From positions 26,529 through 90,528 of the forward strand of contig CALVTR010000001.1 in the NCBI GenBank assembly GCA_944362965.1: 64,000 nt of DNA. The letters run 5' to 3'. The stretch's first letter is position 1, and every line of letters starts with the position of its first letter. The translations under genes and the position numbers were made by a program. The notes under the pieces were generated by a model. That model was given only the letters and a program-made list of their open reading frames with translations. It made no database searches and was not told the origin of the DNA. Source of the DNA: an uncultured Clostridia bacterium. GTDB taxonomy: Bacteria; Bacillota; Clostridia; Christensenellales; UBA1242. Shown one piece after another: positions 1-64,000 of this stretch.

Positions 1-858
1 AGAAACATGATCGATATAAGCCGGAGAACCTACTAAATACCAAAGATTATCATTAAAACTATTATAATAGTGTCCTTCATCATAACCCATGCCATTAGCA
101 GTAATATAGAAACTCCCACCACCTGGAGCGTATAATTCCACGTCTTCTATTACTAAACCATTTGAAGTCCTATTATTTAAGGCACTTAATTGCGTTAAAT
201 ATGAACTATCACTAGCAATAGAAATATAACTTGTTTCGAGTTCCAAACTATCATTACTCCCGCTATATGTTAATGTGTGAATTACTCCATCATCCCCCAT
301 AACATACACGTCTCTACCCCCGTGATGTGAAAATGTTGCTGTAAAGCTTGTTTGTTCTGCTATATCTATAACAATGTTGTTAAGGTTTATTGTGGTTGAG
401 CTTGTGACCTGAGCACTAATGTATATTGTGCCGGAGATGCCATCATAGGTTGCAACTTGGTCAAGTGGAACGCTATCTCCTGCTATTGTTCCGCTGACTG
501 TTAAGGTTGCATTTGACAAGCTTGACTGACTGCTTGCACTGTATGTGGTTTCTGTCGTATTGATAACGTCAATTTCAATGGACACGCTTCCGCTATCTGA
601 ACTGATTGAGCCAAAGTCAAGTTCAAAACTTTCACCTACGAAGCCCGGCATAAAGTTTTTTATTGTCTCGCCTTCTGTTTGTCCATCTGAAAGCCTTATA
701 TCTTTGATATACAAAGTTGAATCGTCTATATTAAATTCAACATTGCCCTTTAAGTTTATTGTAAAACTGCCCGTCGTGGCTAGCACACCCACAAGTAGCA
801 TACTTAGCACCAAGATAAATGCTGAAACAACTGAAATTAATTTTATCTTTAATGACAT
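1..858 (-). CDS. secreted SipW/TasA-type surface protein, copy 1 (C-terminus beyond window)
   Basis: The reading frame opens with ATG at 858, behind AAAGGAG, and runs off the left edge with no stop, giving 286 visible codons. It begins MSLKIKLISVVSAF, followed by one hydrophobic segment ending in GVLAT, so an exported protein is likely. Residues about 1-163 are almost identical to the 21.9 kb paralogue, including the IVIDIAEQT stretch. After that the sequence diverges, although both keep an ELYAP motif further on. The body is rich in Ser, Thr, Ile and Val, as expected for a beta-sandwich. I infer a TasA/camelysin-like surface or fibre protein processed by the signal peptidase at 41.4-42.8 kb. 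Its promoter is the poly-G promoter at 1301-1328. Confidence 0.7.
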   Translation of the reverse strand, partial: MSLKIKLISVVSAFILVLSMLLVGVLATTGSFTINLKGNVEFNIDDSTLYIKDIRLSDGQTEGETIKNFMPGFVGESFELDFGSISSDSGSVSIEIDVINTTETTYSASSQSSLSNATLTVSGTIAGDSVPLDQVATYDGISGTIYISAQVTSSTTINLNNIVIDIAEQTSFTATFSHHGGRDVYVMGDDGVIHTLTYSGSNDSLELETSYISIASDSSYLTQLSALNNRTSNGLVIEDVELYAPGGGSFYITANGMGYDEGHYYNSFNDNLWYLVGSPAYIDHVS

Positions 859-1007
859 AATAATTCTACTCCTTTTTTATTTTTCTGTTTAGTTGGTTTA
901 AAGATGCCTGTTTTATGCAAATCTCAAGTGGTGAATAAATGCATATTCTTGTATTTATACCTTAATATAGCATGACGGCACAATGGCGAATTTAATTTTT
1001 TTACAAC

Positions 1008-1023
1008 TGTGACAAATGTCACA
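1008..1023. promoter_or_regulatory. CRP/FNR-type palindrome
   Basis: TGTGACAAATGTCACA is a perfect TGTGA-N6-TCACA palindrome in the 5' leader of the surface gene that starts at 858. It lies between the four-way-junction element and the start codon. This is the consensus of CRP-family operators in other bacteria. No regulator gene is visible nearby, and one site could occur by chance. Confidence 0.3.
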
Positions 1024-1130
1024 CTTTAAACCTAGAACAACACTTCCCCTTTGATAAAATTTGATTGGTTTGAAAGAAATTTAGTGCGGGTTGATATTGC
1101 TTGTCTTTAAATAAAAACTGTGCGGGCTTG

Positions 1131-1258
1131 GCTGTGAGCTTTAGCTCTGCCCAAGAAAACATGCGAATTTTTAAATTCGCATTATGACGCAAAAGCTTTT
1201 GCGTCATCAGAAACTCTTTCGAGTTTCTGTTTTCTTGGCCAGTGGCTAAAGCCACAGT
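1131..1258. repeat. four-way-junction (cloverleaf) element A1
   Basis: The outer stem pairs CTGTG-GCTTTAGC and CCAAGAAAAC with the far end. It encloses three nearly perfect hairpins: GCGAATTT/AAATTCGC, GACGCAAAAG/CTTTTGCGTC and AGAAACTC/GAGTTTCT. Read on the minus strand it lies in the 5' leader of the 858 gene, downstream of the poly-G promoter. The element at 22068-22194 is a near-identical copy. No T-run follows it, so it is not a simple terminator. Confidence 0.8.
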
Positions 1259-1300
1259 CTTTGCTTTTAAGATAATAATATTATATCTTAATTTATCTTT

Positions 1301-1328
1301 ATTATACCCCCCCCGCAACCCACGTCAA
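1301..1328 (-). promoter_or_regulatory. poly-G spacer promoter 1
   Basis: On the minus strand the -35 is TTGACG (1323-1328) and the -10 is TATAAT (1301-1306). The 16-bp spacer ends in eight consecutive G (C at 1307-1314 on the plus strand). The promoter points at the surface gene starting at 858 and gives a leader of roughly 435 nt. Matching promoters are at 22239-22265 and 31736-31763. Slippage in the G run would change the spacer length and so the promoter strength. Confidence 0.75.
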
Positions 1329-1428
1329 GCAAATTTAACAAATTTTTTAAAAATTTTTAATTTTTTTCGTTTTTTTATTTTATAGCCTATTTTGTTTATC
1401 ATGCCTACTTTTTTCATAATATTTATAA

Positions 1429-1454
1429 CAAAAAACACACATATAGTATGTGTG
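1429..1454 (-). terminator. intrinsic terminator after era
   Basis: On the minus strand CACACATA-CTA-TATGTGTG is followed by a T-rich run. It lies about 20 nt past the era stop codon and ends the floA-to-era block. Confidence 0.7.
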
Positions 1455-1475
1455 CTATAAAAAATTAAAATTTAT

Positions 1476-2312
1476 TTAATATCCCAAGCTCTTTACCTTG
1501 TCCGGTCTGTCTCGCCAATCTTTTTCTACACGGACAAAGATTTTAAGCATAACCTTTTTGCCTAGTAGTTCTTCAGCAAATCCCCTTGCATAAGAGCCTA
1601 TCTTTTTTAGTGTTTGTCCGCCCTTGCCAATTATCATACCTTTATGCCTATCATTTTCGCAAATAAGGTCGGCATCAATATAGCAAATATCTTCGCTTTC
1701 ATTAAACCTTATAATTTCAACAGCCACTCCATGTGGCACTTCCTGGTGCAAAATATTGAGAGCTTTCTCTCGTATTTCTTCTGCTATTAAAAACTTAACA
1801 CTCTTGTCGGTATACATATCTTCGTCATATATATAATGCTTATCTTGGTATTCTGGCAAATGCTCCAATATCTTCTCTTTGAGAGCGTCAATGTTTTCGC
1901 CTGTAAGTGAAGATACTTCAATATCGGCATCAAATGACTTTAAATTTTTTAGGTCTATCTTTGTTTTAACTACAAGGCAAGGTGTTTCAAGATGAGCAAT
2001 ATACTCCTTCTCTTCGTCAGTTGGCGTTTTGCTGCCATCCATCAAATATAGAACAAGGTCAACCCCGCTGACTGCCGCCCGGACGTTTTTCGACATTGCC
2101 CTATCAAGTGCATTTTTGCTATGGTGAATGCCCGGCGTATCCACGAACACTATTTGATAGTCGCTGCCCGTGAGAATACCTAAGATATTATCACGCGTGG
2201 TCTGTGGTTTTGATGAAATAATCGCCACCTTTTGCCCTACGAGAGCGTTTACAAGGCTGCTTTTCCCTGCGTTTGGCAGCCCAACAAGTGCAACATATCC
2301 TGCTCTAAACAT
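1476..2312 (-). CDS. era: GTPase Era
   Basis: Era is an essential GTPase that binds 16S rRNA near its 3' end and helps 30S maturation. The 278-residue protein has G1 GLPNAGKSS near residues 11-19, the G3 DTPG, a TKID G4 motif and a C-terminal KH domain with GMIIGKGGQTLKKIG. It is slightly shorter than typical Era (about 300). Its start overlaps the ybeY stop by 8 nt, and the ybeY-era order is common in Bacillota and links two ribosome-maturation factors. Identification is firm from motifs and context. Confidence 0.97.
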   Translation of the reverse strand: MFRAGYVALVGLPNAGKSSLVNALVGQKVAIISSKPQTTRDNILGILTGSDYQIVFVDTPGIHHSKNALDRAMSKNVRAAVSGVDLVLYLMDGSKTPTDEEKEYIAHLETPCLVVKTKIDLKNLKSFDADIEVSSLTGENIDALKEKILEHLPEYQDKHYIYDEDMYTDKSVKFLIAEEIREKALNILHQEVPHGVAVEIIRFNESEDICYIDADLICENDRHKGMIIGKGGQTLKKIGSYARGFAEELLGKKVMLKIFVRVEKDWRDRPDKVKSLGY

Positions 2313-2790
2313 GCTTTTTGCCTCGTTTCAATTTTAGGTTGCTAAGTATCTTCTCCGCAGTTTCATTCATAATTTTTTCATCATTTTCTTCAATATGGTC
2401 ATACCCTAGCACATGTAAAAGTCCATGAAGGGCAAGAAAGCCTATCTCACGTTTTTTGCTATGTCCATATTCTTTCGCCTGCTTTCTTGCAATCTTAGGG
2501 CATATCACAACGTCACCGAGATATAATGTTCCATCTGGTGATTTTTCTTTTGCAAACTCCTTAAGCTTATGTGGGTAGACAATGTCAAGCATTGGAAAAG
2601 ACAGCACGTCTGTTGCCCTGTCAACTTTTCTATACTGATTGTTAAGGTCTCTTATTCTTTTTTCGTCTGCAAATGAAACTGTTATTACACTTCCTTCAAG
2701 GTCATTTTGTGTTTCTTGCATTGCTGCATGGTAAATTTTTGTTATAAGACTTCTACTACAAAAAGATACTTTTTCAAAATTGATTTGCAC
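2305..2790 (-). CDS. ybeY: endoribonuclease YbeY
   Basis: YbeY is a metal-dependent endoribonuclease involved in 16S rRNA 3'-end maturation and ribosome quality control. The 161-residue protein carries the family's zinc motif HGLLHVLGYDH near residue 121 and the conserved RKVDRATDVLSFP segment. It lies two bases after yqfD and overlaps era, so all are probably co-transcribed. In many Bacillota a PhoH gene sits between yqfD and ybeY; it is absent here. Confidence 0.96.
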   Translation of the reverse strand: MQINFEKVSFCSRSLITKIYHAAMQETQNDLEGSVITVSFADEKRIRDLNNQYRKVDRATDVLSFPMLDIVYPHKLKEFAKEKSPDGTLYLGDVVICPKIARKQAKEYGHSKKREIGFLALHGLLHVLGYDHIEENDEKIMNETAEKILSNLKLKRGKKHV

Positions 2791-2792
2791 TT

Positions 2793-3917
2793 TTATTCTC
2801 CTATGTTCTTATTGGTGGTTATCGTATAGCTAACTATATGACAACCCGCCCCTTCGCTTATATAATAATTTTCACTTATTATTATGTCATTTTCTTGCAA
2901 AAAAATCAAGGCTTTTTGACGTGCTTCTGCAATTTTATCTTCTTTAACGTCATCAAAATTTGAAATAATTTCCTTTGTTTCTATTTCATAATAGGTGGTC
3001 TTTCTTAATTTCAGCGGCAAAATCAAATTTTTTGTAAGGTCTTCGGTGTAACTTTTAATTTCATACTCTTCAAAATTGACTTCTTGAGTGTTTGAATAGA
3101 TAACTAAATCTCCTAGCAGCACTTCAACATTTGTGAAAAGATTGCCTGTTCTTGTGCTTTCAATTCTATAATCATAGTGCGAAGCAGTGGCACTAATCCA
3201 CACATTTGCATAGATTTCTGCCTTAGGCTGCACCTGATAGACCGTTCCATCAGCGTCAGTTGTGTATGGCAAAACTAAAACATCACCTTTCTGCACAATA
3301 TCGCCTTCATTGACGTTAAGTGTGCCTTGAATAAGGTTTATCTCTGTTATCATTCCGTCATACTCGCTGACTATAGGCTGAAAATCATCGCCCATTTCAT
3401 TTGGCAAGACGGCTGGATTTAGGTTTATAATCAAACTTTGCCCAACAATCGCTACACTCACCGAGCTTACAAAATCAAAATTATTTCGTATCATAATTTC
3501 TAAGTTGTCGGTGGAGATATTGCTTTTAAAATTGCTATTCATATTATCTTTAACAAAGCTCTTTACTTCCTGACACTCCGCACTCTCGCCGCCCCATACT
3601 TCTATTTTTAGCACCAGATTAAACTGCACCAAATAAAAAATAAGCGATATAATTATTCCTGCAATTATACCATATCTTAAAAAAGCCTTTTTGAGATTAT
3701 AGAAAAATCCACGATGAGATATAGAAACTATTTCAAGCCCTTGATTTTCAATTAGCTTTTTTATCTCCTTTGTGTCCTTGAGTTCCACTTCAAACTGACT
3801 ATTTTTTTCATCTTCTCGCTTAAAATTAAAAATCTTGACCTTCTTTGAAATGTTGTTTAAAGCCCGCTCTTGATTTAGTCCCTTGACTTTAAACGTTATC
3901 CTATTTTTCAGCATCAA
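2793..3917 (-). CDS. yqfD: sporulation protein YqfD
   Basis: YqfD belongs to a family of membrane proteins conserved in spore formers and expressed in the mother cell in Bacillus. The 374-residue protein has a basic cytoplasmic N-terminus, a transmembrane segment near residues 84-104 (GIIAGIIISLIFYLV) and a large extracytoplasmic part. The N-terminal KVKGLNQERALN region and the later GDIVQKGDVLV stretch are family-like. Its start overlaps the yqfC stop by 4 nt, the usual partner gene. Confidence 0.9.
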   Translation of the reverse strand: MMLKNRITFKVKGLNQERALNNISKKVKIFNFKREDEKNSQFEVELKDTKEIKKLIENQGLEIVSISHRGFFYNLKKAFLRYGIIAGIIISLIFYLVQFNLVLKIEVWGGESAECQEVKSFVKDNMNSNFKSNISTDNLEIMIRNNFDFVSSVSVAIVGQSLIINLNPAVLPNEMGDDFQPIVSEYDGMITEINLIQGTLNVNEGDIVQKGDVLVLPYTTDADGTVYQVQPKAEIYANVWISATASHYDYRIESTRTGNLFTNVEVLLGDLVIYSNTQEVNFEEYEIKSYTEDLTKNLILPLKLRKTTYYEIETKEIISNFDDVKEDKIAEARQKALIFLQENDIIISENYYISEGAGCHIVSYTITTNKNIGE

Positions 3918-4177
3918 AATATCTCCACTTTGTTTATTTTCCCCTGCAAAAGCAGTGTGTTATCGGTAAGCTCATTTAAGACTAGATTTTCACCTTCTAC
4001 AACAACCCTGCCCTTCTTTATCTTGAACGCCACAGTCTCTCCGCTTAAAATGGTAACACCGTGATGCCCTTCAACATATAGCAGTTTGCCTGATAAGTTG
4101 ATGATATTATAGTCATTAAGCAAATTGTGGTCAAAATTTGTCACCTTGTTTTTTATCTCATCAAAAAAATTGAACAT
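3914..4177 (-). CDS. yqfC: sporulation protein YqfC (YabP family)
   Basis: This is an 87-residue YabP/YqfC-family protein. The core INLSGKLLYVEGHHGVTILS followed by a predicted beta-rich tail matches the family, and YqfC is paired with YqfD across spore formers. I chose the ATG at 4177 (MFNFFDEI) because GGAG lies six bases upstream; an in-frame TTG at 4189 overlaps that site. Its molecular role in spore formation is not defined from sequence. Confidence 0.88.
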   Translation of the reverse strand: MFNFFDEIKNKVTNFDHNLLNDYNIINLSGKLLYVEGHHGVTILSGETVAFKIKKGRVVVEGENLVLNELTDNTLLLQGKINKVEIF

Positions 4178-4220
4178 ATAAGTCTCCAATTTAAGATATG
4201 CTCATATTCAAATATATATT

Positions 4221-4246
4221 AAAAAAAGAGTAGCAAAAGCCACTCT
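4221..4246 (-). terminator. intrinsic terminator after the floA pair
   Basis: On the minus strand AGAGTGGC-TTTT-GCTACTCT is followed by six or more T. It begins right at the stop of the 4248 gene and separates floA and its partner from yqfC. Confidence 0.85.
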
Positions 4247-4247
4247 T

Positions 4248-4844
4248 CTAGTCATCATATTTATTGAAAACATTGCTTAAAATAACTGCTTTTATCTCTG
4301 GCGGAAGGTCTTTAATTTTAGATAGGATATCCTTGTTTAAAATCCTTCTTGAATATGCATGTTCGTCAAGGAACGCTTCAAAATCATCTTTTTGCTCTCT
4401 TCTTTGCGGGCTTGCATTCATTTTGGAACGTTCGGAATTAAGTAAATCAAGAATTTCTCTGTTCTCTAGATTTCTTGGCTGTCTAGTCCTTGTAGTGCGT
4501 TCGGGCTGCATTCTTCTTGGTTGAGAAAAAGTTGACTCTGGTGGAACATAATCTTCAATGATTGGACCTTGTTTTTCCGTTTCAACCTTTTTCTCAGAGC
4601 TCTCAATTCTATTCTCAGCTGGTTTTTCTTCAGCTGCTTTTATAGGTTCTGTATTTTCTTGGTCTTTTGATAAGGTTATTTTGTTGTCATGCTCAAGATT
4701 CTCTTTCTCAGTTTTATATTTTTGTAAGTTTTCTTGAAGTTTTTTAAAACGCTTTTTATTTGCCCTGCGTATAAAGATAATTGCAATTATAATAGCGATA
4801 AGCACCCCGCCACAAATTATTCCTATAAGTAATGGCGTGCTCAT
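4248..4844 (-). CDS. single-pass membrane protein with charged tail, FloA partner
   Basis: I do not recognise this 198-residue protein as a named family. Residues about 5-25 form one transmembrane segment (LLIGIICGGVLIAIIIAIIF) followed by basic residues, so the N-terminus is probably outside. Residues 30-100 are a Lys/Glu-rich, probably coiled-coil or disordered linker. A short folded-looking end (DFEAFLDEHAYSRRI to NKYDD) follows. It starts exactly at the floA stop, so it is translationally coupled and may work at FloA-containing membrane domains. That role is inferred only from position. Confidence 0.75.
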   Translation of the reverse strand: MSTPLLIGIICGGVLIAIIIAIIFIRRANKKRFKKLQENLQKYKTEKENLEHDNKITLSKDQENTEPIKAAEEKPAENRIESSEKKVETEKQGPIIEDYVPPESTFSQPRRMQPERTTRTRQPRNLENREILDLLNSERSKMNASPQRREQKDDFEAFLDEHAYSRRILNKDILSKIKDLPPEIKAVILSNVFNKYDD

Positions 4845-5866
4845 CAGTATAGATCTCCATCATCGTCATCTTGTTTCTTATTGTCGCTGATGATTGCACG
4901 TCTTAAGGCGGTATCGGCTTGCAAATTCATCAGTTTATAATAATCCATCACAGAGAATCTTCCTTCCTTGATTGCCTGAGAAATTGCCTGTGGAACTTCG
5001 GCTTCAGCCTGAAGCACTGTCGACTTCATCTCTTCAGTCTTTGCACGCATTTGAATTTCTTTGATTTCTTCCTTATTTTTCATCTTCTCAGCTTCGATTG
5101 AAGCATAGATTTTGTCTTTCTCAGCCTGTCTCATTTCGCTTTCCAAGTTTAAATCTCTGCCCATTTCAACGGAAGTAATATTGATATCATACATTTCGAA
5201 CATAGACTTTTGCGTGATAACCCTTAAGTCCATATTTGAAAGCAAACTTGGATTTGGTTCTGCAAGAAGTGCTTTGTGGTCTTTTGTTTTTGAGATATTT
5301 TCCATAATCCACGCGCTGACATTATTCTTTAAATCTTCAAGCCCAAGACTATTAAGATACTTGTTTATATTCACCTTTACTGAGAATTTAGCATTGGCAA
5401 TAATTTCAATGTTGTCTTGTGTAAATCCCCTTATATCTCTAACTTCAACCACTTTAGAAACTATCGCGTCGCGAACGACATTGAACACATCTCCTGATGC
5501 AAGCTCTATAGCACAGGCAAGATTAAACCCAAGTTTGATTGAAGCTTCTTCTGCCATATTCATTGCCTTTATAACATTGACAATGTTTCCGCCAGAAGTT
5601 ACCAAAGTCTCAATTTCATTGAGAGATATATTTCTCTTGGCTTTCTTTGCCATGATATAAGCTGAAACTATATCTTTTACATTAAATTTTCTACTTTTTA
5701 AACTTATCAATCTATAACTTGGAATATAACAACCTGCAAACAATGCTGTAAACCAGCTTTTAAGTGGAACTATACAATAATAGATAATTAAAATTAAGAG
5801 TATTGCACCAAAAACTGATACAAGTGTTATCTCAGTTGCTCCAAATGCTAATAATAATGACTCCAT
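4844..5866 (-). CDS. floA: flotillin-like protein FloA
   Basis: FloA (YqfA) forms functional membrane microdomains in Bacillota. The 340-residue protein has a hydrophobic N-terminus (LLILIIYYCIVPL), an SPFH-like core and a helical C-terminal region rich in Ala, Glu and Lys (AEAEVPQAISQAIKEGRF). The ATG at 5866 is preceded by GGAGGAAAAC; a TTG twelve bases upstream overlaps that site and was rejected. FloA, yqfC and yqfD are neighbours in many spore formers, which supports the call. Confidence 0.93.
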   Translation of the reverse strand: MESLLLAFGATEITLVSVFGAILLILIIYYCIVPLKSWFTALFAGCYIPSYRLISLKSRKFNVKDIVSAYIMAKKAKRNISLNEIETLVTSGGNIVNVIKAMNMAEEASIKLGFNLACAIELASGDVFNVVRDAIVSKVVEVRDIRGFTQDNIEIIANAKFSVKVNINKYLNSLGLEDLKNNVSAWIMENISKTKDHKALLAEPNPSLLSNMDLRVITQKSMFEMYDINITSVEMGRDLNLESEMRQAEKDKIYASIEAEKMKNKEEIKEIQMRAKTEEMKSTVLQAEAEVPQAISQAIKEGRFSVMDYYKLMNLQADTALRRAIISDNKKQDDDDGDLY

Positions 5867-6012
5867 GTTTTCCTCCAACCTTATTATATCACAACAACAA
5901 ATTTATGTAAATACCCATAAATTTAAAATTTGGTATAATTTAACGATTTTTTCAGGAAATTATGGTATAAAACATATTATTTTTTGAAAATTTTGCCGTT
6001 TTTGTTTAATTT

Positions 6013-6852
6013 TTACTCTTTTCCGATAAATGACCTTTGATAGTAAAACAAATATTGCTGTGCATAGCCTGCAAGCGAGCCAAACTCTGAAACAAGATTT
6101 TGTGATATTTTCTCTCTGTTTTGAAGCGGCGTGTAGTATTTGTTATACATTTGCTCAATCCATGTGTCCACAGGAAAGACATCAAAACGATTGAAGCCGA
6201 ATAGTAAGACACAATCCGCTACTTTTGGTCCAACTCCGCTCAAGGAGATGAGTTTTGCCCGAAGCTCTTTTGTGCTTAAAGCTTGCATATCACAAAGCTT
6301 ACTAGGAGTTATCTGTCTTAAAACCTTATAAAGATAGTCAGCTCTATACCCTGCACCCATGTTCTTGAAAAATTCTTGACTACACTCTAGCAGTCTATCA
6401 TAACTTGGAAAAGATTTATGCTCCTTGCTCTCTCCACTTTCTCCGATAGCATTTCTTATATTATTTAAAATAAGCTTTATACGCTTTATATTGTTATTAG
6501 CCGAAATTATAAAAGAAATAAGTGTTTCAAATGGATTTTGCTTTAAAATTCTAATTCCATAGCCAAATTTGATTGGCTCACGCATAATATTTTGCTTAGA
6601 TAGCTCTGCTTTTATTTTGTTATAATCATTATCAAGGTCAAACCAGTTTATAAAATAATCAATATCTGTTGTGTATATTCGTGTTTTGCCATCTTCTTCA
6701 ATAATCTCTGCATACTTATCTTGCGGAAATACTATAAACCTGTCGTCTTTCTTTTCATAGCAGAAAACTTGTCCACATTCTAAAATATGTTCTATATTAA
6801 ATTGACTTTTATCTTCTATTTCAATAAAATTTTCACCTTTTGTATAAATCAT
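6013..6852 (-). CDS. ogg: 8-oxoguanine DNA glycosylase, OGG1 type
   Basis: This enzyme excises oxidised guanine during base-excision repair. The 279-residue protein has an OGG_N-like N-terminal domain (HILECGQVFCYE) and a helix-hairpin-helix/GPD segment, LSGVGPKVADCVLLFGF, carrying the catalytic lysine. The catalytic aspartate is in PVDTWIEQMY. The spacing of Lys and Asp matches the bifunctional glycosylase/lyase family. It is transcribed alone. AlkA-type 3-methyladenine glycosylases are the main alternative but lack the OGG_N features. Confidence 0.9.
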   Translation of the reverse strand: MIYTKGENFIEIEDKSQFNIEHILECGQVFCYEKKDDRFIVFPQDKYAEIIEEDGKTRIYTTDIDYFINWFDLDNDYNKIKAELSKQNIMREPIKFGYGIRILKQNPFETLISFIISANNNIKRIKLILNNIRNAIGESGESKEHKSFPSYDRLLECSQEFFKNMGAGYRADYLYKVLRQITPSKLCDMQALSTKELRAKLISLSGVGPKVADCVLLFGFNRFDVFPVDTWIEQMYNKYYTPLQNREKISQNLVSEFGSLAGYAQQYLFYYQRSFIGKE

Positions 6853-6893
6853 AAAAAACCTCGCAATTATTATAGCATACTTAACACTAATTG

Positions 6894-6929
6894 TTAATAA
6901 AAAAATATATCATTTTTTACATGATATAT
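6894..6929 (-). terminator. intrinsic terminator after the SpoVM-like gene
   Basis: On the minus strand ATATATCAT-GTAAAAA-ATGATATAT is followed by seven T. It lies about 95 nt past the small SpoVM-like ORF and upstream of the glycosylase gene, which supports a separate short transcript. Confidence 0.7.
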
Positions 6930-7023
6930 AACAAGCTATAGATTTTAATAGCCTTAAATTAATAACAAAATATGTAGATATGAAACGTGAAAAATTGTCT
7001 CAGATGGCAAATTTTAAGTTAAT

Positions 7024-7128
7024 TTAAGCGTTTTTTGACTTAAAAAATCTTTTTAGAAAAAAGCTGAGCCACTTAGGAGCTTTGATACATATTATTCTAT
7101 ACTTTGCGTTGTCTTTCTGTTTTTCCAT
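7024..7128 (-). CDS. spoVM: SpoVM-like amphipathic coat-assembly peptide
   Basis: A 34-codon ORF in the gap between feoB and ogg reads MEKQKDNAKY then RIICIKAPKWLSFFLKRFFK and ends SKNA. SpoVM in Bacillus is a 26-residue amphipathic helix, MKFYTIKLPKFLGGIVRAML then GSFRKD, that recognises the curved forespore membrane and recruits SpoIVA. The I-K-x-P-K-x-L core, the basic amphipathic helix and the charged end all match. SpoIVA is in the same window (36.9-38.4 kb). No clear ribosome binding site precedes the ATG, and the N-terminus is longer than usual, so the exact start is uncertain. Confidence 0.6.
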   Translation of the reverse strand: MEKQKDNAKYRIICIKAPKWLSFFLKRFFKSKNA

Positions 7129-7242
7129 ATTCTTATTTATTCAAATTTATGTTGCAATGTGAAAAAAATTAATATAAAAGATAGGAAGAATGAAAAGACT
7201 TAGCTTAAAATTAATATTGTTGAAAAGTTTTTTGTAAGCTTG

Positions 7243-7343
7243 GCGGCTATCGGAAACGCAAGCCTTTTTAGGCTTGCAAAAGGAAGCTCCGCTTCCTTTA
7301 AAAACTTTGAGCCCTTGCTCAAAGTTTTGTTTCCGATAGCCGC
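7243..7343. repeat. four-way-junction (cloverleaf) element A3
   Basis: The outer stem is GCGGCTATCGGAAAC paired with GTTTCCGATAGCCGC. Inside are three hairpins: GCAAGCC/GGCTTGC, AAAGGAAGC/GCTTCCTTT and AAAACTTTGAGC/GCTCAAAGTTTT. It lies downstream of feoB. No T-run follows on the minus strand, so terminator activity is doubtful. The sequence is unrelated to A1/A2 but the fold is the same. Confidence 0.8.
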
Positions 7344-7389
7344 GACCTATTCCCTTGCAAGTGCCCCTTCCCCTGTCCCCAATTTCGAC

Positions 7390-9528
7390 TTATTTTAATT
7401 TGCACCTTTTGCCGCATGTATCACTATATGCACACAATTTCTTCTTTTTAATTCTTTTTATGATATAAATAATTGCAAAAATAATGACTAAAATCATCAA
7501 GAAGCTCAAAAAAGTTTTTAAAAAGCCAAAAACCTCGAAAGCTCTAGCAAGAGTGTATACAACAAAAGCTGTCAAATAGGCAATAACAAATTCTATCAAG
7601 ATGCCTATAAAGGTCCACTTTTTGCCTATCTCTTTGATTAAAACAGAAGTTGTTGCTATGCATGGGAAATAAAGAAGACAGAAAACTAAAAACGATATAA
7701 CAGAACTTCCGCTTGCAAAGTGGACAGCAGACGTTGATAAAATTATAGAAGATTGAATGGAATTTATTGAATTTTCTTCCACTCCATTGAACATTGCAAT
7801 GGAAGAAACTATCACTTCTTTTGCAACCAAGCCAGCAATAAGCGCGGAAACAAGCCCCCAGCTGTTAAAGCCAAGTGGTATAAAGATTGGCGAGAGAACT
7901 CTGCCTAGCGTTTCAAGCATGCTCACCCCACCGCCACTGCCAATAAAGTGGAAGGTTATTGTAAAGTTGGAAAGCAGCCATACCACAACATTCATAGCAA
8001 GAATAAGCGTTGCCACACGAGTTATAAATTGTTTAACATTTTGCCATAGAAGCGAGAACGTTCGTTTAAAACTCATCATTCTATATGGTGCAAATTCAAG
8101 AATAAAAGACTGTTCTTTGCTCTTTAAAAGGGTCTTTTCAAGTATATAAGAAAGAAATATTGCAATAACGACGCCTAAAAGATAAAGCCCTATTATAACG
8201 AAAATATTGTTTGCACCAAAGAACGCACCCCCAAGCACTGCGTAGATTGGAAACTTTGCCGAACAACTCATGTAAGGAGTTAAAAGTCCGGTTTTAATCT
8301 TTGAGTTTTTATCTTCCATGTTTCTAGCGGTCAGCACTGCTGTTGTCGAGCAGCCAAATCCCATGAGCAGTGTGTAGGCACTCTTGCCAGAAAGCCCGAC
8401 TTTGCCAAGCACATCTTCAAAGACAAAGGCAACACGTGAAAGATAACCGCTATCTTCAAGAAGAGAAAGGAAGAAAAATAGCAGTGCCACTTGTGGCAGA
8501 AAGGTAAGAATAGAGCCCACTCCACCAATGAGTGCAACTTCCACTAAACTTACAATCCACGAGCCTTCGCCCAAGTTTGCGACTAGAAAATTTAAAAGCG
8601 GCGATGAAATAAATTTATCAAGAAGATAACTTAGCCCGTCACTTAAATAAGCACCTATTGAAAAGAAAGTCAAATAAAAAGAAATCGCGAGTAGTAGCAA
8701 AAAGATAGGAAGTGCAAGATATTTATTTAAAAGAACTTTGTCAAATTTGCTCTGTCCATAGATGTGCGTTCTCTTAGAAGAATACTTTTCCATTAAGCTA
8801 TCAATATAGTCATATCTGCAAGTTGCAATATCTTCCACTGCAGAAAAATCTGTTTTTATATCTAAATCCTTTTTTATATTTTCATCGTCTTCGAGAAGTT
8901 TAATTTTTAAAAATTCTGCAAATTCTTCATTATTTTGCAATTTTTTTGCTATTTTTTCATTAAAAACAGCTAATTTTTCGCTATATTTATTTAAAACCTT
9001 TTTTATATGGCTTAGATTATAGCTTGGCCTATAACCTTCTTTTAGCTTTTTATCTAGTGCTAAAATACAATCATTAAGACTTGTTAAACTCTTTTTGTCG
9101 CTTGCATTTAAATAGACAATATCAATGCCAAGTTCGCTTGACAGACCGCTAAAATCAATCTTGCATATCTTGCGTTTGTCTATCTGATTGACCACAAGTA
9201 TTATAGGACAGCCAAGTTCCATCAGCCCCACAGTTAAGTATAAATTACGTTGCAAATTGCTTGCATCGCAAATATTAACAACTATTCTATTTCTATATTT
9301 TAATATATAATCGGTTGCAACTTTTTCTTCAAAGCTAAGCGGCGTTAGAGAATAAATCCCGGGAAGGTCAACAATATTTATCTCACTGTCCTTATATCTG
9401 TATGTTGTTGCCTTCTCTTCAACTGTCACGCCATGCCAGTTGCCCACATGCTCATGCGAGTGAGTTAGCGAGTTATAAAGAGTTGTCTTGCCTGTGTTTG
9501 GGTTGCCTACTAAATTTACTTGAATCAT
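7390..9528 (-). CDS. feoB: ferrous iron transporter FeoB
   Basis: FeoB is the inner-membrane Fe(II) uptake protein with an N-terminal G domain. The 712-residue protein starts MIQVNLVGNPNTGKTTLYNS, with G1 GNPNTGKT, a DLPG G3 motif and NQID G4. The membrane part carries the conserved GFGCSTTAV segment and repeated Gate-type hydrophobic stretches. The C-terminus ends in a Lys/Cys-rich tail (KKKKLCAYSDTCGKRCK) that may bind metal. The ATG at 9528 has GAAGGAG just upstream and was preferred over one six codons earlier. It follows feoA by 10 bases. Confidence 0.96.
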   Translation of the reverse strand: MIQVNLVGNPNTGKTTLYNSLTHSHEHVGNWHGVTVEEKATTYRYKDSEINIVDLPGIYSLTPLSFEEKVATDYILKYRNRIVVNICDASNLQRNLYLTVGLMELGCPIILVVNQIDKRKICKIDFSGLSSELGIDIVYLNASDKKSLTSLNDCILALDKKLKEGYRPSYNLSHIKKVLNKYSEKLAVFNEKIAKKLQNNEEFAEFLKIKLLEDDENIKKDLDIKTDFSAVEDIATCRYDYIDSLMEKYSSKRTHIYGQSKFDKVLLNKYLALPIFLLLLAISFYLTFFSIGAYLSDGLSYLLDKFISSPLLNFLVANLGEGSWIVSLVEVALIGGVGSILTFLPQVALLFFFLSLLEDSGYLSRVAFVFEDVLGKVGLSGKSAYTLLMGFGCSTTAVLTARNMEDKNSKIKTGLLTPYMSCSAKFPIYAVLGGAFFGANNIFVIIGLYLLGVVIAIFLSYILEKTLLKSKEQSFILEFAPYRMMSFKRTFSLLWQNVKQFITRVATLILAMNVVVWLLSNFTITFHFIGSGGGVSMLETLGRVLSPIFIPLGFNSWGLVSALIAGLVAKEVIVSSIAMFNGVEENSINSIQSSIILSTSAVHFASGSSVISFLVFCLLYFPCIATTSVLIKEIGKKWTFIGILIEFVIAYLTAFVVYTLARAFEVFGFLKTFLSFLMILVIIFAIIYIIKRIKKKKLCAYSDTCGKRCKLK

Positions 9529-9538
9529 GAAGCTCCTT

Positions 9539-9763
9539 CTACTCAACCATAATGGAATTTACAATAGTATTGCGTAACGACAAAGTGTAGCCACGTATTT
9601 CTATCATATATGCCTTTTTTAACAATGATTTATTGACAACCCTTACTTTTTGCCCTGCTAGAAACCCTAGATCATACAAACGGCGTCTCAGCTTTTCTGA
9701 CAATAGGCTATCTATTTTTATAATAGAATAATATTTATTCTCCTTACACTCACTTAGTCTCAT
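9539..9763 (-). CDS. feoA: FeoA-domain protein
   Basis: FeoA is a small SH3-like cytoplasmic protein needed for FeoB activity. The 74 residues from MRLSECKENKYYSI match the family's usual start (MxLSELKxG), and the RLYDLGFLAGQKVRVV core is typical. A further in-frame ATG at 9799 would add 12 residues (MSIKLKFDIVYY), but that stretch looks like untranslated promoter-like sequence. Neither start has a strong ribosome binding site. It is followed immediately by feoB. Confidence 0.88.
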   Translation of the reverse strand: MRLSECKENKYYSIIKIDSLLSEKLRRRLYDLGFLAGQKVRVVNKSLLKKAYMIEIRGYTLSLRNTIVNSIMVE

Positions 9764-9943
9764 ATAGTAAACTATGTCAAATTTAAGTTTTATAGACATA
9801 AAATTATATATTTTTTTAAAATAATACCTATTTTGCTATTTTATAATAAATTTGAAATAAAAAAACTCTCCACATGTAATTTTGAATGCAAATTGTTATC
9901 ATCACACTTTATGCGACATGTTTTGTAAAAAGACTATTTTTGT

Positions 9944-9971
9944 TTGAAAGGAAAGAAAAATGTGCTAAAAT
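9944..9971 (+). promoter_or_regulatory. promoter of nrdR
   Basis: TTGAAA (9944-9949) and TAAAAT (9966-9971) are 16 bases apart, with the nrdR start 20 bases downstream behind AAGGAG. The 9764-9991 gap between divergent feoA and nrdR holds nothing else that I can name. Confidence 0.6.
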
Positions 9972-9991
9972 AAATATAAGGAGAATTTATT

Positions 9992-10429
9992 ATGAAATGC
10001 ATTTATTGCGGAAGCGAAGATAACAAAGTTTTAGACTCAAGAAATGGAGATGAAAATATAAGACGTAGACGTGAATGTCTAAATTGCGGAAGAAGATTCA
10101 CAACTTATGAATATGTTGAAAAAATACCTTTTTCAGTTGTTAAGCGTGATGGCTCAAGACAATCTTATGACGCGGGCAAACTTAAAACTAGCATCACTCT
10201 TGCATGTGCTAAACGCCCTGTAAGCGAAGAACAGATTGATGCCATCGTCAGTGACATAGAAAAGAATATACAAAATAAAATGATGCAAGAAATAAAATCA
10301 AGTTCGCTTGGTGAAGTTGTGCTTTCAATGCTTAAAAATTTAGACATTGTTGCAACAATTCGCTATGCTTCCGTTTTTAAAAACTTTCAAACCGCTGACG
10401 ATTTTAAAAATTTTATAAATAGTTTATAA
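9992..10429 (+). CDS. nrdR: transcriptional repressor NrdR
   Basis: NrdR represses ribonucleotide reductase genes in response to (d)ATP. The 145-residue protein begins with a zinc ribbon (MKCIYCGSEDNKVLDSR and CLNCGRRFTTYE) and continues into an ATP-cone domain (VVKRDGSRQSYDAGKLKTSI). Length and both domains match the family exactly. RBS AAGGAG lies ten bases before the ATG. No ribonucleotide reductase gene or NrdR box was recognised in the window. Confidence 0.97.
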   Translation: MKCIYCGSEDNKVLDSRNGDENIRRRRECLNCGRRFTTYEYVEKIPFSVVKRDGSRQSYDAGKLKTSITLACAKRPVSEEQIDAIVSDIEKNIQNKMMQEIKSSSLGEVVLSMLKNLDIVATIRYASVFKNFQTADDFKNFINSL

Positions 10430-10500
10430 TAATCTTTATTAAATAAAAACTTAAGAATATTTCTTTGATAAAATTAATTAAAAATAAGGATTGATTTATT

Positions 10501-10959
10501 ATGGAAGGAAAAAGAAAACGTGCAAGAGCAATAATTATTCATGAAGGAAAGATTGTTTCAATGTATCGCGAAAATCAAGGCAGAGTATATTATACTTTCC
10601 CCGGCGGTGGAATGGAAGAAGGAGAAAGCGAAGAAGAATGCGTCAAGAGAGAAGTGTTTGAAGAGTTTGGGCTTACTGTAGAGCCAATTAAAAAAGTGTA
10701 TACTTACGAAAACAAGATTAGTATTGAGCATTTCTACATTGCTAAGTGGCTCTCTGGCAAGTTCGGCTCTGGTCAAGGCGAAGAGTTTCAAGAAAACAGA
10801 AATAAAGGGATATATATTCCAAAGATGATTGAAATTGCTGATATTCCAAATCTTCCGCTTATGCCACCTGAAGTTGCATCTGCTTTTTATAATGACTATA
10901 TAAAAAACGGAGAAAATTTACGTAGTGACGTAAAATTTATTTATGGCGAAATAAAATAA
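10501..10959 (+). CDS. Nudix hydrolase
   Basis: The 152-residue protein contains a full Nudix box, GGGMEEGESEEECVKREVFEEFG (first G near residue 36). It therefore hydrolyses a nucleoside diphosphate linked to another group. The N-terminus (RARAIIIHEGKIVSMYR) forms the expected first beta strands. The substrate cannot be read from sequence. It lies 71 bases after nrdR in the same direction and may share its transcript. A bidirectional terminator follows. Confidence 0.9.
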   Translation: MEGKRKRARAIIIHEGKIVSMYRENQGRVYYTFPGGGMEEGESEEECVKREVFEEFGLTVEPIKKVYTYENKISIEHFYIAKWLSGKFGSGQGEEFQENRNKGIYIPKMIEIADIPNLPLMPPEVASAFYNDYIKNGENLRSDVKFIYGEIK

Positions 10960-11045
10960 TTAAATAAAAATAAATTAAAAAATAAATATAAATTAACTTA
11001 ATCAAAAAATAAGGCAAAATAAATTAAAAATAATTTAATAAAATT

Positions 11046-11084
11046 AAAAATCACTTTATCAAATTTATGATAAAGTGATTTTTT
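11046..11084. terminator. bidirectional intrinsic terminator
   Basis: AAAAATCACTTTATCA-AATT-TGATAAAGTGATTTTTT is a long perfect hairpin with T-runs on both strands. It sits between the convergent Nudix gene (ends 10959) and ylmC (ends 11156). The rest of 10960-11155 is AT-rich and featureless. Confidence 0.85.
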
Positions 11085-11155
11085 AATATAAGGGAGTTTT
11101 ATCTTTGCATTTTTTAATATAAAGGTTGTTGTTTATTTTTAATGCTAAAAATCAT

Positions 11156-11449
11156 CTATTTATTTTTATCATTATTTTGTGACAAAACATAAGGATTGGT
11201 TGGAACGCCCTGTGCTGGAAGTTCCACAAGAATTGTATCTTCACCAATTCTGACAACACAGCCGTAAGGAATAAAAAGTTGATTTGAATTTTTAAATAAG
11301 TTCCACCCTGTTTTCTCACCTGGCACAACAAAACCTAGCACCCTTGCTGAGCCCAAATCAAATACCATATCTATAATATGCCCAAGACGTCTGCCGTCGA
11401 GAACATTGACTATTTCTTTACATCTTAATTCAATAAATGTTGTTTCCAC
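11156..11449 (-). CDS. YlmC/YmxH family PRC-barrel sporulation protein
   Basis: A 97-residue PRC-barrel protein, beginning FIELRCKEIVNVLDGRRLG and continuing through DMVFDLGSARVLGFVVPG. These match the YlmC/YmxH proteins conserved in spore-forming Bacillota. The start is a GTG at 11449 with no clear Shine-Dalgarno, so the N-terminus is a little uncertain. It is transcribed alone, downstream of the rpmA operon. Its biochemical role is not established from sequence. Confidence 0.85.
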   Translation of the reverse strand: METTFIELRCKEIVNVLDGRRLGHIIDMVFDLGSARVLGFVVPGEKTGWNLFKNSNQLFIPYGCVVRIGEDTILVELPAQGVPTNPYVLSQNNDKNK

Positions 11450-11660
11450 AAGATAAGACTATGCGAGCCATCTACAAAAAATGACAAAAAACATTTAAAA
11501 GCAAAAAATAACTTTAGATATTTTATTTTTTCAATATTAAATATAAATAAAACGGCTTACGCACAGAACAAAAAATCCACAGGTGGTTTTTCATAAATCA
11601 AGGAAAAGCTTCAGCAAAAAATGTTCTTAACGCACGCTAGACTGTCTGGAGAAACACAAC
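11450..11660. other. AT-rich spacer upstream of ylmC
   Basis: The spacer holds a small imperfect hairpin near 11568-11590 (ATCCACAGGTGGTTTTT) but no ORF or recognised RNA. A ylmC promoter was not identified with confidence. Confidence 0.4.
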
Positions 11661-11690
11661 AAAAAAAAGATGCCGAGAAGTTCGACATCC
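11661..11690 (-). terminator. terminator of the rplU-prp-rpmA operon
   Basis: On the minus strand GATGTCGA-ACTTC-TCGGCATC (with one G-U pair) is followed by eight T, about 17 nt past the rpmA stop. Confidence 0.85.
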
Positions 11691-11706
11691 TGTTATTTAT
11701 AACTTT

Positions 11707-11982
11707 TTACTCTACAACGATTGAAACAATCTTCTTAGCGTTGCTTTGTCCAAACTTTACAACACCATCACAAAGTGCATAAAGTGTGTAATCTTTACCC
11801 ATACCAACATTTGCGCCTGGATAAATCTTTGTTCCTCTTTGTCTTACTATAATAGAGCCAGCAGTAACAGCTTCACCTGAGTATGCTTTAACACCTAGAC
11901 GTTTGCTTTGAGAGTCACGACCATTCTTAGTGCTACCACCACCCTTCTTATGAGCAAAAAGTTGAGCATTAAACTTAAACAT
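11707..11982 (-). CDS. rpmA: 50S ribosomal protein L27
   Basis: L27 lies at the peptidyl-transferase centre of the 50S subunit. The 91-residue protein starts MFKFNAQLF followed by [15 protein letters not shown]. The first nine residues are the extension that Prp removes in Bacillota, exposing the AHKKGGGS end that reaches into the active site. The cleavage motif is intact and prp is the adjacent upstream gene, overlapping by 8 nt. Confidence 0.98.
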
Positions 11983-12295
11983 TTTTTACCTCCAATTTTG
12001 CATATTTTTTTTCATCTATGATTATTGCTTTGAAAGATTTTAAACAAGTGTCAAACAGAAATTGAATTTTTGTTTCAAGAGCATCCTTTTCACTTACCAT
12101 AAGTTTTAAATAACCGTCTTGAATGACTTTGAAAGCATTCAGTTTCAGCTCTTCCACCCCAACGACAGCAAGTTGAGCCACCGTTGAAATTTGACAGCAG
12201 AGCAAATCTTCGCCGTAGTCAGCCTTTCCGGTATGACCGCTCACTTCAAAACCAATAATCAGCTTATTCTTTTTAAAGAATGTTATATTTGTCAT
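11975..12295 (-). CDS. prp: ribosomal-processing cysteine protease Prp
   Basis: Prp (YsxB family) cleaves the N-terminal extension of L27. In this 106-residue protein the conserved histidine is in [15 protein letters not shown], and the catalytic cysteine is one of the pair in DLLCCQIST, with the usual spacing between them. The gene lies between rplU and rpmA, as in other Bacillota, and overlaps rpmA. The pairing with an extended L27 makes the function near certain. Confidence 0.94.
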
Positions 12296-12302
12296 TTTTT
12301 AC

Positions 12303-12611
12303 CTATTTTTTAATTGACAATATTTTTAATTGAGTGAATGGTTGTCTGTGACCTTGCTTCTTTCTTTCGTTTTTCTTTGGCTTATATTTTAAAACAACGA
12401 TTTTATCGCCCTTACCATGAGCAACAACTTCAGCTTCGCATACAGCACCTTTAACGAAAGGATTGCCAGCAACTACAGTGCCATTATCGCTTACAAGCAA
12501 TACGTCAAGCTTAACTTTGTCACCAACTGCATTGTTTAACTTTTCAACGCTGATAACATCATTTTCGCTTACTTTATACTGCTTACCACCGCTTTGAACT
12601 ACTGCAAACAT
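12303..12611 (-). CDS. rplU: 50S ribosomal protein L21
   Basis: A 102-residue L21 with the typical start MFAVVQSGGKQYKVSENDVI and the C-terminal KPKKNERKKQGHRQPFTQLK that contacts 23S rRNA. It is the first gene of the rplU-prp-rpmA operon and follows a structured leader and a strong promoter. Its RBS is GAGGAGG. Confidence 0.98.
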   Translation of the reverse strand: MFAVVQSGGKQYKVSENDVISVEKLNNAVGDKVKLDVLLVSDNGTVVAGNPFVKGAVCEAEVVAHGKGDKIVVLKYKPKKNERKKQGHRQPFTQLKILSIKK

Positions 12612-12704
12612 ATTTTACCTCCTCTAACCAATCTCGTTGCTATCTGTCAGGTGCTTAAAACAAGTTTAAGACTTAATTACCCTATGCATACGGATACGCT
12701 TAAT
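12612..12704 (-). ncRNA. probable L21 leader (autoregulatory 5' UTR)
   Basis: The transcript from the promoter at 12705-12733 has a leader of about 90 nt containing TATCCGTATGCATAGGG and GCACCTGACAG before the RBS. The L21 leader family is known in Bacillota at exactly this position. I recognise the position and parts of the sequence but have not scored it against a model. Confidence 0.6.
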
Positions 12705-12733
12705 AATATACCATATCTAAATTAATTTGTCAA
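12705..12733 (-). promoter_or_regulatory. promoter of rplU operon
   Basis: On the minus strand TTGACA (12728-12733) and TATATT (12705-12710) are separated by 17 bases, a near-consensus sigma-A promoter. Confidence 0.85.
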
Positions 12734-12796
12734 GCAAAAATCATAATAAACAAAAATCAAAGTTGAATTACCGCCCTATCTTATTAGTAGCTAAAA

Positions 12797-12820
12797 ATAA
12801 AAAGCAAGGCATTGCCCTGC
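12797..12820 (-). terminator. terminator after the large surface protein
   Basis: On the minus strand GCAGGG-CAATG-CCTTGC is followed by a T-run, about 10 nt past the stop at 12831. Confidence 0.7.
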
Positions 12821-12830
12821 TAATTATTTA

Positions 12831-15800
12831 TTATTCTTTGTTTTTGTCATTCTTGTTGTCGACTTTGTAACCCTTTTCTTTCTTATCAAGTTTAACTTTT
12901 GATACAACGAAGTAGATTACAACACCAGCAAGGACTGCAACTGAAAGAGCAATTAGAACTCCGCCAAGAACTTCTTGAACTGATACAGGAGTTGATTCAT
13001 CAGCTGAAACTGTGAATGAAACTGACCTAGATGTTCTGTTGTTTGCTTCGTCTCTGACAGTGACAGTTAAAGTATAGTCACCGGCTTCTTCAAGTGTGTG
13101 CTCGTATGATATAACTTCCCCATCACCTTGATCTTCAAGTGTCCACGTTGTGTCTGTGTCAGTGTTTGTTAAAGTTACTTGCATATGACTTAAAAGATAA
13201 TCAGTGTCAGTTGTTACATTATCAGACACTTGAAGTCCTGCCATGTTAAGAACAAGAGTGTCACCCAAGTTGTAAGTGTCGTTTATGAAATTATCTTCAA
13301 AGTTAATTTCAGGATTAGTTACGTCACCATTTGCTATCGTGTATTCAAGTGTGCTTGGGTCACCAACATTTTGTCCTAGATAGTCTTGACCTTGAATTGA
13401 ATATCTTATTGTATATTGTCCATTTCTTATAAGTCTAAGATAGATTGTATCTCCGTCAACTCTGAAGTTTGTTGAACTGCTTTCAATAGCATTTTCCCAT
13501 TCTTCAAGGCTTATTGTTGCGAGAGTGACTGTTGAAGAGCCTGATGTGCATGTGATTTGAACATAAGAATCTTCTTGGTCAACTGTTCCATTGCCTTGAA
13601 CTACAACTTGAGGCTTAACAATAGGAAGCTCTACAATATCTGCATCGTCTTCTGGAATTGTTGGATATTGTGTTTTTTCATAGACATCGTCATCAATAGA
13701 AACGCTGAGAACAATGTCACTAACAGTGATTGTTTGTGTGTCACTTGTGAGAACAAATGTGTCAACTGCATAAGAACTCAAGAGTGCTTCAATGCTGTCA
13801 TACTCGCCAAGTTCAGTTAAAGTATCTCCATTGCCATAGATATCTGTGTTCAATGTTACTGCAAAGCCATCTTCACCTTCTTCAAAGAGAACATAGTATG
13901 ATTGACCTGAAGAAGTTGCTTGTTTGTATTTAAGTCTGCCTGCGTCATCAAGATATACGCCTGCATTTTCGTCAGTTGCACCGCCAGAAAGTAGCTCATC
14001 AACTCTATATCTCATTAAGAATACTTGATATTGAAGTCTATAAGTGCCTGCTGAATTTGCTGTGAAGTAGTATTGGTCAAGCTCATAGTCATTATGGCTT
14101 GCTGAAACCATTGTTGTTGTGTAGTAAGTTGAAGTGTATGAGTCATCACCTTCTTCAAGACCGATATAGCCAAAACTTTCAGATTCTGAAACTGAAACTG
14201 TTGGTGGGTCAAGATAAAGTGGAGTTGCAACGGCAGCTTCAACTGGCTCTGTTGTGATATTTGATATCTCTGGGTCTTCAACAACACCTGTGCTGCCGAC
14301 ATAATAAGTGAAATATAGTGAAACTGTGTGATTAGCGGAATCTTGAACGGTTACAACAACTTGATATGTGCCTTCTGTTGAAGCATTGAATATTCCGGCG
14401 TCAACTGTGAACATTCCCCTATATGAATCAACGCGAGTTTGCATATTTGAACTTTGCATTGCTCTCTTAGTGCCATCTGTTGAAACCTTATAAACAGTAA
14501 CCTTAGCATGCATATATTCAGGGTTTGCATCACTAAATCTGATTATTGGAAGAGAGATTGTCTGTGGTGCATCATAATTTTGATTTTCGCGTATAAGATC
14601 TGGGGCATTTGTGATTGATTGAAGAGTTGGCATATCATTATCTACTGCAGTTGAAATAGATATAACTCTGTTATAAAAGCCAATGTTGCCATAGTCGTCA
14701 ATAGCATAAGCCAATATTTCAACACTTACAGCACCTTCTGGAGCGTCTGCAAGGTTGATTGAATATGAACTTGCAGTTGTATCGTAGAACCAACCTGTTG
14801 ATGTAACATAACCTGTTGCTTCATCTCTGCTTGTTACATACCACTTATTTGCATCTTTTTGGTTATAGCTTGCGCTTGTTGGTATAACATATCTAAGCGT
14901 CTTTGTTGTGTCGCTGTTTGTGACTACACTGCCATCACTATCAAGGAATCTATAAGCTGTTACAGTTTCAATTCTTGAGTCAACTGTGTCAGAGGCACTT
15001 GCAACTGAGAACTCTATTGTCTCGTTTGGCAAATATGAAGATTGCAGGTCAGTTGAGAATGTAAGAGATGGAACTGATGCATCTGAAACGTCGTCAGATA
15101 GCCTTACAGTATAGTTCAAAGCTCTCTCAGTGTTGTTATTCATATTGTCGTCTGCATAATAGTAGAATGTGTAGTTTTGAGCAGAGAAATAATAGCTTCT
15201 TCCACTTGATGTTGAAGGTTTTACATAGGCAAAGCCTGCTGCCATCATTGCGTCAATAGCATCTGCATCATTTTCTGCAGGTTCTCCATCCACGATTGTC
15301 GCACCTGTTGGGTCTTGGTTCCAAGTTGTTGTTACAATCAAATAGTTGTGATTGATAAGCCAAGTTCTAATATCAGAGGCAACTGATGGTGAAAGGTCGT
15401 TTTCGTCATCATCGTCTGCCTTATTATCTAAAATCATTTGTCTATAGATATCATAGTTATCTTGAACGATTTGAAGATAGATGTTATCCATAGTATTTGA
15501 CGAGCCAGATGCTTCAGGAGCAAATATTAAGTTGTAGGCATTATATTTTGCTTCAGTTATATTAAATCTAACAACGCTGCTTGCGTCTCTGATTTCTCTT
15601 CTTAATGTGATTTCATCGTCACTGACCATATTATCTTTGCCAGCGATTGCATACATAACGATATTTCTTGTGTATGTTTGAGTTTTAAGCTTGTAACTTA
15701 CGTCAAGGTAGTTTCCATCTTCGTCAACCCTATCTGCTTCAGCCATAGCTGCATCGTAGAGATATACATTTGCTTGCTGAGTGTCTCTAACATTTGTGAT

Positions 15801-17066
15801 ATAGAAGTTTGTGTTTGAAGTGTCGGCAGTATGTCCATAGAAGTCAGTTACTGTGTAAGTGATTCTATAAGAACCTTCTTCAATAGCTTTGAAAGTGAAA
15901 TCTTCTGTGATTACGTCACTTGTTACGTCAAGGGTATATCTGCCATTGTCGTCCATCTTCATAACTTGAACTTGATAGTATACTTCAACTTCTTCATTTG
16001 CTGGAGAGTTTGTAGACCTTGTTGTTGCGGTTACTGATGGAAGAGTTACTTCAACGCCAACAACTGCACTATCTGGGACAGAAGTTGACCAAGATGTTGA
16101 AAGGCTATAGCCTTCGTCTCCTTCATTTTCTTCGCTTGTGTTATAGTAATAGCCATCTTCAACTGTGAAAGTATTGCTTGTTGAAGCAATGAAAGTTGTG
16201 TTGCCGTTTGAGCGAACTTGATAGAATGAGTATGTGATTTTAAATTCAGTGCCAGCTTCTGCTTTTTCTATAAGCTCAGCACCGTCGATATAGAACTCGC
16301 CTGTGTCAGCGTTTTGTTGAAGTTTAATTTCGTCATTGCCGCTTGTAAGGCTGATATAAACAAAGCAGTTCTTATTCTCAGTGTCACCTTCGCCTGTTGG
16401 GTAGCTGTTTCTGTCGATTGTGTAGTATGCAGAATCTGCTGACGAAAGAATTGCATCCCCGTCTTCATCATTTACTGTTGGAAGTGGAATAACGATATCA
16501 TTATCTTCCATGTTTGCAGCAAGTTTCTTGTCATACACTGAAGGAATGATATTAGGGTCATTTTCTTTAAATTCAAATGTAGCTTCGCTTGCCTCGCAAA
16601 CAACTTCATAGTCATAAGAATATTCAACGTCGCTATCTACAACGGTATAGCGAATTACATAGGTGCCAATCATGCTTGCTTCAAATGATATATTTGTAAA
16701 GCTTGTCTCGCCCTCAATAGTTCTTATAACGTCGTTTGTGCCCTTATATATAACTTCAACTTTAGAAGTTGTTATATTGCCTGATACAGTCGTTCCTATA
16801 ATGTGTGGTGTTGCACCAGAGAAATATTCACCTTGTGGAATTGTGAAGTCATCGCCTTTTGTTACTGTTGAAGAGCCATTTTGAATGCCTTCTTCACCAT
16901 TGATTTCAATTCTATGCGTATTTGCTTCTGTTTCGCTTGTGCCAGACCAACTTTCTGCGAGTGACCTTACTGCATTTACTGGGAAGAATGCACTGCACAA
17001 AACAAGAGCAAAACCAAGTGCTGCTCCTTTAAAAAGACCTTTAAATTTTGAATTAGATTTAGCCAT
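12831..17066 (-). CDS. very large cell-surface protein with Ig-like repeats and C-terminal anchor
   Basis: This 1411-residue protein has a signal peptide (FKGAALGFALVLCSAFFPV, cleavage probably near AESW). A long Asp/Thr/Ser-rich body of beta-sandwich repeats follows, with cadherin/Ig-like phrases such as GDYTLTVTVRDEANNRTSRS and GTYQVVVTVQDSANH. It ends with a transmembrane segment (VLIALSVAVLAGVVIYFVV) and a basic tail. There is no LPXTG motif, so it is membrane-anchored rather than sortase-linked. The body is very acidic. No enzymatic motif was seen; adhesion or S-layer-like function is an inference. Confidence 0.85.
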   Translation of the reverse strand: MAKSNSKFKGLFKGAALGFALVLCSAFFPVNAVRSLAESWSGTSETEANTHRIEINGEEGIQNGSSTVTKGDDFTIPQGEYFSGATPHIIGTTVSGNITTSKVEVIYKGTNDVIRTIEGETSFTNISFEASMIGTYVIRYTVVDSDVEYSYDYEVVCEASEATFEFKENDPNIIPSVYDKKLAANMEDNDIVIPLPTVNDEDGDAILSSADSAYYTIDRNSYPTGEGDTENKNCFVYISLTSGNDEIKLQQNADTGEFYIDGAELIEKAEAGTEFKITYSFYQVRSNGNTTFIASTSNTFTVEDGYYYNTSEENEGDEGYSLSTSWSTSVPDSAVVGVEVTLPSVTATTRSTNSPANEEVEVYYQVQVMKMDDNGRYTLDVTSDVITEDFTFKAIEEGSYRITYTVTDFYGHTADTSNTNFYITNVRDTQQANVYLYDAAMAEADRVDEDGNYLDVSYKLKTQTYTRNIVMYAIAGKDNMVSDDEITLRREIRDASSVVRFNITEAKYNAYNLIFAPEASGSSNTMDNIYLQIVQDNYDIYRQMILDNKADDDDENDLSPSVASDIRTWLINHNYLIVTTTWNQDPTGATIVDGEPAENDADAIDAMMAAGFAYVKPSTSSGRSYYFSAQNYTFYYYADDNMNNNTERALNYTVRLSDDVSDASVPSLTFSTDLQSSYLPNETIEFSVASASDTVDSRIETVTAYRFLDSDGSVVTNSDTTKTLRYVIPTSASYNQKDANKWYVTSRDEATGYVTSTGWFYDTTASSYSINLADAPEGAVSVEILAYAIDDYGNIGFYNRVISISTAVDNDMPTLQSITNAPDLIRENQNYDAPQTISLPIIRFSDANPEYMHAKVTVYKVSTDGTKRAMQSSNMQTRVDSYRGMFTVDAGIFNASTEGTYQVVVTVQDSANHTVSLYFTYYVGSTGVVEDPEISNITTEPVEAAVATPLYLDPPTVSVSESESFGYIGLEEGDDSYTSTYYTTTMVSASHNDYELDQYYFTANSAGTYRLQYQVFLMRYRVDELLSGGATDENAGVYLDDAGRLKYKQATSSGQSYYVLFEEGEDGFAVTLNTDIYGNGDTLTELGEYDSIEALLSSYAVDTFVLTSDTQTITVSDIVLSVSIDDDVYEKTQYPTIPEDDADIVELPIVKPQVVVQGNGTVDQEDSYVQITCTSGSSTVTLATISLEEWENAIESSSTNFRVDGDTIYLRLIRNGQYTIRYSIQGQDYLGQNVGDPSTLEYTIANGDVTNPEINFEDNFINDTYNLGDTLVLNMAGLQVSDNVTTDTDYLLSHMQVTLTNTDTDTTWTLEDQGDGEVISYEHTLEEAGDYTLTVTVRDEANNRTSRSVSFTVSADESTPVSVQEVLGGVLIALSVAVLAGVVIYFVVSKVKLDKKEKGYKVDNKNDKNKE

Positions 17067-17106
17067 AGTAACCTCTCATATTATTTTATAAATTTAGTAA
17101 CACCCT

Positions 17107-17135
17107 ATTTTAAACTATTTTTTATATTAAGTCAA
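17107..17135 (-). promoter_or_regulatory. promoter of the large surface protein
   Basis: On the minus strand TTGACT (17130-17135) and TAAAAT (17107-17112) are 17 bases apart, 41 nt upstream of the start, with RBS GAGAGG. Confidence 0.75.
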
Positions 17136-17455
17136 CAAAAATAGGCATTTAGAATAAATTTTTTATACATATTGTCATATAAACCTTTTAAAACATGGGC
17201 TAGAGAACCACTTGGTCATATGAACATTTTAGCACCCTATTGCAGAGCAAAGAAACACTTTTCATAGTCACTTTTATCCTTTTATTTTTACATTGTTATT
17301 GTGTGATAAGGGCTAAAGTTTATGCTGTCTAAAAAACACTTGTTTTGTCGAAGAAAAAATTTGTTTTTTATGCACATTTTTTGACTCTTTTTAGTAGTAT
17401 GATAATGTGAAAGGAAAATCTTTCAAAATACATAAGAACTTTTTAGGAGGAACAA
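17136..17455. other. intergenic region with divergent promoters
   Basis: The gap between the divergent surface-protein and Cys/Gly-peptide genes is AT-rich. On the plus strand TTGACT (17381-17386) and TAATGT (17403-17408) are 16 bases apart and could drive the small gene at 17456. Nothing else was recognised. Confidence 0.45.
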
Positions 17456-17659
17456 ATGAACTTTTTTAATAACTCATCTTGCGGTGGGGGCTTTGGTAAC
17501 AACTGCGGCTGTGGTTGCGATTGCTGCTCACTCTTGATATGGATTATACTTTTACAATGCCTTTGCGGAAATGGTAATGGCTGCGGAATGGACTGCTGCA
17601 CACTTATTATACTTTTACTTCTTTGTGGTTGCTGCGGCGGCAATGGCTCTTGCAAATAA
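17456..17659 (+). CDS. Cys/Gly-rich small hydrophobic protein
   Basis: I do not recognise a family. The 67-residue product alternates Cys/Gly/Asn clusters (GCGCDCCS, CGNGNGCGMDCC, CGCCGGNGSCK) with two short hydrophobic segments (LLIWIILLQCL and TLIILLLLCG). A strong AGGAGG site precedes the ATG, and a good terminator follows, so it is probably a real single gene. Small Cys/Gly-rich proteins of this kind occur in spore outer layers; that is only a suggestion. A second Cys-rich protein lies at 62.7 kb. Confidence 0.65.
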   Translation: MNFFNNSSCGGGFGNNCGCGCDCCSLLIWIILLQCLCGNGNGCGMDCCTLIILLLLCGCCGGNGSCK

Positions 17660-17717
17660 ATAAAAATTAAACTATAATCATTTAACCCTATATTCCTTAA
17701 ATCACCATACTACATAA

Positions 17718-17747
17718 ATCAGAGAAGAGACCTTCTCTGATTTTTTT
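17718..17747 (+). terminator. intrinsic terminator
   Basis: TCAGAGAAG-AGACC-TTCTCTGA is followed by seven T, downstream of the Cys/Gly-rich gene. Confidence 0.85.
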
Positions 17748-17779
17748 ATTTAAGTTTAGTTTCTTCATATTTAGTTCTA

Positions 17780-17929
17780 CTTAAATTATAGCATAAAAGC
17801 AAGGGGACTCGGATATTTAGCTGGTTTGCAAGTTTCGCAAGCCAGAAGAAAACGCAAGTTTTCTAAAAAGTTTTGCATCAGCAAAACTTTTTCTAAATAT
17901 CCGAGCCCTTTACTTTTATGCTATTTAAG
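17780..17929. repeat. four-way-junction (cloverleaf) element A4
   Basis: A long outer stem (GCATAAAAG, then GGG-CTCGGATATTTAG, with small mismatches) pairs across the element. It encloses three hairpins: CTGGTTTGC/GCAAGCCAG, AGAAAAC/GTTTTCT and AAAAAGTTTTGC/GCAAAACTTTTT. It sits between the Cys/Gly gene and the PH-domain pair. It has no sequence similarity to A1 but the same architecture. Confidence 0.8.
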
Positions 17930-18046
17930 ATTAAATTTTTCAATCTTTTTTCGTTAAGCAAAATTAAAATAACTATTTTTGAAAAAACTCTTTACTTTTT
18001 GACTTTTTTAATTTACAATTATATTAGCGTAAGTTTCGGAGGAAAT

Positions 18047-18418
18047 ATGAAATTTGATAAAGATTGTGAAATAATATGGCATGACAGAAAACGTCACTTT
18101 GGCTTGCCTATATCATTTACTCGCTATTATATAGTAAAAAAGGAAGGCGAATGGGTCAAAAGCTTTAGACATAAGGGTTTCTTTAGCTCTATTATAGACG
18201 AAGTGAATATATATAGATGCTATGACGTCACCCTATTTCAGTCACTTGGAGATAAAATATTTAAAACAGGAACACTTGAAGTTTCTGCCAATGATGAAAG
18301 CTCTCCAACATTCCATCTGCGTCACATTGCAAATCCTTACAAGGTGAGAGACCTTCTTTCAAGTTTAATTGAAATTGAAAGAAAGAAAAGACATATTGGA
18401 ATTACAGAATTTCAATAA
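18047..18418 (+). CDS. bacterial PH-domain protein, copy 1
   Basis: The 123-residue protein begins MKFDKDCEIIWHDRKRHFGL, and its core (YRCYDVTLFQSLGDKIFKTG then NPYKVRDLLSSLIE) has the pattern of the bacterial PH (bPH2/DUF304) fold. There is no transmembrane segment, so it is cytosolic. I took the ATG at 18047 because it follows GGAGG and because the paralogue at 18486 starts identically. A longer frame from 17918 overlaps a repeat element. Ligand unknown. Confidence 0.78.
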   Translation: MKFDKDCEIIWHDRKRHFGLPISFTRYYIVKKEGEWVKSFRHKGFFSSIIDEVNIYRCYDVTLFQSLGDKIFKTGTLEVSANDESSPTFHLRHIANPYKVRDLLSSLIEIERKKRHIGITEFQ

Positions 18419-18485
18419 GATTAAGTTTAAACAAATTAAATTAAGCATGCTCCCCTGCTGATTTAAAAATACAAAGGAGACTACC

Positions 18486-18869
18486 ATGAAATTTGATAAA
18501 AGCTGCGAAGTTATATGGCATGACAGAAAACGTCACTTTGGACTGCCTATTTCATTTTATAGATACTACATTGTTAAAAAAGATGGCGAATGGGTTAAGT
18601 TCTTCAGACATAAGGGCTTTTTAAGTGCAATTATTGACGATATCAACGTATATAGATGCTATGATGTCACCCTATTCGTTTCTTTTGCCGATAAAATATT
18701 TAGAACAGGCACTATTGAGATAGCAAGCAACGACGCCCATGCTCCAATCTTCCATATGCGTCACATCAAAAATCCTTACAAAGTTCGCGACTTTATTTCA
18801 AACCTAATTGAAATTGAGAGAAAGAAAAAACACGTTGGTATCACAGAATTTCAAGTTCCAGACGCATAA
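18486..18869 (+). CDS. bacterial PH-domain protein, copy 2
   Basis: A 127-residue tandem duplicate of the upstream gene, sharing HDRKRHFGLPISF, EWVK, RHKGF, DVTLF and NPYKVRDF. It follows 67 bases after copy 1 with its own AAAGGAG site, so the pair is likely co-transcribed. The copies differ at many positions, indicating an old duplication. Function is unknown beyond the PH-like fold. A bidirectional terminator follows. Confidence 0.78.
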   Translation: MKFDKSCEVIWHDRKRHFGLPISFYRYYIVKKDGEWVKFFRHKGFLSAIIDDINVYRCYDVTLFVSFADKIFRTGTIEIASNDAHAPIFHMRHIKNPYKVRDFISNLIEIERKKKHVGITEFQVPDA

Positions 18870-18967
18870 GCTTATATTGGAATTGCTTTGTTTTCCCAAT
18901 TTTTTCACGTATTTTTTGTATCTCTATTGATTATAAGAGAAAATTTTCAAAAAAAATTGTTGAATTT

Positions 18968-18999
18968 AAAAAAATCTATCATTTTATGATAGATTTTTT
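18968..18999. terminator. bidirectional intrinsic terminator
   Basis: AAAAATCTATCAT-TT-ATGATAGATTTTT is a perfect hairpin with T-runs on both strands, between the convergent PH-domain and rluD genes. Confidence 0.85.
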
Positions 19000-19000
19000 A

Positions 19001-19903
19001 TTATCTTAAATGTTTTAAATATTCATTGAAATAGTCTGGCAGCGGAATTTCAAACGTCATTTCTTCCTTTGTTCGTGGATGAACAAAACTAAGTTTGTAG
19101 GAGTGCAAAAGTTGACCTTTAAGTTTCTTATCCGCATGGCCGTAGACGTCATCGCCAACTATTGGATGATTTATCATTTTACAGTGCACACGTATTTGGT
19201 GAGTTCTTCCCGTTTCAAGAGAAAATTCTACTAATGTCATTTTTGAGATAGGATACTCTTTTATAACCTTATAGTTTGTTATCGCAAGCTTTCCTTTGTC
19301 TGATACTGCCATTTTTTTGCGGTCTGACTTGCTACGTTCTATCATTGTCTCTATCTTGCCGCTCTGCTCTTTGAATAAGCCTTCGCAAAGAGCAATATAA
19401 CAGCGGTGACAAGTTTTGTCTTTAATTTGCTTTGCAAGGCGGACATGTGCCATGTCATTCTTGGCTACCACCATAAGCCCTGAAGTATTTTTGTCGAGCC
19501 TATGAACAATTCCCGGTCTTAGCACTCCATTTATTCCACTTAAATCTTTTATGCGGTATAGAAGTCCATTGACAAGAGTGCCGTCTTTAGTTGAAGCACA
19601 TGGGTGAACCACAAGTCCCTGCGGTTTATTGACCACAAGCAAATCACTATCTTGATATACTATTTCAAATTCAATATCTTCTGACTTCACAGTCAGCGGC
19701 TTTGCATCTTGATAATCGAAGGAGACAACATCACCTATTCTTAATTTTTCGCCAGCTTTTACTACCTTGCCATTTAAAAGTATCTCACCATTGTCAATCA
19801 GCGTTTTGATATGTGAGCGAGTATAGTCCTTAAAATGCTCATTGAAAACTACGTCAAGACGCTTGTGTTTTTCATATTCCTTGACTACAAAACTACCCTT
19901 CAT
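19001..19903 (-). CDS. rluD: RluA/RluD family pseudouridine synthase
   Basis: This enzyme converts uridines to pseudouridine in large-subunit rRNA. The 300-residue protein has an N-terminal S4 RNA-binding domain (RSHIKTLIDNGEILLNGK). The catalytic motif HRLDKNTSGLMVVAKN contains the active-site aspartate, and the conserved GRTHQIRVH motif follows. The ATG at 19903 is preceded by AGGTGA. The gene overlaps lspA by 11 nt, the standard lspA-rluD arrangement. RNA target position is not certain from sequence. Confidence 0.93.
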   Translation of the reverse strand: MKGSFVVKEYEKHKRLDVVFNEHFKDYTRSHIKTLIDNGEILLNGKVVKAGEKLRIGDVVSFDYQDAKPLTVKSEDIEFEIVYQDSDLLVVNKPQGLVVHPCASTKDGTLVNGLLYRIKDLSGINGVLRPGIVHRLDKNTSGLMVVAKNDMAHVRLAKQIKDKTCHRCYIALCEGLFKEQSGKIETMIERSKSDRKKMAVSDKGKLAITNYKVIKEYPISKMTLVEFSLETGRTHQIRVHCKMINHPIVGDDVYGHADKKLKGQLLHSYKLSFVHPRTKEEMTFEIPLPDYFNEYLKHLR

Positions 19904-20615
19904 TCTTGTCACCTGAATTTAAATTGTCGGTATTTTTATCATTATTTTCAATTTTTTCGTCTTTTTTTTGCGAATTTTTGTTGTTTTCAGCTAAATTTTC
20001 TTGAACTTCACTTGAATTATCAGTGCCATCTTTTATATGAGAAATTTCTTTATCTAGTTTTTCAACTTCGCTCATGTCCTTAAATTTCTCTATCTGCACA
20101 GTGATTGTTTGCATCTTTTTGTCTTCTTTAGAATAGATAAAGATAAAATATATAAACATAATGATTATACCAACAGTGAGTGCAATGTCTGCAACATTAA
20201 AAACAGGGAAATCCATAAATTGAAAGTTTATAAAATCACGAACATAGCCAAAAGCAATGCGGTCAACTAAATTGCCAATGCAACCACCCGCTATAAGCCC
20301 AACACTGACAGCAAGAGTGATTGATGAGTTGTTTTTAAGTCTTTTAAGTCTTATCGCATAGAACCATAGATAAATTGCAAGTATGATGATTGACACAATT
20401 ATAAGAAAAACTGGTCTGCCCGCAAGCATACCCCATGCAGCACCCGTGTTTTGAATATAGACAAAATTGATAAAGCCTGGAATGACGTCCATGCTGTCGC
20501 CAACATGTGGCAAAGCCTGTGTGATGAAATGCTTACTTAAAATGTCAAATATAAGAATAAATGCAAAAATACCACAGACAAGAGAAATAGACAAAATAAA
20601 TCTTTTATTCTTCAA
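19893..20615 (-). CDS. lspA: lipoprotein signal peptidase LspA with extended acidic tail
   Basis: LspA cleaves prolipoprotein signal peptides. Four membrane segments and the catalytic aspartates are present: GGCIGNLVDRIAFGYVRDF and VFNVADIALTVG. After residue 165 there is an unusual hydrophilic tail of about 75 residues rich in Asn, Lys, Glu and Asp. Normal LspA ends near 160-170. The start appears to be TTG at 20615, with GGAGGG eight bases upstream inside sepF. It would process the lipoproteins at 48.6 and 50.9 kb. Confidence 0.92.
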   Translation of the reverse strand: MKNKRFILSISLVCGIFAFILIFDILSKHFITQALPHVGDSMDVIPGFINFVYIQNTGAAWGMLAGRPVFLIIVSIIILAIYLWFYAIRLKRLKNNSSITLAVSVGLIAGGCIGNLVDRIAFGYVRDFINFQFMDFPVFNVADIALTVGIIIMFIYFIFIYSKEDKKMQTITVQIEKFKDMSEVEKLDKEISHIKDGTDNSSEVQENLAENNKNSQKKDEKIENNDKNTDNLNSGDKNEG

Positions 20616-20967
20616 TTTCCATTCCCTCCGGTAATATTAAATATAATTTCCCAGCATTTAATGTGATAAATTTTGCATTAGCACCTTGACAAAAGCCTTT
20701 AAGAAAGTCAACTATACGGAGTGCAAGCTCATTTTCACAATTTTCTGTTGAAATAATAATTGCCTTGTTTTGCTTTACAAATTCAACAAAATCTTTTATC
20801 TGCTCAAAACTTTCAGGATAATAAACAGGAACGCCATCAATATCGTCCACTCTGTTACCCTTTTTAGAGTTCAATTTATATGACGCCTTAGTTTTAGGCT
20901 TTACCTTTTTAGTTTTGCTTTCACTTTCAAAGCCAAGCGCTTTAAAAATACCACCCATAAAACTCAT
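20605..20967 (-). CDS. sepF: cell division protein SepF
   Basis: SepF links FtsZ to the membrane during septation. The 120-residue protein has a short amphipathic N-terminus (MSFMGGIFKALGF), a basic linker and the SepF core (YYPESFEQIKDFVEFVKQNK to IVDFLKGFCQGANAKF). It is slightly shorter than Bacillus SepF. It overlaps lspA by 11 nt. The neighbourhood sepF-lspA-rluD is close to the order in Bacillota division clusters. Confidence 0.9.
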   Translation of the reverse strand: MSFMGGIFKALGFESESKTKKVKPKTKASYKLNSKKGNRVDDIDGVPVYYPESFEQIKDFVEFVKQNKAIIISTENCENELALRIVDFLKGFCQGANAKFITLNAGKLYLILPEGMEIEE

Positions 20968-21033
20968 AATAAAAAATTCCTTTTTACGTTTTAGTTATTA
21001 TAACATAAAAAGGAATAATTTGAAAAGAAAAAT

Positions 21034-21936
21034 TTAATATGAAAATACTATTTCACAATCACTTGCCAAAATATAATTTAAAACTCTCCCATCATCAGTT
21101 AAATAAAAATTTTCATTAGGATTTAAACTTTTCCAAACGCCTTCATTAGGCATTATTATTGCATCCGCCGCAACATATGCATAATTATCATTTAAATAAA
21201 TTGCACACCTACCAGAAACCTCAGGGGCATATAATTCAACTTCATTAAGACCATTATAACTTATAGAATTAAAACTTGTAAAAGACGTTATACTCATAGA
21301 AAGCACGCTACCATTTAACGTAATACTACCACCTAAATCAAGCATTATCTCTTCTCCACCATCAATTTTAACATAAAGTGGAACCACCGCAGAACTATTT
21401 ACAACTGATATATTTACTGTGTAGCCCGTTTGTTCTGCTATATCTATAACAATGTTGTCAAGGTTTATTGTGGTTGAGCTTGTGACCTGAGCACTAATGT
21501 ATATTGTGCCGGAGATGCCATCATAGGTTGCAACTTGGTCAAGTGGAACGCTATCTCCTGCTATTGTTCCACTGACTGTTAAGGTTGCATTTGACAAGTT
21601 TGACTGACTGCTTGCGTTATATGTGGTTTCGGTCGTGTTGATAACGTCAATTTCAATGGATATTGTTCCGCTATCTGAACTTATAGTGCCAAAATCAAGC
21701 TCAAAACTTTCCCCTGCAAAACCCGATAAAAAGTTATCAATGGTCTCGCCCACCGTTAAGCCATCCGATAGCCTTATATCTTTGATATACAAAGTTGAAT
21801 CATCTATATTAAATTCAACATTCCCTTTTAAATTTATTGTAAAACCACCAGTTGCGGCTAGCACGCCCACAAGTAGCATACTTAGCACCAAAACAAATGC
21901 TGACATCATTGAAATAAGTTTGATTTTTAATGACAT
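21034..21936 (-). CDS. secreted SipW/TasA-type surface protein, copy 2
   Basis: The 300-residue protein starts MSLKIKLISMMSAFVLVLSM and has a hydrophobic export segment ending GVLAA. The mature start (TINLKGNVEFNIDD) shares the I-x-L-x-G-x-V-x-F pattern with the other family members. Residues up to about 163 nearly match copy 1; the rest differs, with an ELYAP motif shared later. There is no C-terminal membrane segment or sorting motif, so retention would be by assembly. It has its own poly-G promoter (22239-22265) and RBS GAAGGAG. A TasA-like fibre subunit is an inference. Confidence 0.78.
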   Translation of the reverse strand: MSLKIKLISMMSAFVLVLSMLLVGVLAATGGFTINLKGNVEFNIDDSTLYIKDIRLSDGLTVGETIDNFLSGFAGESFELDFGTISSDSGTISIEIDVINTTETTYNASSQSNLSNATLTVSGTIAGDSVPLDQVATYDGISGTIYISAQVTSSTTINLDNIVIDIAEQTGYTVNISVVNSSAVVPLYVKIDGGEEIMLDLGGSITLNGSVLSMSITSFTSFNSISYNGLNEVELYAPEVSGRCAIYLNDNYAYVAADAIIMPNEGVWKSLNPNENFYLTDDGRVLNYILASDCEIVFSY

Positions 21937-22067
21937 AATTTTATCTCCTTCTTTTATTTTGTTTAATTTAAGACCAAAGCACGCTTTTGATGCAACTTAA
22001 TTGATATTAATATAACTTAAGGCGGGCTAGCAGTGTTTGGCTTTTAATAAAATGAGTGCGTGTTTGG

Positions 22068-22194
22068 CTGTGAGCTTTAGCTCTGCCCAAGAAAACATGC
22101 GAATTTTTCAAATTCGCATTATGACGCAAAGGCTTTTGCGTCATTAGAAACTCTTTCGAGTTTCTGTTTTCTTGGGCAGTGGCTAAAGCCACAG
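22068..22194. repeat. four-way-junction (cloverleaf) element A2
   Basis: This is a near-identical copy of element A1, with outer stem CTGTG/CACAG plus GCTTTAGC and CCAAGAAAAC. It has the same three hairpins carrying compensatory or loop changes (for example TTTTTCAAA in the first loop). It lies in the leader between poly-G promoter 2 and surface copy 2, so promoter, element and gene start were duplicated as a unit. Confidence 0.82.
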
Positions 22195-22238
22195 CCCCTG
22201 CTTTTAAGATAATATTATTATATCTTAAATTTATTCTT

Positions 22239-22265
22239 ATTATACCCCCCCGCAATGTTTATCAA
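22239..22265 (-). promoter_or_regulatory. poly-G spacer promoter 2
   Basis: On the minus strand -35 TTGATA (22260-22265) and -10 TATAAT (22239-22244) are 15 bases apart, and the spacer ends in seven G (C at 22245-22251). The spacer is one base shorter and the G run one base shorter than in promoters 1 and 3. The upstream AT-rich tract (AACAAATTTTTTAAAAATTT on the plus strand) is conserved among all three. Confidence 0.75.
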
Positions 22266-22484
22266 CTATTTTTAACAAATTTTTTAAAAATTTTTTCGGA
22301 TTATCCGCCCTCTATCGTCTAGTGCGTCTATAACGCCGAGTTTATCAGTTCCGTTTTAAAAATTCCATACACACGCTCTCTTTACTTCTCATTTTTCACT
22401 CTTCACTCCCGCTCTTGCGGTGTGTCGCCGAGCGTAAGGCTCGCGGACAGTGATGCAAACTAAGTTTACGTAAATTAAAAAATT
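22266..22484. other. intergenic region, no gene recognised
   Basis: Beyond the conserved AT tract of promoter 2, this stretch is less AT-rich, with CCGCTCTTGCGG and CGAGCGTAAGGCTCG hairpins near 22420-22455. It holds no plausible ORF. It may be the remnant of another repeat element. Confidence 0.35.
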
Positions 22485-22513
22485 TTGACAATGCTATTTT
22501 GTTTTTGTTATAC
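22485..22513 (+). promoter_or_regulatory. promoter of the 22.5 kb Nudix gene
   Basis: TTGACA (22485-22490) and TTATAC (22508-22513) are 17 bases apart, followed by AAGGAG and the ATG at 22533. Confidence 0.8.
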
Positions 22514-22532
22514 TTATATAAAGGAGAAAATT

Positions 22533-23051
22533 ATGGAAAACATAGATTTATATGATATTGATAGAAAAAATCTTGGCATTAAACTTGAAAGAGGCTCAAA
22601 ACTGCCTAAGGATTGTTATAGAGCTGTGATACATATTTGCTTAATGAATAGTAAAGGCGAAATGCTGATTCAACAGCGTGATAAAAGCAAAAAAAATTTT
22701 CCTTCAGTATGGGACATAACGCTTGGCGGCTGCGTGCAAAGTGGTGAAAATTCTAGGCAAGCAGCAAAGCGCGAGCTTTTTGAAGAGCTTGGAATTGAAT
22801 ATGACTTTTCTTCTACCCGCCCTGCTTTTACAATAAACTTTGCTGATGGTTATGACGACTATTACATAATTAAAAAAGACGTCGATATTAAAGACGTCAA
22901 ATTTAATGATGGCGAAGTGCAAGCATGCAAGTGGGTAAGTGAAGATGAAATCATTGACATGATAAACAGTGGCAAATTTATCAAATATCACATTCCGCTT
23001 ATAGAAATGATATTTAGATTTAAAGACAACGTAAATGCTTTTAATGTTTAA
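22533..23051 (+). CDS. Nudix hydrolase, IPP-isomerase-like subgroup
   Basis: The 172-residue protein carries a Nudix box (GGCVQSGENSRQAAKRELFE then ELG, first G near residue 65). The upstream segment GEMLIQQRDKSKKNFPSVWD is typical of the YfcD/IPP-isomerase-like Nudix subgroup. The ATG at 22533 follows AAAGGAG; the longer frame from 22485 would begin inside the promoter. The reaction is hydrolysis of a nucleoside-diphosphate-type substrate, identity unknown. It stands alone between two repeat-rich spacers. Confidence 0.88.
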   Translation: MENIDLYDIDRKNLGIKLERGSKLPKDCYRAVIHICLMNSKGEMLIQQRDKSKKNFPSVWDITLGGCVQSGENSRQAAKRELFEELGIEYDFSSTRPAFTINFADGYDDYYIIKKDVDIKDVKFNDGEVQACKWVSEDEIIDMINSGKFIKYHIPLIEMIFRFKDNVNAFNV

Positions 23052-23149
23052 GCCTAATATTTTCAGAAACACAACATAAAATATAAAGACAACATTGTTG
23101 TTTTTAATACTTGAGCAACAATTTAGTAAAATTTTTGATAAATAAAAAG

Positions 23150-23193
23150 CAACCCAAGTATGTAGATTATCACAAAAACTTGGGTTGTTTTTT
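23150..23193. terminator. bidirectional intrinsic terminator
   Basis: CAACCCAAGT pairs with ACTTGGGTTG and is followed by six T on the plus strand; the minus strand also has CTTTTT. It lies between convergent genes, touching the stop of the 23192 gene. Confidence 0.8.
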
Positions 23194-23941
23194 AGTCCCT
23201 ATTTTCTTGATTGCTTTCAAGTTTGCTGCGTCTTACTTCTTCCGCTAAGATATTAAGCCTAAATGCTTCATCAAAGAATAGATTTCTTGGAATTTGATAT
23301 TTTTTGATTTTACCGCTCATATATTGATAGGCATAATCACCTACTTCGGTCTTTTCTTCAGTCACTCTGCCAAAGACATCTCTATAAAGCTCTTTGCCAC
23401 TTTTTTCTCTTTTTACAGTTGAATAGCCGTCGCTATAAGGTGTGGCAGAATAAAAGTCTTCGCTTATATTTCCATAAATATCTAAAAAATTATATGGTGA
23501 CTTGGCGTTTTTTCTTATAAGTGCCGTCCCGCAATAATAAGGTTGAGCTTCAAAGTATTCTTCAGAAAGCTCACCGTTTATATTTCTAAAACAATAACCA
23601 CTCTCTTCTGTTTTCTTTACAAGAGCGAAACCGTCGCGATAAGGAAAAGCTTTATAAAATTCTTCGCTCAAATTACCTGCAACATCTCTAAATTTATATG
23701 GACCACCATCTTTAAGTGGAATTAGTGCATAACCACAGCAATACATACAAGCATGTTTAAACGGCTCGCTGAGTTTTCCATCTATATCTCTATAAAAATA
23801 GTCGCCAAACTGCTCTTTTTCAACGAGTGAAAAGCCACAAGAGTATGGCGTTGCATAAAAATATTTTTCACTTTCATTGCCATTAGCATCTACAAAATAG
23901 TAATGACCTTGTGTTCCCTTAAGTTCAGGATATTTTTCCAT
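23192..23941 (-). CDS. WG-like repeat protein
   Basis: The 249-residue protein is built of about five to six tandem units of roughly 37 residues. The pattern is Y-x-F-R-D-x-x-G-N-L-S-E-E-F followed by an aromatic-rich Y-x-x-G-x-A-L-V-K-K. This resembles the WG (KWG Leptospira) repeat family, though Trp is mostly replaced by Tyr or Cys. No signal peptide is present, so it is probably cytosolic. The last 45 residues are non-repeated and basic. The function of such proteins is not known. Confidence 0.7.
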   Translation of the reverse strand: MEKYPELKGTQGHYYFVDANGNESEKYFYATPYSCGFSLVEKEQFGDYFYRDIDGKLSEPFKHACMYCCGYALIPLKDGGPYKFRDVAGNLSEEFYKAFPYRDGFALVKKTEESGYCFRNINGELSEEYFEAQPYYCGTALIRKNAKSPYNFLDIYGNISEDFYSATPYSDGYSTVKREKSGKELYRDVFGRVTEEKTEVGDYAYQYMSGKIKKYQIPRNLFFDEAFRLNILAEEVRRSKLESNQENRD

Positions 23942-23961
23942 AGTAATCTCCTAATAGAAAT

Positions 23962-23989
23962 ATTATACCTTATTTCACCAAAAAATCAA
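23962..23989 (-). promoter_or_regulatory. promoter of the WG-like gene
   Basis: On the minus strand TTGATT (23984-23989) and TATAAT (23962-23967) are 16 bases apart, with the start codon about 20 nt downstream behind AGGAG. Confidence 0.7.
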
Positions 23990-24023
23990 AATAAAAATAA
24001 AATTAAAAAAATATTTATATAAC

Positions 24024-24071
24024 AAAAAAAGCATGTAATATGGCGATGTGCACTTTCGCCCGAATACATGC
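24024..24071 (-). terminator. terminator at end of the tuf transcript
   Basis: On the minus strand GCATGTATTCGGGCGA pairs imperfectly with TCGCCATATTACATGC and is followed by seven T. It lies downstream of tuf and the small broken gene. Confidence 0.8.
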
Positions 24072-24127
24072 CTTGATTTGCTTAATAATATAGATGATTA
24101 ATTGATTTGAAGAGCAAAATTTTAAGA

Positions 24128-24424
24128 TTATTCTCGCTCATCTTCAACTAACGCACAATGAGAAATTTCACCATTAGGGTTTATTATTGTTTTATCAACT
24201 GAAATAGTTTCAATTACAACATCATAATTATTGCCCTGATATGCTTCATTATCTTGAAGATACAATTTCTTGCCTTCATATATAGTGTTTCTTGATTTTA
24301 GGCTTGTGCCTGTTGCCATCTGCTGAAGAATCACGTTTCTTTGCTTTTCTGTTAGGTTATCATAATTTCTTTTTACAAAAGACCTAGCAATATCAATATT
24401 AGATAATTAAAAAATTCCACTCAT
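24128..24424 (-). pseudogene. small ORF after tuf with in-frame stop at codon 6
   Basis: A strong AGGAG site precedes ATG at 24422-24424, which reads MSGIF and then TAA. The same frame stays open afterwards for about 92 codons: LSNIDIARSFVKRNYDNLTE, then KQRNVILQQM, ending CALVEDERE. The open part looks protein-like, suggesting a gene of about 98 codons broken by one nonsense change (a Lys or Gln codon to TAA would suffice). Restart at the internal GTG (24334) is possible but has no RBS. I do not recognise the family. Confidence 0.55.
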
Positions 24425-24467
24425 TTGCTTTCTCCTAAATAAAACATTAAGATGCTATAACTCAAAA

Positions 24468-25655
24468 TTATTCAATAATTGAAGAAACAACACCTGAACC
24501 TACTGTTCTACCACCTTCACGGATAGCGAAACGAAGTCCTTGTTCGATAGCAACTGGGTTAATAAGTGTGATTGTCATATTAACGTGGTCGCCAGGCATA
24601 ACCATTTCTACGCCCTTTTCAAGTTCGATAACACCAGTAACGTCTGTTGTTCTGAAGAAGAATTGTGGTCTGTAACCATTGAAGAATGGAGTGTGACGTC
24701 CGCCTTCTTCTTTCTTAAGAACGTATACTTGAGCTGTGAACTTAGTGTGTGGGTGAATTGAACCTGGTTTGCAAAGAACTTGACCTTTTTCAACTTGGTC
24801 TCTTGTGATACCACGAAGAAGGAGACCAGCGTTATCACCTGCGATAGCAGCGTCAAGAGCTTTGTGGAACATTTCAACACCTGTTACTACAGTTTGTCTT
24901 GAAGAGCCAAGTCCAACGATTTCAACAGTGTCACCAATCTTAACTGAACCACGTTCTACTCTACCAGTAGCAACAGTTCCACGTCCAGTGATTGTGAATA
25001 CGTCTTCTACAGGCATTAAGAATGGCTTATCAGTTTCTCTTTGAGGTTCTGGAATATAGTTGTCAAGAGCATCCATAAGTTCTCTGATGCAGTCACATGC
25101 TGGGTTATTTACGTCGCCAGCCTGAGCAGCTTCAAGAGCTTTAAGAGCTGAACCTTTGATGATAGGTGTCTTGTCGCCAGGGAAACCATATTCTGTAAGA
25201 AGGTCTCTGATTTCCATTTCAACAAGTTCAAGAAGTTCAGGATCGTCAACTTGATCAGTTTTGTTCATGAAAACAACGATGTAAGGAACACCAACTTGTC
25301 TTGCAAGAAGGATGTGCTCTCTAGTTTGTGGCATAGGACCATCTGTTGCAGCAACAACAAGGATAGCGCCGTCCATTTGAGCAGCACCTGTAATCATGTT
25401 TTTAACGTAGTCAGCGTGTCCCGGACAGTCTACGTGAGCGTAGTGTCTCTTAGCTGTTTCGTATTCTACGTGTGCGGTATTGATTGTAATACCACGGGCT
25501 CTTTCTTCTGGAGCCTTATCAATTTCATCATATCTCATTTTTTGAGTGCCGTAAAGCATAGTGATTGCGGCTGTAAGAGTTGTCTTACCATGGTCAACGT
25601 GACCGATTGTACCAACATTTACGTGTGGCTTAGATCTAACATAAGCTTCTGCCAT
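24468..25655 (-). CDS. tuf: elongation factor Tu
   Basis: EF-Tu delivers aminoacyl-tRNA to the ribosome. The 395-residue protein has G1 [10 protein letters not shown]3 DCPGH, G4 NKTD and the three-domain layout of the family, ending in [17 protein letters not shown] lies upstream of the ATG. It is the last full gene of the str operon order rpsL-rpsG-fusA-tuf. The 186-base gap to fusA carries a possible extra promoter. Confidence 0.99.
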
Positions 25656-25698
25656 TTTTATATTCTCCTTTTTAATTTACTTTTTGATTACTAAACGT

Positions 25699-25726
25699 AT
25701 TTTAGCATACTTTTTTATAAAAACAA
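25699..25726 (-). promoter_or_regulatory. possible internal promoter for tuf
   Basis: On the minus strand TTGTTT (25721-25726) and TAAAAT (25699-25704) are 16 bases apart, about 45 nt before the tuf start. An imperfect palindrome near 25771-25803 (TATGCTT/AAGCATA) lies further upstream. Confidence 0.45.
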
Positions 25727-25841
25727 AATGTTTTTTAATATTTTTTTAATTATTTTATTCAATCTAATTATGTATGCTTAACATTATTAAATAATGAAAA
25801 GCATACTAAAAATAGATATAAGAATAATTTAAGATTTATTG

Positions 25842-27911
25842 TTATTTTGCTCTCTCGCCAATGATTTGAGCTGCAACTGATTTTGGAACTTCTTGATAAC
25901 GAAGTGGTTCCATAACATAGTTGCCTCTACCCTGAGTTTGAGAACGAAGGTCAGTTGCATAACCGAACATTTCAGCAAGTGGGACTTCTGCGTTTACTAT
26001 TTGAACGCCAGCAACAGATTCGTTGCCTGTGAGCATACCACGACGAGATGTAAGGTTGCCCATAACTGTTCCAAGATATTCATCAGGAACTTCAACTGAA
26101 ACTTTCATGATAGGCTCAAGGATTACTGGGTCTGCTTTCTTAGCACCATCTTGGAATGCCATAGAACCTGCAATCTTGAACGCCATTTCAGATGAGTCGA
26201 CTTCGTGGTAAGAGCCATCGACGAGTGTAACTCTGAAGTCAACAGTTTCATAACCTGCAAGCACGCCGTTCATACGAGCTTCAGCGATACCTGCATTGAC
26301 AGCTGGGATGTATTCCTTAGGAATAGAGCCACCAACCGTCTTATCAACAAATTCATAACCTGAACCTGCTGGAAGTGGTTCCATATCGATAACGCAGTGA
26401 CCATATTGACCTTTACCACCACTTTGACGGATGAATTTACCTTCAGCTCTAACAGCTTTCTTGATAGCTTCGCGGTAAGAAACTTGTGGCTTACCAACTG
26501 TAGCTTCAACTTTAAATTCTCTTAAGAGTCTGTCAACGATAATTTCAAGGTGAAGTTCGCCCATACCTGCGATAAGGGTTTGACCTGTCTCTTGGTTTGT
26601 AGAAACGCGGAAAGATGGGTCTTCTCTTGATAGTTTTGCAAGTGCAAGAGCCATTTTTTCTTGCATATCCTTTGTTTTAGGTTCGATAGCAAGTTGAATA
26701 ACTGGTTCTGGGAACTCCATACTTTCAAGCTGAATTGGGTGTTTTTCATCACAAAGAGTGTGTCCTGTGATGGTATCTTTTAATCCAACGATAGCGGCGA
26801 TATCACCTGCACTAACCTCTTGAATTTCTTGACGGTTGTTTGCGTGCATACGAATAAGACGACCAACACGCTCAGTTTTGCCTGTGTTTGAGTTGTAAAC
26901 ATAAGAGCCAGCTGTAAGTTTTCCGCTATAAACACGGAAGAAGGTAAGTCCGCCGACATATGGGTCTGTCATAATCTTGAAAGCAAGTCCTGCAAGCGGA
27001 GCGTTTTCGTCTGGAGCCCTTGTCTCTTCTTCTCCTGTCTCTGGGTTGATACCTGAAATATGGGCAATATCAAGTGGGCTTGGAAGGTATTCTACCATAG
27101 CGTCAAGTAGCATTTGAACGCCCTTGTTCTTATATGAAGAACCGCAAAGCACTGGAACTAAAGTTTTTGCAATAGTTGCCTTTCTGATAGCTTTCTTGAG
27201 TTCATCAATAGAAATTTCTTGACCGTCAAAGTATCTTTCAAGAAGAGCATCATCAGTTTCAACGATCTTTTCAACCATTTCATCATGATATTTTTGAGCT
27301 TTTTCTTTATAGTCAGCTGGAATATCTTCGATTACGATTTCTTTTCCAAGATCATCTTTATAGATTTCTGCCTTCATGGTGAGAAGGTCGATAATTCCTG
27401 AGAAGGTATCAGCTTCTCCGATAGGAATTTGAATTGCAAGTGGATTTGTTTTAAGTCTATTTTTGATAGAGTCAATGCAAGCAAAAAAGTCTGCTGCATC
27501 TCTATCCATTTTGTTGACATAGATTATTGTTGGCACCTTGTATTTTGTTGCTTGACGCCAAACGGTTTCAGTTTGTGGCTGAACCTTATCACGAGCTGAA
27601 AGCACAAGAACGGCACCATCAAGAACCTTGAGTGAACGCTCAACTTCGATTGTGAAGTCAACGTGTCCAGGGGTGTCGATGATGTTGATCTTATGGTCTT
27701 TCCAAGTGCAAGTTGTACAAGCAGACGTGATAGTAATACCACGTTCCTGCTCTTGAGCCATCCAGTCCATAGTGGCTTCTCCATCATGAACTTCACCAAT
27801 TTTGTGAGATCTGCCAGTATAGAAAAGAATTCTTTCTGTAGTGGTTGTTTTACCAGCGTCAATGTGCGCCATGATACCAACGTTTCTAGTCATCTCTAGA
27901 TTATTAGCCAT
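25842..27911 (-). CDS. fusA: elongation factor G
   Basis: EF-G drives ribosomal translocation. The 689-residue protein has [20 protein letters not shown] (G1), DTPGHVDF (G3), NKMD (G4) and all five domains to [21 protein letters not shown] took the ATG at 27911 ([10 protein letters not shown]) because AAGGAG sits directly upstream; an earlier in-frame ATG at 27947 lacks one. It is separated from rpsG by 570 bases of repeat elements, unusually far for a str operon. Confidence 0.99.
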
Positions 27912-27990
27912 ATTTTTCTCCTTATTAAAATTTTGTGGCAATGCCACTTAAATTTAGCATTCGCTAAAAATATATTGTTTGATATTTATT

Positions 27991-28191
27991 GTGCCTAAGG
28001 CACTTTTTAAAGTTTACATTTAATTGAATAGAAACCAGCAATGCTAGGGTGCCTTAGGCACTTTTTTTTAATGAACCCTAAGGACTAACCTTTATTAGCC
28101 TTTAATCAAGCAATCAAACCGCAGTAAAACGAGTGAGGCAAGGCTCGGCGTTACTTTTGCGAAGGAGCTTAGGTGTCTTAGACACTTTTTT
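27991..28191 (+). terminator. three plus-strand terminator-like hairpins inside the str operon
   Basis: GTGCC-TAA-GGCAC+TTTTT (27991-28008), GTGCC-TTA-GGCAC+T8 (28049-28069) and GTGTC-TTA-GACAC+T6 (28173-28191) all point along the plus strand. They are antisense to rpsG and fusA. They are interleaved with the class B repeats and may belong to them, or may stop antisense transcription. Confidence 0.5.
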
Positions 28192-28480
28192 AATAATTTT
28201 TCAATCAAACTGTAGTAAAATATTCAATAAACTATTCAAAAGCAAGTAAGACAAGGCTCGCTAGAACTTTCAGGAAGGAGCTTAGAACCCCCTAAGTGAC
28301 TGACTGAAAGGGCTAGCAGAAACGAAGTATTACGCAGCTTTTCAATAGTTTAGTATTTAATTGAATAGAAACTAGCAATGCAAGGCTCGCGACGATTTTT
28401 GACCAGGAGCTTAGTAAACCCTAAGTGACTGGAAGAAAATCTAGCAGAAACGACGCAGTGCGACGTTTATATCCAATTAA
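28020..28480. repeat. class B four-way-junction repeats, 3-4 copies between rpsG and fusA
   Basis: Full copies lie at about 28225-28345 and 28357-28480, with shorter ones near 28115-28200 and 28020-28075. Each full copy has a variable outer stem (for example AAACTATT-AAAAGC with GCTTTT-AATAGTTT). A conserved GCAAGGCTCG hairpin follows. Next is a variable stem capped by AGGAGCTTAG/CTAAGTGACT, then an AACGACGCAG-type hairpin. The variable stems covary (CTTTCAG/CTGAAAG in one, GATTTT/AAAATC in the next). A further copy is at 38688-38842. Confidence 0.75.
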
Positions 28481-28481
28481 A

Positions 28482-28955
28482 TTACCATTTGAAGTGAGCA
28501 AAAGCCTTATTCGCCTCAGCCATTCTGTGCATTTCATCACGACGTTTGATTGATGCACCTGTTGAATTGTAAGCGTCCATAATCTCGCCTGCAAGTTTTG
28601 CGTCCATTCCACGTTCGCCGCTTCTCTTTCTAGCAAAGTTTACCATCCAGCGAATGGCGAGTGTTTGACGTCTTTCAGGTCTGATTTCCATAGGAACTTG
28701 ATAAGTTGCACCACCAACTCTTCTTGACTTTGTTTCAAGAACAGGTTTAATGTTCTCAAGAGCGGTTGTGAATACTTCAAGTGGATCTTGTCCTAATTTT
28801 TCTTTAACTATGTCAAAAGCACCATAAACTATTCTTTGTGCAAGTCCTTTTTTACCAGATTCCATAACTTGATTTACAAGTTTAGTAACAACCTTTGAAT
28901 TGTATATTGGATCAGGAAGAACTTCTTTTTTGACAGCACTATTTCTTCTTGGCAT
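28482..28955 (-). CDS. rpsG: 30S ribosomal protein S7
   Basis: S7 nucleates assembly of the 30S head. The 157-residue protein starts [20 protein letters not shown] and contains the conserved [20 protein letters not shown] stretch. It follows rpsL by about 98 bases in the str operon. The stop codon lies just before the class B repeat array. Confidence 0.98.
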
Positions 28956-29053
28956 TTTATTTATTCTCTCCTTTTATCAGAAAAATAACGTTTTTTCTGA
29001 GATTTTTTGTGTTTTTTGTTTGTTTTTTTTAATTTTGTTGTCACTAAGCTTAA

Positions 29054-29434
29054 TTATTTTGTTTTCTTAGGACGTTTTGCACCATACTTAGAACGGCTTT
29101 GTTTTCTGTTTTGAACACCAGCTGTGTCAAGTGACCCACGAACAATGTGATAACGAACACCAGGTAGGTCCTTAACTCTTCCGCCACGAACAAGAACAAC
29201 GCTGTGCTCTTGAAGGTTGTGTCCTTCGCCAGGAATATAGCAAGTTCCTTCTGTTCCGTTTGAAAGTTTAACTCTTGCGATTTTTCTTAAAGCTGAGTTA
29301 GGCTTCTTAGGAGTTGCAGTTCTAACAGAAAGGCAAACACCACGTTTTTGTGGGCATTCTTCAAGAAGTGGAGCCTTAGACTTTTTCTCAAAAGTTTCTC
29401 TTCCTTTTCTAACAAGTTGGTTTATTGTTGGCAT
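29054..29434 (-). CDS. rpsL: 30S ribosomal protein S12
   Basis: S12 lies at the decoding centre. The 126-residue protein has the conserved [18 protein letters not shown] and [20 protein letters not shown] segments. The streptomycin-related lysine is wild type (TPKKPNSAL). It is the first gene of the str operon and is preceded by a long leader. RBS AAAAGGGGAAAG. Confidence 0.98.
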
Positions 29435-29854
29435 ATTCTTTCCCCTTTTAACTTAAAAATAATGAATTTATTTAAAATTATCAAAAATTATTGCTAATTT
29501 TAATATTTTTAATTCACTCACTTTTTTAAGAAATTTTCTTTGTCGATTTAAAAAATGCACGACAAGCCTTGTTGTCGCGCATTAAAAATGCTTTTCTTTG
29601 TAAAACATGAACAACACGATTGCACCTACTTATACAACTTCGCTTTAAGCTAAAGCGAATCGGCAACTTGATAGATTTTTTAAAGCGAGCATTGCGTTTT
29701 TGCGTTTTCAAGTCACCTGTTGTTTGTTTATGCTTTCCGTTGAAATTTTTGTTAATTTCACCGCATGCTGAAATGGACAATTTAAAAAGTTTTAAAACTC
29801 TTAAAATTTTCCCAAACGCACAATCAAAAGCATTGCCTCCGACAACGAAGCATA
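29435..29854 (-). ncRNA. long structured leader of the str operon
   Basis: The transcript from the promoter at 29862-29890 runs about 420 nt before rpsL. It contains the perfect hairpin TTCGCTTTA-GC-TTAAAGCGAA and then a terminator-like hairpin (29549-29583). An open frame crosses it but has no plausible start or RBS. Many Bacillota have an L7Ae-like gene upstream of rpsL; I could not recognise one here. Leader regulation or a separate small RNA is an inference. Confidence 0.5.
29549..29583 (-). terminator. terminator/attenuator in the rpsL leader
   Basis: On the minus strand ATGCGCGACAA-CAAGGC-TTGTCGTGCAT is followed by six T. It sits between the promoter and rpsL, so read-through must be allowed or controlled for the operon to be expressed. 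Confidence 0.75.
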
Positions 29855-29861
29855 CGTGGTT

Positions 29862-29890
29862 ATTATACACATTTGCCAAAGCATTGTCAA
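29862..29890 (-). promoter_or_regulatory. consensus promoter of the str operon
   Basis: On the minus strand TTGACA (29885-29890), a 17-base spacer and TATAAT (29862-29867) make a perfect sigma-A promoter. Confidence 0.9.
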
Positions 29891-29997
29891 GAGAAAATAG
29901 GAATTTTATATAATTCTAAAAATAGAATATAAGAATTTTATAAAAATCTATAAATATCAAATAATTGAGTTATCATTTAACACAAATTGGTTTTATA

Positions 29998-31355
29998 TTA
30001 TAGTTGAATTTGCAAAGCGGGAAGGACACCGATACTACTATCATCAATAGAGTATGTTCCCCAAGAGCCAACGTCTGCTGTAATTACGTCTAAATCATAA
30101 TCACTAGGTGAGCGAAGCCATGCGGACCCAATAGTTGTGCTCTCCCTATAAATATATGCTCCAACCACTTTTGCATAATCACTTGCTATTATCGCTTTAT
30201 TGGCATCATAACTAGTATCTTCAAAATATCCATAATTTGCATTATGAATATTAGCAAGACTAAGCAAAAATATTTTATCAAATGTATTTTCACATAAATA
30301 CTCATCATTATGGAAACCTAGTGACGCATCAAAACTATTGTCAGTATTTACAACTTCTGTTGTGTTTATTAGGCTTTGCTGTGTTCCTGTAAAAGCAGTA
30401 TCATAAAAATCATTTATTAACCATTTCCTTACTTCGCTATGCTCATAGTTATTTGCAAAAATTGATCCTTCATATCCCGTTACATAATAACGACCATCAT
30501 CTGCTTCAACATATTTTGATTGATATGCCATTGAATTTATTATAATATAACTTACTATTAAGGCTGTTCCATCACCATAAGCATCATCCAATATTCTCCA
30601 TTTAATGGGCTCAACTTTAAAATAATACGTTTCACCTGAAACAATAGCTGTTTCGTCTGAGAATATATAATTACTATTATATGGTGTTGCAACGACTTGA
30701 GCATAATACTCTCCGTCATTGCCTAGATAATAGCCATTAGATTGCTGAACTGCATTTTCATCTACAACACCTTCTTCCGCTATTGTCTGTGGATAATAGC
30801 CAAATAAGATAAAATCACCATTTGGATCTGGGTTGCCTTCTGCGTCTACTCGTTCATATGTGGCGGTATATTCACTAAAGGATATTGAGATGCCATCTAA
30901 ATCAATACTGCCAGTTGTGCCAGAGAATTGTATTGTTAAAGTTATTGTGCCTGAGATGGCTGCTGTTGTAATGTTTTCTATAGGAGTTTTAGAGCCTGCT
31001 ATTGTTCCGCTTGTTGTTAAAGTCACTCCACTTCCACCTGTGGCTGTTGCTTGATAGGCTGTTGAAGTTGTATTTACAAAATCAAAGTATACCCGCTGGA
31101 TGACTGTATTGTTCCTAAATCTATATCAAGCTCACTGTTAATAAAGCCCGGCATAAAATCGTCCATCTGCTCGACTGAGCCAAGCTCTGTTTGAATACGT
31201 ATATCCTTGATATATAGTGTGTTGTCTGTGATATTAAAACTTACCGTTCCCTTTAAATTGATTGTCTGGGTTGCGGCAAGCACCCCAACAAGCAGCATGC
31301 TTAGCACAAGCACAAATGCTGAAATCATTGACATAAGTTTGATTTTTAAACTCAT
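29998..31355 (-). pseudogene. secreted SipW/TasA-type surface protein, copy 3, frameshifted; DUF6273-like C-terminus
   Basis: The ATG at 31355 (MSLKIKLMSMISAF) follows AAAGGAG. The first frame gives an export segment and TINLKGTVSFNITDNTLYIK, then stops after SSSGYTLIL. The rest continues in another frame as VYFDFVNTTSTAYQ onward. One extra G in the GGG at 31092-31094 restores SG-VYFDFVNTT, matching the paralogues. The second half differs from copies 1 and 2: FGYYPQT, KVEPIKWRIL, AWLRSP and GVLPALQIQL are typical of DUF6273-type domains. The cause may be real mutation, a switchable G run or a sequencing error. Confidence 0.72.
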
Positions 31356-31582
31356 TTTTTCTCCTTTTTTAATTTTGAGTTTTATTTTAGTTTGTTTAAA
31401 CGCTGTAGTTTTATGCAAAATTCGACATTTTTGCATATCTCAGCCACATTTTAGCACTTTTACAATCCATTTGTCTCAAAGGTGACGGCAAGTTGGCGTC
31501 ATAAAATTTAAAAATTTTTATTTTTTTCAAATGTAACTAATTTCATACTTTAAGTGTCTAAATGCTAGGCTAGTTGATTTTA

Positions 31583-31713
31583 GCGAGCGGGGTTAGCCGT
31601 GCGTAAGAAGGCACAAAAAATGTAAATTTTTAGAAGGCAAAAGTTTTTGCCTTCAGTGAAATTTTGCTAATAGCAAAATTTCTCGTGCCTTCTTACGCGG
31701 CAGAGCCGCTCGC
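31583..31713. repeat. four-way-junction (cloverleaf) element A5
   Basis: The outer stem GCGAGCGG, GCCG and CGTAAGAAGGCAC pairs with GTGCCTTCTTACG, CGGC and CCGCTCGC. Three hairpins follow: AAAAAT/ATTTTT, GAAGGCAAAA/TTTTGCCTTC and the perfect 11-bp GAAATTTTGCT/AGCAAAATTTC. It is in the leader of surface copy 3, but its sequence is unrelated to A1/A2. Confidence 0.82.
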
Positions 31714-31735
31714 GATGGACATATCTTATGCAATA

Positions 31736-31763
31736 AGTATACCCCCCCCGCAATTTACGTCAA
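31736..31763 (-). promoter_or_regulatory. poly-G spacer promoter 3
   Basis: On the minus strand TTGACG (31758-31763) and TATACT (31736-31741) are 16 bases apart; the spacer ends in eight G (C at 31742-31749). The -35 and upstream AT tract match promoter 1. It drives the frameshifted surface copy 3 with a leader of about 375 nt. Confidence 0.72.
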
Positions 31764-31828
31764 GTAAATTTAACAAATTTTTTAATTTTTTTACAAAAAT
31801 TTTTTATTTTTTGCGGATTTTTGGTTCG

Positions 31829-32070
31829 AGAGCGGAAATATAGTTTATATTTTACCCCACCCTACCGGACAGCCATCCAAACATTTGATTTGGTGGATTA
31901 GCCACTTTTTATCGTTTTTATTGGGGTAACACCAAAGCATTTTCGAAAAAATTGAAAGGTTTGAGCTTTTAATTTTTTCGAACTCCTAGAAAGGAAAACG
32001 CGAACACAAACCAAATGCTTGGCGATTGTCCGATTTATCATATCTAAATTTAAACTCTTTCTCCGCTCTC
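31829..32070. repeat. large nested inverted repeat
   Basis: GAGAGCGGA (31829) pairs with TCCGCTCTC (ends 32070). Inside, CGGACA and CATTTG (31866-31888) pair with CAAATG and TGTCCG (32012-32032). At the centre the perfect 12-bp arms TTCGAAAAAATT and AATTTTTTCGAA are at 31942-31953 and 31971-31982. A smaller stem, TCGAAC/GTTCGA with an inner GTCGA pair, lies at 32215-32260. There is no ORF. It does not match any RNA family I can name. Confidence 0.6.
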
Positions 32071-32302
32071 ATGATTAACAGTTATTTCTTTGGTTTCCCG
32101 ACTTGGGCTCTCGCAAAATCTTCAATTTTGTGGGTAAAGTAAAAACAAGCAAGGAGGTGGATTATGCAGATTTAAAGAAGACGGTGGTAAAGTTCATTCT
32201 TTCAACTCTCCCTATCGAACAGCCGTCGAGCATCTGGCTTACGTCGAACATATGGTTCGAAAAAAGAAAAGCATAAACTCTTCTTCTAAAAATTGTTGTA
32301 AT

Positions 32303-34513
<2,211 letters not shown>

Positions 34514-36769
34514 TTATTCATTTTCAATAATATTTAGCGGTGCAAGTTCTAGCATTAAACTTTTTTTGCCAAAGTCTTCAAAGATTATATCGCCAACAAG
34601 TCCATCATCAGAGATTGCCACAATCTGACCTATGCCAAATCTTGGGTGCTCCACTTTTTGACCAACTTTATAGATTGAAACATCCTTTCTAGGCTCTTCT
34701 TTTTTTTCTTCCTTCTTTACAAAAGACTTATGGTCAAATGGAAAACTTTGTTTGCCACCACCCATGCCACTTTTCACATAGTCGCCACCACATGCATAAG
34801 GGGCTCCATAGCTGCGGCTATGGCCATTATAAGTGCGGTCTGCATTATATGCCTTATTTTCACTTATGCCTTTGCTTTCAAGAGACAAAAGCCCAAGTTC
34901 GCGGCAAAACCTGCTTGGAGTTTGATATTGGCTTTCTCTATACATATATCTCTTTGAACAATGCGACAAATATAGCCGCTCTTCTGCACGAGTCAAGGCA
35001 ACATACATAAGACGGCGTTCTTCTTCAAGTTCATAATTATTGTTGAGAGCCCTTGAAATTGGGAAGATGCCTTCTTCAAGCCCTATAACAAACACCACTT
35101 TAAACTCTAGCCCCTTCACCGCATGCACGGTTGCTATAGTCACAGCACCGCCTTGCCCTATATCGTCTGTGTCAGAGCTTAAGGTTATGCTCTCTAAGAA
35201 ATCTCCTAAGCTTGCGTCTGGGTTAAGTGCTTCAAACTCCTTGACTGATGAAACAAACTGGTCAACGTTCATAAGTCTGTTTAGGTCTTCTTCATCTTTG
35301 ATATTATACGCTTCTCTTATTTTAAATGCCAATAGCACGCCTTCAACAAATTTTGATAGTGGCTTTTGTGGAAGCTCTAGTGCTTTGTTATAGCCTTCTA
35401 AAAATGGCAAAAACTTTTTATAAAGTGCGGTGTTTTTTATATCTTCTGAAAGAGCGTTCTCAAGCAGTGATTTTGAATAGTCTAATTCCTGCAATTTTGC
35501 AAGTGTGCCGTCACCTATACCACGTTTTGGGAAGTTGATAATTCTTGCAAAGGACACATCATCTTTTGGGTTTGTGAAAAGTCTTAAATAGCCAATCATG
35601 TTTTTGATTTCCACACGCTCATAGAATTTAAAGCCGCCGAAAATTCGATGCGGTATATTATAGAGCAAAAAGGCCTCTTCAAGATTTCGTGAAAGCGCGT
35701 TCATACGCATAAGCACTGCAATATCTTTATATTCATAGCCCTTGGTTTCAACAAGGTTTTGAATAGTGCGTGCAACATAGGTGGCTTCATCTCGCTCGTC
35801 ATAGGCGTTATATAGCGTTGGTTTCTCACCGCCTTCTTTGTCTGTCCACATATTCTTATTGAGTCTTGCTGTGTTATTCTTTATAACATTGTTTGCAATC
35901 TTGATAATCTCGCTTGTTGAGCGGTAGTTTCTTTCAAGTTTATAGGTTTTAAGGTCAGGAAAATCCTTTTTTAAATTGAATATATTTTGAAAGTTTGCAC
36001 CCCGCCATGAATAAATACACTGGTCTTCATCTCCAACAACAAAAAGATTGCCATGCACGGACGCGAGCAATTTGACAAGGTTATACTGCACAAGGTTTGT
36101 GTCTTGAAACTCGTCGACAAGCACATATTCAAAGCGGTTTGCATAGTAATCTAAAATCTGCGGAAAGGTTTTAAAAAGCTCAATGGTTTTGCAAAGCAGG
36201 TCATCAAAATCTAGTGCATTGTTTTTCTTAAGTTTGTTTTGATATGCCACTATGCACTTGCCTATCTTTTGCATATCATATTCGTCGCTATGCGTGTTTA
36301 AATATTCTTCTAGACTTTGCGAGCCATTCTTCCAATTTGATAAATGCTTGACAACTGCCTTTTTGATTTTATCATCATTGACGCCGAACTCTGCAAGCAC
36401 TTCTTTTATAACCTTATCACTATCACTTTCGCTATAAATTGAAAAATCTTTGGTAAAAGGATAAAGTGCGTCTATATCGCGGCGTAAAATCTTGGCACAC
36501 ATTGAGTGAAAGGTGGAAATCCACACTTTCTCAGCCCCGTCAACCATTGATATGATACGCTCTTTCATCTCGCCCGCTGCCTTATTTGTGAAAGTGATTG
36601 CAAGTATGCGGTATGGATCAACGCCGCACTCCTTGATAAGATATGCCACCCTATGCGTAAGAAGTCTGGTCTTGCCGGAGCCTGCACCTGCCGTAACTAA
36701 AACCGCTCCCTTAATTTCCTTAAGGGGTGCGAGTTGTTCTTCATTTAATGAATTTATATCGTATTTCAT
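34514..36769 (-). CDS. pcrA: ATP-dependent DNA helicase PcrA/UvrD
   Basis: PcrA is a 3'-5' superfamily 1 helicase for repair and plasmid replication. The 751-residue protein has Q-motif LNEEQLAPLKEI, Walker A TAGAGSGKTRLLTHR, motif II VDEFQDTNLVQY, motif III VVGDEDQCIYSWRGA and motif VI LMYVALTRAEERLYLSH. The C-terminal Tudor-like domain (VGQKVEHPRFGIGQIVAI) is the part that binds RNA polymerase in Bacillus. It precedes ligA. Confidence 0.97.
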   Translation of the reverse strand: MKYDINSLNEEQLAPLKEIKGAVLVTAGAGSGKTRLLTHRVAYLIKECGVDPYRILAITFTNKAAGEMKERIISMVDGAEKVWISTFHSMCAKILRRDIDALYPFTKDFSIYSESDSDKVIKEVLAEFGVNDDKIKKAVVKHLSNWKNGSQSLEEYLNTHSDEYDMQKIGKCIVAYQNKLKKNNALDFDDLLCKTIELFKTFPQILDYYANRFEYVLVDEFQDTNLVQYNLVKLLASVHGNLFVVGDEDQCIYSWRGANFQNIFNLKKDFPDLKTYKLERNYRSTSEIIKIANNVIKNNTARLNKNMWTDKEGGEKPTLYNAYDERDEATYVARTIQNLVETKGYEYKDIAVLMRMNALSRNLEEAFLLYNIPHRIFGGFKFYERVEIKNMIGYLRLFTNPKDDVSFARIINFPKRGIGDGTLAKLQELDYSKSLLENALSEDIKNTALYKKFLPFLEGYNKALELPQKPLSKFVEGVLLAFKIREAYNIKDEEDLNRLMNVDQFVSSVKEFEALNPDASLGDFLESITLSSDTDDIGQGGAVTIATVHAVKGLEFKVVFVIGLEEGIFPISRALNNNYELEEERRLMYVALTRAEERLYLSHCSKRYMYRESQYQTPSRFCRELGLLSLESKGISENKAYNADRTYNGHSRSYGAPYACGGDYVKSGMGGGKQSFPFDHKSFVKKEEKKEEPRKDVSIYKVGQKVEHPRFGIGQIVAISDDGLVGDIIFEDFGKKSLMLELAPLNIIENE

Positions 36770-36892
36770 AGGTTTATTATAGCAGTTTTGGTTTTTAAAA
36801 GCAAAAGAATAATCAACAAAATAGTTTTACAATTTTAGATTATTTTATATTAAAAATTAAATACAATAAAACCCAGCAAAATGATTTATTCC

Positions 36893-36923
36893 CATAAAAA
36901 ACAACCCTATTATAAGGATTGTT
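36893..36923 (-). terminator. terminator after spoIVA
   Basis: On the minus strand AACAATCC-TTATAATA-GGGTTGTT is followed by a T-run, about 25 nt past the spoIVA stop. Confidence 0.75.
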
Positions 36924-36945
36924 TTTAATTGAATATGTCTTTAAG

Positions 36946-38421
36946 TTATAGTAGTATGCAAAGCACCCCGCCCTTGCCTTCATTGACTATTCTTGAAAGC
37001 GTTTTTCTCATCTTCTTTTGTGCTTCAACCGGCATGGTTACAATCTTTGCATTGATATTGTCGCCAACCAACGTAAACAGGCTCTTACCCAAGATGTTTG
37101 TGTCCCAGATAGATTGCGGGTCACTTTCAAACTGCTCCACAATATTCTTTGCAAGGTCTTGACTTTGGTCTTCTGTTCCAACAAGCGGTGTGACTTCTGT
37201 TTCAACGTCAACTCGCATAATATGCAAGCTTGGTGCTGATGCCTTAATCTTAACGCCGAAGCGGTTGCCTTGTCTGATGATTTCAGGCTCGCCAAGTTCA
37301 AGGTCTTCTCTGCGTGGCCCGACAATGCCGTAGCCTGTTTCTTTAACTTCTTCAAGTGCACCTTTAATCTTATCATATTCAATCTTGGCAAATGCAAGTT
37401 CTTTGATATAGCTTACAAGTTCAAAATCATCTTTGATTTCAAAGCCACATTCATCTGAAAGAACATGATAGAAAAGTCCGTCTTTTGGTATAACATTGAA
37501 TCGGACAACGCCGTTTCCTGCATCTATTGTTGACACTGTGATAGGGTCAAAGCAGCTGCTCTCAGCAAAGGCAATTTGACTTTTTTCTGCGTCACTTAGT
37601 TTTATCATGTTAGTGCCAAGTTTCCGCATTTCACTTGCAATTTCTGTGATGATGTCGCTGCTATAGTCAAGTGCTCGCAGCCACTCTGGCATTTGAACTT
37701 GAATTGACTGAACAGGAAACTCCATCAAGATATTTGCAACAATTTTATCAACGTCTTCATCCTTAAGCTCTTGTGCGTTAAGTGGAATAATAGGAACGTT
37801 ATATTTTTCATTTAATGCGGCGGTAAGCTTCTTCGCTTCACTACTATTTGGATTTTTGCAGTTGAGCACAATAACAAATGGCTTTCCACATTCTTTAAGC
37901 TCTTTAACCACCCGCTCTTCAGCTTCAACATAGCTAGAACGCGGAATTTCTGTGATGCTTCCATCAGTTGTGACACAGATACCTATTGTGGAATGCTCTT
38001 TGATTACCTTAGTTGTTCCAAGCTCTGCGGCTTCTTCAAAAGGAAGTTCATCTTCAGCCCAAGGAGTTTTGACAAGTCTTGGCTTATCATCCTCTGTGTG
38101 CCCCATAACACCACTGACAAGATAGCCCACGCAGTCAATCATTCTAACCTTCATTTCAGCATTTGCCACCTTGATTTTAACAGCTTCGTTTGGCACGAAG
38201 TGTGGCTGCGTTGTCATGATTGTTTTTCCGTCTGCCGACTGTGGCAGCTCGTCAATAGTTCGTTCTTTTGCGTTCTTTTCGGAGATATTTGGCAGGACAA
38301 GTTTTTGCATGAAATTTGTGATAAAAGTTGACTTGCCCACCCTAACAGGACCAACAACACCTATATAAATATCGCCGTTTGTTCTGGTTTTTATATCATC
38401 ATAAATTTGGAATTTTTCCAT
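36946..38421 (-). CDS. spoIVA: stage IV sporulation protein A (coat ATPase)
   Basis: SpoIVA polymerises, with ATP hydrolysis, on the forespore surface to form the spore coat basement layer. The 491-residue protein has the Walker A motif GPVRVGKSTFITNFM, the TRAFAC-like TQPHFVPNEAV region and the conserved end NEGKGGVLCILL. The length matches the family. It works with SpoVM, a likely homologue of which is at 7.0 kb. A sigma-E-like promoter lies upstream, as expected for mother-cell expression. Confidence 0.97.
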   Translation of the reverse strand: MEKFQIYDDIKTRTNGDIYIGVVGPVRVGKSTFITNFMQKLVLPNISEKNAKERTIDELPQSADGKTIMTTQPHFVPNEAVKIKVANAEMKVRMIDCVGYLVSGVMGHTEDDKPRLVKTPWAEDELPFEEAAELGTTKVIKEHSTIGICVTTDGSITEIPRSSYVEAEERVVKELKECGKPFVIVLNCKNPNSSEAKKLTAALNEKYNVPIIPLNAQELKDEDVDKIVANILMEFPVQSIQVQMPEWLRALDYSSDIITEIASEMRKLGTNMIKLSDAEKSQIAFAESSCFDPITVSTIDAGNGVVRFNVIPKDGLFYHVLSDECGFEIKDDFELVSYIKELAFAKIEYDKIKGALEEVKETGYGIVGPRREDLELGEPEIIRQGNRFGVKIKASAPSLHIMRVDVETEVTPLVGTEDQSQDLAKNIVEQFESDPQSIWDTNILGKSLFTLVGDNINAKIVTMPVEAQKKMRKTLSRIVNEGKGGVLCILL

Positions 38422-38447
38422 AATTTTTGCCTCCTATGCGACAAGAT

Positions 38448-38475
38448 AATGTATGATGATAATTTAGAGAATAGA
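38448..38475 (-). promoter_or_regulatory. sigma-E-like promoter of spoIVA
   Basis: On the minus strand CATACATT (38448-38455) matches the sigma-E -10 consensus. TCTATTC (38469-38475), 13 bases upstream, is a fair -35. RBS AGGAGG follows. Confidence 0.55.
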
Positions 38476-38687
38476 ACCATTTTAAAAAAGTATTATTAAA
38501 TAATAAAAAACTGACTTAAAATAATAAAAAATATTTAAAATTGATTTAAAAATAGATAAAATAATAAAAAATATATAAAAATTGAATAAAATCAGAAATA
38601 TTATTTTAAAAATATAAAAAATTTATCAAAATAAACAAAAATATCTTTAAATAAAATTTAAAGATATTTTAGAGTGTAGACAAATTG

Positions 38688-38842
38688 TTCAGGCTGCAGA
38701 AAAACGAGCGAGGCAAGGCTCGGGAAATGCCTAAAAGCAGGAGTTTAGTAAGCCTAAATGACTGTTTTTAGGCGTTTTACAGTTAACGCAGCAAGAAAAA
38801 TTTATTTAATTTTTCGGTCGCGACGTTTTTCTACAGCCTGAA
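38688..38842. repeat. class B four-way-junction repeat B5
   Basis: The outer stem TTCAGGCTG, AGAAAAACG pairs with CGTTTTTCT, CAGCCTGAA. Within it lie CGAGCGAGGCAAGGCTCG, then GCCTAAAA/TTTTTAGGC capped by AGGAGTTTAG/CTAAATGACT, then a hairpin GAAAAATT/AATTTTTC. The CTTAG of the str copies is TTTAG here, with a matching change on the other side (CTAAG to CTAAA). The 38476-38687 part of the gap is AT-rich filler. Confidence 0.78.
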
Positions 38843-38881
38843 AGAGCTTTAAAATATTTAAATTAAAGCTATTTAAATAAT

Positions 38882-39739
38882 TTATTTATTATCTTTATTA
38901 TTTTTAGATGGATTTTCTTGCGGCTCTGCCGTGTTCTCTTGCTCTTCATTATGAGATGTGCTGTCGCTTGAATTTGACTTTTCTTGCTCGTCAACACTGA
39001 CAACAACTTCTGCTTCTGGCTTTGCGTTTGGAACTTGGTCTTCTTCGATTATTTGTTCACCCTTTTTATGACAGAACACTGCTTTGAGCTTGCTTTTAAA
39101 ATCAATCTTGTTCTCGGTGTGATTTATAAGCCTTTTGATGTTTCCCCTGTGCATGAAAAGCATAAGAGCGTAAAGCACCCAGATGATAGCAGTGATTGCT
39201 ATTGCATGTGAAAGCGGCATGCCGTTTGAGATAAGGTATAGCCAGATGTATAAAGTGTAGGCGATAGACAGTCCGCCGATATATGTGAATGAAATCACGC
39301 AGGCATAGCTTATAAACATAAAAAGAATAAAGCAGACAACAAACCAACCTAGACTGACATACCACAAGCTTGAGAATAGGAAGATACCCGCAAAGCAGGC
39401 AACCCCTTTGCCGCCTTTAAATTTAGACCACACAGGGAAGATATACCCCATCAGCACAAAGAAGCCTGAAACGAAGTAGATAAGCTGCCCATATTGTGGA
39501 AAGATTGCTTGGAATACAAAACAAGTCAAACCCGATTTGACAACTTCCGCGACAAAGGTTGCAAGTGCTAGCACGAAACCAAAGGAGCGGAGCATGTTCA
39601 TAGTTCCAGGATTGCCGCTGCCAACCTTAGTTATATCTTTGCGACGTGAATGCCATGCGATTATCTTTGAGAAGTTGATTGTTCCAATAAAATATGAAAT
39701 AAACGCCACAAGAATAAAGTATAAAATATCATCAAGCAT
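38882..39739 (-). CDS. plsY: glycerol-3-phosphate acyltransferase PlsY with acidic tail
   Basis: PlsY transfers the acyl group from acyl-phosphate to glycerol-3-phosphate, the first step of phospholipid synthesis. The 285-residue protein has the family motifs GSGNPGTMNMLRSFG and KGGKGVACFAG and about five to six membrane segments. After residue 215 there is a hydrophilic Glu/Ser/Asn-rich tail of about 70 residues not found in typical PlsY (about 200 residues). It abuts der, which lies immediately upstream in the same transcript. Confidence 0.95.
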   Translation of the reverse strand: MLDDILYFILVAFISYFIGTINFSKIIAWHSRRKDITKVGSGNPGTMNMLRSFGFVLALATFVAEVVKSGLTCFVFQAIFPQYGQLIYFVSGFFVLMGYIFPVWSKFKGGKGVACFAGIFLFSSLWYVSLGWFVVCFILFMFISYACVISFTYIGGLSIAYTLYIWLYLISNGMPLSHAIAITAIIWVLYALMLFMHRGNIKRLINHTENKIDFKSKLKAVFCHKKGEQIIEEDQVPNAKPEAEVVVSVDEQEKSNSSDSTSHNEEQENTAEPQENPSKNNKDNK

Positions 39740-41050
39740 CTATTCGTCCCCCTTTCCTTTGATTACAAATTTTATAGGCGTGCCTGAAAAATCAATACGC
39801 TCACGGAATCTATTTTCAAGATAGCGGCGATAAGCAAAATTGATATATTTCGGGTCATTGACAAAAAGCACAAAAGTTGGCGGATTGGTTGAAGCCTGAG
39901 TGATATATTTGATTTTTACGCGATTGCCATTGTGTGCAGGCGGCTCGTAGTTTAAAATTGCTTCATGAAGAAGGTCATTAAGCAGCCCCGTTGTGATACG
40001 CTTTGAAGAATTTTCATAGCTCTTCACAGCGTTTTCCATTATCTGTCCAACACTTGCACCAGTGAGAGCGGAAACAAAAATCACCTTAAAATAGCTCATA
40101 AAAGCAAGACTTTCTGAAAGCATTTTCATATACTGCTCTTTGCTCTTACACTTTATGTCCCACTTGTTGACAACAATCACACTTGGCTTTCCCGCCTCGT
40201 CAACATAGCCGGCTATGCGGACATCTTGCTCAGAGATTATATCTTGTGAGCCGTCCACCACAATCAGCACAACGTCCGCTTCGTCTATAGCAGACATTGT
40301 TCGCAGCACTGAATAGCCTTCAACAGACTCTCTTTCAACAGAGCGCTGTCTCCTAAGCCCTGCAGTGTCAACAAGAGCAAAGTTTTGTTTGTTGTATTTG
40401 AAAGGAACAAGCACTGCATCACGCGTTGTGCCTTCAATGTCGCTGACAACCACACGCTCACTGCCAATAAGGCGGTTGACAAGAGAACTTTTGCCCACAT
40501 TAGGTCGTCCAACAATGGCAATCTTTGTGACGTTGTTATCGTCATTATCCGCCCGCTCTTTGAAGTTTGCAACGATGGCGTCAAGCACGTCACCTAAGCC
40601 CTTACTTTGCATAACACTCATCGGATGCGGCTCACCAAGCCCAAGACTATAAAATTCATAGGTCTTTTCAACTTCGAAATTATCAAGTTTATTGACAACT
40701 AAAACAACAGGTGTTTTGCTCTTCTGCAGAATCTGCGCCACTTCTTCGTCATTTGTTGTCACGCCCACCCTGCCATCAACCAAGAATACAATCACGTCAG
40801 CTTCGTTGATAGCAATCTGAGCCTGTTTTTTGATATCTTTTTGAAAAGCATCTTCGCTGCGGTCATCAATGCCGCCCGTGTCAACTAAGGTAAAAACATG
40901 CCCACTCCATTCGGCGTCGGCATATATTCTATCACGAGTAACTCCAGGCGTGTCATCAACAATACTAATTCGCTTGCCGCAAATCTTATTGAAGAAAGTG
41001 CTTTTGCCCACATTAGGTCGTCCAATAACAGCAACAACAGGCTTATACAT
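39740..41050 (-). CDS. der: ribosome-associated GTPase Der (EngA)
   Basis: Der is a double-GTPase needed for 50S assembly. The 436-residue protein has two G domains: GRPNVGKSTFFN, DTGG and NKLD in the first, and GRPNVGKSSLVN, DTAGLRRQ and NKWD in the second. A C-terminal KH-like domain (VKIKYITQASTNPPTFVLFV) follows. Length is normal. The der-plsY order is common in Bacillota. Confidence 0.98.
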   Translation of the reverse strand: MYKPVVAVIGRPNVGKSTFFNKICGKRISIVDDTPGVTRDRIYADAEWSGHVFTLVDTGGIDDRSEDAFQKDIKKQAQIAINEADVIVFLVDGRVGVTTNDEEVAQILQKSKTPVVLVVNKLDNFEVEKTYEFYSLGLGEPHPMSVMQSKGLGDVLDAIVANFKERADNDDNNVTKIAIVGRPNVGKSSLVNRLIGSERVVVSDIEGTTRDAVLVPFKYNKQNFALVDTAGLRRQRSVERESVEGYSVLRTMSAIDEADVVLIVVDGSQDIISEQDVRIAGYVDEAGKPSVIVVNKWDIKCKSKEQYMKMLSESLAFMSYFKVIFVSALTGASVGQIMENAVKSYENSSKRITTGLLNDLLHEAILNYEPPAHNGNRVKIKYITQASTNPPTFVLFVNDPKYINFAYRRYLENRFRERIDFSGTPIKFVIKGKGDE

Positions 41051-41280
41051 AAAACTCCTTTTTTATAGATTAGCATATTTTGCCTGTAAAAAGCAAATAA
41101 AATTCAGTCTAGCAAATCGCAATTTTATTTTTAATTGCCATAGTAGGATTTCAAAAAATTGTATTAAAAATATCTTTTTAAATAAAAAAAGGAATGGCAG
41201 CTTAAAAAATTAACGTTTTAAATAAACTAGTCATAGAAAGTGACTGCACTCTCAAGTTGAAAAGCCTTGCAAGAAAAATG

Positions 41281-41310
41281 CAAAAAGCCCATCATATTTG
41301 ATGGGCTTTC
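41281..41310. terminator. terminator after the signal peptidase gene
   Basis: AAAGCCCATCA-TATT-TGATGGGCTTT is a strong hairpin with T-rich runs on both strands. It ends the sipW transcript. The remaining 41051-41280 spacer upstream of der contains no recognised feature. Confidence 0.8.
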
Positions 41311-41360
41311 TTCTTTTGTTTTTATATATCTTCTTAAGACATTTTATCTTTTGTTACAAG

Positions 41361-42758
41361 TTATTTGTCACTCTTCTTTGCGTCTTGAGAAGTTGACTTT
41401 GATTCAGACTTTGCTTGAATGCTTGTTGCCTGCTTTGTTGAACCCGACTTTGTTGAAGTTGACTGAGTTGTAGCCTTTGAAGCCGGTGTTTCAGTCTTAG
41501 TATTAGCCGTTGTTGCTTTCGCTTGAGCACTTGTTGCAGATTTTGTTGAACTCTCTGCCTGCTTAGCTGAAGTTGTCTTAGTCTCACTTGTAGCCGGTTT
41601 TGCTGTTGCTGATTTGCTGTCAGCTGCTGCAGGTTTTGCTGTAGCTGTTGCAGTCTCCTTCGTTGAAGCAGTTGCTGCCTTACTTGTTGATGCTGCAGCT
41701 GCAGGTTTTGTTTCTGCTTTAGCTGTTGTTGAAGCCGGTTTTGCTGCATCCGTCTTGGCATCTGTTTTAACGTCTGCATTTGTGGCGGGTTTAGTTGACG
41801 CTACTTTGCTATCAGTCGCAACAGGTTTTGCTGACGCTGTTTGCGTGCTACCTGCAGGTTTTGCTATAGTAGGCTTAACTGGTGGCTTAGGTGGAACAGC
41901 TGTGGCAGAATTTGTTGTCTGCACTTTTGCTTGTGCTGTGTCACTCTTTGTGCCGCCTTCACTTTCAATCTTTTTCATTTGTTTATTAAACTCAGCCATT
42001 GTGCTTTCGCTAAGCCCAATATCCTTTGGTGCTTCGTTTGTGCTTGTTTTGATTTCTTGGTTGTTGTTTATAGTCTGCATAATTGCAGCTTCCATTTCTT
42101 GTGCTTCACGTTTTTGCTTGAGCATCTTGTCAACCGTGTCGATTATGCTAAGAAGAAGCATGAAGAGAACAATACAAGCAGGAACAACAACTAAAACTAT
42201 GATACCAACTGTGCTTGAGATAAATTCAAGGAAGCCGGCAAGTCCGCTTGGTGTGTATACGCCAACAACATAGTCAGCTCTTGTATATTTATCGGCAGCT
42301 GAGTTGCTAGTGCCTTGAGTTTGGAACCAAGTGTAGCCTTGACTGTCAACCTGTATATCTACAACTTGGTGGAAGATGATATTTGTGTCAAAACTGTTTT
42401 CGCCTGTTTTGAAATCAAGCACATTGTCACTTCCATTGAAATCTGATTGAACAATAGGACAATAATAGAATGCTATGATATCCCCAACTTCAATCTCTGA
42501 AATATTAACTTTCTTTAGAACGGCAATATCACCACGCTCAAATCCTTCTGAAAGGACTTCTCCGTCTTTATATGCCGGGTCATTCATAGAACTTGACAAA
42601 ATTCGAACGTAAGAACGCCCAAAAAATGATGGAACTTTATTATTTGCGATACTTCCAAAGCCGTATATCATAAAGATAACAAGAAGCACCATAACAATGC
42701 CAAACAGCACATTGGATATGATATTTATTACCTTAGACCTTTTATTTCTATCTTCCAC
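41361..42758 (-). CDS. sipW: SipW/archaeal-type signal peptidase I with long Ala/Thr/Lys-rich tail
   Basis: The 465-residue protein has an N-terminal membrane anchor (IISNVLFGIVMVLLVIFMIY), the catalytic serine in VRILSSSMND and a histidine in IIFHQVVDIQ. FQTQGTSNSAAD then VVGVY follow. Ser-His in place of Ser-Lys is typical of the S26B (SipW/ER/archaeal) class, which in Bacillus processes TasA and TapA. A second membrane segment lies at about 175-205. From residue 260 on there is a 200-residue low-complexity Ala/Thr/Lys/Ser tail that is not part of the enzyme family. It ends a run of three small secreted or anchored proteins, its probable substrates. Confidence 0.85.
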   Translation of the reverse strand: MEDRNKRSKVINIISNVLFGIVMVLLVIFMIYGFGSIANNKVPSFFGRSYVRILSSSMNDPAYKDGEVLSEGFERGDIAVLKKVNISEIEVGDIIAFYYCPIVQSDFNGSDNVLDFKTGENSFDTNIIFHQVVDIQVDSQGYTWFQTQGTSNSAADKYTRADYVVGVYTPSGLAGFLEFISSTVGIIVLVVVPACIVLFMLLLSIIDTVDKMLKQKREAQEMEAAIMQTINNNQEIKTSTNEAPKDIGLSESTMAEFNKQMKKIESEGGTKSDTAQAKVQTTNSATAVPPKPPVKPTIAKPAGSTQTASAKPVATDSKVASTKPATNADVKTDAKTDAAKPASTTAKAETKPAAAASTSKAATASTKETATATAKPAAADSKSATAKPATSETKTTSAKQAESSTKSATSAQAKATTANTKTETPASKATTQSTSTKSGSTKQATSIQAKSESKSTSQDAKKSDK

Positions 42759-42794
42759 TTTTTTCTCCTTATTTTTTTAGCTTAAAACTTTTAT

Positions 42795-43370
42795 TTAAAC
42801 CCCTACTTCAACGTTTGTGCATGAGATTGTTATAGCAAGAGTGTCGTCAACAGAATGCCCCGCGTCTTTGATTGTGAATGTTAAAACATAAGTTATGCTT
42901 TCATATGCACTAATCCTTGTTGTATTTATTGTAAGATCTTGGATATCACCACTGTTGCCATTGAGATAATACTCTTGAACCATGTTGATATTCTCTGTGG
43001 TAGTCCTGTTGTCAAAAACAATGTCAAGTGCGTTATACTCACTATTGTTCATAACAGTGACCGCGATTGTTATCACACTGTCTTCATTAGGAAAAACAAG
43101 GTCGATATTTTGCCATGATTGATGCTCTGACTGACTTTCTGGTGTGATGATGATAGGCTCAAGTGTAGGCGGATTTTCCATACCTTCAATCGTTGCAGTT
43201 GCCTCAATATCAACGTCAGTTCCGTCAACTTCAATAATGTTTTCCCGTTCTCTTATAATAAAGAAAAGTGCAACCCCTATGATAAGAAGTATAATAACAA
43301 TTATAAGCGCTATGATTGATATGGTAAGTTGAACTTTTGATGAATCTTTTTCATTCTTTTTTGTTGCCAT
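42795..43370 (-). CDS. membrane-anchored relative of the surface-protein family
   Basis: The 191-residue protein has an N-terminal membrane segment (LTISIIALIIVIILLIIGVA) followed by an extracellular beta-rich domain. The WQNIDLVFPNEDSVITIAVT then NNSEYNALDIVFDN stretch matches WTDLNLTFVEGTDIQVSLKV in the 44.4 kb protein. So it is a related domain held in the membrane rather than released. By analogy with TapA it might anchor or nucleate fibres; that is an inference. It lies 36 bases upstream of sipW. Confidence 0.65.
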   Translation of the reverse strand: MATKKNEKDSSKVQLTISIIALIIVIILLIIGVALFFIIRERENIIEVDGTDVDIEATATIEGMENPPTLEPIIITPESQSEHQSWQNIDLVFPNEDSVITIAVTVMNNSEYNALDIVFDNRTTTENINMVQEYYLNGNSGDIQDLTINTTRISAYESITYVLTFTIKDAGHSVDDTLAITISCTNVEVGV

Positions 43371-43374
43371 AAAA

Positions 43375-43403
43375 TTATCTCCTATCTTAGTTTAACATTT
43401 TTT
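43375..43403 (-). promoter_or_regulatory. leader shared with the 44.2 kb gene
   Basis: A 29-base block with -10 TAAACT and RBS AGGAGATAA is identical to 44182-44210 upstream of the neighbouring gene. This shows a duplicated promoter and RBS region for the two genes. A weaker -35 (TTTATA) is 17 bases upstream of TAAACT. Confidence 0.65.
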
Positions 43404-43541
43404 ACTAAAAATATAAAATAAAATTACATATTTCGTGAAAATTTTTAAAAAAATTATTATATAAAATAAGAAATTTAGATTTAAAAAGCTTTAAACAGCA
43501 GAAAATTCAATCAATTTGCCGATTGCAGCACAAAATACAAT

Positions 43542-43572
43542 AAAAAATCTTACGGCATTTTTACCATAAGAT
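43542..43572 (-). terminator. terminator after the 43.6 kb surface gene
   Basis: On the minus strand ATCTTATGGTA-AAAA-TGCCGTAAGAT is followed by six T, so the gene has its own transcript end. Confidence 0.85.
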
Positions 43573-43583
43573 TATATTTTTTA

Positions 43584-44177
43584 TTATGCTGATGGTTGAG
43601 AGTTTGAAAGAGCAAAGTTGCATGTCCAAGTTGCATCTTCGCCAGAAATTGTTTGATTATAGCTTGAAAGTTGAAGATCAAACTTAACTTGATAGGTTGT
43701 ATTTGCAGGAATTGAAAATGGCGTGTTTGCAGAAAGTATGTTTTCAGTTCCGTTCACACCATAGTGCGGAGTTGAAACTGAAAGAATAGATGAAAACTTT
43801 GCACTTGTTATGCTTGGCAAGTTTTCAAAAAGTACCCACATAGCACGGTCATCAGCCTCATTATGTATAGCAATGGTTACCCTGATAGGCTCCCCTTGTG
43901 TGAACACAAGATTTTGTGCATCTGGGTCACCTTCAATCCAATCGACTTCTTCCCCTTCTGGTGTATCTGCGTCAAATTCAGCATATAGACGTAGTTGACT
44001 GTTTTCTTCACCCGAATATGTGATTGTAACGTCTCCAACTACCGCAGTTGCCGTGAAAGAAACTGTTCCGCCCAGTTGTATGGTTGCAGATTGTGCTGCA
44101 AATACGCCAACAACAAGAAGAGCAAGAACCAAGCAAAATGCTGATATAGTTGAAATAAGCTTTGCTTTTAATGACAT
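43584..44177 (-). CDS. small secreted surface protein of the SipW locus, copy A
   Basis: The 197-residue protein starts MSLKAKLISTISAFCLVLAL, with an export segment ending VFAA, and continues TIQLGGTVSFTATAVVGDVT. The mature domain contains LVFTQGEPIRVTIAIHNEAD and ends in SNSQPSA. The I-x-L-G-G-T-V-x-F start and the F-x-x-x-x-x-I-x-V strand are shared with its neighbours and the dispersed copies. No anchor is present. It is probably a SipW substrate that assembles on the surface (TasA/camelysin-like); this is inferred from family resemblance and position. Confidence 0.75.
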   Translation of the reverse strand: MSLKAKLISTISAFCLVLALLVVGVFAAQSATIQLGGTVSFTATAVVGDVTITYSGEENSQLRLYAEFDADTPEGEEVDWIEGDPDAQNLVFTQGEPIRVTIAIHNEADDRAMWVLFENLPSITSAKFSSILSVSTPHYGVNGTENILSANTPFSIPANTTYQVKFDLQLSSYNQTISGEDATWTCNFALSNSQPSA

Positions 44178-44181
44178 ACTT

Positions 44182-44224
44182 TTATCTCCTATCTTAGTTT
44201 AACATTTTTTTCTTAAAATATCAA
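44182..44224 (-). promoter_or_regulatory. promoter and RBS of the 44.2 kb gene
   Basis: On the minus strand TTGATA (44219-44224) and TAAACT (44196-44201) are 17 bases apart, followed by the shared leader block and AGGAG. Confidence 0.75.
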
Positions 44225-44342
44225 TTAAATTTACAATTTTCGCAAAATTTTTTAAAATATTTATAGATAAATTTTAAAAATCAATAGTTTTCTATATCAA
44301 ATCAATAAAATATCTATAGCATAGACCCTTTTTACTATAAAT

Positions 44343-44370
44343 AAAAAATCTTATAGGTGATCCTATAAGA
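44343..44370 (-). terminator. terminator after the 44.4 kb surface gene
   Basis: On the minus strand TCTTATAGG-ATCA-CCTATAAGA is followed by six T. Confidence 0.88.
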
Positions 44371-44425
44371 CTTTTATTTGCAGCTTTTTAAATTTTTAAT
44401 GATTTTTGTTTTTGCTTAATAATTA

Positions 44426-44971
44426 TTAAGCAGCAGCGTTGCTTAAACTAACATTTGCAGTCCAGTTACCACTAGCACCATTACCATCATCTGTAACAGC
44501 GAATGTGAATACAAATGTTAATGAAGAACTAGCACCGATTTCAACAGCAGTTCCCTCTGTTACCTTCTGAGAACCTTCTTTTTCATAGGTTACTCCACCA
44601 ACAGTTACGTTGTTAGCTGTAGTGATCTCTGGCAAATCAGTGAATGTAACGTAAAGTGGACGGTCTGTAGCTTTGTTCTCAACTTTGAGAGAAACTTGGA
44701 TGTCAGTTCCTTCAACAAATGTAAGATTAAGATCTGTCCATCTTTCTTGAATTGTGTCTGTTGTTGCGGTGTAAGAAGCTGTTTTGTTTAAATTAGTAGT
44801 CATACCTGTTGAAGTAAGTGATACATCAGCAATTACATCAGAAGCAGTAAATTGAATAGAACCACCCATTTGGATTGTTCCTTGAGAAGCTGCAAGAACA
44901 CCAACAACCATAAGAGCGAGAACCATTACAAATGCTGCGACTGTAGAAACAAGTTTTGCTTTTAATGACAT
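44426..44971 (-). CDS. small secreted surface protein of the SipW locus, copy B
   Basis: The 181-residue protein starts MSLKAKLVSTVAAFVMVLAL, with an export segment ending VLAA, then TIQMGGSIQFTASDVIADVS. The body (LNLTFVEGTDIQVSLKVENK and LYVTFTDLPEI) is beta-rich, with Thr/Asn/Val-rich strands. It has the strongest expression signals of the family (consensus promoter, AAAAGGAGGT site and strong terminator). It is therefore a candidate for the major fibre or surface subunit, which is an inference from these signals. Confidence 0.75.
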   Translation of the reverse strand: MSLKAKLVSTVAAFVMVLALMVVGVLAASQGTIQMGGSIQFTASDVIADVSLTSTGMTTNLNKTASYTATTDTIQERWTDLNLTFVEGTDIQVSLKVENKATDRPLYVTFTDLPEITTANNVTVGGVTYEKEGSQKVTEGTAVEIGASSSLTFVFTFAVTDDGNGASGNWTANVSLSNAAA

Positions 44972-45002
44972 AATTTTTACCTCCTTTTATTATGCTAGTT
45001 AT

Positions 45003-45031
45003 ATTTTAACCATATCACAATTTTTTGTCAA
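45003..45031 (-). promoter_or_regulatory. strong promoter of the 44.97 kb surface gene
   Basis: On the minus strand TTGACA (45026-45031) and TAAAAT (45003-45008) are 17 bases apart, with AGGAGG near the start codon. Unlike the dispersed copies there is no G run in the spacer. Confidence 0.88.
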
Positions 45032-45258
45032 ATAATTTTGTCGAATTTTCTTAATTTTTTTTTAATTTCTTTAAGATTTTTTTATATTCTCAAAAATTTT
45101 AAGAAAAAAGGCTTAAAATTGCTCTATAGTTAAAGCCATAACTACTAAAAGCTTATCTTATTCTTTGCAAAATGTCCTTAATTATTCAAAATACAACAAT
45201 TTTGTTGAAATTTAGCGAAAATCTTGGGGTAACACTTGGAGTAACACCAAATATAAAA

Positions 45259-45344
45259 GCCCGAGAATACAGACGCAAAAGCTTTTGCGTCCAAAAAGGC
45301 GGAGCCTTTTTTAAAAACTCGCAAGAGTTTTTGTATTCTCGGGC
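45259..45344. repeat. four-way-junction (cloverleaf) element A6
   Basis: The outer stem GCCCGAGAATACA pairs with TGTATTCTCGGGC and encloses GACGCAAAAG/CTTTTGCGTC, AAAAAGGC/GCCTTTTT and AAAAACTC/GAGTTTTT. The second hairpin of A1/A2 (GACGCAAAAG) recurs here as the first one, so modules appear to be reused. It lies upstream of the promoter of the SipW locus. Confidence 0.82.
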
Positions 45345-45356
45345 GTAACCCATGTT

Positions 45357-45425
45357 TTATATAATGTATATTATATAATGTATATATAATAATATATATA
45401 ATATATACTATATATATAATATAGA
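45357..45425. repeat. AT microsatellite overlapping the holA stop
   Basis: The stretch is made of TATA, TAATG and related AT-only short repeats, running into the last codons of holA. It is prone to replication slippage. It could be a weak terminator for the upstream operon but has no GC stem. Confidence 0.6.
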
Positions 45426-46352
45426 TAAAATCAAATAATAGACGGCGTTTTCTTGAAGCATTGCACCAGACTTAATCGCGTAGTCCACCTGTTCAAGAAG
45501 GGCATAGATTTTTTTAAGTTGCATTTTAGAAAAGTTTTTCACCTGCTGACGTTGTTTAGAGATTGCAAATTCTTTCACTCCAAGCAGAGACGCAAGGTTT
45601 TTATCATCCATATCAGCGGTTGAGATAAAGAACAATCTTCTAAAGTGGCTGGTGATAAGTCCCAAAAGCCCCTGTTCTTTAGACATTTGGTTAAGAATAG
45701 TCAGTGCTTTGTCTGCGTTCTTCTTGCCAAGAGCGTCAGTAAGTTCAAACACAACATACTCGCTATCTTTAGTTACAAGTTCTTCCACAAGTTTTTTTGT
45801 CACCAAGCTTTCGTTAAGGTCATAATAGCAAAGTTTATCAATCTCGTTATTGACGCGTGAAAGATAACCATTGCAATAGTCAAGCAGCATGTCAACCGCT
45901 TCAGCTGAGATTTGTTTGCCACGTTTTGCAAATTCATTGACGATAACAGCGGACGCGGTAAATTTATCAAATCTGCGGCAATCAACAAAGGCACAATCAT
46001 TTTTTATAAATTCAAACCTATTAAAGTAGTCAAATATCACAATCACAGTGGTCTCTGCAGGGTTCTTGAGATAGTCAAGCAGCAATTTTTTATCATTCTC
46101 CCCCACTTTTGCAACATTTTTGACTACAACAAGCTTATAATCGCTCGCCATTGGCATAACTTCAACTGCTGACAAAAGGGCTTGCATAGAGAAGTTTTCA
46201 TCATCAAACTTTATGATATCAAAATCTTCAAGTCCAATATTGCAAGCTTTTTTTATCATGGAAAAAGCTCTATCATATAGATAGAGATCTTCGCCTTCAA
46301 GCAAATAGCAGCCATCTAAGCCATTTTTCAGGCGTGTTTTTAAAGTTTTCAA
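45408..46352 (-). CDS. holA: DNA polymerase III subunit delta
   Basis: HolA opens the sliding clamp as part of the clamp loader. The 314-residue protein shows the family's pattern: GCYLLEGEDLYLYDRAF at the start, then an AAA+-like fold with FDYFNRFEFIKNDCAFVDCR. A helical C-terminal collar (AISKQRQQVKNFSKMQLKKI) completes it. It overlaps comEC by 4 nt, the usual comEC-holA pair of Bacillota. The extreme C-terminus is encoded in an AT microsatellite. Confidence 0.9.
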   Translation of the reverse strand: MKTLKTRLKNGLDGCYLLEGEDLYLYDRAFSMIKKACNIGLEDFDIIKFDDENFSMQALLSAVEVMPMASDYKLVVVKNVAKVGENDKKLLLDYLKNPAETTVIVIFDYFNRFEFIKNDCAFVDCRRFDKFTASAVIVNEFAKRGKQISAEAVDMLLDYCNGYLSRVNNEIDKLCYYDLNESLVTKKLVEELVTKDSEYVVFELTDALGKKNADKALTILNQMSKEQGLLGLITSHFRRLFFISTADMDDKNLASLLGVKEFAISKQRQQVKNFSKMQLKKIYALLEQVDYAIKSGAMLQENAVYYLILSILYI

Positions 46353-48457
46353 TCAAGTCTCCTTACGCTATAGCCCACGTCTTGTTTTTCAAGTAACAGA
46401 TTGCCGTCCACAGCAAAGTTAAAGGTTGTTTCACTATTCCTAGTGTTTGAAACTGAGATATAGCTATCATCTGCAAGTGAAAAGTTTTCACCTGTCACCA
46501 CAATATCAGGGTCAAACAAACTTATAACCTGTTTGCAAGCTTCTATATCATTATAACCAATTTCTTCGCCGCTTGCAACAAAAACTGAAGTATCATCAAA
46601 ATTTACATACACGCCAAGACAATCTCCGTTAAAGTCAACATACACAAAGTTAAATTCACCCGCTTGCATAAACTGACCTTTCTCCACAATATAGATATCG
46701 TCCTTTTCTTTCTCACCTTCAAGGCATATAAAATATGTAACTCCATACTCTTCCTTATCTTGCACGACTTCGGCGGTGAGCGAGTCAAAAGATATATAAT
46801 AGTCAATCACGTCAACATTATACTTATTCATAACACGGCTTAAGATATAGTTGTCACCAATGGTCATTGTCTGCCCGTCCGAGCTTATAAGCAGTGTGCA
46901 TTCTTGCCCGTATGAGTTAAGATAGAACACCCCAGAGTCTATCATATTCTCCGCAGATGTGAAGCCAAATGAAAAGGTCATGCAAAGTATAAGGGCGCAG
47001 CAGGTCATAAACTTATTAAGTGGCTTTTGCATGAAATAAGCCCCCGCAACAAAGCATAGCAGAAAGAAGAAAAAGGTGACGGCAAGTGCCATTGGCGTAA
47101 GTTTGACTTGCAGGAATGTGCTAGAGAAAATGTGAGCAATAAACTCAGTCGCCGTCAGTCCCCAGTCGACAAGCACATAGGTAAATGACAGGAAAGGCAT
47201 CAGCAGACACAGGAAAGATATCACAAAAAGATAAGGGTATAAAACTGCAAAGAGTGGCACAACAAATAGGTTGATAACAAAGGAAAGAAGGTTTAAACTT
47301 GACTGAAAACTTGCTAAAAACGGCAAGATTGCAAGTTGTGCAGCGAGCGACACTGAGATATACGACGCAACCCATCTTGGCATACACTTTTTAAACCACT
47401 TATAAAACAGCGGTTGCAAGAGCACAATACCGCATACGCAAGCTATTGACATCAAAAAGCCTGTGTCAAAAGCCGTCAGTGGTGAGCAGATAAGGACTAT
47501 AAACCCTGCAAGTCCTGTTGAGTTTAGCACGTCATAGCGTCTGCCGCTGATTTTTGCAAGCATTATAATCACGCCCATAATTGCCGCTCTAAAGACGGAC
47601 GGAGCAAAGTTACAAAAATATGTATAAATTAAAATCACTACAACTGTGATTGTGAAGTTGACATATTTATTGCATTTGCAAAGTTTCAAAAAGCCATAGA
47701 TAAGGGTTATCAAAAATGCAACGTTGAGACCGCTTACAGTGATGATATGAATGATGCCCGAATTGCGATAACTCTCATTTACTTCGTAGCTTATCCCCGT
47801 ATCATCACCAAACAGCACGGCATAGGCAACGGCAGCGTTCTCTTCACTCATATTATCATAGATTTGAGCCTTTATTGACTGTCTGACATCTTCGTCAAAA
47901 TACGTCCAGCCTTCAGTGATAACAACGTCTGACGTGCTTGCCGAAAGTGTGTAGCCAAGTTTTGCCCGATAGGCTGAAGCCGACATACTGCCCAAAGTAA
48001 AAAGCGGGATGGTTTCCACTTCGCTTTCGAAGGCAAGCATATCGCCAACTTCTAGCACTTGACTGCCCTTTGAGAAGGTTGCTTGAATATTCTTTGCCTC
48101 TTCCCCATTGATTGTCACGTTGTCAAGGATGACAACATAGCTATACTGCGTTTCTTCAAAGCTGTCACTCACTCTGCCGACAACGCTGACCACGCCGTCA
48201 AATTCTTTAACCTTATAGCCCGCTTCGCCTATAAAATACAAGCCGTTTCCAAGAAAGAAAAAGGCAAACAGCAGTGCCATAATTTTATATTTCCTTTTGT
48301 ATATTAAATAACCACCAAGTGCAAGCAAACTTAAAAGCACAAGGATAAGCGTTTCAATATCGCCATGATAAAGCCCTCTTGCCACGATTATGCCGAACAA
48401 GAATATCAAGAAGGGATAAAAAATATAGCGAAAATTGATAAATCTTTTTGTGTTCAT
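46349..48457 (-). CDS. comEC: ComEC/Rec2 competence channel with degenerate C-terminal domain
   Basis: ComEC forms the inner-membrane DNA uptake channel. The 702-residue protein has an N-terminal OB-like region, the competence domain (AVLFGDDTGISYEVNESYRN then SGIIHIITVSGLNVAF) and many membrane segments. The C-terminal region aligns in position with the metallo-beta-lactamase-like domain (VFYLNSYGQECTLLISSDG). However, I find no HxHxDH zinc motif, so its nuclease activity is probably lost or was never present. holA follows. Confidence 0.88.
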   Translation of the reverse strand: MNTKRFINFRYIFYPFLIFLFGIIVARGLYHGDIETLILVLLSLLALGGYLIYKRKYKIMALLFAFFFLGNGLYFIGEAGYKVKEFDGVVSVVGRVSDSFEETQYSYVVILDNVTINGEEAKNIQATFSKGSQVLEVGDMLAFESEVETIPLFTLGSMSASAYRAKLGYTLSASTSDVVITEGWTYFDEDVRQSIKAQIYDNMSEENAAVAYAVLFGDDTGISYEVNESYRNSGIIHIITVSGLNVAFLITLIYGFLKLCKCNKYVNFTITVVVILIYTYFCNFAPSVFRAAIMGVIIMLAKISGRRYDVLNSTGLAGFIVLICSPLTAFDTGFLMSIACVCGIVLLQPLFYKWFKKCMPRWVASYISVSLAAQLAILPFLASFQSSLNLLSFVINLFVVPLFAVLYPYLFVISFLCLLMPFLSFTYVLVDWGLTATEFIAHIFSSTFLQVKLTPMALAVTFFFFLLCFVAGAYFMQKPLNKFMTCCALILCMTFSFGFTSAENMIDSGVFYLNSYGQECTLLISSDGQTMTIGDNYILSRVMNKYNVDVIDYYISFDSLTAEVVQDKEEYGVTYFICLEGEKEKDDIYIVEKGQFMQAGEFNFVYVDFNGDCLGVYVNFDDTSVFVASGEEIGYNDIEACKQVISLFDPDIVVTGENFSLADDSYISVSNTRNSETTFNFAVDGNLLLEKQDVGYSVRRLD

Positions 48458-48557
48458 CTTTGCTTATTACTCTTTCTATATTTTAGCAAAATTACACACT
48501 TTTGCAAAATATTTAGATTATTGAGCAAAAATTTTGACTAAAAAACGCGAAAAAAAT

Positions 48558-50768
48558 TTATTTTTTAATATTTTTTAATAAATTATCTTGCGAACAAACA
48601 AATTCAATACAACAAAAAAGGCAGCTTTTGTAGCCGCCAATTTTTTTATGATTGATATGGATTTCAGATGTGTCCATGAACGCCAGCCCTGTGTAGAACT
48701 TATAGTTTGTTTGATAGTCACCTGCTCTCTTGATAACCTTGTAGGTTATTTCAAGATAGTCGCAACCATCCGTGCCTGAGAACATTGAAGGGTTGAATCT
48801 TCCTGAAGTGTATGTGTAGCCATCTTCAAGCTCGTCTGTGTCATATTCAGGGTTTGTGCCAAACTCAACAATCTCATAATACTTTCTAACGTCGGTTGTG
48901 CCCACAATTACAAGTGGATTTGTTGAGACGTAAGGTGCACCTTCATAGTTGCCAGTTGTTCCAACGTCGGTCATAAGAACACCGTCACCTATGCCTGTGT
49001 TGAAAGCACCAACGAGAAGTTGACCAAGATCGTCAAACATAACACCGCTACAGTGCCCTTCTGGAGCATTCACTCCGTCACCGCCGTCACCTTCTTCGCT
49101 GTAGATAAAGTCAAGGTCATAAGGTCCATCATAAACTCTGACTTGTTTTGAGTCAAGGACTGTTCGCGTATCGGTTGCATTGTTATAATAGTTAAGGTCG
49201 ACAATTATATCAATATATTGATCGCCATACACGCCTTCTTCTGTGCCGTCAAGGTCAGCATCATATTTAAGTGCAACCCACAAGCCATCAACGTATGTGT
49301 CCGTGCTAAGCATTATTGCCACCGATTGATATTCAAGTGGAAGAAGTGTGTTAAGGTCTGATATGCTGCTATCGTCACTTGGTGCTGGGAAGTTTGTGTC
49401 ATCTTGAATGAAGAACATGTTTCCGGCATATTCCATAATATTTGACGCTAGGAAACGCTCATCTATAGTGACATCTTCACCATTGTCGCTTCCAATAGAT
49501 ACAAGCTCGCAAACGCTATCCATAATATTTTGAACTGCTGTGCGATAGTCTCTGCCTAAGGCGTTTTGAGAATACGTTGCATCTGAGAAATCATAGCCAA
49601 CATACTCATAAGTTTCACTATCTACATAAGCTATAACCCCAGATGTGTAGTTTGTGAACATATCGTCGTTATTAAGCGCAGTCCCGCCAATGATATTTTC
49701 AAGTATCCAATTTTCTATCTTTGTAACCTGTCTATCAACTAAGCCGACATAAGAGCCAAGCCTTGAGAATAGATATTTTGCATAGTCAAGCGCAACGTCA
49801 ACACTTGTTCTATCACCTTCTGCCGGAAAATCTGTCACATTCACGGTATACTGCCCTGTATAATTTCCATATGCGTCAGTTTCGTAAGTTATAGTAACTT
49901 CGGCAGGTTCAAGGTCAACTGCATAGCAATATATTGCATACTCAAGAGCCTTGACATATTGGGAATAACTCTCTTCGTCATTTGGATCAGCACTTGATGA
50001 TAAAAATAGAGATTGATAATAATTACTATCAAAAACTATTTCGTTTGAATAATAATTTTGTATAGCTGAAGGAGCATCACTACTTGCATTTATATAAACT
50101 CTACCATCTTGGGCTATATAATCTCCAGTTGAATAAACATAGGCGTTCATGTTTTCCATTGTAACTACTGGGGCTATCGTCCAATTCCACTTTACATTTG
50201 TATCAGCTCCAACTAGATATATTGGGCTCGCCAAATCCATCACTTCGTCACCGACACTTGTGATTTGCCCGTTTTCATAAGTAACCAAAACACCTTGTTG
50301 AACTATGGCTGATGTATCTACTTGATAACGGATGCTATCATAAAGATAACTTGTCATATCCATACCCCATGGCATATCAGTTGTTTCGTTATTAAAGTTA
50401 GGCAAAGCACCTGGCTCATCTGGTGTCCCTATAACAGTTCCCGTATTCATCATACCATAGACACCATATAAACTTTCCATAATGAAATATGCATATTGCC
50501 CATAATAGTTGTTTGTTTCGCCTTCAGCAGCACCTGAACCTTCATCGTAGTTATAGTCATCAGGGCGATATAGCACCTTTGCACCATACATATCAACAGT
50601 TAGGTTATCTTGAAAGTCTTCATCATCAAAAACGCCATCATCGTCGCCTTCCCACCCTTCAGGATTGCCAGGCAAACCAAGACAGCCCACACTGATAAAG
50701 GCAAAGCATAAAATCATGCAAATTGTCAAAATTTTAAACAAGATACCCTTTGTTTTCTTCTTTTCCAT
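48558..50768 (-). CDS. large acidic lipoprotein
   Basis: I do not recognise this family. The 736-residue protein has a lipoprotein signal (ILTICMILCFAFISVGC, with lipidation at Cys in VGC|LGL). An acidic linker (GDDDGVFDDEDFQDN) and a long Tyr/Asp/Thr-rich mature part follow. Phrases such as VTITYETDAYGNYTGQYTV and KYYEIVEFGTNPEYD suggest beta-rich surface domains. It would be anchored on the outer face of the membrane by Lgt/LspA processing. No catalytic motif was seen. Confidence 0.72.
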   Translation of the reverse strand: MEKKKTKGILFKILTICMILCFAFISVGCLGLPGNPEGWEGDDDGVFDDEDFQDNLTVDMYGAKVLYRPDDYNYDEGSGAAEGETNNYYGQYAYFIMESLYGVYGMMNTGTVIGTPDEPGALPNFNNETTDMPWGMDMTSYLYDSIRYQVDTSAIVQQGVLVTYENGQITSVGDEVMDLASPIYLVGADTNVKWNWTIAPVVTMENMNAYVYSTGDYIAQDGRVYINASSDAPSAIQNYYSNEIVFDSNYYQSLFLSSSADPNDEESYSQYVKALEYAIYCYAVDLEPAEVTITYETDAYGNYTGQYTVNVTDFPAEGDRTSVDVALDYAKYLFSRLGSYVGLVDRQVTKIENWILENIIGGTALNNDDMFTNYTSGVIAYVDSETYEYVGYDFSDATYSQNALGRDYRTAVQNIMDSVCELVSIGSDNGEDVTIDERFLASNIMEYAGNMFFIQDDTNFPAPSDDSSISDLNTLLPLEYQSVAIMLSTDTYVDGLWVALKYDADLDGTEEGVYGDQYIDIIVDLNYYNNATDTRTVLDSKQVRVYDGPYDLDFIYSEEGDGGDGVNAPEGHCSGVMFDDLGQLLVGAFNTGIGDGVLMTDVGTTGNYEGAPYVSTNPLVIVGTTDVRKYYEIVEFGTNPEYDTDELEDGYTYTSGRFNPSMFSGTDGCDYLEITYKVIKRAGDYQTNYKFYTGLAFMDTSEIHINHKKIGGYKSCLFCCIEFVCSQDNLLKNIKK

Positions 50769-50822
50769 AGTTATATTTTACCCTATAAACAGATAAAAAT
50801 CAACTTTTTATATAATTTTAAT

Positions 50823-50851
50823 AAAAAAAGACGAATTTATCGTCTTTTTTT
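50823..50851. terminator. bidirectional terminator
   Basis: AAAAAAAGACGA-ATTTA-TCGTCTTTTTTT, just past the stop of the 50857 gene, has T-runs on both strands. Confidence 0.85.
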
Positions 50852-50856
50852 GTATT

Positions 50857-52059
50857 TTAGTAATCTAAATCGTATTCTTCTCTTTCGCCCTTATCATTTG
50901 TATAGACAAGTTTATAACTTGTTGCTGTTATTGTTTCTTGCTGTGGCAAGTCAACATTCTCTATGACTGTTCCTGAAAATTCTCCACTTTTTGCTTCTGC
51001 CTCAATTTCATAATATTGTCCATTATTTAGATTTTCTATAAGTGTTTGATCATTGCGATTATTTTGATTTTCTTTAATTCTTATAGAAACCTCTTCATAA
51101 CCATTTTCAGTTAAATTCATAACAATAATTCTTTTTGCTGTCCCATCGACTGCTCCATCAACAGTGCTACCATTGTCTCTTATAAATGATTGAGTGTTTT
51201 CGTCAACTGCTGAAATAACTCCGTCAGCTGCAAGTTTAGTATTTACTGCATCTAATAATTCAGCTCTTTCAGTTTGAATTGATGGATTATAACTAAAAGC
51301 ATATTCATTAACATATTTAGCACCCGCAACAAAAGGGTTTCCTTCGTCAAAAGCTGCATCCATTTTTGCTGTATCATTATTTATTAAATCAGTGATTGTT
51401 AAATCAGTTACAGGGTCAACACTTAAATACATAAATGTTCTTGAAGTTTCAGAATTATTATAGTCGAATGTCATGTATATTTTATCTATTGTTGCGTTAT
51501 CACTTGTTGTAGATATTCTCCATTCTACATTATCCACCTTATTTAGGTCATAACTATTTCCAACAATATTATCAAGCACTTTTTCAAATAAACTTGAATC
51601 AAGCACATTGTTAACTATTGCTTGGTATTCTTCATTGCCTTCTTGCATAAGTTCTTCTAAAGTATCTGGAACTTCAGGCTCTGGTTCTGGCTTATCAACT
51701 TCACCGCCAGGATTCTCTCCTGGGTTCTCACCTGGATTCTCTCCTGGGTTTTCGCCTGGATTCTCACCTGGATTCTCACCTGGATTCTCACCTGGATTCT
51801 CTCCTGGGTTCTCACCTGGATTCTCTCCTGGGTTTTCGCCTGGATTCTCACCTGGATTCTCACCTGGATCTGGAACTACAATTCCTGGATCATTTGGAAC
51901 AGGCTCTTTTTGAGTGCAACCTGTAAATGTAAAGGCAGTGCCTAAAAACATTGCAGCAGTAAGTGCAACAATGCCAATAGCACTTAACACTTTACCCAAA
52001 AATTTCATTTTATATGGTCTGTTTGATTTTACAGCGCCATCTTTCTTAATAACTCTCAT
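50857..52059 (-). CDS. lipoprotein with NPGE tetrapeptide repeat stalk
   Basis: The 400-residue protein has an N-terminal export segment ending in FTFTGC|TQKEP, a lipobox. A spacer of 13 tandem Asn-Pro-Gly-Glu-type repeats (about residues 65-120) follows, then a folded-looking domain from TLEELMQEGNEEYQ to the end. The Pro/Gly-rich repeat resembles a wall-spanning stalk that lifts the domain from the membrane. The folded part has no recognised family. The start has RBS GGGAGAG. Confidence 0.75.
   Translation of the reverse strand: MRVIKKDGAVKSNRPYKMKFLGKVLSAIGIVALTAAMFLGTAFTFTGCTQKEPVPNDPGIVVPDPGENPGENPGENPGENPGENPGENPGENPGENPGENPGENPGENPGENPGENPGGEVDKPEPEPEVPDTLEELMQEGNEEYQAIVNNVLDSSLFEKVLDNIVGNSYDLNKVDNVEWRISTTSDNATIDKIYMTFDYNNSETSRTFMYLSVDPVTDLTITDLINNDTAKMDAAFDEGNPFVAGAKYVNEYAFSYNPSIQTERAELLDAVNTKLAADGVISAVDENTQSFIRDNGSTVDGAVDGTAKRIIVMNLTENGYEEVSIRIKENQNNRNDQTLIENLNNGQYYEIEAEAKSGEFSGTVIENVDLPQQETITATSYKLVYTNDKGEREEYDLDY
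51710..51865. repeat. 13 x 12-bp tandem repeat (NPGE-coding) with higher-order unit
   Basis: Thirteen 12-base units differ only at a few third-codon positions. The order of variants in units 1-6 is repeated in units 8-13, so a block of seven units (84 bp) has been duplicated. Unit number can change without shifting frame, so stalk length may vary between strains. Confidence 0.9.
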
Positions 52060-52249
52060 ATTTCTCTCCCTCTAGCTTTATTATAGCACACATAAAATAA
52101 AAATCAATACTTTTTTAAAAAATATACACAAAATTTAAAAAAGTGATAGATGATTTAAAAAACTACAACTTATATTAATATCAAAAGTTTTGGTGCTTAT
52201 AATAGGTTATTCAAGTTATCGCTATTGATATATAACATATATACAAAAA

Positions 52250-52339
52250 GCGGCAAGAAAGGCAGGCTTAGTGCCTGCGAAAAAGCATGAAATGCTTTTT
52301 CAGTGCCCGCATCTTCATGCGGGCACGCTTTCTTGCCGC
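52250..52339. repeat. four-way-junction (cloverleaf) element A7
   Basis: The outer stem GCGGCAAGAAAG/CTTTCTTGCCGC encloses three directly adjoining hairpins: GCAGGC/GCCTGC, GAAAAAGCAT/ATGCTTTTTC and GTGCCCGCAT/ATGCGGGCAC. It is the most compact and most perfect of the family. On the minus strand it is followed by TTTTT and may also act as terminator of the holin gene. Confidence 0.85.
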
Positions 52340-52355
52340 GTGTTTTAGCATTGAC

Positions 52356-52751
52356 TCACTCTTTATCTTCTAAGTCACTTACGCTTGACTTACCATTTGA
52401 AGAAACTTCTTCATCAGCATTGTTATCTTGCTCAGCTGAAGAATTTTCTTCTTTTGCACCATTTTTTTGTGCATCTATAGAATTTTCTTCTTCATTAGTA
52501 TTAACACCTTCTTGTTCGTTTAAAGGGTTTTCATTTGACTCTTCCCCTGTTTCGTCTTCGCTTTTGGTCTCATCATTTTTCGGCATAGAAACCACACCTA
52601 GCACAACAAGCACACCAGCAAAAGCCATGATTAACCCAGAAACAAGTTCGTTATCAATAGAAAAGCCAAAACAATCGCCAAGAGCATTAAGAAAGATAAC
52701 AACCGCACCAGAGAGTGCAGTCCAAAAGCCATAAGATTTAAATCTCTTCAT
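52356..52751 (-). CDS. phage-type holin with acidic tail
   Basis: The 131-residue protein starts MKRFKSYGFWTALSGAVVIF and has two hydrophobic segments (the second LIMAFAGVLVVLGVV), as in phi-LC3-type phage holins. After residue 63 it carries a Glu/Asn/Ser-rich tail of about 68 residues that ordinary holins of this type lack. The ATG at 52751 is preceded by AGGAGAGAAG. It overlaps the BhlA-like gene, forming a two-holin pair at the end of the phage-like block. Confidence 0.78.
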   Translation of the reverse strand: MKRFKSYGFWTALSGAVVIFLNALGDCFGFSIDNELVSGLIMAFAGVLVVLGVVSMPKNDETKSEDETGEESNENPLNEQEGVNTNEEENSIDAQKNGAKEENSSAEQDNNADEEVSSNGKSSVSDLEDKE

Positions 52752-52965
52752 CTTCTCTCCTTTTAACAAGTTCTACAAGCTCGCTTACTTGGTCTTTCAA
52801 ATCTTCAAGCACACTTAGGCTTGCAGCAAGAGTCTCTATGGTTTCTCTATAAGACTCTTCACGTTTTGCACTATCTTTAAGTTGATAGAAGAAAAGAAAG
52901 ACAAAAAGCATAGCAAAAATACCATAACTAACAACATTTTTTATAAGTTCAGACCAGAAGTCCAT
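52738..52965 (-). CDS. BhlA/UviB-like holin
   Basis: The 75-residue protein (VVSYGIFAMLFVFLFFYQLK then DSAKREESYRETIETLA) has one membrane segment followed by a charged helix. The layout and the KREESY motif match the BhlA/UviB holin-like family found in Bacillota prophages and bacteriocin loci. It has RBS AAAAGGAGAA and overlaps the next gene. Its role here, lysis or export, is not decided by sequence. Confidence 0.82.
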   Translation of the reverse strand: MDFWSELIKNVVSYGIFAMLFVFLFFYQLKDSAKREESYRETIETLAASLSVLEDLKDQVSELVELVKRREDEEI

Positions 52966-53075
52966 TGATTATTCTCCTTTTTCGTTATATTGAGAACATC
53001 TTGGAAAATTTCTTCTTCATCCTTTATTTCAGCAATCCGAACTGATTTTATATAGTTTTTATAGATAAGTTTCAT
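52941..53075 (-). CDS. small phage-block ORF
   Basis: A 44-codon frame starts with an ATG overlapping the stop of the 53.1-54.6 kb gene (ATGA) and reads MKLIYKNYIKSVRIAEIKDE before continuing into the BhlA start region. The tight overlap on the upstream side suggests translation by coupling. I do not recognise the product. It might be only a spacer frame. Confidence 0.45.
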   Translation of the reverse strand: MKLIYKNYIKSVRIAEIKDEEEIFQDVLNITKKENNQWTSGLNL

Positions 53076-54556
53076 TGAATAACACTCGCAGTAAGCACAA
53101 CGTTTGAAATATTTATATCGCCTTGCGCCTTTATCTTCACAGAAAATTCATTGCCGAAAACACTGGTTCTTATTTTTTGAATGCTCGTCTTTCCTGTTAT
53201 GCTATAGGATTTCGTCATAGTCTCTGACGAAATGGTAATCTCTGCGTCACTTAGAGACTTTATAGCTATACTTTTTATTCTTTTCTTTTGCCCATGATAG
53301 CCAAGATCGTTTTTTGTGCTTTGCCATAGATTTTCAAGTTCGCTTCCAAAGAGTTTGCCATCACGTGTAAGCTGCCCAATTTTGCCTTTATACTGGTTAT
53401 TAAAGCAGGCAACAAGTTTTGCCTTCAGCGGATTGTTTAGCGCAAGCACCTGATTTATATCAACTCCGCGAACAATATCAACGTGCCCTGTTTGATAGTC
53501 ATAGATGATAAGTGCGTTGTTTACATAGCCATCCGAGTAGCCTTCACACCCAACTTGTTTTCCGTCATTAAAATCACACCTGCAAGCAAGATAATATTTC
53601 CCGTCGAAGCTAGTCGCCCAACACCTTGACTGGTCACACTTCTTTATAAGGTCTATGCAATCAATTTCAACGTCATTTACACTGGAACCATTGAATGCTT
53701 TAAGTCCCGACCGCTCTAAGAAATACACATTGTCGCCACCTTGTGCTATAGAATTTGGATAGATATAGCTGTCTGACATATACATGTGATTGATTGAAAA
53801 CTCATCATCACTGCTATAGATTGACAGTTTTGTTATGCCATAGTCCCTAAATATATATAGATAGTCATCAAAGGATATAATTTTGTTAAGGTCGCCACGC
53901 TCATCTGAAAAGTCAAGATTAGACGTCTTTTCATCCGTCCAATTTGTGATTTCGGTGTCTGTGTTGCACACAAGTGTGCTACTAGCTGACGCGGTCACTG
54001 CAAAAAGCATACCATAGTGTGAACAACAAGATTTGATTAGTGGTGCACTGTCGCAAGTATCAACGCCGTCACCTGTTATCACCATAAGGTTGTTTCCTTC
54101 CCCTGAAAGCAGCAGTGCATCTTGTTGGTCAGATCTATAATAAGTTGCAAAAGGTGCCTCAGTATAAGTGTTTGGCACAATCAAAGTTGCAAGGCGAAGC
54201 ATAAATAGGTTGTCATAGCAGATATAGCCCTCATCATTATAATAAAATATATAATAATAGTTTTCATCCGCACTTTTGTTATACCATTTCAGCCGCCATA
54301 TCGCTTTTACTTCATTTCCGCGAAGGCTGACAACAGACTCGTCTTCAAGGTCGGTCGTTGATTGCGGGCTTTTTAAATCTTCAAAGCCATAGCCAGTCTT
54401 TAGTGCTCCATTTTCAGTGATAAAATTGTAAACCTGCTTCGTGCTGCCGAGTTTTTGTTTGTCGTCACTTAAAGAATTTGGCGTCTCTTCCAGCAGATTA
54501 AACTCAAACTCCTTCTCCTTCGTGCTTTTTGTTTTCAGTGTGTTTCTATAGAACAT
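53072..54556 (-). CDS. phage tail-hub / DNA-stabilisation-like protein
   Basis: A 494-residue protein without signal peptide. Repeated short beta motifs (YIFRDYGITKLSIYSSDDEF, VYFLERSGLKAFNGSSVNDV, IIYDYQTGHVDIVRG) suggest a beta-propeller. That is the fold of P22 gp10-type packaged-DNA stabilisation proteins, which close the portal channel. Its position downstream of capsid and connector genes supports this role. The ATG at 54556 follows AGAGGTGG and overlaps the upstream stop. It is an analogy by fold pattern, not a proven homologue. Confidence 0.6.
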   Translation of the reverse strand: MFYRNTLKTKSTKEKEFEFNLLEETPNSLSDDKQKLGSTKQVYNFITENGALKTGYGFEDLKSPQSTTDLEDESVVSLRGNEVKAIWRLKWYNKSADENYYYIFYYNDEGYICYDNLFMLRLATLIVPNTYTEAPFATYYRSDQQDALLLSGEGNNLMVITGDGVDTCDSAPLIKSCCSHYGMLFAVTASASSTLVCNTDTEITNWTDEKTSNLDFSDERGDLNKIISFDDYLYIFRDYGITKLSIYSSDDEFSINHMYMSDSYIYPNSIAQGGDNVYFLERSGLKAFNGSSVNDVEIDCIDLIKKCDQSRCWATSFDGKYYLACRCDFNDGKQVGCEGYSDGYVNNALIIYDYQTGHVDIVRGVDINQVLALNNPLKAKLVACFNNQYKGKIGQLTRDGKLFGSELENLWQSTKNDLGYHGQKKRIKSIAIKSLSDAEITISSETMTKSYSITGKTSIQKIRTSVFGNEFSVKIKAQGDINISNVVLTASVIQ

Positions 54557-55107
54557 TATAGCCACCTCTGCTCTGGCATGACCACATCACTCTTCTTTCT
54601 ACAGAAGATTTGAAGGGCATCTTTGAAGCGTTCTTCCCAAATATCTGCGTCATCAAAAAGTGACTGAAGAAAATAATATTCTCTTGCAACGCCATAGGCA
54701 TATATTCGCTCTGGAAGTGTTGTCGTAAATTCACTTGCAAGAGCCATGTCATCTGGCAAGGTCGTATAGGTCACGTTGATGGTGTTTGCAAAGGCTATAA
54801 GGTAGTTATCAAAAACTTTAAACCTAACCTTTCTGCCATTTTTATCTTTAACCGCATAAATTTGCGATGGAACAAAGGCAAAATCGCTGAAATTTACCTT
54901 GAAATCCTTAGTTTTTAAATCTTCATTTTTTAAAAGAGGTATATAGTCACTGGCTATTTCGCTGTTTACTAAGTTGAAACATTTTACAAGGCTGTCACAA
55001 AGCAAAGTTTGCTCATCTGTAAGCAAGCTGTTTTCTTCTAGTGCCTTGCCTAAGTCTTGATTTTCTGTAAAATCACAGGCAAGGATTATAATGTCTTTCA
55101 CTAACAT
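54556..55107 (-). CDS. phage head-tail adaptor-like protein
   Basis: The 183-residue protein has the mixed helix and strand pattern of small connector proteins (for example P22 gp4-like): LLCDSLVKCFNLVNSEIASD then a tail with EYYFLQSLFDDADIWEERFK. It lies between the capsid-side and hub-like genes, is preceded by AGGAGG and overlaps both neighbours. No firm family can be named. Adaptor function is inferred from gene order. Confidence 0.6.
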   Translation of the reverse strand: MLVKDIIILACDFTENQDLGKALEENSLLTDEQTLLCDSLVKCFNLVNSEIASDYIPLLKNEDLKTKDFKVNFSDFAFVPSQIYAVKDKNGRKVRFKVFDNYLIAFANTINVTYTTLPDDMALASEFTTTLPERIYAYGVAREYYFLQSLFDDADIWEERFKDALQIFCRKKSDVVMPEQRWL

Positions 55108-55414
55108 ATATTGCCTCCTTCAACATATTTACTTGTTCTTTAAGTTGTTTTTTATATAAATTCTCATTGTTTTTTTCAATTTCTTTGATTATTTTATCTT
55201 GGTTCTCTCGTCTTGTCCTATAAGCAAATTGCAGCGTTCTCTCGTCGAGCTCTTGAAAAGGCACGCTGAAACAATAGCTGTCTTTCTGCTCAAATGAATG
55301 CACTTCATAGCAGTGGCGAGATAAGTTGTATAGAATATGATAACTTTTATCTATCTCTTTAATTCTTTGGCAGATGAAATATACATCATCATTTATTTCA
55401 AGATAATTTTTCAA
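55073..55414 (-). CDS. conserved phage-block protein of unknown function
   Basis: This 113-residue protein probably starts with TTG at 55414 (MKNYLEINDDVYFICQRIKE), because GGAGG lies five bases upstream. The segment VPFQELDERTLQFAYRTRRE followed by a Lys/Glu helix resembles small proteins seen next to capsid genes in Clostridia phages. It overlaps the adaptor-like gene by 35 nt. Molecular role unknown. Confidence 0.6.
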   Translation of the reverse strand: MKNYLEINDDVYFICQRIKEIDKSYHILYNLSRHCYEVHSFEQKDSYCFSVPFQELDERTLQFAYRTRRENQDKIIKEIEKNNENLYKKQLKEQVNMLKEAIYVSERHYNPCL

Positions 55415-55444
55415 AATAACCTCCAAAAAGCTGAAAAATTAGAT

Positions 55445-55480
55445 AAAAAAGGCAAAAAAACATGAAATTTTCTGCCTTTT
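55445..55480 (-). terminator. terminator after the capsid gene
   Basis: On the minus strand AAAAGGCAGAAAA pairs with TTTTTTTGCCTTTT and a T-run follows, 28 nt past the capsid stop. It would give the capsid gene a separate, more abundant message. Confidence 0.78.
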
Positions 55481-55507
55481 AGTCTAAATTTTATGATTTA
55501 TATATTT

Positions 55508-56719
55508 TTAGCCCTGTTGGTCTGTGCCAGATGTTGAAGGACTAAATGGATTTGTGACTGTTGATTTTATGCCAGAAATCTTAGCTTGTCCACATGGCTT
55601 ATCACAGATAAGTTCTGCATATTTTACAAGGGTTGCACTGTATGTTGGGTAACCTTGATTTTGTCTTAAGATTCTGCCATCTTCACCTTCAAGCCACTTC
55701 CAGTCGCAAAGTTCATGCAAGCAGAAGTCGTCAGTGTTTAATAGATACATAGTGTCGTCATCAACAAATCTATCTGCAACAACAGGTATGCCATTGTGAG
55801 TGATTGTTTTATAGCCGCCTTCAAGCTCTGTGATATCAATATTTCTTCTGTAAGCTCCGAGATATTCTTGATATGCACGGCGAACTTGGCTTGAACATGT
55901 GATGAAATTGATTTTTGAATCAGCATTCATGTCAAGGAAGTCAACTGCTTGTTGAATTAAAATATCTGATATTTCAGTTGAAGTTGTGCTTGTGTATGGT
56001 TTAAGCCAAGGATAATCTGTTTTGCTTACCCCATAGATTGAGTCTAAAGTTGAGTCAAAAATCTTGCCAAGCCCTGAGATTTCATAGTCCTTTGAGCCTT
56101 GAACATAGATTTTATAGCCACTTGCTATTGTAACACTTTCTGATGACTCATAAGTGAAGGTTTTGTTCACTCTGTCAACATAGGTGATTTTAAGTGGTGA
56201 GGTATTTACCTTTGTTGCCGCATTGTATACATCGACAAGCATACCTTCAATTAAATTGTTGACCTTATCGCAGGTAACAGTTTTTGAGCTTTGAGCAGAT
56301 GCAGTTGCAAGAAGTCCTGTTCCATCGCCATATAACATTCTTCCAAGATTGAATGAACTTGCCTTAACAAGCCCTTCCATTTCGTCTGACAATAGATTTA
56401 CAAAAGCACCAATATCATTTGCTGATGCTCTGATTGCTTTGTCAGAAAGTTCAATCTTGCCATAAAGGTTTTTAAGGTCTGCAACAAATTGCACATAACC
56501 ATTACCTGAAGATACAGGCAGTGCTCCGTCTTCGCTTCCTGCACCAACTCCACCATTGATACCAAATGGTGCAAGTTTTCTTATTTCTTTACCCCACACG
56601 TCTTTGCTTGAATGTTTAATTCTTGCAAGAAGTGGATTTGCGTTTGTATTGAGTTGATTTGCAACAACTCCAAGATATACATTTTTTAACGCATTTTCTG
56701 CTGTTTGTAATGTAACCAT
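55508..56719 (-). CDS. phage major capsid protein
   Basis: The 403-residue protein has the layout of an HK97-fold capsid protein of the P22/podovirus-like type. There is an N-terminal arm (NALKNVYLGVVANQLNTNAN), then IELSDKAIRASANDIGAFVN, and a C-terminal domain with HNGIPVVADRFVDDDTMYLL. It lies directly downstream of scaffold and portal genes, has a strong RBS (AAAGGAGAAG) and its own terminator, as expected for the most abundant structural protein. The subtype is less certain than the capsid call. Confidence 0.82.
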   Translation of the reverse strand: MVTLQTAENALKNVYLGVVANQLNTNANPLLARIKHSSKDVWGKEIRKLAPFGINGGVGAGSEDGALPVSSGNGYVQFVADLKNLYGKIELSDKAIRASANDIGAFVNLLSDEMEGLVKASSFNLGRMLYGDGTGLLATASAQSSKTVTCDKVNNLIEGMLVDVYNAATKVNTSPLKITYVDRVNKTFTYESSESVTIASGYKIYVQGSKDYEISGLGKIFDSTLDSIYGVSKTDYPWLKPYTSTTSTEISDILIQQAVDFLDMNADSKINFITCSSQVRRAYQEYLGAYRRNIDITELEGGYKTITHNGIPVVADRFVDDDTMYLLNTDDFCLHELCDWKWLEGEDGRILRQNQGYPTYSATLVKYAELICDKPCGQAKISGIKSTVTNPFSPSTSGTDQQG

Positions 56720-56821
56720 TTTCTTCTCCTTTTCTAAAATTTCCCTAAAAATTGATGATTTTTAATGTTTTTTGTGATAAAAATGTCGAATTTATCTTAT
56801 TTTTTCAAAATTATTGAATTT

Positions 56822-57562
56822 TTAGCTAAACATATTGTTTACAATTCTCTTGGCTTCAGCAAGCGTTTTAGGGCTGTCAGGAAGAACTCCCGACACCCTT
56901 TCACCGCCCTGTGAAGACATGACCACTGGTGGCTTTTGATTTGCAAGCTCACTTAAGTAGTTTTCAATAATCTTATTTTTAACCTGTTCGTTTGACAGAA
57001 CATACTCATCAATTATCGGATCGCCTATCTTTTTTGTCTTTATATGACTTAGAATCACATTTGCTAAGGCGTTCTCAAATGGATTATTGTTTAAGTTGCT
57101 TTCAAGATAACTTTTTATCTCTTCAGCATACTTTGCAGCTTCAGGTCTTTCTAAAAGGAATTGACTGAGTTTCTCTTCATACTCTTGGTCGTCACCAATT
57201 TTCTCGTCAGAATTTTGAGATAAATCTTCATTGTCTTTTTCTATAGTTTTTTCTTCAATTTCTTCAATTTCTTTTATTTCTTGTAAATCCTCTTGATTTT
57301 TAATAGAATTTTTCTCTCTTTTCTCAAAATTTTCTTGAATTTGCTGTTTTTCACTGTCAATTTTATCTTTTTGAAGGGACTTTAGAAGCTGACTTTTCCT
57401 TGTAAATTCTGCCTGCAAGTTGTTGTATGCATCCAAGAGTGCCTGCGGCGATTTGAATTTTCCAAGTTCTTGAGAGCCAACATCACTCACAGCCCTATTC
57501 TCGTTCACTTTATCTAAAGTCGTTGCCGGTTCCATTGTTGGTTGTTCTCGTTTTTCTTCCAT
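56822..57562 (-). CDS. phage scaffolding protein
   Basis: The 246-residue protein is very hydrophilic and helical. It starts MEEKREQPTMEPATTLDKVN and has FKSPQALLDAYNNLQAEFTR, a common phage scaffold and minor-capsid phrase. A long Lys/Glu coiled-coil (KNQEDLQEIKEIEEIEEK) and a short basic C-terminus (LAEAKRIVNNMFS) follow. The ATG at 57562 follows the portal stop by one base. Scaffold position between portal and capsid is canonical. Confidence 0.8.
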   Translation of the reverse strand: MEEKREQPTMEPATTLDKVNENRAVSDVGSQELGKFKSPQALLDAYNNLQAEFTRKSQLLKSLQKDKIDSEKQQIQENFEKREKNSIKNQEDLQEIKEIEEIEEKTIEKDNEDLSQNSDEKIGDDQEYEEKLSQFLLERPEAAKYAEEIKSYLESNLNNNPFENALANVILSHIKTKKIGDPIIDEYVLSNEQVKNKIIENYLSELANQKPPVVMSSQGGERVSGVLPDSPKTLAEAKRIVNNMFS

Positions 57563-57563
57563 A

Positions 57564-59429
57564 TTACTCCTCCATATTTTTCTTATGAGCACGAATATGC
57601 TCTAAAAATAGTTTTTCAATATTTGAATTTTCAAGTTTTCGTTTTTCAAAGTCTTCACCGAGCATGAAAGCAATGTGTTCGTTAAGATGCAGACCATCAT
57701 CATCAATCTCGCTTGTCTTGCAGCTGACACCGTCGAGCATCTTCAAATTTTCATTGTCTGCCTTCTTAATATGTAGGTCTTTGATATCTTGAGCGTTTTC
57801 CCAGATGCCAAGCCCTAACATTTCTAAGATTTTGCATTTCATTCTGTTTGTAAGCTGTCCGTTCTCATCATATAATAGCCCCTTATCAAGAAGAGAAAAC
57901 AGCATCTCTCTTCGCTGAGCAAGAGTTTGCGAGCCGTCGGTTTGGTTTTCAAGTTCTATATCATCACTTGTGATGTCTGATGATGAATAATAGAACATTT
58001 CAATCTGTCCATTTTCACCAACAATCTTTGCAATTCTTGGAAAGATTGCATATTGTTTATAAAGTTTAAGTATCTTCTTTGCAATATCTTTGACTGCAAA
58101 CTTTATGCTTTCTATTGACGCATTGAGCCTTGTTTCATCTTGAGATATCAAAAGTTCTAAGGCATTTCCACTTATATTTGATGAGATATTGCTTGCACTG
58201 ACAAGGTCATTGACACCGCTTATCTTATTAAACTCTTCAAGCAAGTTGTTTTCTTCATCATCAAGCCCTGACGGCAAGCTTTCACTTTGCAAGTATTTAG
58301 GTTCGCTTGAGCCCTGTCTATATACAAGCACTTTGCCCGGACACAGTCCTTCATCTTCAAGGTTGTCAAGGTCAACGGAGCCATCTTCAACGGAGAGCAC
58401 GCCAAGTGAAAGTCTGTTTATAAACTCATGCTTTCTATTTTTGACTGCATTGTATGCCCTTTGCACAGGCACAAGCCTTTCAATCACACTTGTTCCCCAG
58501 AAGCAGCCTGGCTCTTCAATACTGGTTTGCTTGACAAATGGGAAGTCCCTTGTTTTGTCTTCCCCGCAGATATATGGCAGCACGTCATCATAGACAAGCT
58601 TGTCACCCGCAACTATGGTAAGTCTGCCATCTGGGTAGTCAGCACTTGGTCTTTGATAACGCTCAATCACGATTGCACTGTCTTCTTTGACTGCATCAAT
58701 AATTTTAGGAACAGTTCCATTAAAGCCAAGTCCGCCCACGCCTACGCTGACGTTGTCAAGAGAGAAGGTGTTTATCTTCTCTCCCTTGACGTCCACGCCG
58801 AACATACTCTTTATTTGCGATGTGCTATAGGCTTTAGCATGAATTATACTTTGGCAATCTCGCAAGCTTTCATAGACTGCACTATCTGGGTAAATTTCAA
58901 ATGGGCTGACAACTGAAAGCTCAACTTCACCACTTCTCATCTTTTCGCCATTATCACTCAGCCCGACAACCTGTCCAAGATTTGAGTTCCAAGTGACTTT
59001 ATAGAAAACCGTTCCGCAAACTTCCGACCACTTTATGCCTTGATTTACTTTATTTTCTATTTCAAGCTTATTTTTAAGTGATTTATATATCTTTTTTGAC
59101 ACTTTTGCAGATTGCTTATCTCGCTCGTCATTGCTTGCTGGCAAAACATTGATATCAGGCTTTATTCTTGAAAGCTTTGCAAACCTTATATCAAAGATTG
59201 GTGCAATATGGTTGTATACTTCTCGCTCTTGCCAGAAGAATTGCCTATCACTTTCTTCAAGCTGTCCGCCATAGCCAATATTGCAGTATTGATTTCCCAT
59301 CAGAAAATTCATGTTTATTTTCCATATAATATCAAAACTTTTTCGCTCTTCTGCTCTGCGTTTGAAGTCTTCTATCACTTCTTTTACTATAGCTTTTTCT
59401 TCTATCATTTCTTTTTTGTCCTTTCTCAT
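57564..59429 (-). CDS. phage portal protein
   Basis: The portal ring is the DNA gate and the seat of the packaging motor. The 621-residue protein has the pattern of P22-type portals. It opens with an N-terminal helix and FWQEREVYNHIAPIFDIRFA, followed by RIKPDINVLPAS. Then come the wing strands (VELSVVSPFEIYPDSAVYES) and the long stem helix near SGNALELLISQDETRLNASI. Length is in the normal range. It starts with ATGA overlap to the zinc-finger gene and has RBS GGAAGG. Packaging needs a large terminase, which is not in the window. Confidence 0.85.
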   Translation of the reverse strand: MRKDKKEMIEEKAIVKEVIEDFKRRAEERKSFDIIWKINMNFLMGNQYCNIGYGGQLEESDRQFFWQEREVYNHIAPIFDIRFAKLSRIKPDINVLPASNDERDKQSAKVSKKIYKSLKNKLEIENKVNQGIKWSEVCGTVFYKVTWNSNLGQVVGLSDNGEKMRSGEVELSVVSPFEIYPDSAVYESLRDCQSIIHAKAYSTSQIKSMFGVDVKGEKINTFSLDNVSVGVGGLGFNGTVPKIIDAVKEDSAIVIERYQRPSADYPDGRLTIVAGDKLVYDDVLPYICGEDKTRDFPFVKQTSIEEPGCFWGTSVIERLVPVQRAYNAVKNRKHEFINRLSLGVLSVEDGSVDLDNLEDEGLCPGKVLVYRQGSSEPKYLQSESLPSGLDDEENNLLEEFNKISGVNDLVSASNISSNISGNALELLISQDETRLNASIESIKFAVKDIAKKILKLYKQYAIFPRIAKIVGENGQIEMFYYSSSDITSDDIELENQTDGSQTLAQRREMLFSLLDKGLLYDENGQLTNRMKCKILEMLGLGIWENAQDIKDLHIKKADNENLKMLDGVSCKTSEIDDDGLHLNEHIAFMLGEDFEKRKLENSNIEKLFLEHIRAHKKNMEE

Positions 59430-59644
59430 CTTTCCTTCCTCGTCTTTTTCTTTAATTTGAATGGGCTTTCAAGCCCTTTAGGCACTTGCATTTTGCCAAT
59501 GGCTTCATACATGCCTTTTAAGCACTCTTCGCAAAAACATAGATCTCTTTTGATGATGCCTTTTGTGGAAAAGCTGTATTTTGCCATGTTGTTGCAACCA
59601 TAGAAGTCGCACTTCACTAAATGTTTACACTCATTTATCTCCAC
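59426..59644 (-). CDS. small zinc-ribbon-like phage-block protein
   Basis: The 72-residue protein carries two cysteine clusters (CKHLVKCDFYGCN and CFCEECL), enough to bind a metal ion. A basic end (KLKKKTRKER) follows. It starts with GTG behind AAAGGAG and overlaps genes on both sides. It could bind nucleic acid. No named family is recognised. Confidence 0.55.
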   Translation of the reverse strand: MEINECKHLVKCDFYGCNNMAKYSFSTKGIIKRDLCFCEECLKGMYEAIGKMQVPKGLESPFKLKKKTRKER

Positions 59645-59921
59645 CTTTTCTCTCCTTTTTTAACAGTTTCAAAAGTCGCTCTTCTTCCTTCAAAAGCTCG
59701 TCGTCACTCATCGAAAGCACCTTATCTTCATAAGTTCGATAGTATCGCTCAAGCAGCAGTTTGACGGCTGAGATGTCCGGGCTATAGTGCTTGCTTGTCA
59801 CCTTGCGTTTGCTTAGCACAGGCTCTCCGTCAGAAAAACTGTATTCTTCTACCGTTTCACTAGCGTTATAGCCAAGAGCTTTCTTAAGCAGAGCTTTCTT
59901 AATCTTGTCTTCATCTTCCAC
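59631..59921 (-). CDS. small-terminase-like protein
   Basis: The 96-residue protein contains KKALGYNASETVEEYSFSDG followed by LSKRKVTSKHYSPDISAVKL. This combination occurs in the C-terminal part of small proteins next to portals, often the small terminase of Clostridia phages. It begins with a GTG at 59921 behind GGAG; an upstream TTG would add about 22 residues. If real, it is the only terminase component in view. The identification is moderate. Confidence 0.55.
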   Translation of the reverse strand: MEDEDKIKKALLKKALGYNASETVEEYSFSDGEPVLSKRKVTSKHYSPDISAVKLLLERYYRTYEDKVLSMSDDELLKEEERLLKLLKKERKGGDK

Positions 59922-60064
59922 ATCTTTTCGCTCCTTTTCTTCGCAACCTTTGCCAAGATTATATTGCCCTTGCCCGCCCTTTTTCAATGGTGACTGCCAT
60001 TTTTTTTGAAAATAGTCACAATTTTGTTTTTTCCTGCTAAACTGATATTGTAGGGGTTAAACAA

Positions 60065-60820
60065 ATGACAAATCTACTTGAATTTAAAAAGGTAAAATAC
60101 TTCTATCAAACTAAAGAAAGTGAAATAAACGCACTCGACAACGTTACTTTTTCTATTCAAGAAAAAACTTTTTCTTCTATTGTTGGACCTAGTGGCTGTG
60201 GCAAAACCACAATCCTTTCACTAACCGCTGGGCTTCTATCTCCGTCTGAAGGCAAGATTATTTTGAATGGAAAACCAATCGAAAAAAATGATCGACGAAT
60301 TGGCTATATGTTCCAACGCGACCATCTTTTTGAATGGCGAACCATCTGGCAAAATATAATTTTAGGACTTGAACTTCAAAAGAAGCACAAAGACCCTGAA
60401 AAACTTGCCTTTGCAGAAGAACTATTAAAAAAATACGACCTCTACAACTTTAAAAACAAAAAACCTCGACAGCTTAGTGGCGGTATGCGTCAGCGTGTTG
60501 CACTCATACGCACGCTTGTTTTGCAGCCTAAACTTCTACTTCTTGACGAACCCTTCTCTGCACTAGACTTTCAAACAAGGCTTAAAGTGTGTGATGACGT
60601 TTATGACATTATAAAAAGTGAACAAAAAACCGCACTTTTAGTCACACATGATATTTCAGAAGCACTAAGTATGTCTGACCGAATTATCATATTGACAAAG
60701 AGACCGGCAAGCGTTAAAGAAACAGTAGATATCTCCTTTCAAGGCAGCACGCCACTTGCAAAAAGAGAAGACAAAGAATTTGGCAAATATTTTGAAATGA
60801 TTTGGAGAAATCTTGTCTGA
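60065..60820 (+). CDS. ABC transporter ATPase, NitT/TauT type
   Basis: The 251-residue ATPase has Walker A GPSGCGKTTI, Q-loop MFQRDHLFEW, signature LSGGMRQRV, Walker B LLLLDEPFSALD and H-loop VTHDISEA. These mark the nitrate/sulfonate/taurine or thiamine-precursor family. It drives uptake with the permease encoded next, with which it overlaps (TGATG). No substrate-binding protein gene is adjacent, so the substrate cannot be named. It is the first plus-strand gene after the phage-like block. Confidence 0.92.
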   Translation: MTNLLEFKKVKYFYQTKESEINALDNVTFSIQEKTFSSIVGPSGCGKTTILSLTAGLLSPSEGKIILNGKPIEKNDRRIGYMFQRDHLFEWRTIWQNIILGLELQKKHKDPEKLAFAEELLKKYDLYNFKNKKPRQLSGGMRQRVALIRTLVLQPKLLLLDEPFSALDFQTRLKVCDDVYDIIKSEQKTALLVTHDISEALSMSDRIIILTKRPASVKETVDISFQGSTPLAKREDKEFGKYFEMIWRNLV

Positions 60821-61641
60821 TGAAACTGAAGAAACGCAAAAAAACAAAACAAGTATCTTACTCAAAAGCTAGAAAAGAATACCTCAAAAGAATAAGAAAA
60901 GATAAAGCATGGGTGCTTTTCTGGCAAATTGCAATCTTTGTTTGCTTCTTAGGGATATGGCAGCTTCTTGCCGATACTGGAGTGATAGACCCGTTTTTCT
61001 TCTCAAGTCCGTCTCGAATAGTGACCACAATAATTGACCTTGCAAAAGGCGGTGACCTGTGGCTGCATATCTGGACTTCGCTCTATGAAACCATAATAGG
61101 CTTCATTATAGCCACCCTTCTCGGTGTGATTATAGCGGTGCTTCTATGGTGGAGCGAAAAGCTTAGAAAAACTATGGAACCTTACCTTATCATTTTGAAT
61201 AGTTTGCCTAAGATTGCTCTTGGCCCTATGATTATCTTCTGGGTTGGCTCTGGCACAGGTGCAACAATCGTTATGTGCGTGCTTATATGTATTGTAATCA
61301 CAACAATATCCATGCTTAATGCATTCATTTCTTGTGACAGCGATAAAGTGCTGCTTATGAAATCAATGCATGCAAATAAATTCCAAATTCTTTTTAAACT
61401 TATCCTGCCAAATGCTCTGCCTGAATTTGTATCAGTTCTTAAAATCAATGTCGGCATGAGCTGGGTTGGAACAATTATGGGCGAATACCTTTCAAGTAAA
61501 GCTGGACTTGGCTATCTTATCAACTACGGAAGTCAAATTCTTAAACTTGATATAGTTATGGCAAGCATAACACTACTTTGTATACTTGCCGCTGGAATGT
61601 ATCTTATTGTCAGCCCGCTTGAAAAAAGGTATAAAAAATAA
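60820..61641 (+). CDS. ABC transporter permease, NitT/TauT type
   Basis: The 273-residue permease has a basic N-terminus, about six membrane segments and the cytoplasmic EAA-type loop (LMKSMHANKFQILFKLILPN then ALPEFVSVLKINVG) that couples to the ATPase. It starts with ATG overlapping the ATPase stop. Its last 69 bases are shared with the convergent YkvI-like gene. The substrate is unknown; sulfonate or thiamine precursor are options. Confidence 0.9.
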   Translation: MKLKKRKKTKQVSYSKARKEYLKRIRKDKAWVLFWQIAIFVCFLGIWQLLADTGVIDPFFFSSPSRIVTTIIDLAKGGDLWLHIWTSLYETIIGFIIATLLGVIIAVLLWWSEKLRKTMEPYLIILNSLPKIALGPMIIFWVGSGTGATIVMCVLICIVITTISMLNAFISCDSDKVLLMKSMHANKFQILFKLILPNALPEFVSVLKINVGMSWVGTIMGEYLSSKAGLGYLINYGSQILKLDIVMASITLLCILAAGMYLIVSPLEKRYKK

Positions 61642-62571
61642 ATCTACAAGAAGCACAGCCCCTAAAATACTTGCCATTGGATAGAGATAGGTTACAATAA
61701 AATTAAAACCAAGAAGGCTGCAAACAAGCGGCGCTATAAGACTTATCAAAAAAATTAAAAATTCATTATTGCACAGCCCTCGCATCGAAAAAGAAGATGT
61801 AAACACAAGTGAAAATAGCGTCGTCACGCAGCCTATGAAAATAATCACCATCATAACGACACTTTGCCACCCTGACAATACTGAAAGCATAGGCATATCT
61901 TCGTCAAAAGGGACCCTGAGCAAAACAACGTTTGCAAATAGAAGAATAAGCATAAGCACGAGTGCAGACAAAAATGATACTCGTGCTTTTTGCCTTTTTG
62001 TAAGAGAAGACGAAAGCTCTGCAATCAGCACACAACCGTTTGATGTGTTAAGTAAACTATAAAGTAAAGCATAAAAGACAGAAAGTCCGCCATAAGATGT
62101 TTGCGGAATAGTTATTCCTTTAAAAGACAAATTGCTTATAAGAAGAGCAAACAAAACTATAATCATAAAGGGAATTAAAAAATAGTTTATTTTGTTTAAA
62201 AATTTTAATCCTTTTTTAAAAATAATAAAACAAATCAATAAAATTATAGAAAAAATCAAAAAATTTATAAAAATATTGTCGAATTTTAATAAATTATTAG
62301 TTCCTGCAAACATTGCTGAAGAAAATATTGTGCAGATTATCAGGTTTATCACAAATGAAAGTTTTGAGTGTTTAAGTTTTTCTAAGGCAACTTCTCCTTT
62401 AGTCAAAATTAGATGGAAAAGTCCCCAAAAGATAAAGAAAGAAAGGAAAATGCATGGAAAGGAATAGATGCCAAAACGCGAAAAAAACACGGTAATCTCC
62501 TTCCCGCTTATAAAACCCGACCCTATCACTGTGCCCAAGATTGCAAAAATTGCTGCTAATGAATTTTTCAC
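61573..62571 (-). CDS. YkvI-like membrane transporter
   Basis: The 332-residue protein has about ten membrane segments and the start IFAILGTVIGSGFISGKEIT of the YkvI family (LeuT-fold APC-superfamily transporters). Its C-terminal 22 codons (from around FFKRADNKIHSSGKYTK) are antisense to the end of the permease gene, a convergent overlap. The two may interfere with each other's transcription. Substrate unknown. Confidence 0.82.
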   Translation of the reverse strand: MKNSLAAIFAILGTVIGSGFISGKEITVFFSRFGIYSFPCIFLSFFIFWGLFHLILTKGEVALEKLKHSKLSFVINLIICTIFSSAMFAGTNNLLKFDNIFINFLIFSIILLICFIIFKKGLKFLNKINYFLIPFMIIVLFALLISNLSFKGITIPQTSYGGLSVFYALLYSLLNTSNGCVLIAELSSSLTKRQKARVSFLSALVLMLILLFANVVLLRVPFDEDMPMLSVLSGWQSVVMMVIIFIGCVTTLFSLVFTSSFSMRGLCNNEFLIFLISLIAPLVCSLLGFNFIVTYLYPMASILGAVLLVDLFFIPFFKRADNKIHSSGKYTK

Positions 62572-62655
62572 TAAGATAATTTATTATAGAAAGGACTAAA
62601 AAAGACTTAAAAACTAAAAATTTTGTCAAAAATCAATCAAATTCAAGGAGTTAAT

Positions 62656-62940
62656 ATGATTATCAATACAAGCTATAGACTAGGCAGCTACATAGACCTT
62701 TGTAGATGCCCATGTGACAATGGATGCTGCCAAACGGGTTGTTGGCAAACAAGTTGTCCACCTTTCAACTGTCCGCCAAATCCTTGCGGCTGCCCGTGCA
62801 ACAATAATTTTGCACCGCCTTGCCCTTGTGACAACTTTCAGCCGCCATGCCACGAGCCCTGCCGCCCTTGCATCCCACAAAATGCTCTGTTTTTCTTAGC
62901 AGGATATATGTTAAATAAAAATACAAATAAAATTTTATAA
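62656..62940 (+). CDS. Cys/Pro-rich small protein
   Basis: The 94-residue protein starts at ATG 62656 (MIINTSYRLGSYIDLCRCPC), behind AAGGAG. It contains more than 20 cysteines in CPC, PPC and CxPC units, with Asn and Pro between them, and ends in a short hydrophobic part (ALFFLAGYMLNK). The composition resembles Cys-rich spore-coat or crust proteins, but no family is recognised. Most of the ORF would also code in two other frames, which lowers certainty slightly. Confidence 0.6.
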   Translation: MIINTSYRLGSYIDLCRCPCDNGCCQTGCWQTSCPPFNCPPNPCGCPCNNNFAPPCPCDNFQPPCHEPCRPCIPQNALFFLAGYMLNKNTNKIL

Positions 62941-63025
62941 AATAAATAAAAATGTTTAATTTTATAAAAATTTAATAAAAAACATAAAAAAATACAAAAA
63001 AATTAAAATATTTTGCCAAATTTAA

Positions 63026-63054
63026 TTAAAAAAGCGGCTTTTAATTAAAGCCGC
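63026..63054 (-). terminator. terminator of the inositol-monophosphatase gene
   Basis: GCGGCTTT-TAATT-AAAGCCGC is followed on the minus strand by TTTTTT. It may also end the Cys/Pro-rich transcript on the plus strand. Confidence 0.8.
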
Positions 63055-63119
63055 CTATTTTGTCTTTTTAATCAATAGTATTTTTATCTAATTTTATTTT
63101 TAGTATTTTTTATTTAATT

Positions 63120-63905
63120 TTATTTTTTATTTAATAAATCAATTTGATTTTTTATTTCACTCATCACAATATTATTTATTTCTTCTGAGATTGAAATCAC
63201 GCTGAATTCATAGCCGTTATATTTATCTCTTATAACAACAAGTCCTGCTTCCTTGCATATAAGCTCGCCAGGCATGCAATCCCATAAATTTATATACATT
63301 GAGATATCGGCAAAAATTCCAAAATTGCCTGCTCCTGCCATTGCCGTTGCGCAGCCATAGCTGCCTAGTATTCGCTCTGTTAAAATTTGATTTCTTAGTG
63401 CATAGAGAAGGTTATGTGTCAACTGAAGCACATTGTCATTTTTAGTTACGCACACAGCCATCATGCATTCCCTAATACTTTTTGTCTTGTCAGGCTCAAG
63501 TCTTTTGCCGTTTAAATACGCACCCTTTCCATTTATTGCATAATAGAAATCATTTTCAAATGGAACGTATACGAAAGAAAATTGTGTTTGACCGTCCGCA
63601 AAAAAGACAAGTTGAACGCAGCAATCTTTCAGACCATTCATATAGTTGAGAGTGCCATCTATTGGGTCAATAATCCAGCTTCTATTTTTTAGATTATTCT
63701 TTGAATTGCTCTCTTCGCTTACAATATTATCATCAGGAAAATACTTCTTGATGGTGTCAATAAGATATTTCTCACATGCTATATCTTTATCTGTAACATA
63801 GTCAAAATTACCCTTTGATTTTCTCGTGCTTGCACCCTTTACAAATATATGCTTACCAACATATAAAACAGCTTTTCTTAGAACATTAAACTCTTTTTCG
63901 AACAT
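63120..63905 (-). CDS. inositol monophosphatase family protein
   Basis: These are Mg-dependent sugar-phosphate phosphatases of the SuhB/ImpA/CysQ group. The 261-residue protein has the metal-site motifs: EES (IVSEESNS), DPIDGTLNYMNG and the C-terminal WDCMPGELICKEAG. Length is normal. It starts at 63905 behind AAAAGGAG. The exact substrate (inositol phosphate, histidinol phosphate or PAP) is not determined by these motifs. Confidence 0.92.
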   Translation of the reverse strand: MFEKEFNVLRKAVLYVGKHIFVKGASTRKSKGNFDYVTDKDIACEKYLIDTIKKYFPDDNIVSEESNSKNNLKNRSWIIDPIDGTLNYMNGLKDCCVQLVFFADGQTQFSFVYVPFENDFYYAINGKGAYLNGKRLEPDKTKSIRECMMAVCVTKNDNVLQLTHNLLYALRNQILTERILGSYGCATAMAGAGNFGIFADISMYINLWDCMPGELICKEAGLVVIRDKYNGYEFSVISISEEINNIVMSEIKNQIDLLNKK

Positions 63906-64000
63906 TTTTACTCCTTTTTACACAAAAATATTATAAATTCCACGCAAAATGCTGTCAAGTTTTAAAGAAAAATTGCAAATTATTTTGATATAAATTTCTA

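Follow-up and report, generated by a model that had tools for sequence, protein, structure and literature searches.

Dispersed three-hairpin palindromes with a four-way-junction fold in a Clostridia genome: retention at syntenic sites and possible explanations

Seven places in one stretch of the chromosome of an uncultured gut bacterium fold alike and read differently. The question raised by this locus is what keeps the fold while the letters change, and whether it is kept as DNA or as RNA. The window, i.e., the whole 64,000-nt stretch of DNA that was analyzed, sits in contig C1 of an assembly of 1.37 Mb in 24 contigs (the own genome, G000); G066 is a sister species. An earlier note on this DNA had described the seven elements, each as one outer stem around three adjoining hairpins, and had left open whether they were DNA-level elements or RNA leaders.

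Detection, fold and families of the elements

The window was scanned by geometry for n abutting hairpins within an outer stem, with gaps of 0-3 nt and no sequence requirement. Three hairpins were found exactly seven times, all at the places where the earlier note had put them (Table 1) and never in shuffled sequence. Four hairpins did not occur in the window, four dinucleotide shuffles gave 0 matches, and the single two-hairpin match was AT-rich. When A-C was also allowed to pass, one extra, AT-rich match appeared at 34337-34457, which was judged spurious; as a control, the permissive scan gave 2 matches in three shuffles of 460 kb. Folded as single-stranded DNA, all seven window elements adopted the four-way junction with z-scores of -9.0 to -15.3, and 0 of 200 shuffles folded as well.

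Table 1. Three-hairpin elements and promoter-like sites in the window (window positions).
Feature	Position	Strand	Family	Core	Hairpins	Remarks
Element 1	1131..1258	none	cl4	1147-1242, imperfect stem outward	1161-1182, 1184-1207, 1208-1229	geometry scan, DNA folding; near copies at 22083 and other genomic positions
Element 2	7243..7343	none	cl9 (GGC..CGGAAA-type)		7258-7277, 7279-7299, 7301-7328	starts 46 nt past the predicted FeoB stop; orthologue G066 L120 16277
Element 3	17780..17929	none	cl11	17802-17911, outward stem extension imperfect	17821-17845, 17847-17864, 17865-17892	orthologue within G066 L120 spacer 6223-7245 (relaxed scan)
Element 4	22068..22194	none	cl4	22083-22179		near copy of element 1
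Element 5	31583..31713	none	cl2 (GAGAAGGCA-type outer stem)	31601-31698	31616-31631, 31633-31654, 31658-31682	scan and folding
Element 6	45259..45344	none	cl4-like		45272-45291, 45293-45311, 45313-45332	first hairpin common to element 1
Element 7	52250..52339	none	cl6		52262-52278, 52279-52301, 52303-52326	
Promoter-like site, TTGACG-N16-TATAAT, spacer ending in eight G	1301..1328	-				G000:C1:27829-27856
Second promoter-like site, seven G before TATAAT	22239..22265	-				G000:C1:48767-48793

A plain and a symmetric scanner, with their results pooled, gave 54 three-hairpin candidates in 860 kb of the own genome and 28 in 777 kb of G066. Four- or five-hairpin forms were absent from both, two-hairpin forms numbered 2 in the own genome and 0 in G066, and one shuffle of the scanned stretches of both genomes gave 0 three-hairpin matches. 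The density was about one element per 16 kb in the scanned stretches, and the genome-wide total is uncertain, since some of these had been chosen where earlier matches lay. Among the first 32 elements, the hairpin stems were of 7-12 bp in 88 of 96 hairpins and the loops of 2-4 nt in 88 of 96, with outer stems of 10-32 bp and total lengths of 85-134. The elements are stretches of chromosomal DNA, about 85-135 bp long, and every one of them is a palindrome of four-way-junction form. Outward extension of the stem past its scanned part reached a score of at least 5 in 10 of 72 elements (control, 1 of 72), half of them from cluster cl4.

AT-rich matches were dropped by a G+C cut-off that varied between analyses. 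It was 0.27 (own) and 0.235 (G066) for the G-U counts and the leader, stem-extension, T-tract, target-duplication, tag and tRNA-synthetase-site analyses, in which L137 2110 and L129 3514 were also left out by eye; 0.27 for the clustering and the union scan; 0.22 for the strict syntenic scan; 0.235 for the stem-versus-flank identity; and 0.235, with 0.18 in the partner scan, for the comparison of pair fates. One element, L041 4370, was found by the first scanner and missed by the symmetric one.

Alignment of 49 elements in both orientations grouped them into 14 clusters, several of them singletons. The large clusters were cl2, cl3, cl4 and cl9, with outer stems resembling GAGAAGGCA, GCAAGCGAATG, GCCCAAGAAAAC and GGC..CGGAAA, respectively. 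The claim that the stems were unrelated except in one pair of elements was thus not borne out genome-wide, where stems fall into families (elements 5 and 2 are examples). The suggested exchange of modules fared better. The GACGCAAAAG hairpin was found exactly at window positions 1186 and 45272 and with one mismatch at 22123, and other hairpins, for example the AAAAACTC..GAGTTTTT hairpins, were present in more than one cluster; therefore, modules are shared between different elements. In 30 aligned elements no column was invariant, and the mean column identity was 46%.

Element 1 lies in the predicted 5' leader downstream of the first promoter-like site of Table 1, and the second site precedes both element 4 and the minus-strand gene 21034-21936. 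In several leaders a cl2 or cl4 element followed a promoter-like site in which TATAAT was preceded by seven or eight G; the exact poly-G promoter pattern occurred 7 times in the own genome, and its reversed control not once. As a separate observation, GTGCGGG was rare outside predicted genes, lay no more than 150 nt from an element in 7 of 9 cases in the own genome and in 5 of 6 in G066, and was often paired, 35-37 nt apart.

Conservation at syntenic sites and distribution among relatives

The two species have a median protein identity of 88% (445 reciprocal best hits) and share 315 orthologous adjacent gene pairs, 194 of which have a spacer longer than 60 nt. The strict scan placed an element in one or both species at 19 of these 194 spacers (8 in both, 7 in G066 only, 4 in the own genome only). 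When the 19 syntenic spacers were compared, an element was present in both species at all of them: at 9 by the strict scan, the eight having become nine once L039 9792, where a gene call ran into the element, had been delimited anew; at 4 more by the relaxed scan; and at the remaining 6 by reading the partner by eye in the alignments.

Over the aligned bases of the 19 sites, identity was 79% in stems (1303/1641), 65% in flanks (1263/1932) and lowest in loops (85/193), and the stems exceeded the flanks in 17 of the 19 cases (p 5e-5, Wilcoxon test). The fate of base pairs was followed in 28 directed comparisons, 9 sites being counted in both directions. Among 1,150 assessed pair cells, 880 were the same, 111 had changed on both sides, 57 had changed on a single side, 28 to G-T and 29 to A-C, and 102 were broken; beyond these 1,150, 48 were gapped and 38 were unpaired in the reference. 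With the broken cells, and with 6 of 19 partners read by eye, the alignment of these low-identity spacers is uncertain.

Covariation was also seen within a family. A 13-sequence alignment of cl3 with a named structure had 96.9% of its cells paired and 10 double-change pairs; of five measures, four were matched by none of its 500 shuffles and the fifth by a single one. The inference from matching arms to selection on structure stands in part: the arms do covary and the stems are conserved above their flanks, but covariation alone is no proof of selection, since template switching also matches arms. A better argument is that the stems are conserved beyond their flanks. The three-hairpin fold is a real, shared and retained feature, and its persistence while the letters change suggests that the shape as such is important for the chromosome.

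Some elements are not old at their place, among them that of a tRNA-synthetase leader, present at 2 of 30 genus loci (own genome and G066 only), and window element 4, where neither flanking gene had a reciprocal best hit in 777 kb of G066. A search model was built from 17 cl2 and cl3 sequences; its RNAalifold structure missed the outer stem and the third hairpin, and it served only for finding copies. Among 112 genus genomes it gave 37 matches in the own genome, 12 in G066 and one or two weak ones in 15 others. At four weak-match loci (L090, L091, L098, L099) the scanner saw three-hairpin elements. No element was found in 20 stretches of up to 20 kb from 20 relatives; a clean element was found in 3 of 20 further stretches from eleven genus genomes (L147, L151, L154). 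Downstream of FeoB, named by Pfam, an element was present at 8 of 30 genus loci (six by the scanner; L288 and L289 by fold) and absent from 22. By eye, the FeoB-site elements of G063 and G092 were near-identical, those of the own genome and G066 shared parts, and the others were not alike. A set of 66 more distant loci (1.16 Mb) gave two matches, one of them AT-rich.

Possible template switching and mobility, and the DNA or RNA level

The order of the three hairpins at the L069 site was reversed with respect to the G066 L118 site, and in the paralogues L044:19648 and L046:7670 both flanks were collinear and the cores opposite. Core orientation was discordant in 29 of 88 same-cluster pairs with matching flanks, a figure that was not relied on, because the pairs are non-independent and some flank matches are dispersed repeats; only the pair with both flanks collinear was used. 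Additionally, outer arms matched host coding sequence. At the end of a PSP1-domain gene (L041), about 40 nt of coding sequence had an inverted match on the far side of the three hairpins, and such an arm was seen in both the own genome and G066. The coding motif S-E-[ILV]-K-[ED]-Y was present at all 13 readable loci (of 30; 17 lacked the search motif), 11 of which had no element there; hence, the coding arm is host sequence. This gene end had the top inverted-copy score among 613 gene ends, although the score alone is not unique to it, since other gene ends reach 18-23. In G063 and G092 the end of FeoB reached into the element: its Cys-Lys codons were part of the outer arm, and its stop codon was within the element as well. 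At both gene ends the noncoding arm would most simply be the copy.

In yeast, arm homogenisation and spacer inversion by template switching are both documented in the available text of PMC8604942, and the same marks, arms matched by double changes and an inverted spacer, appear to be present in the elements, as judged from their sequences. Loop inversion in single hairpins was discarded as a mark: 7 reverse-complement loops were counted in 219 hairpin pairs against 3.7 (sd 2.1) when the loops were reassigned at random, and the examples include elements in opposite orientation. Loss of SbcCD as the reason for palindrome tolerance was also rejected: SbcD matches were present in 84 of the 112 genus genomes, among them the own genome and G066, and almost all of these matches fell below the curated cut-off (2 of 112 being above it).

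Our leading proposal, to which a probability of about 0.4 is given, is that template switching keeps the arms matched and selection keeps the DNA four-way junction as a topological node in cis. Template switching between the inverted arms during replication would keep both arms matched, and could extend the outer stem into the host flank and invert the core. Selection would retain the three-hairpin fold as a junction in the DNA that either negative supercoiling extrudes or a junction-binding protein recognises; located between genes, this junction would act in cis as a node of topology or of protein binding.

The same copying could also proceed without function, with random or inserted palindromes perfected by inverted template switching and no selection on the fold. 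The marks reported for yeast, together with the core inversions and host-derived outer arms found here, agree with such self-perfection, but correction alone would be expected to give equal rates in stems and flanks, whereas the stems are the more conserved. Retention at 19 of 19 compared sites and a hairpin number that is nearly always three also argue against it, and we consider it somewhat unlikely. The stem excess may nevertheless be general, since short-inverted-repeat regions of proteobacteria are also more conserved than their surroundings according to the available text of PMC8604942.

Transposition is the next explanation, in the form of non-autonomous (MITE- or REP-like) elements mobilised in trans in recent bursts. 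Near copies are numerous in clusters cl2, cl3 and cl4 and often lie in repeat islands; presence at one site varies between species (FeoB and the tRNA-synthetase leader); and the position of the FeoB stop in G063 and G092 points the same way. Y1 transposase matches (PF01797; 13 of 112 genus genomes) occurred in 4 of the 8 FeoB-site carriers (G008, G022, G054, G063) and in only 2 of the 22 other FeoB-locus genomes (G089, G122). However, three of the four carriers' matches were partial and the fourth had a stop, and no Y1 match was present in the own genome or G066, the two with most elements counted. Target-site duplications of at least 5 nt were found in 1 of 72 elements (control, about 2.3), and direct repeats at the outer-stem boundary, from which the insertion boundary may differ, were as in shuffled flanks (n=72). 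Moreover, the stems stay matched long after divergence. Mobility as the explanation is thus judged unlikely.

Elements of sense-strand RNA, whether 5' leaders, 3' stabilisers or branched terminators, were assessed by the kind of mismatch tolerated in the stems, because in a selected sense transcript G-U should far outnumber A-C. In the 57 of 72 elements with a sense readable from flanking genes, 24 G-U were counted on the sense strand against 37 A-C, and a true G-U share of 80% was rejected (p 5e-12). The single-side changes between the species, with 28 G-T and 29 A-C, likewise showed no wobble excess. A sense RNA leader is therefore unlikely as the selected form. Of the two readings that the earlier note had left open, a structure at the DNA level, where the two strands can fold in the same way, is favored; RNA from both strands is also compatible with these counts. 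Some features are compatible with an RNA role: the nearest gene 3' end was within 100 nt of the element in 35 of 68 cases, and some elements followed a poly-G promoter-like site within a leader, or separated a T-box-like leader from the start codon. Yet no tetraloop enrichment was found (GNRA-type loops, 8; complement-type, 7), and a T-rich stretch by the outer stem was present in 7 of 57 elements in sense and 3 of 57 in antisense, with a background of 166 of 972, counts on which an intrinsic terminator, with its U-tract, was also rejected. Taken together, a sense-strand RNA role is improbable.

The orientation of the genes around the elements was tandem in 20, divergent in 3 and convergent in 2 cases (25 unambiguous of 32), and 98, 33 and 21, respectively, in the background (n=152). 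A search of the window against Rfam 15 gave no gathering-level match, and at E <=1 only RF03531 was reported (34953-35048, E 0.045), away from the elements, in agreement with the earlier note, whose reader knew of no named family with this design.

Comparison with known systems

A literature search, with subscription papers mostly outside its scope, found no description of such elements. More tentatively than the leading proposal, the elements might represent a class of chromosomal element without a defining sequence, in which a four-way DNA junction encoded in the genome is recognised by shape alone and serves between transcription units as a node for topology or protein docking; its outer arms could be written from adjacent host sequence. 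The double-hairpin elements of chytrid fungal mitochondria have two hairpins and a fold conserved with compensatory changes, in variable sequence.

The inverted repeats perfected by template switching show arm homogenisation and spacer inversion, as the elements do, but in the available text of PMC8604942 they lie in yeast genes and are not a genomic class with three inner hairpins. The LIMP palindromes of the Lobosphaera incisa mitochondrion, discussed as DNA cruciforms or RNA stem-loops, resemble the elements in being dispersed, intergenic and present in both orientations, and differ in consisting of one hairpin of repeated pentamers with an invariant loop, as described in the accessible part of PMC4524435.

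Also comparable to the elements, according to the portions of PMC2817692 available, are the REP, BIME and REPIN sequences, which are also intergenic, many-copy, modular palindromes kept by complementary changes, in species-specific families. A REP is marked by its conserved sequence with a GTAG-type head and by the Y1 (RAYT) transposase that belongs to it (PMC2817692, same portions). In contrast, the elements have no invariant column, each unit forms a closed four-way junction, and Y1 matches are absent from the own genome; a GTAG/CGTC tag was found at the element boundary in 4 of 72 cases, and at 9 of 72 random places. The bacterial intergenic palindromes compared here are families defined by sequence, whereas the present elements are defined by DNA shape. 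Shape-defined elements kept at the same sites in two species, with their letters replaced over time, would offer a natural test of a selected cruciform or junction role in bacterial chromosomes, and also of how far template switching alone builds and keeps complex palindromes.

Sites of the element beside genes

A three-hairpin element separates FeoB from a small reading frame in the genome under study, and this frame was read by eye downstream of FeoB both there and in several relatives. Partial or interrupted Y1 transposase genes, each recognized by a match to the Pfam family PF01797, were observed in G008, G022, G054 and G063, which represent half of the species carrying the post-FeoB element.

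An element also lies between the start codon of a class II tRNA synthetase gene (assigned by Pfam) and its upstream leader, which we take to be T-box-like by its motif, in this genome and in the sister species G066 (2/30 genus loci).

Paired motifs and other sequence features

The GTGCGGG motifs adjoining the elements often come in pairs with a spacing of 35–37 nt. Intergenic copies of this motif were located within 150 nt of an element in seven of nine cases in the genome under study and in 5/6 in G066. The 12-nt-period repeat within a predicted gene was reported with 14 overlapping copies.

TATAAT immediately preceded by seven or eight G was detected at promoter-like sites, two in the window and five elsewhere in the genome, and the reversed control of this pattern gave 0 matches in the same genome. 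The length of the G run could change through slippage and could turn genes on and off.

Coordinates of the features
Feature	Sequence	Position	Strand	Remark
Promoter-like site (G run, TATAAT)	window	1301-1328	minus	pattern match
Promoter-like site (G run, TATAAT)	window	22239-22265	minus	pattern match
GTGCGGG pair	window	1084-1126		beside element
GTGCGGG pair	L071	2888-2931		beside element
GTGCGGG pair	L071	3790-3831		beside element
GTGCGGG pair	G066 L124	17446-17487		beside element
GTGCGGG pair	G066 L130	16344-16385		beside element
T-box-like leader and element	L085 (own genome)	about 9640-9976		
T-box-like leader and element	G066 L121	8355-8762		
12-nt-period repeat	window	51671-51905		within predicted gene 50857-52059
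Small reading frame	window	7021-7129		downstream of FeoB; read by eye

Possible occurrence beyond the genus

A clean three-hairpin element was found at 11252-11330 of L218, a locus from a more distant Clostridia MAG (JAFUKB010000011.1), which suggests that the class extends past this genus.
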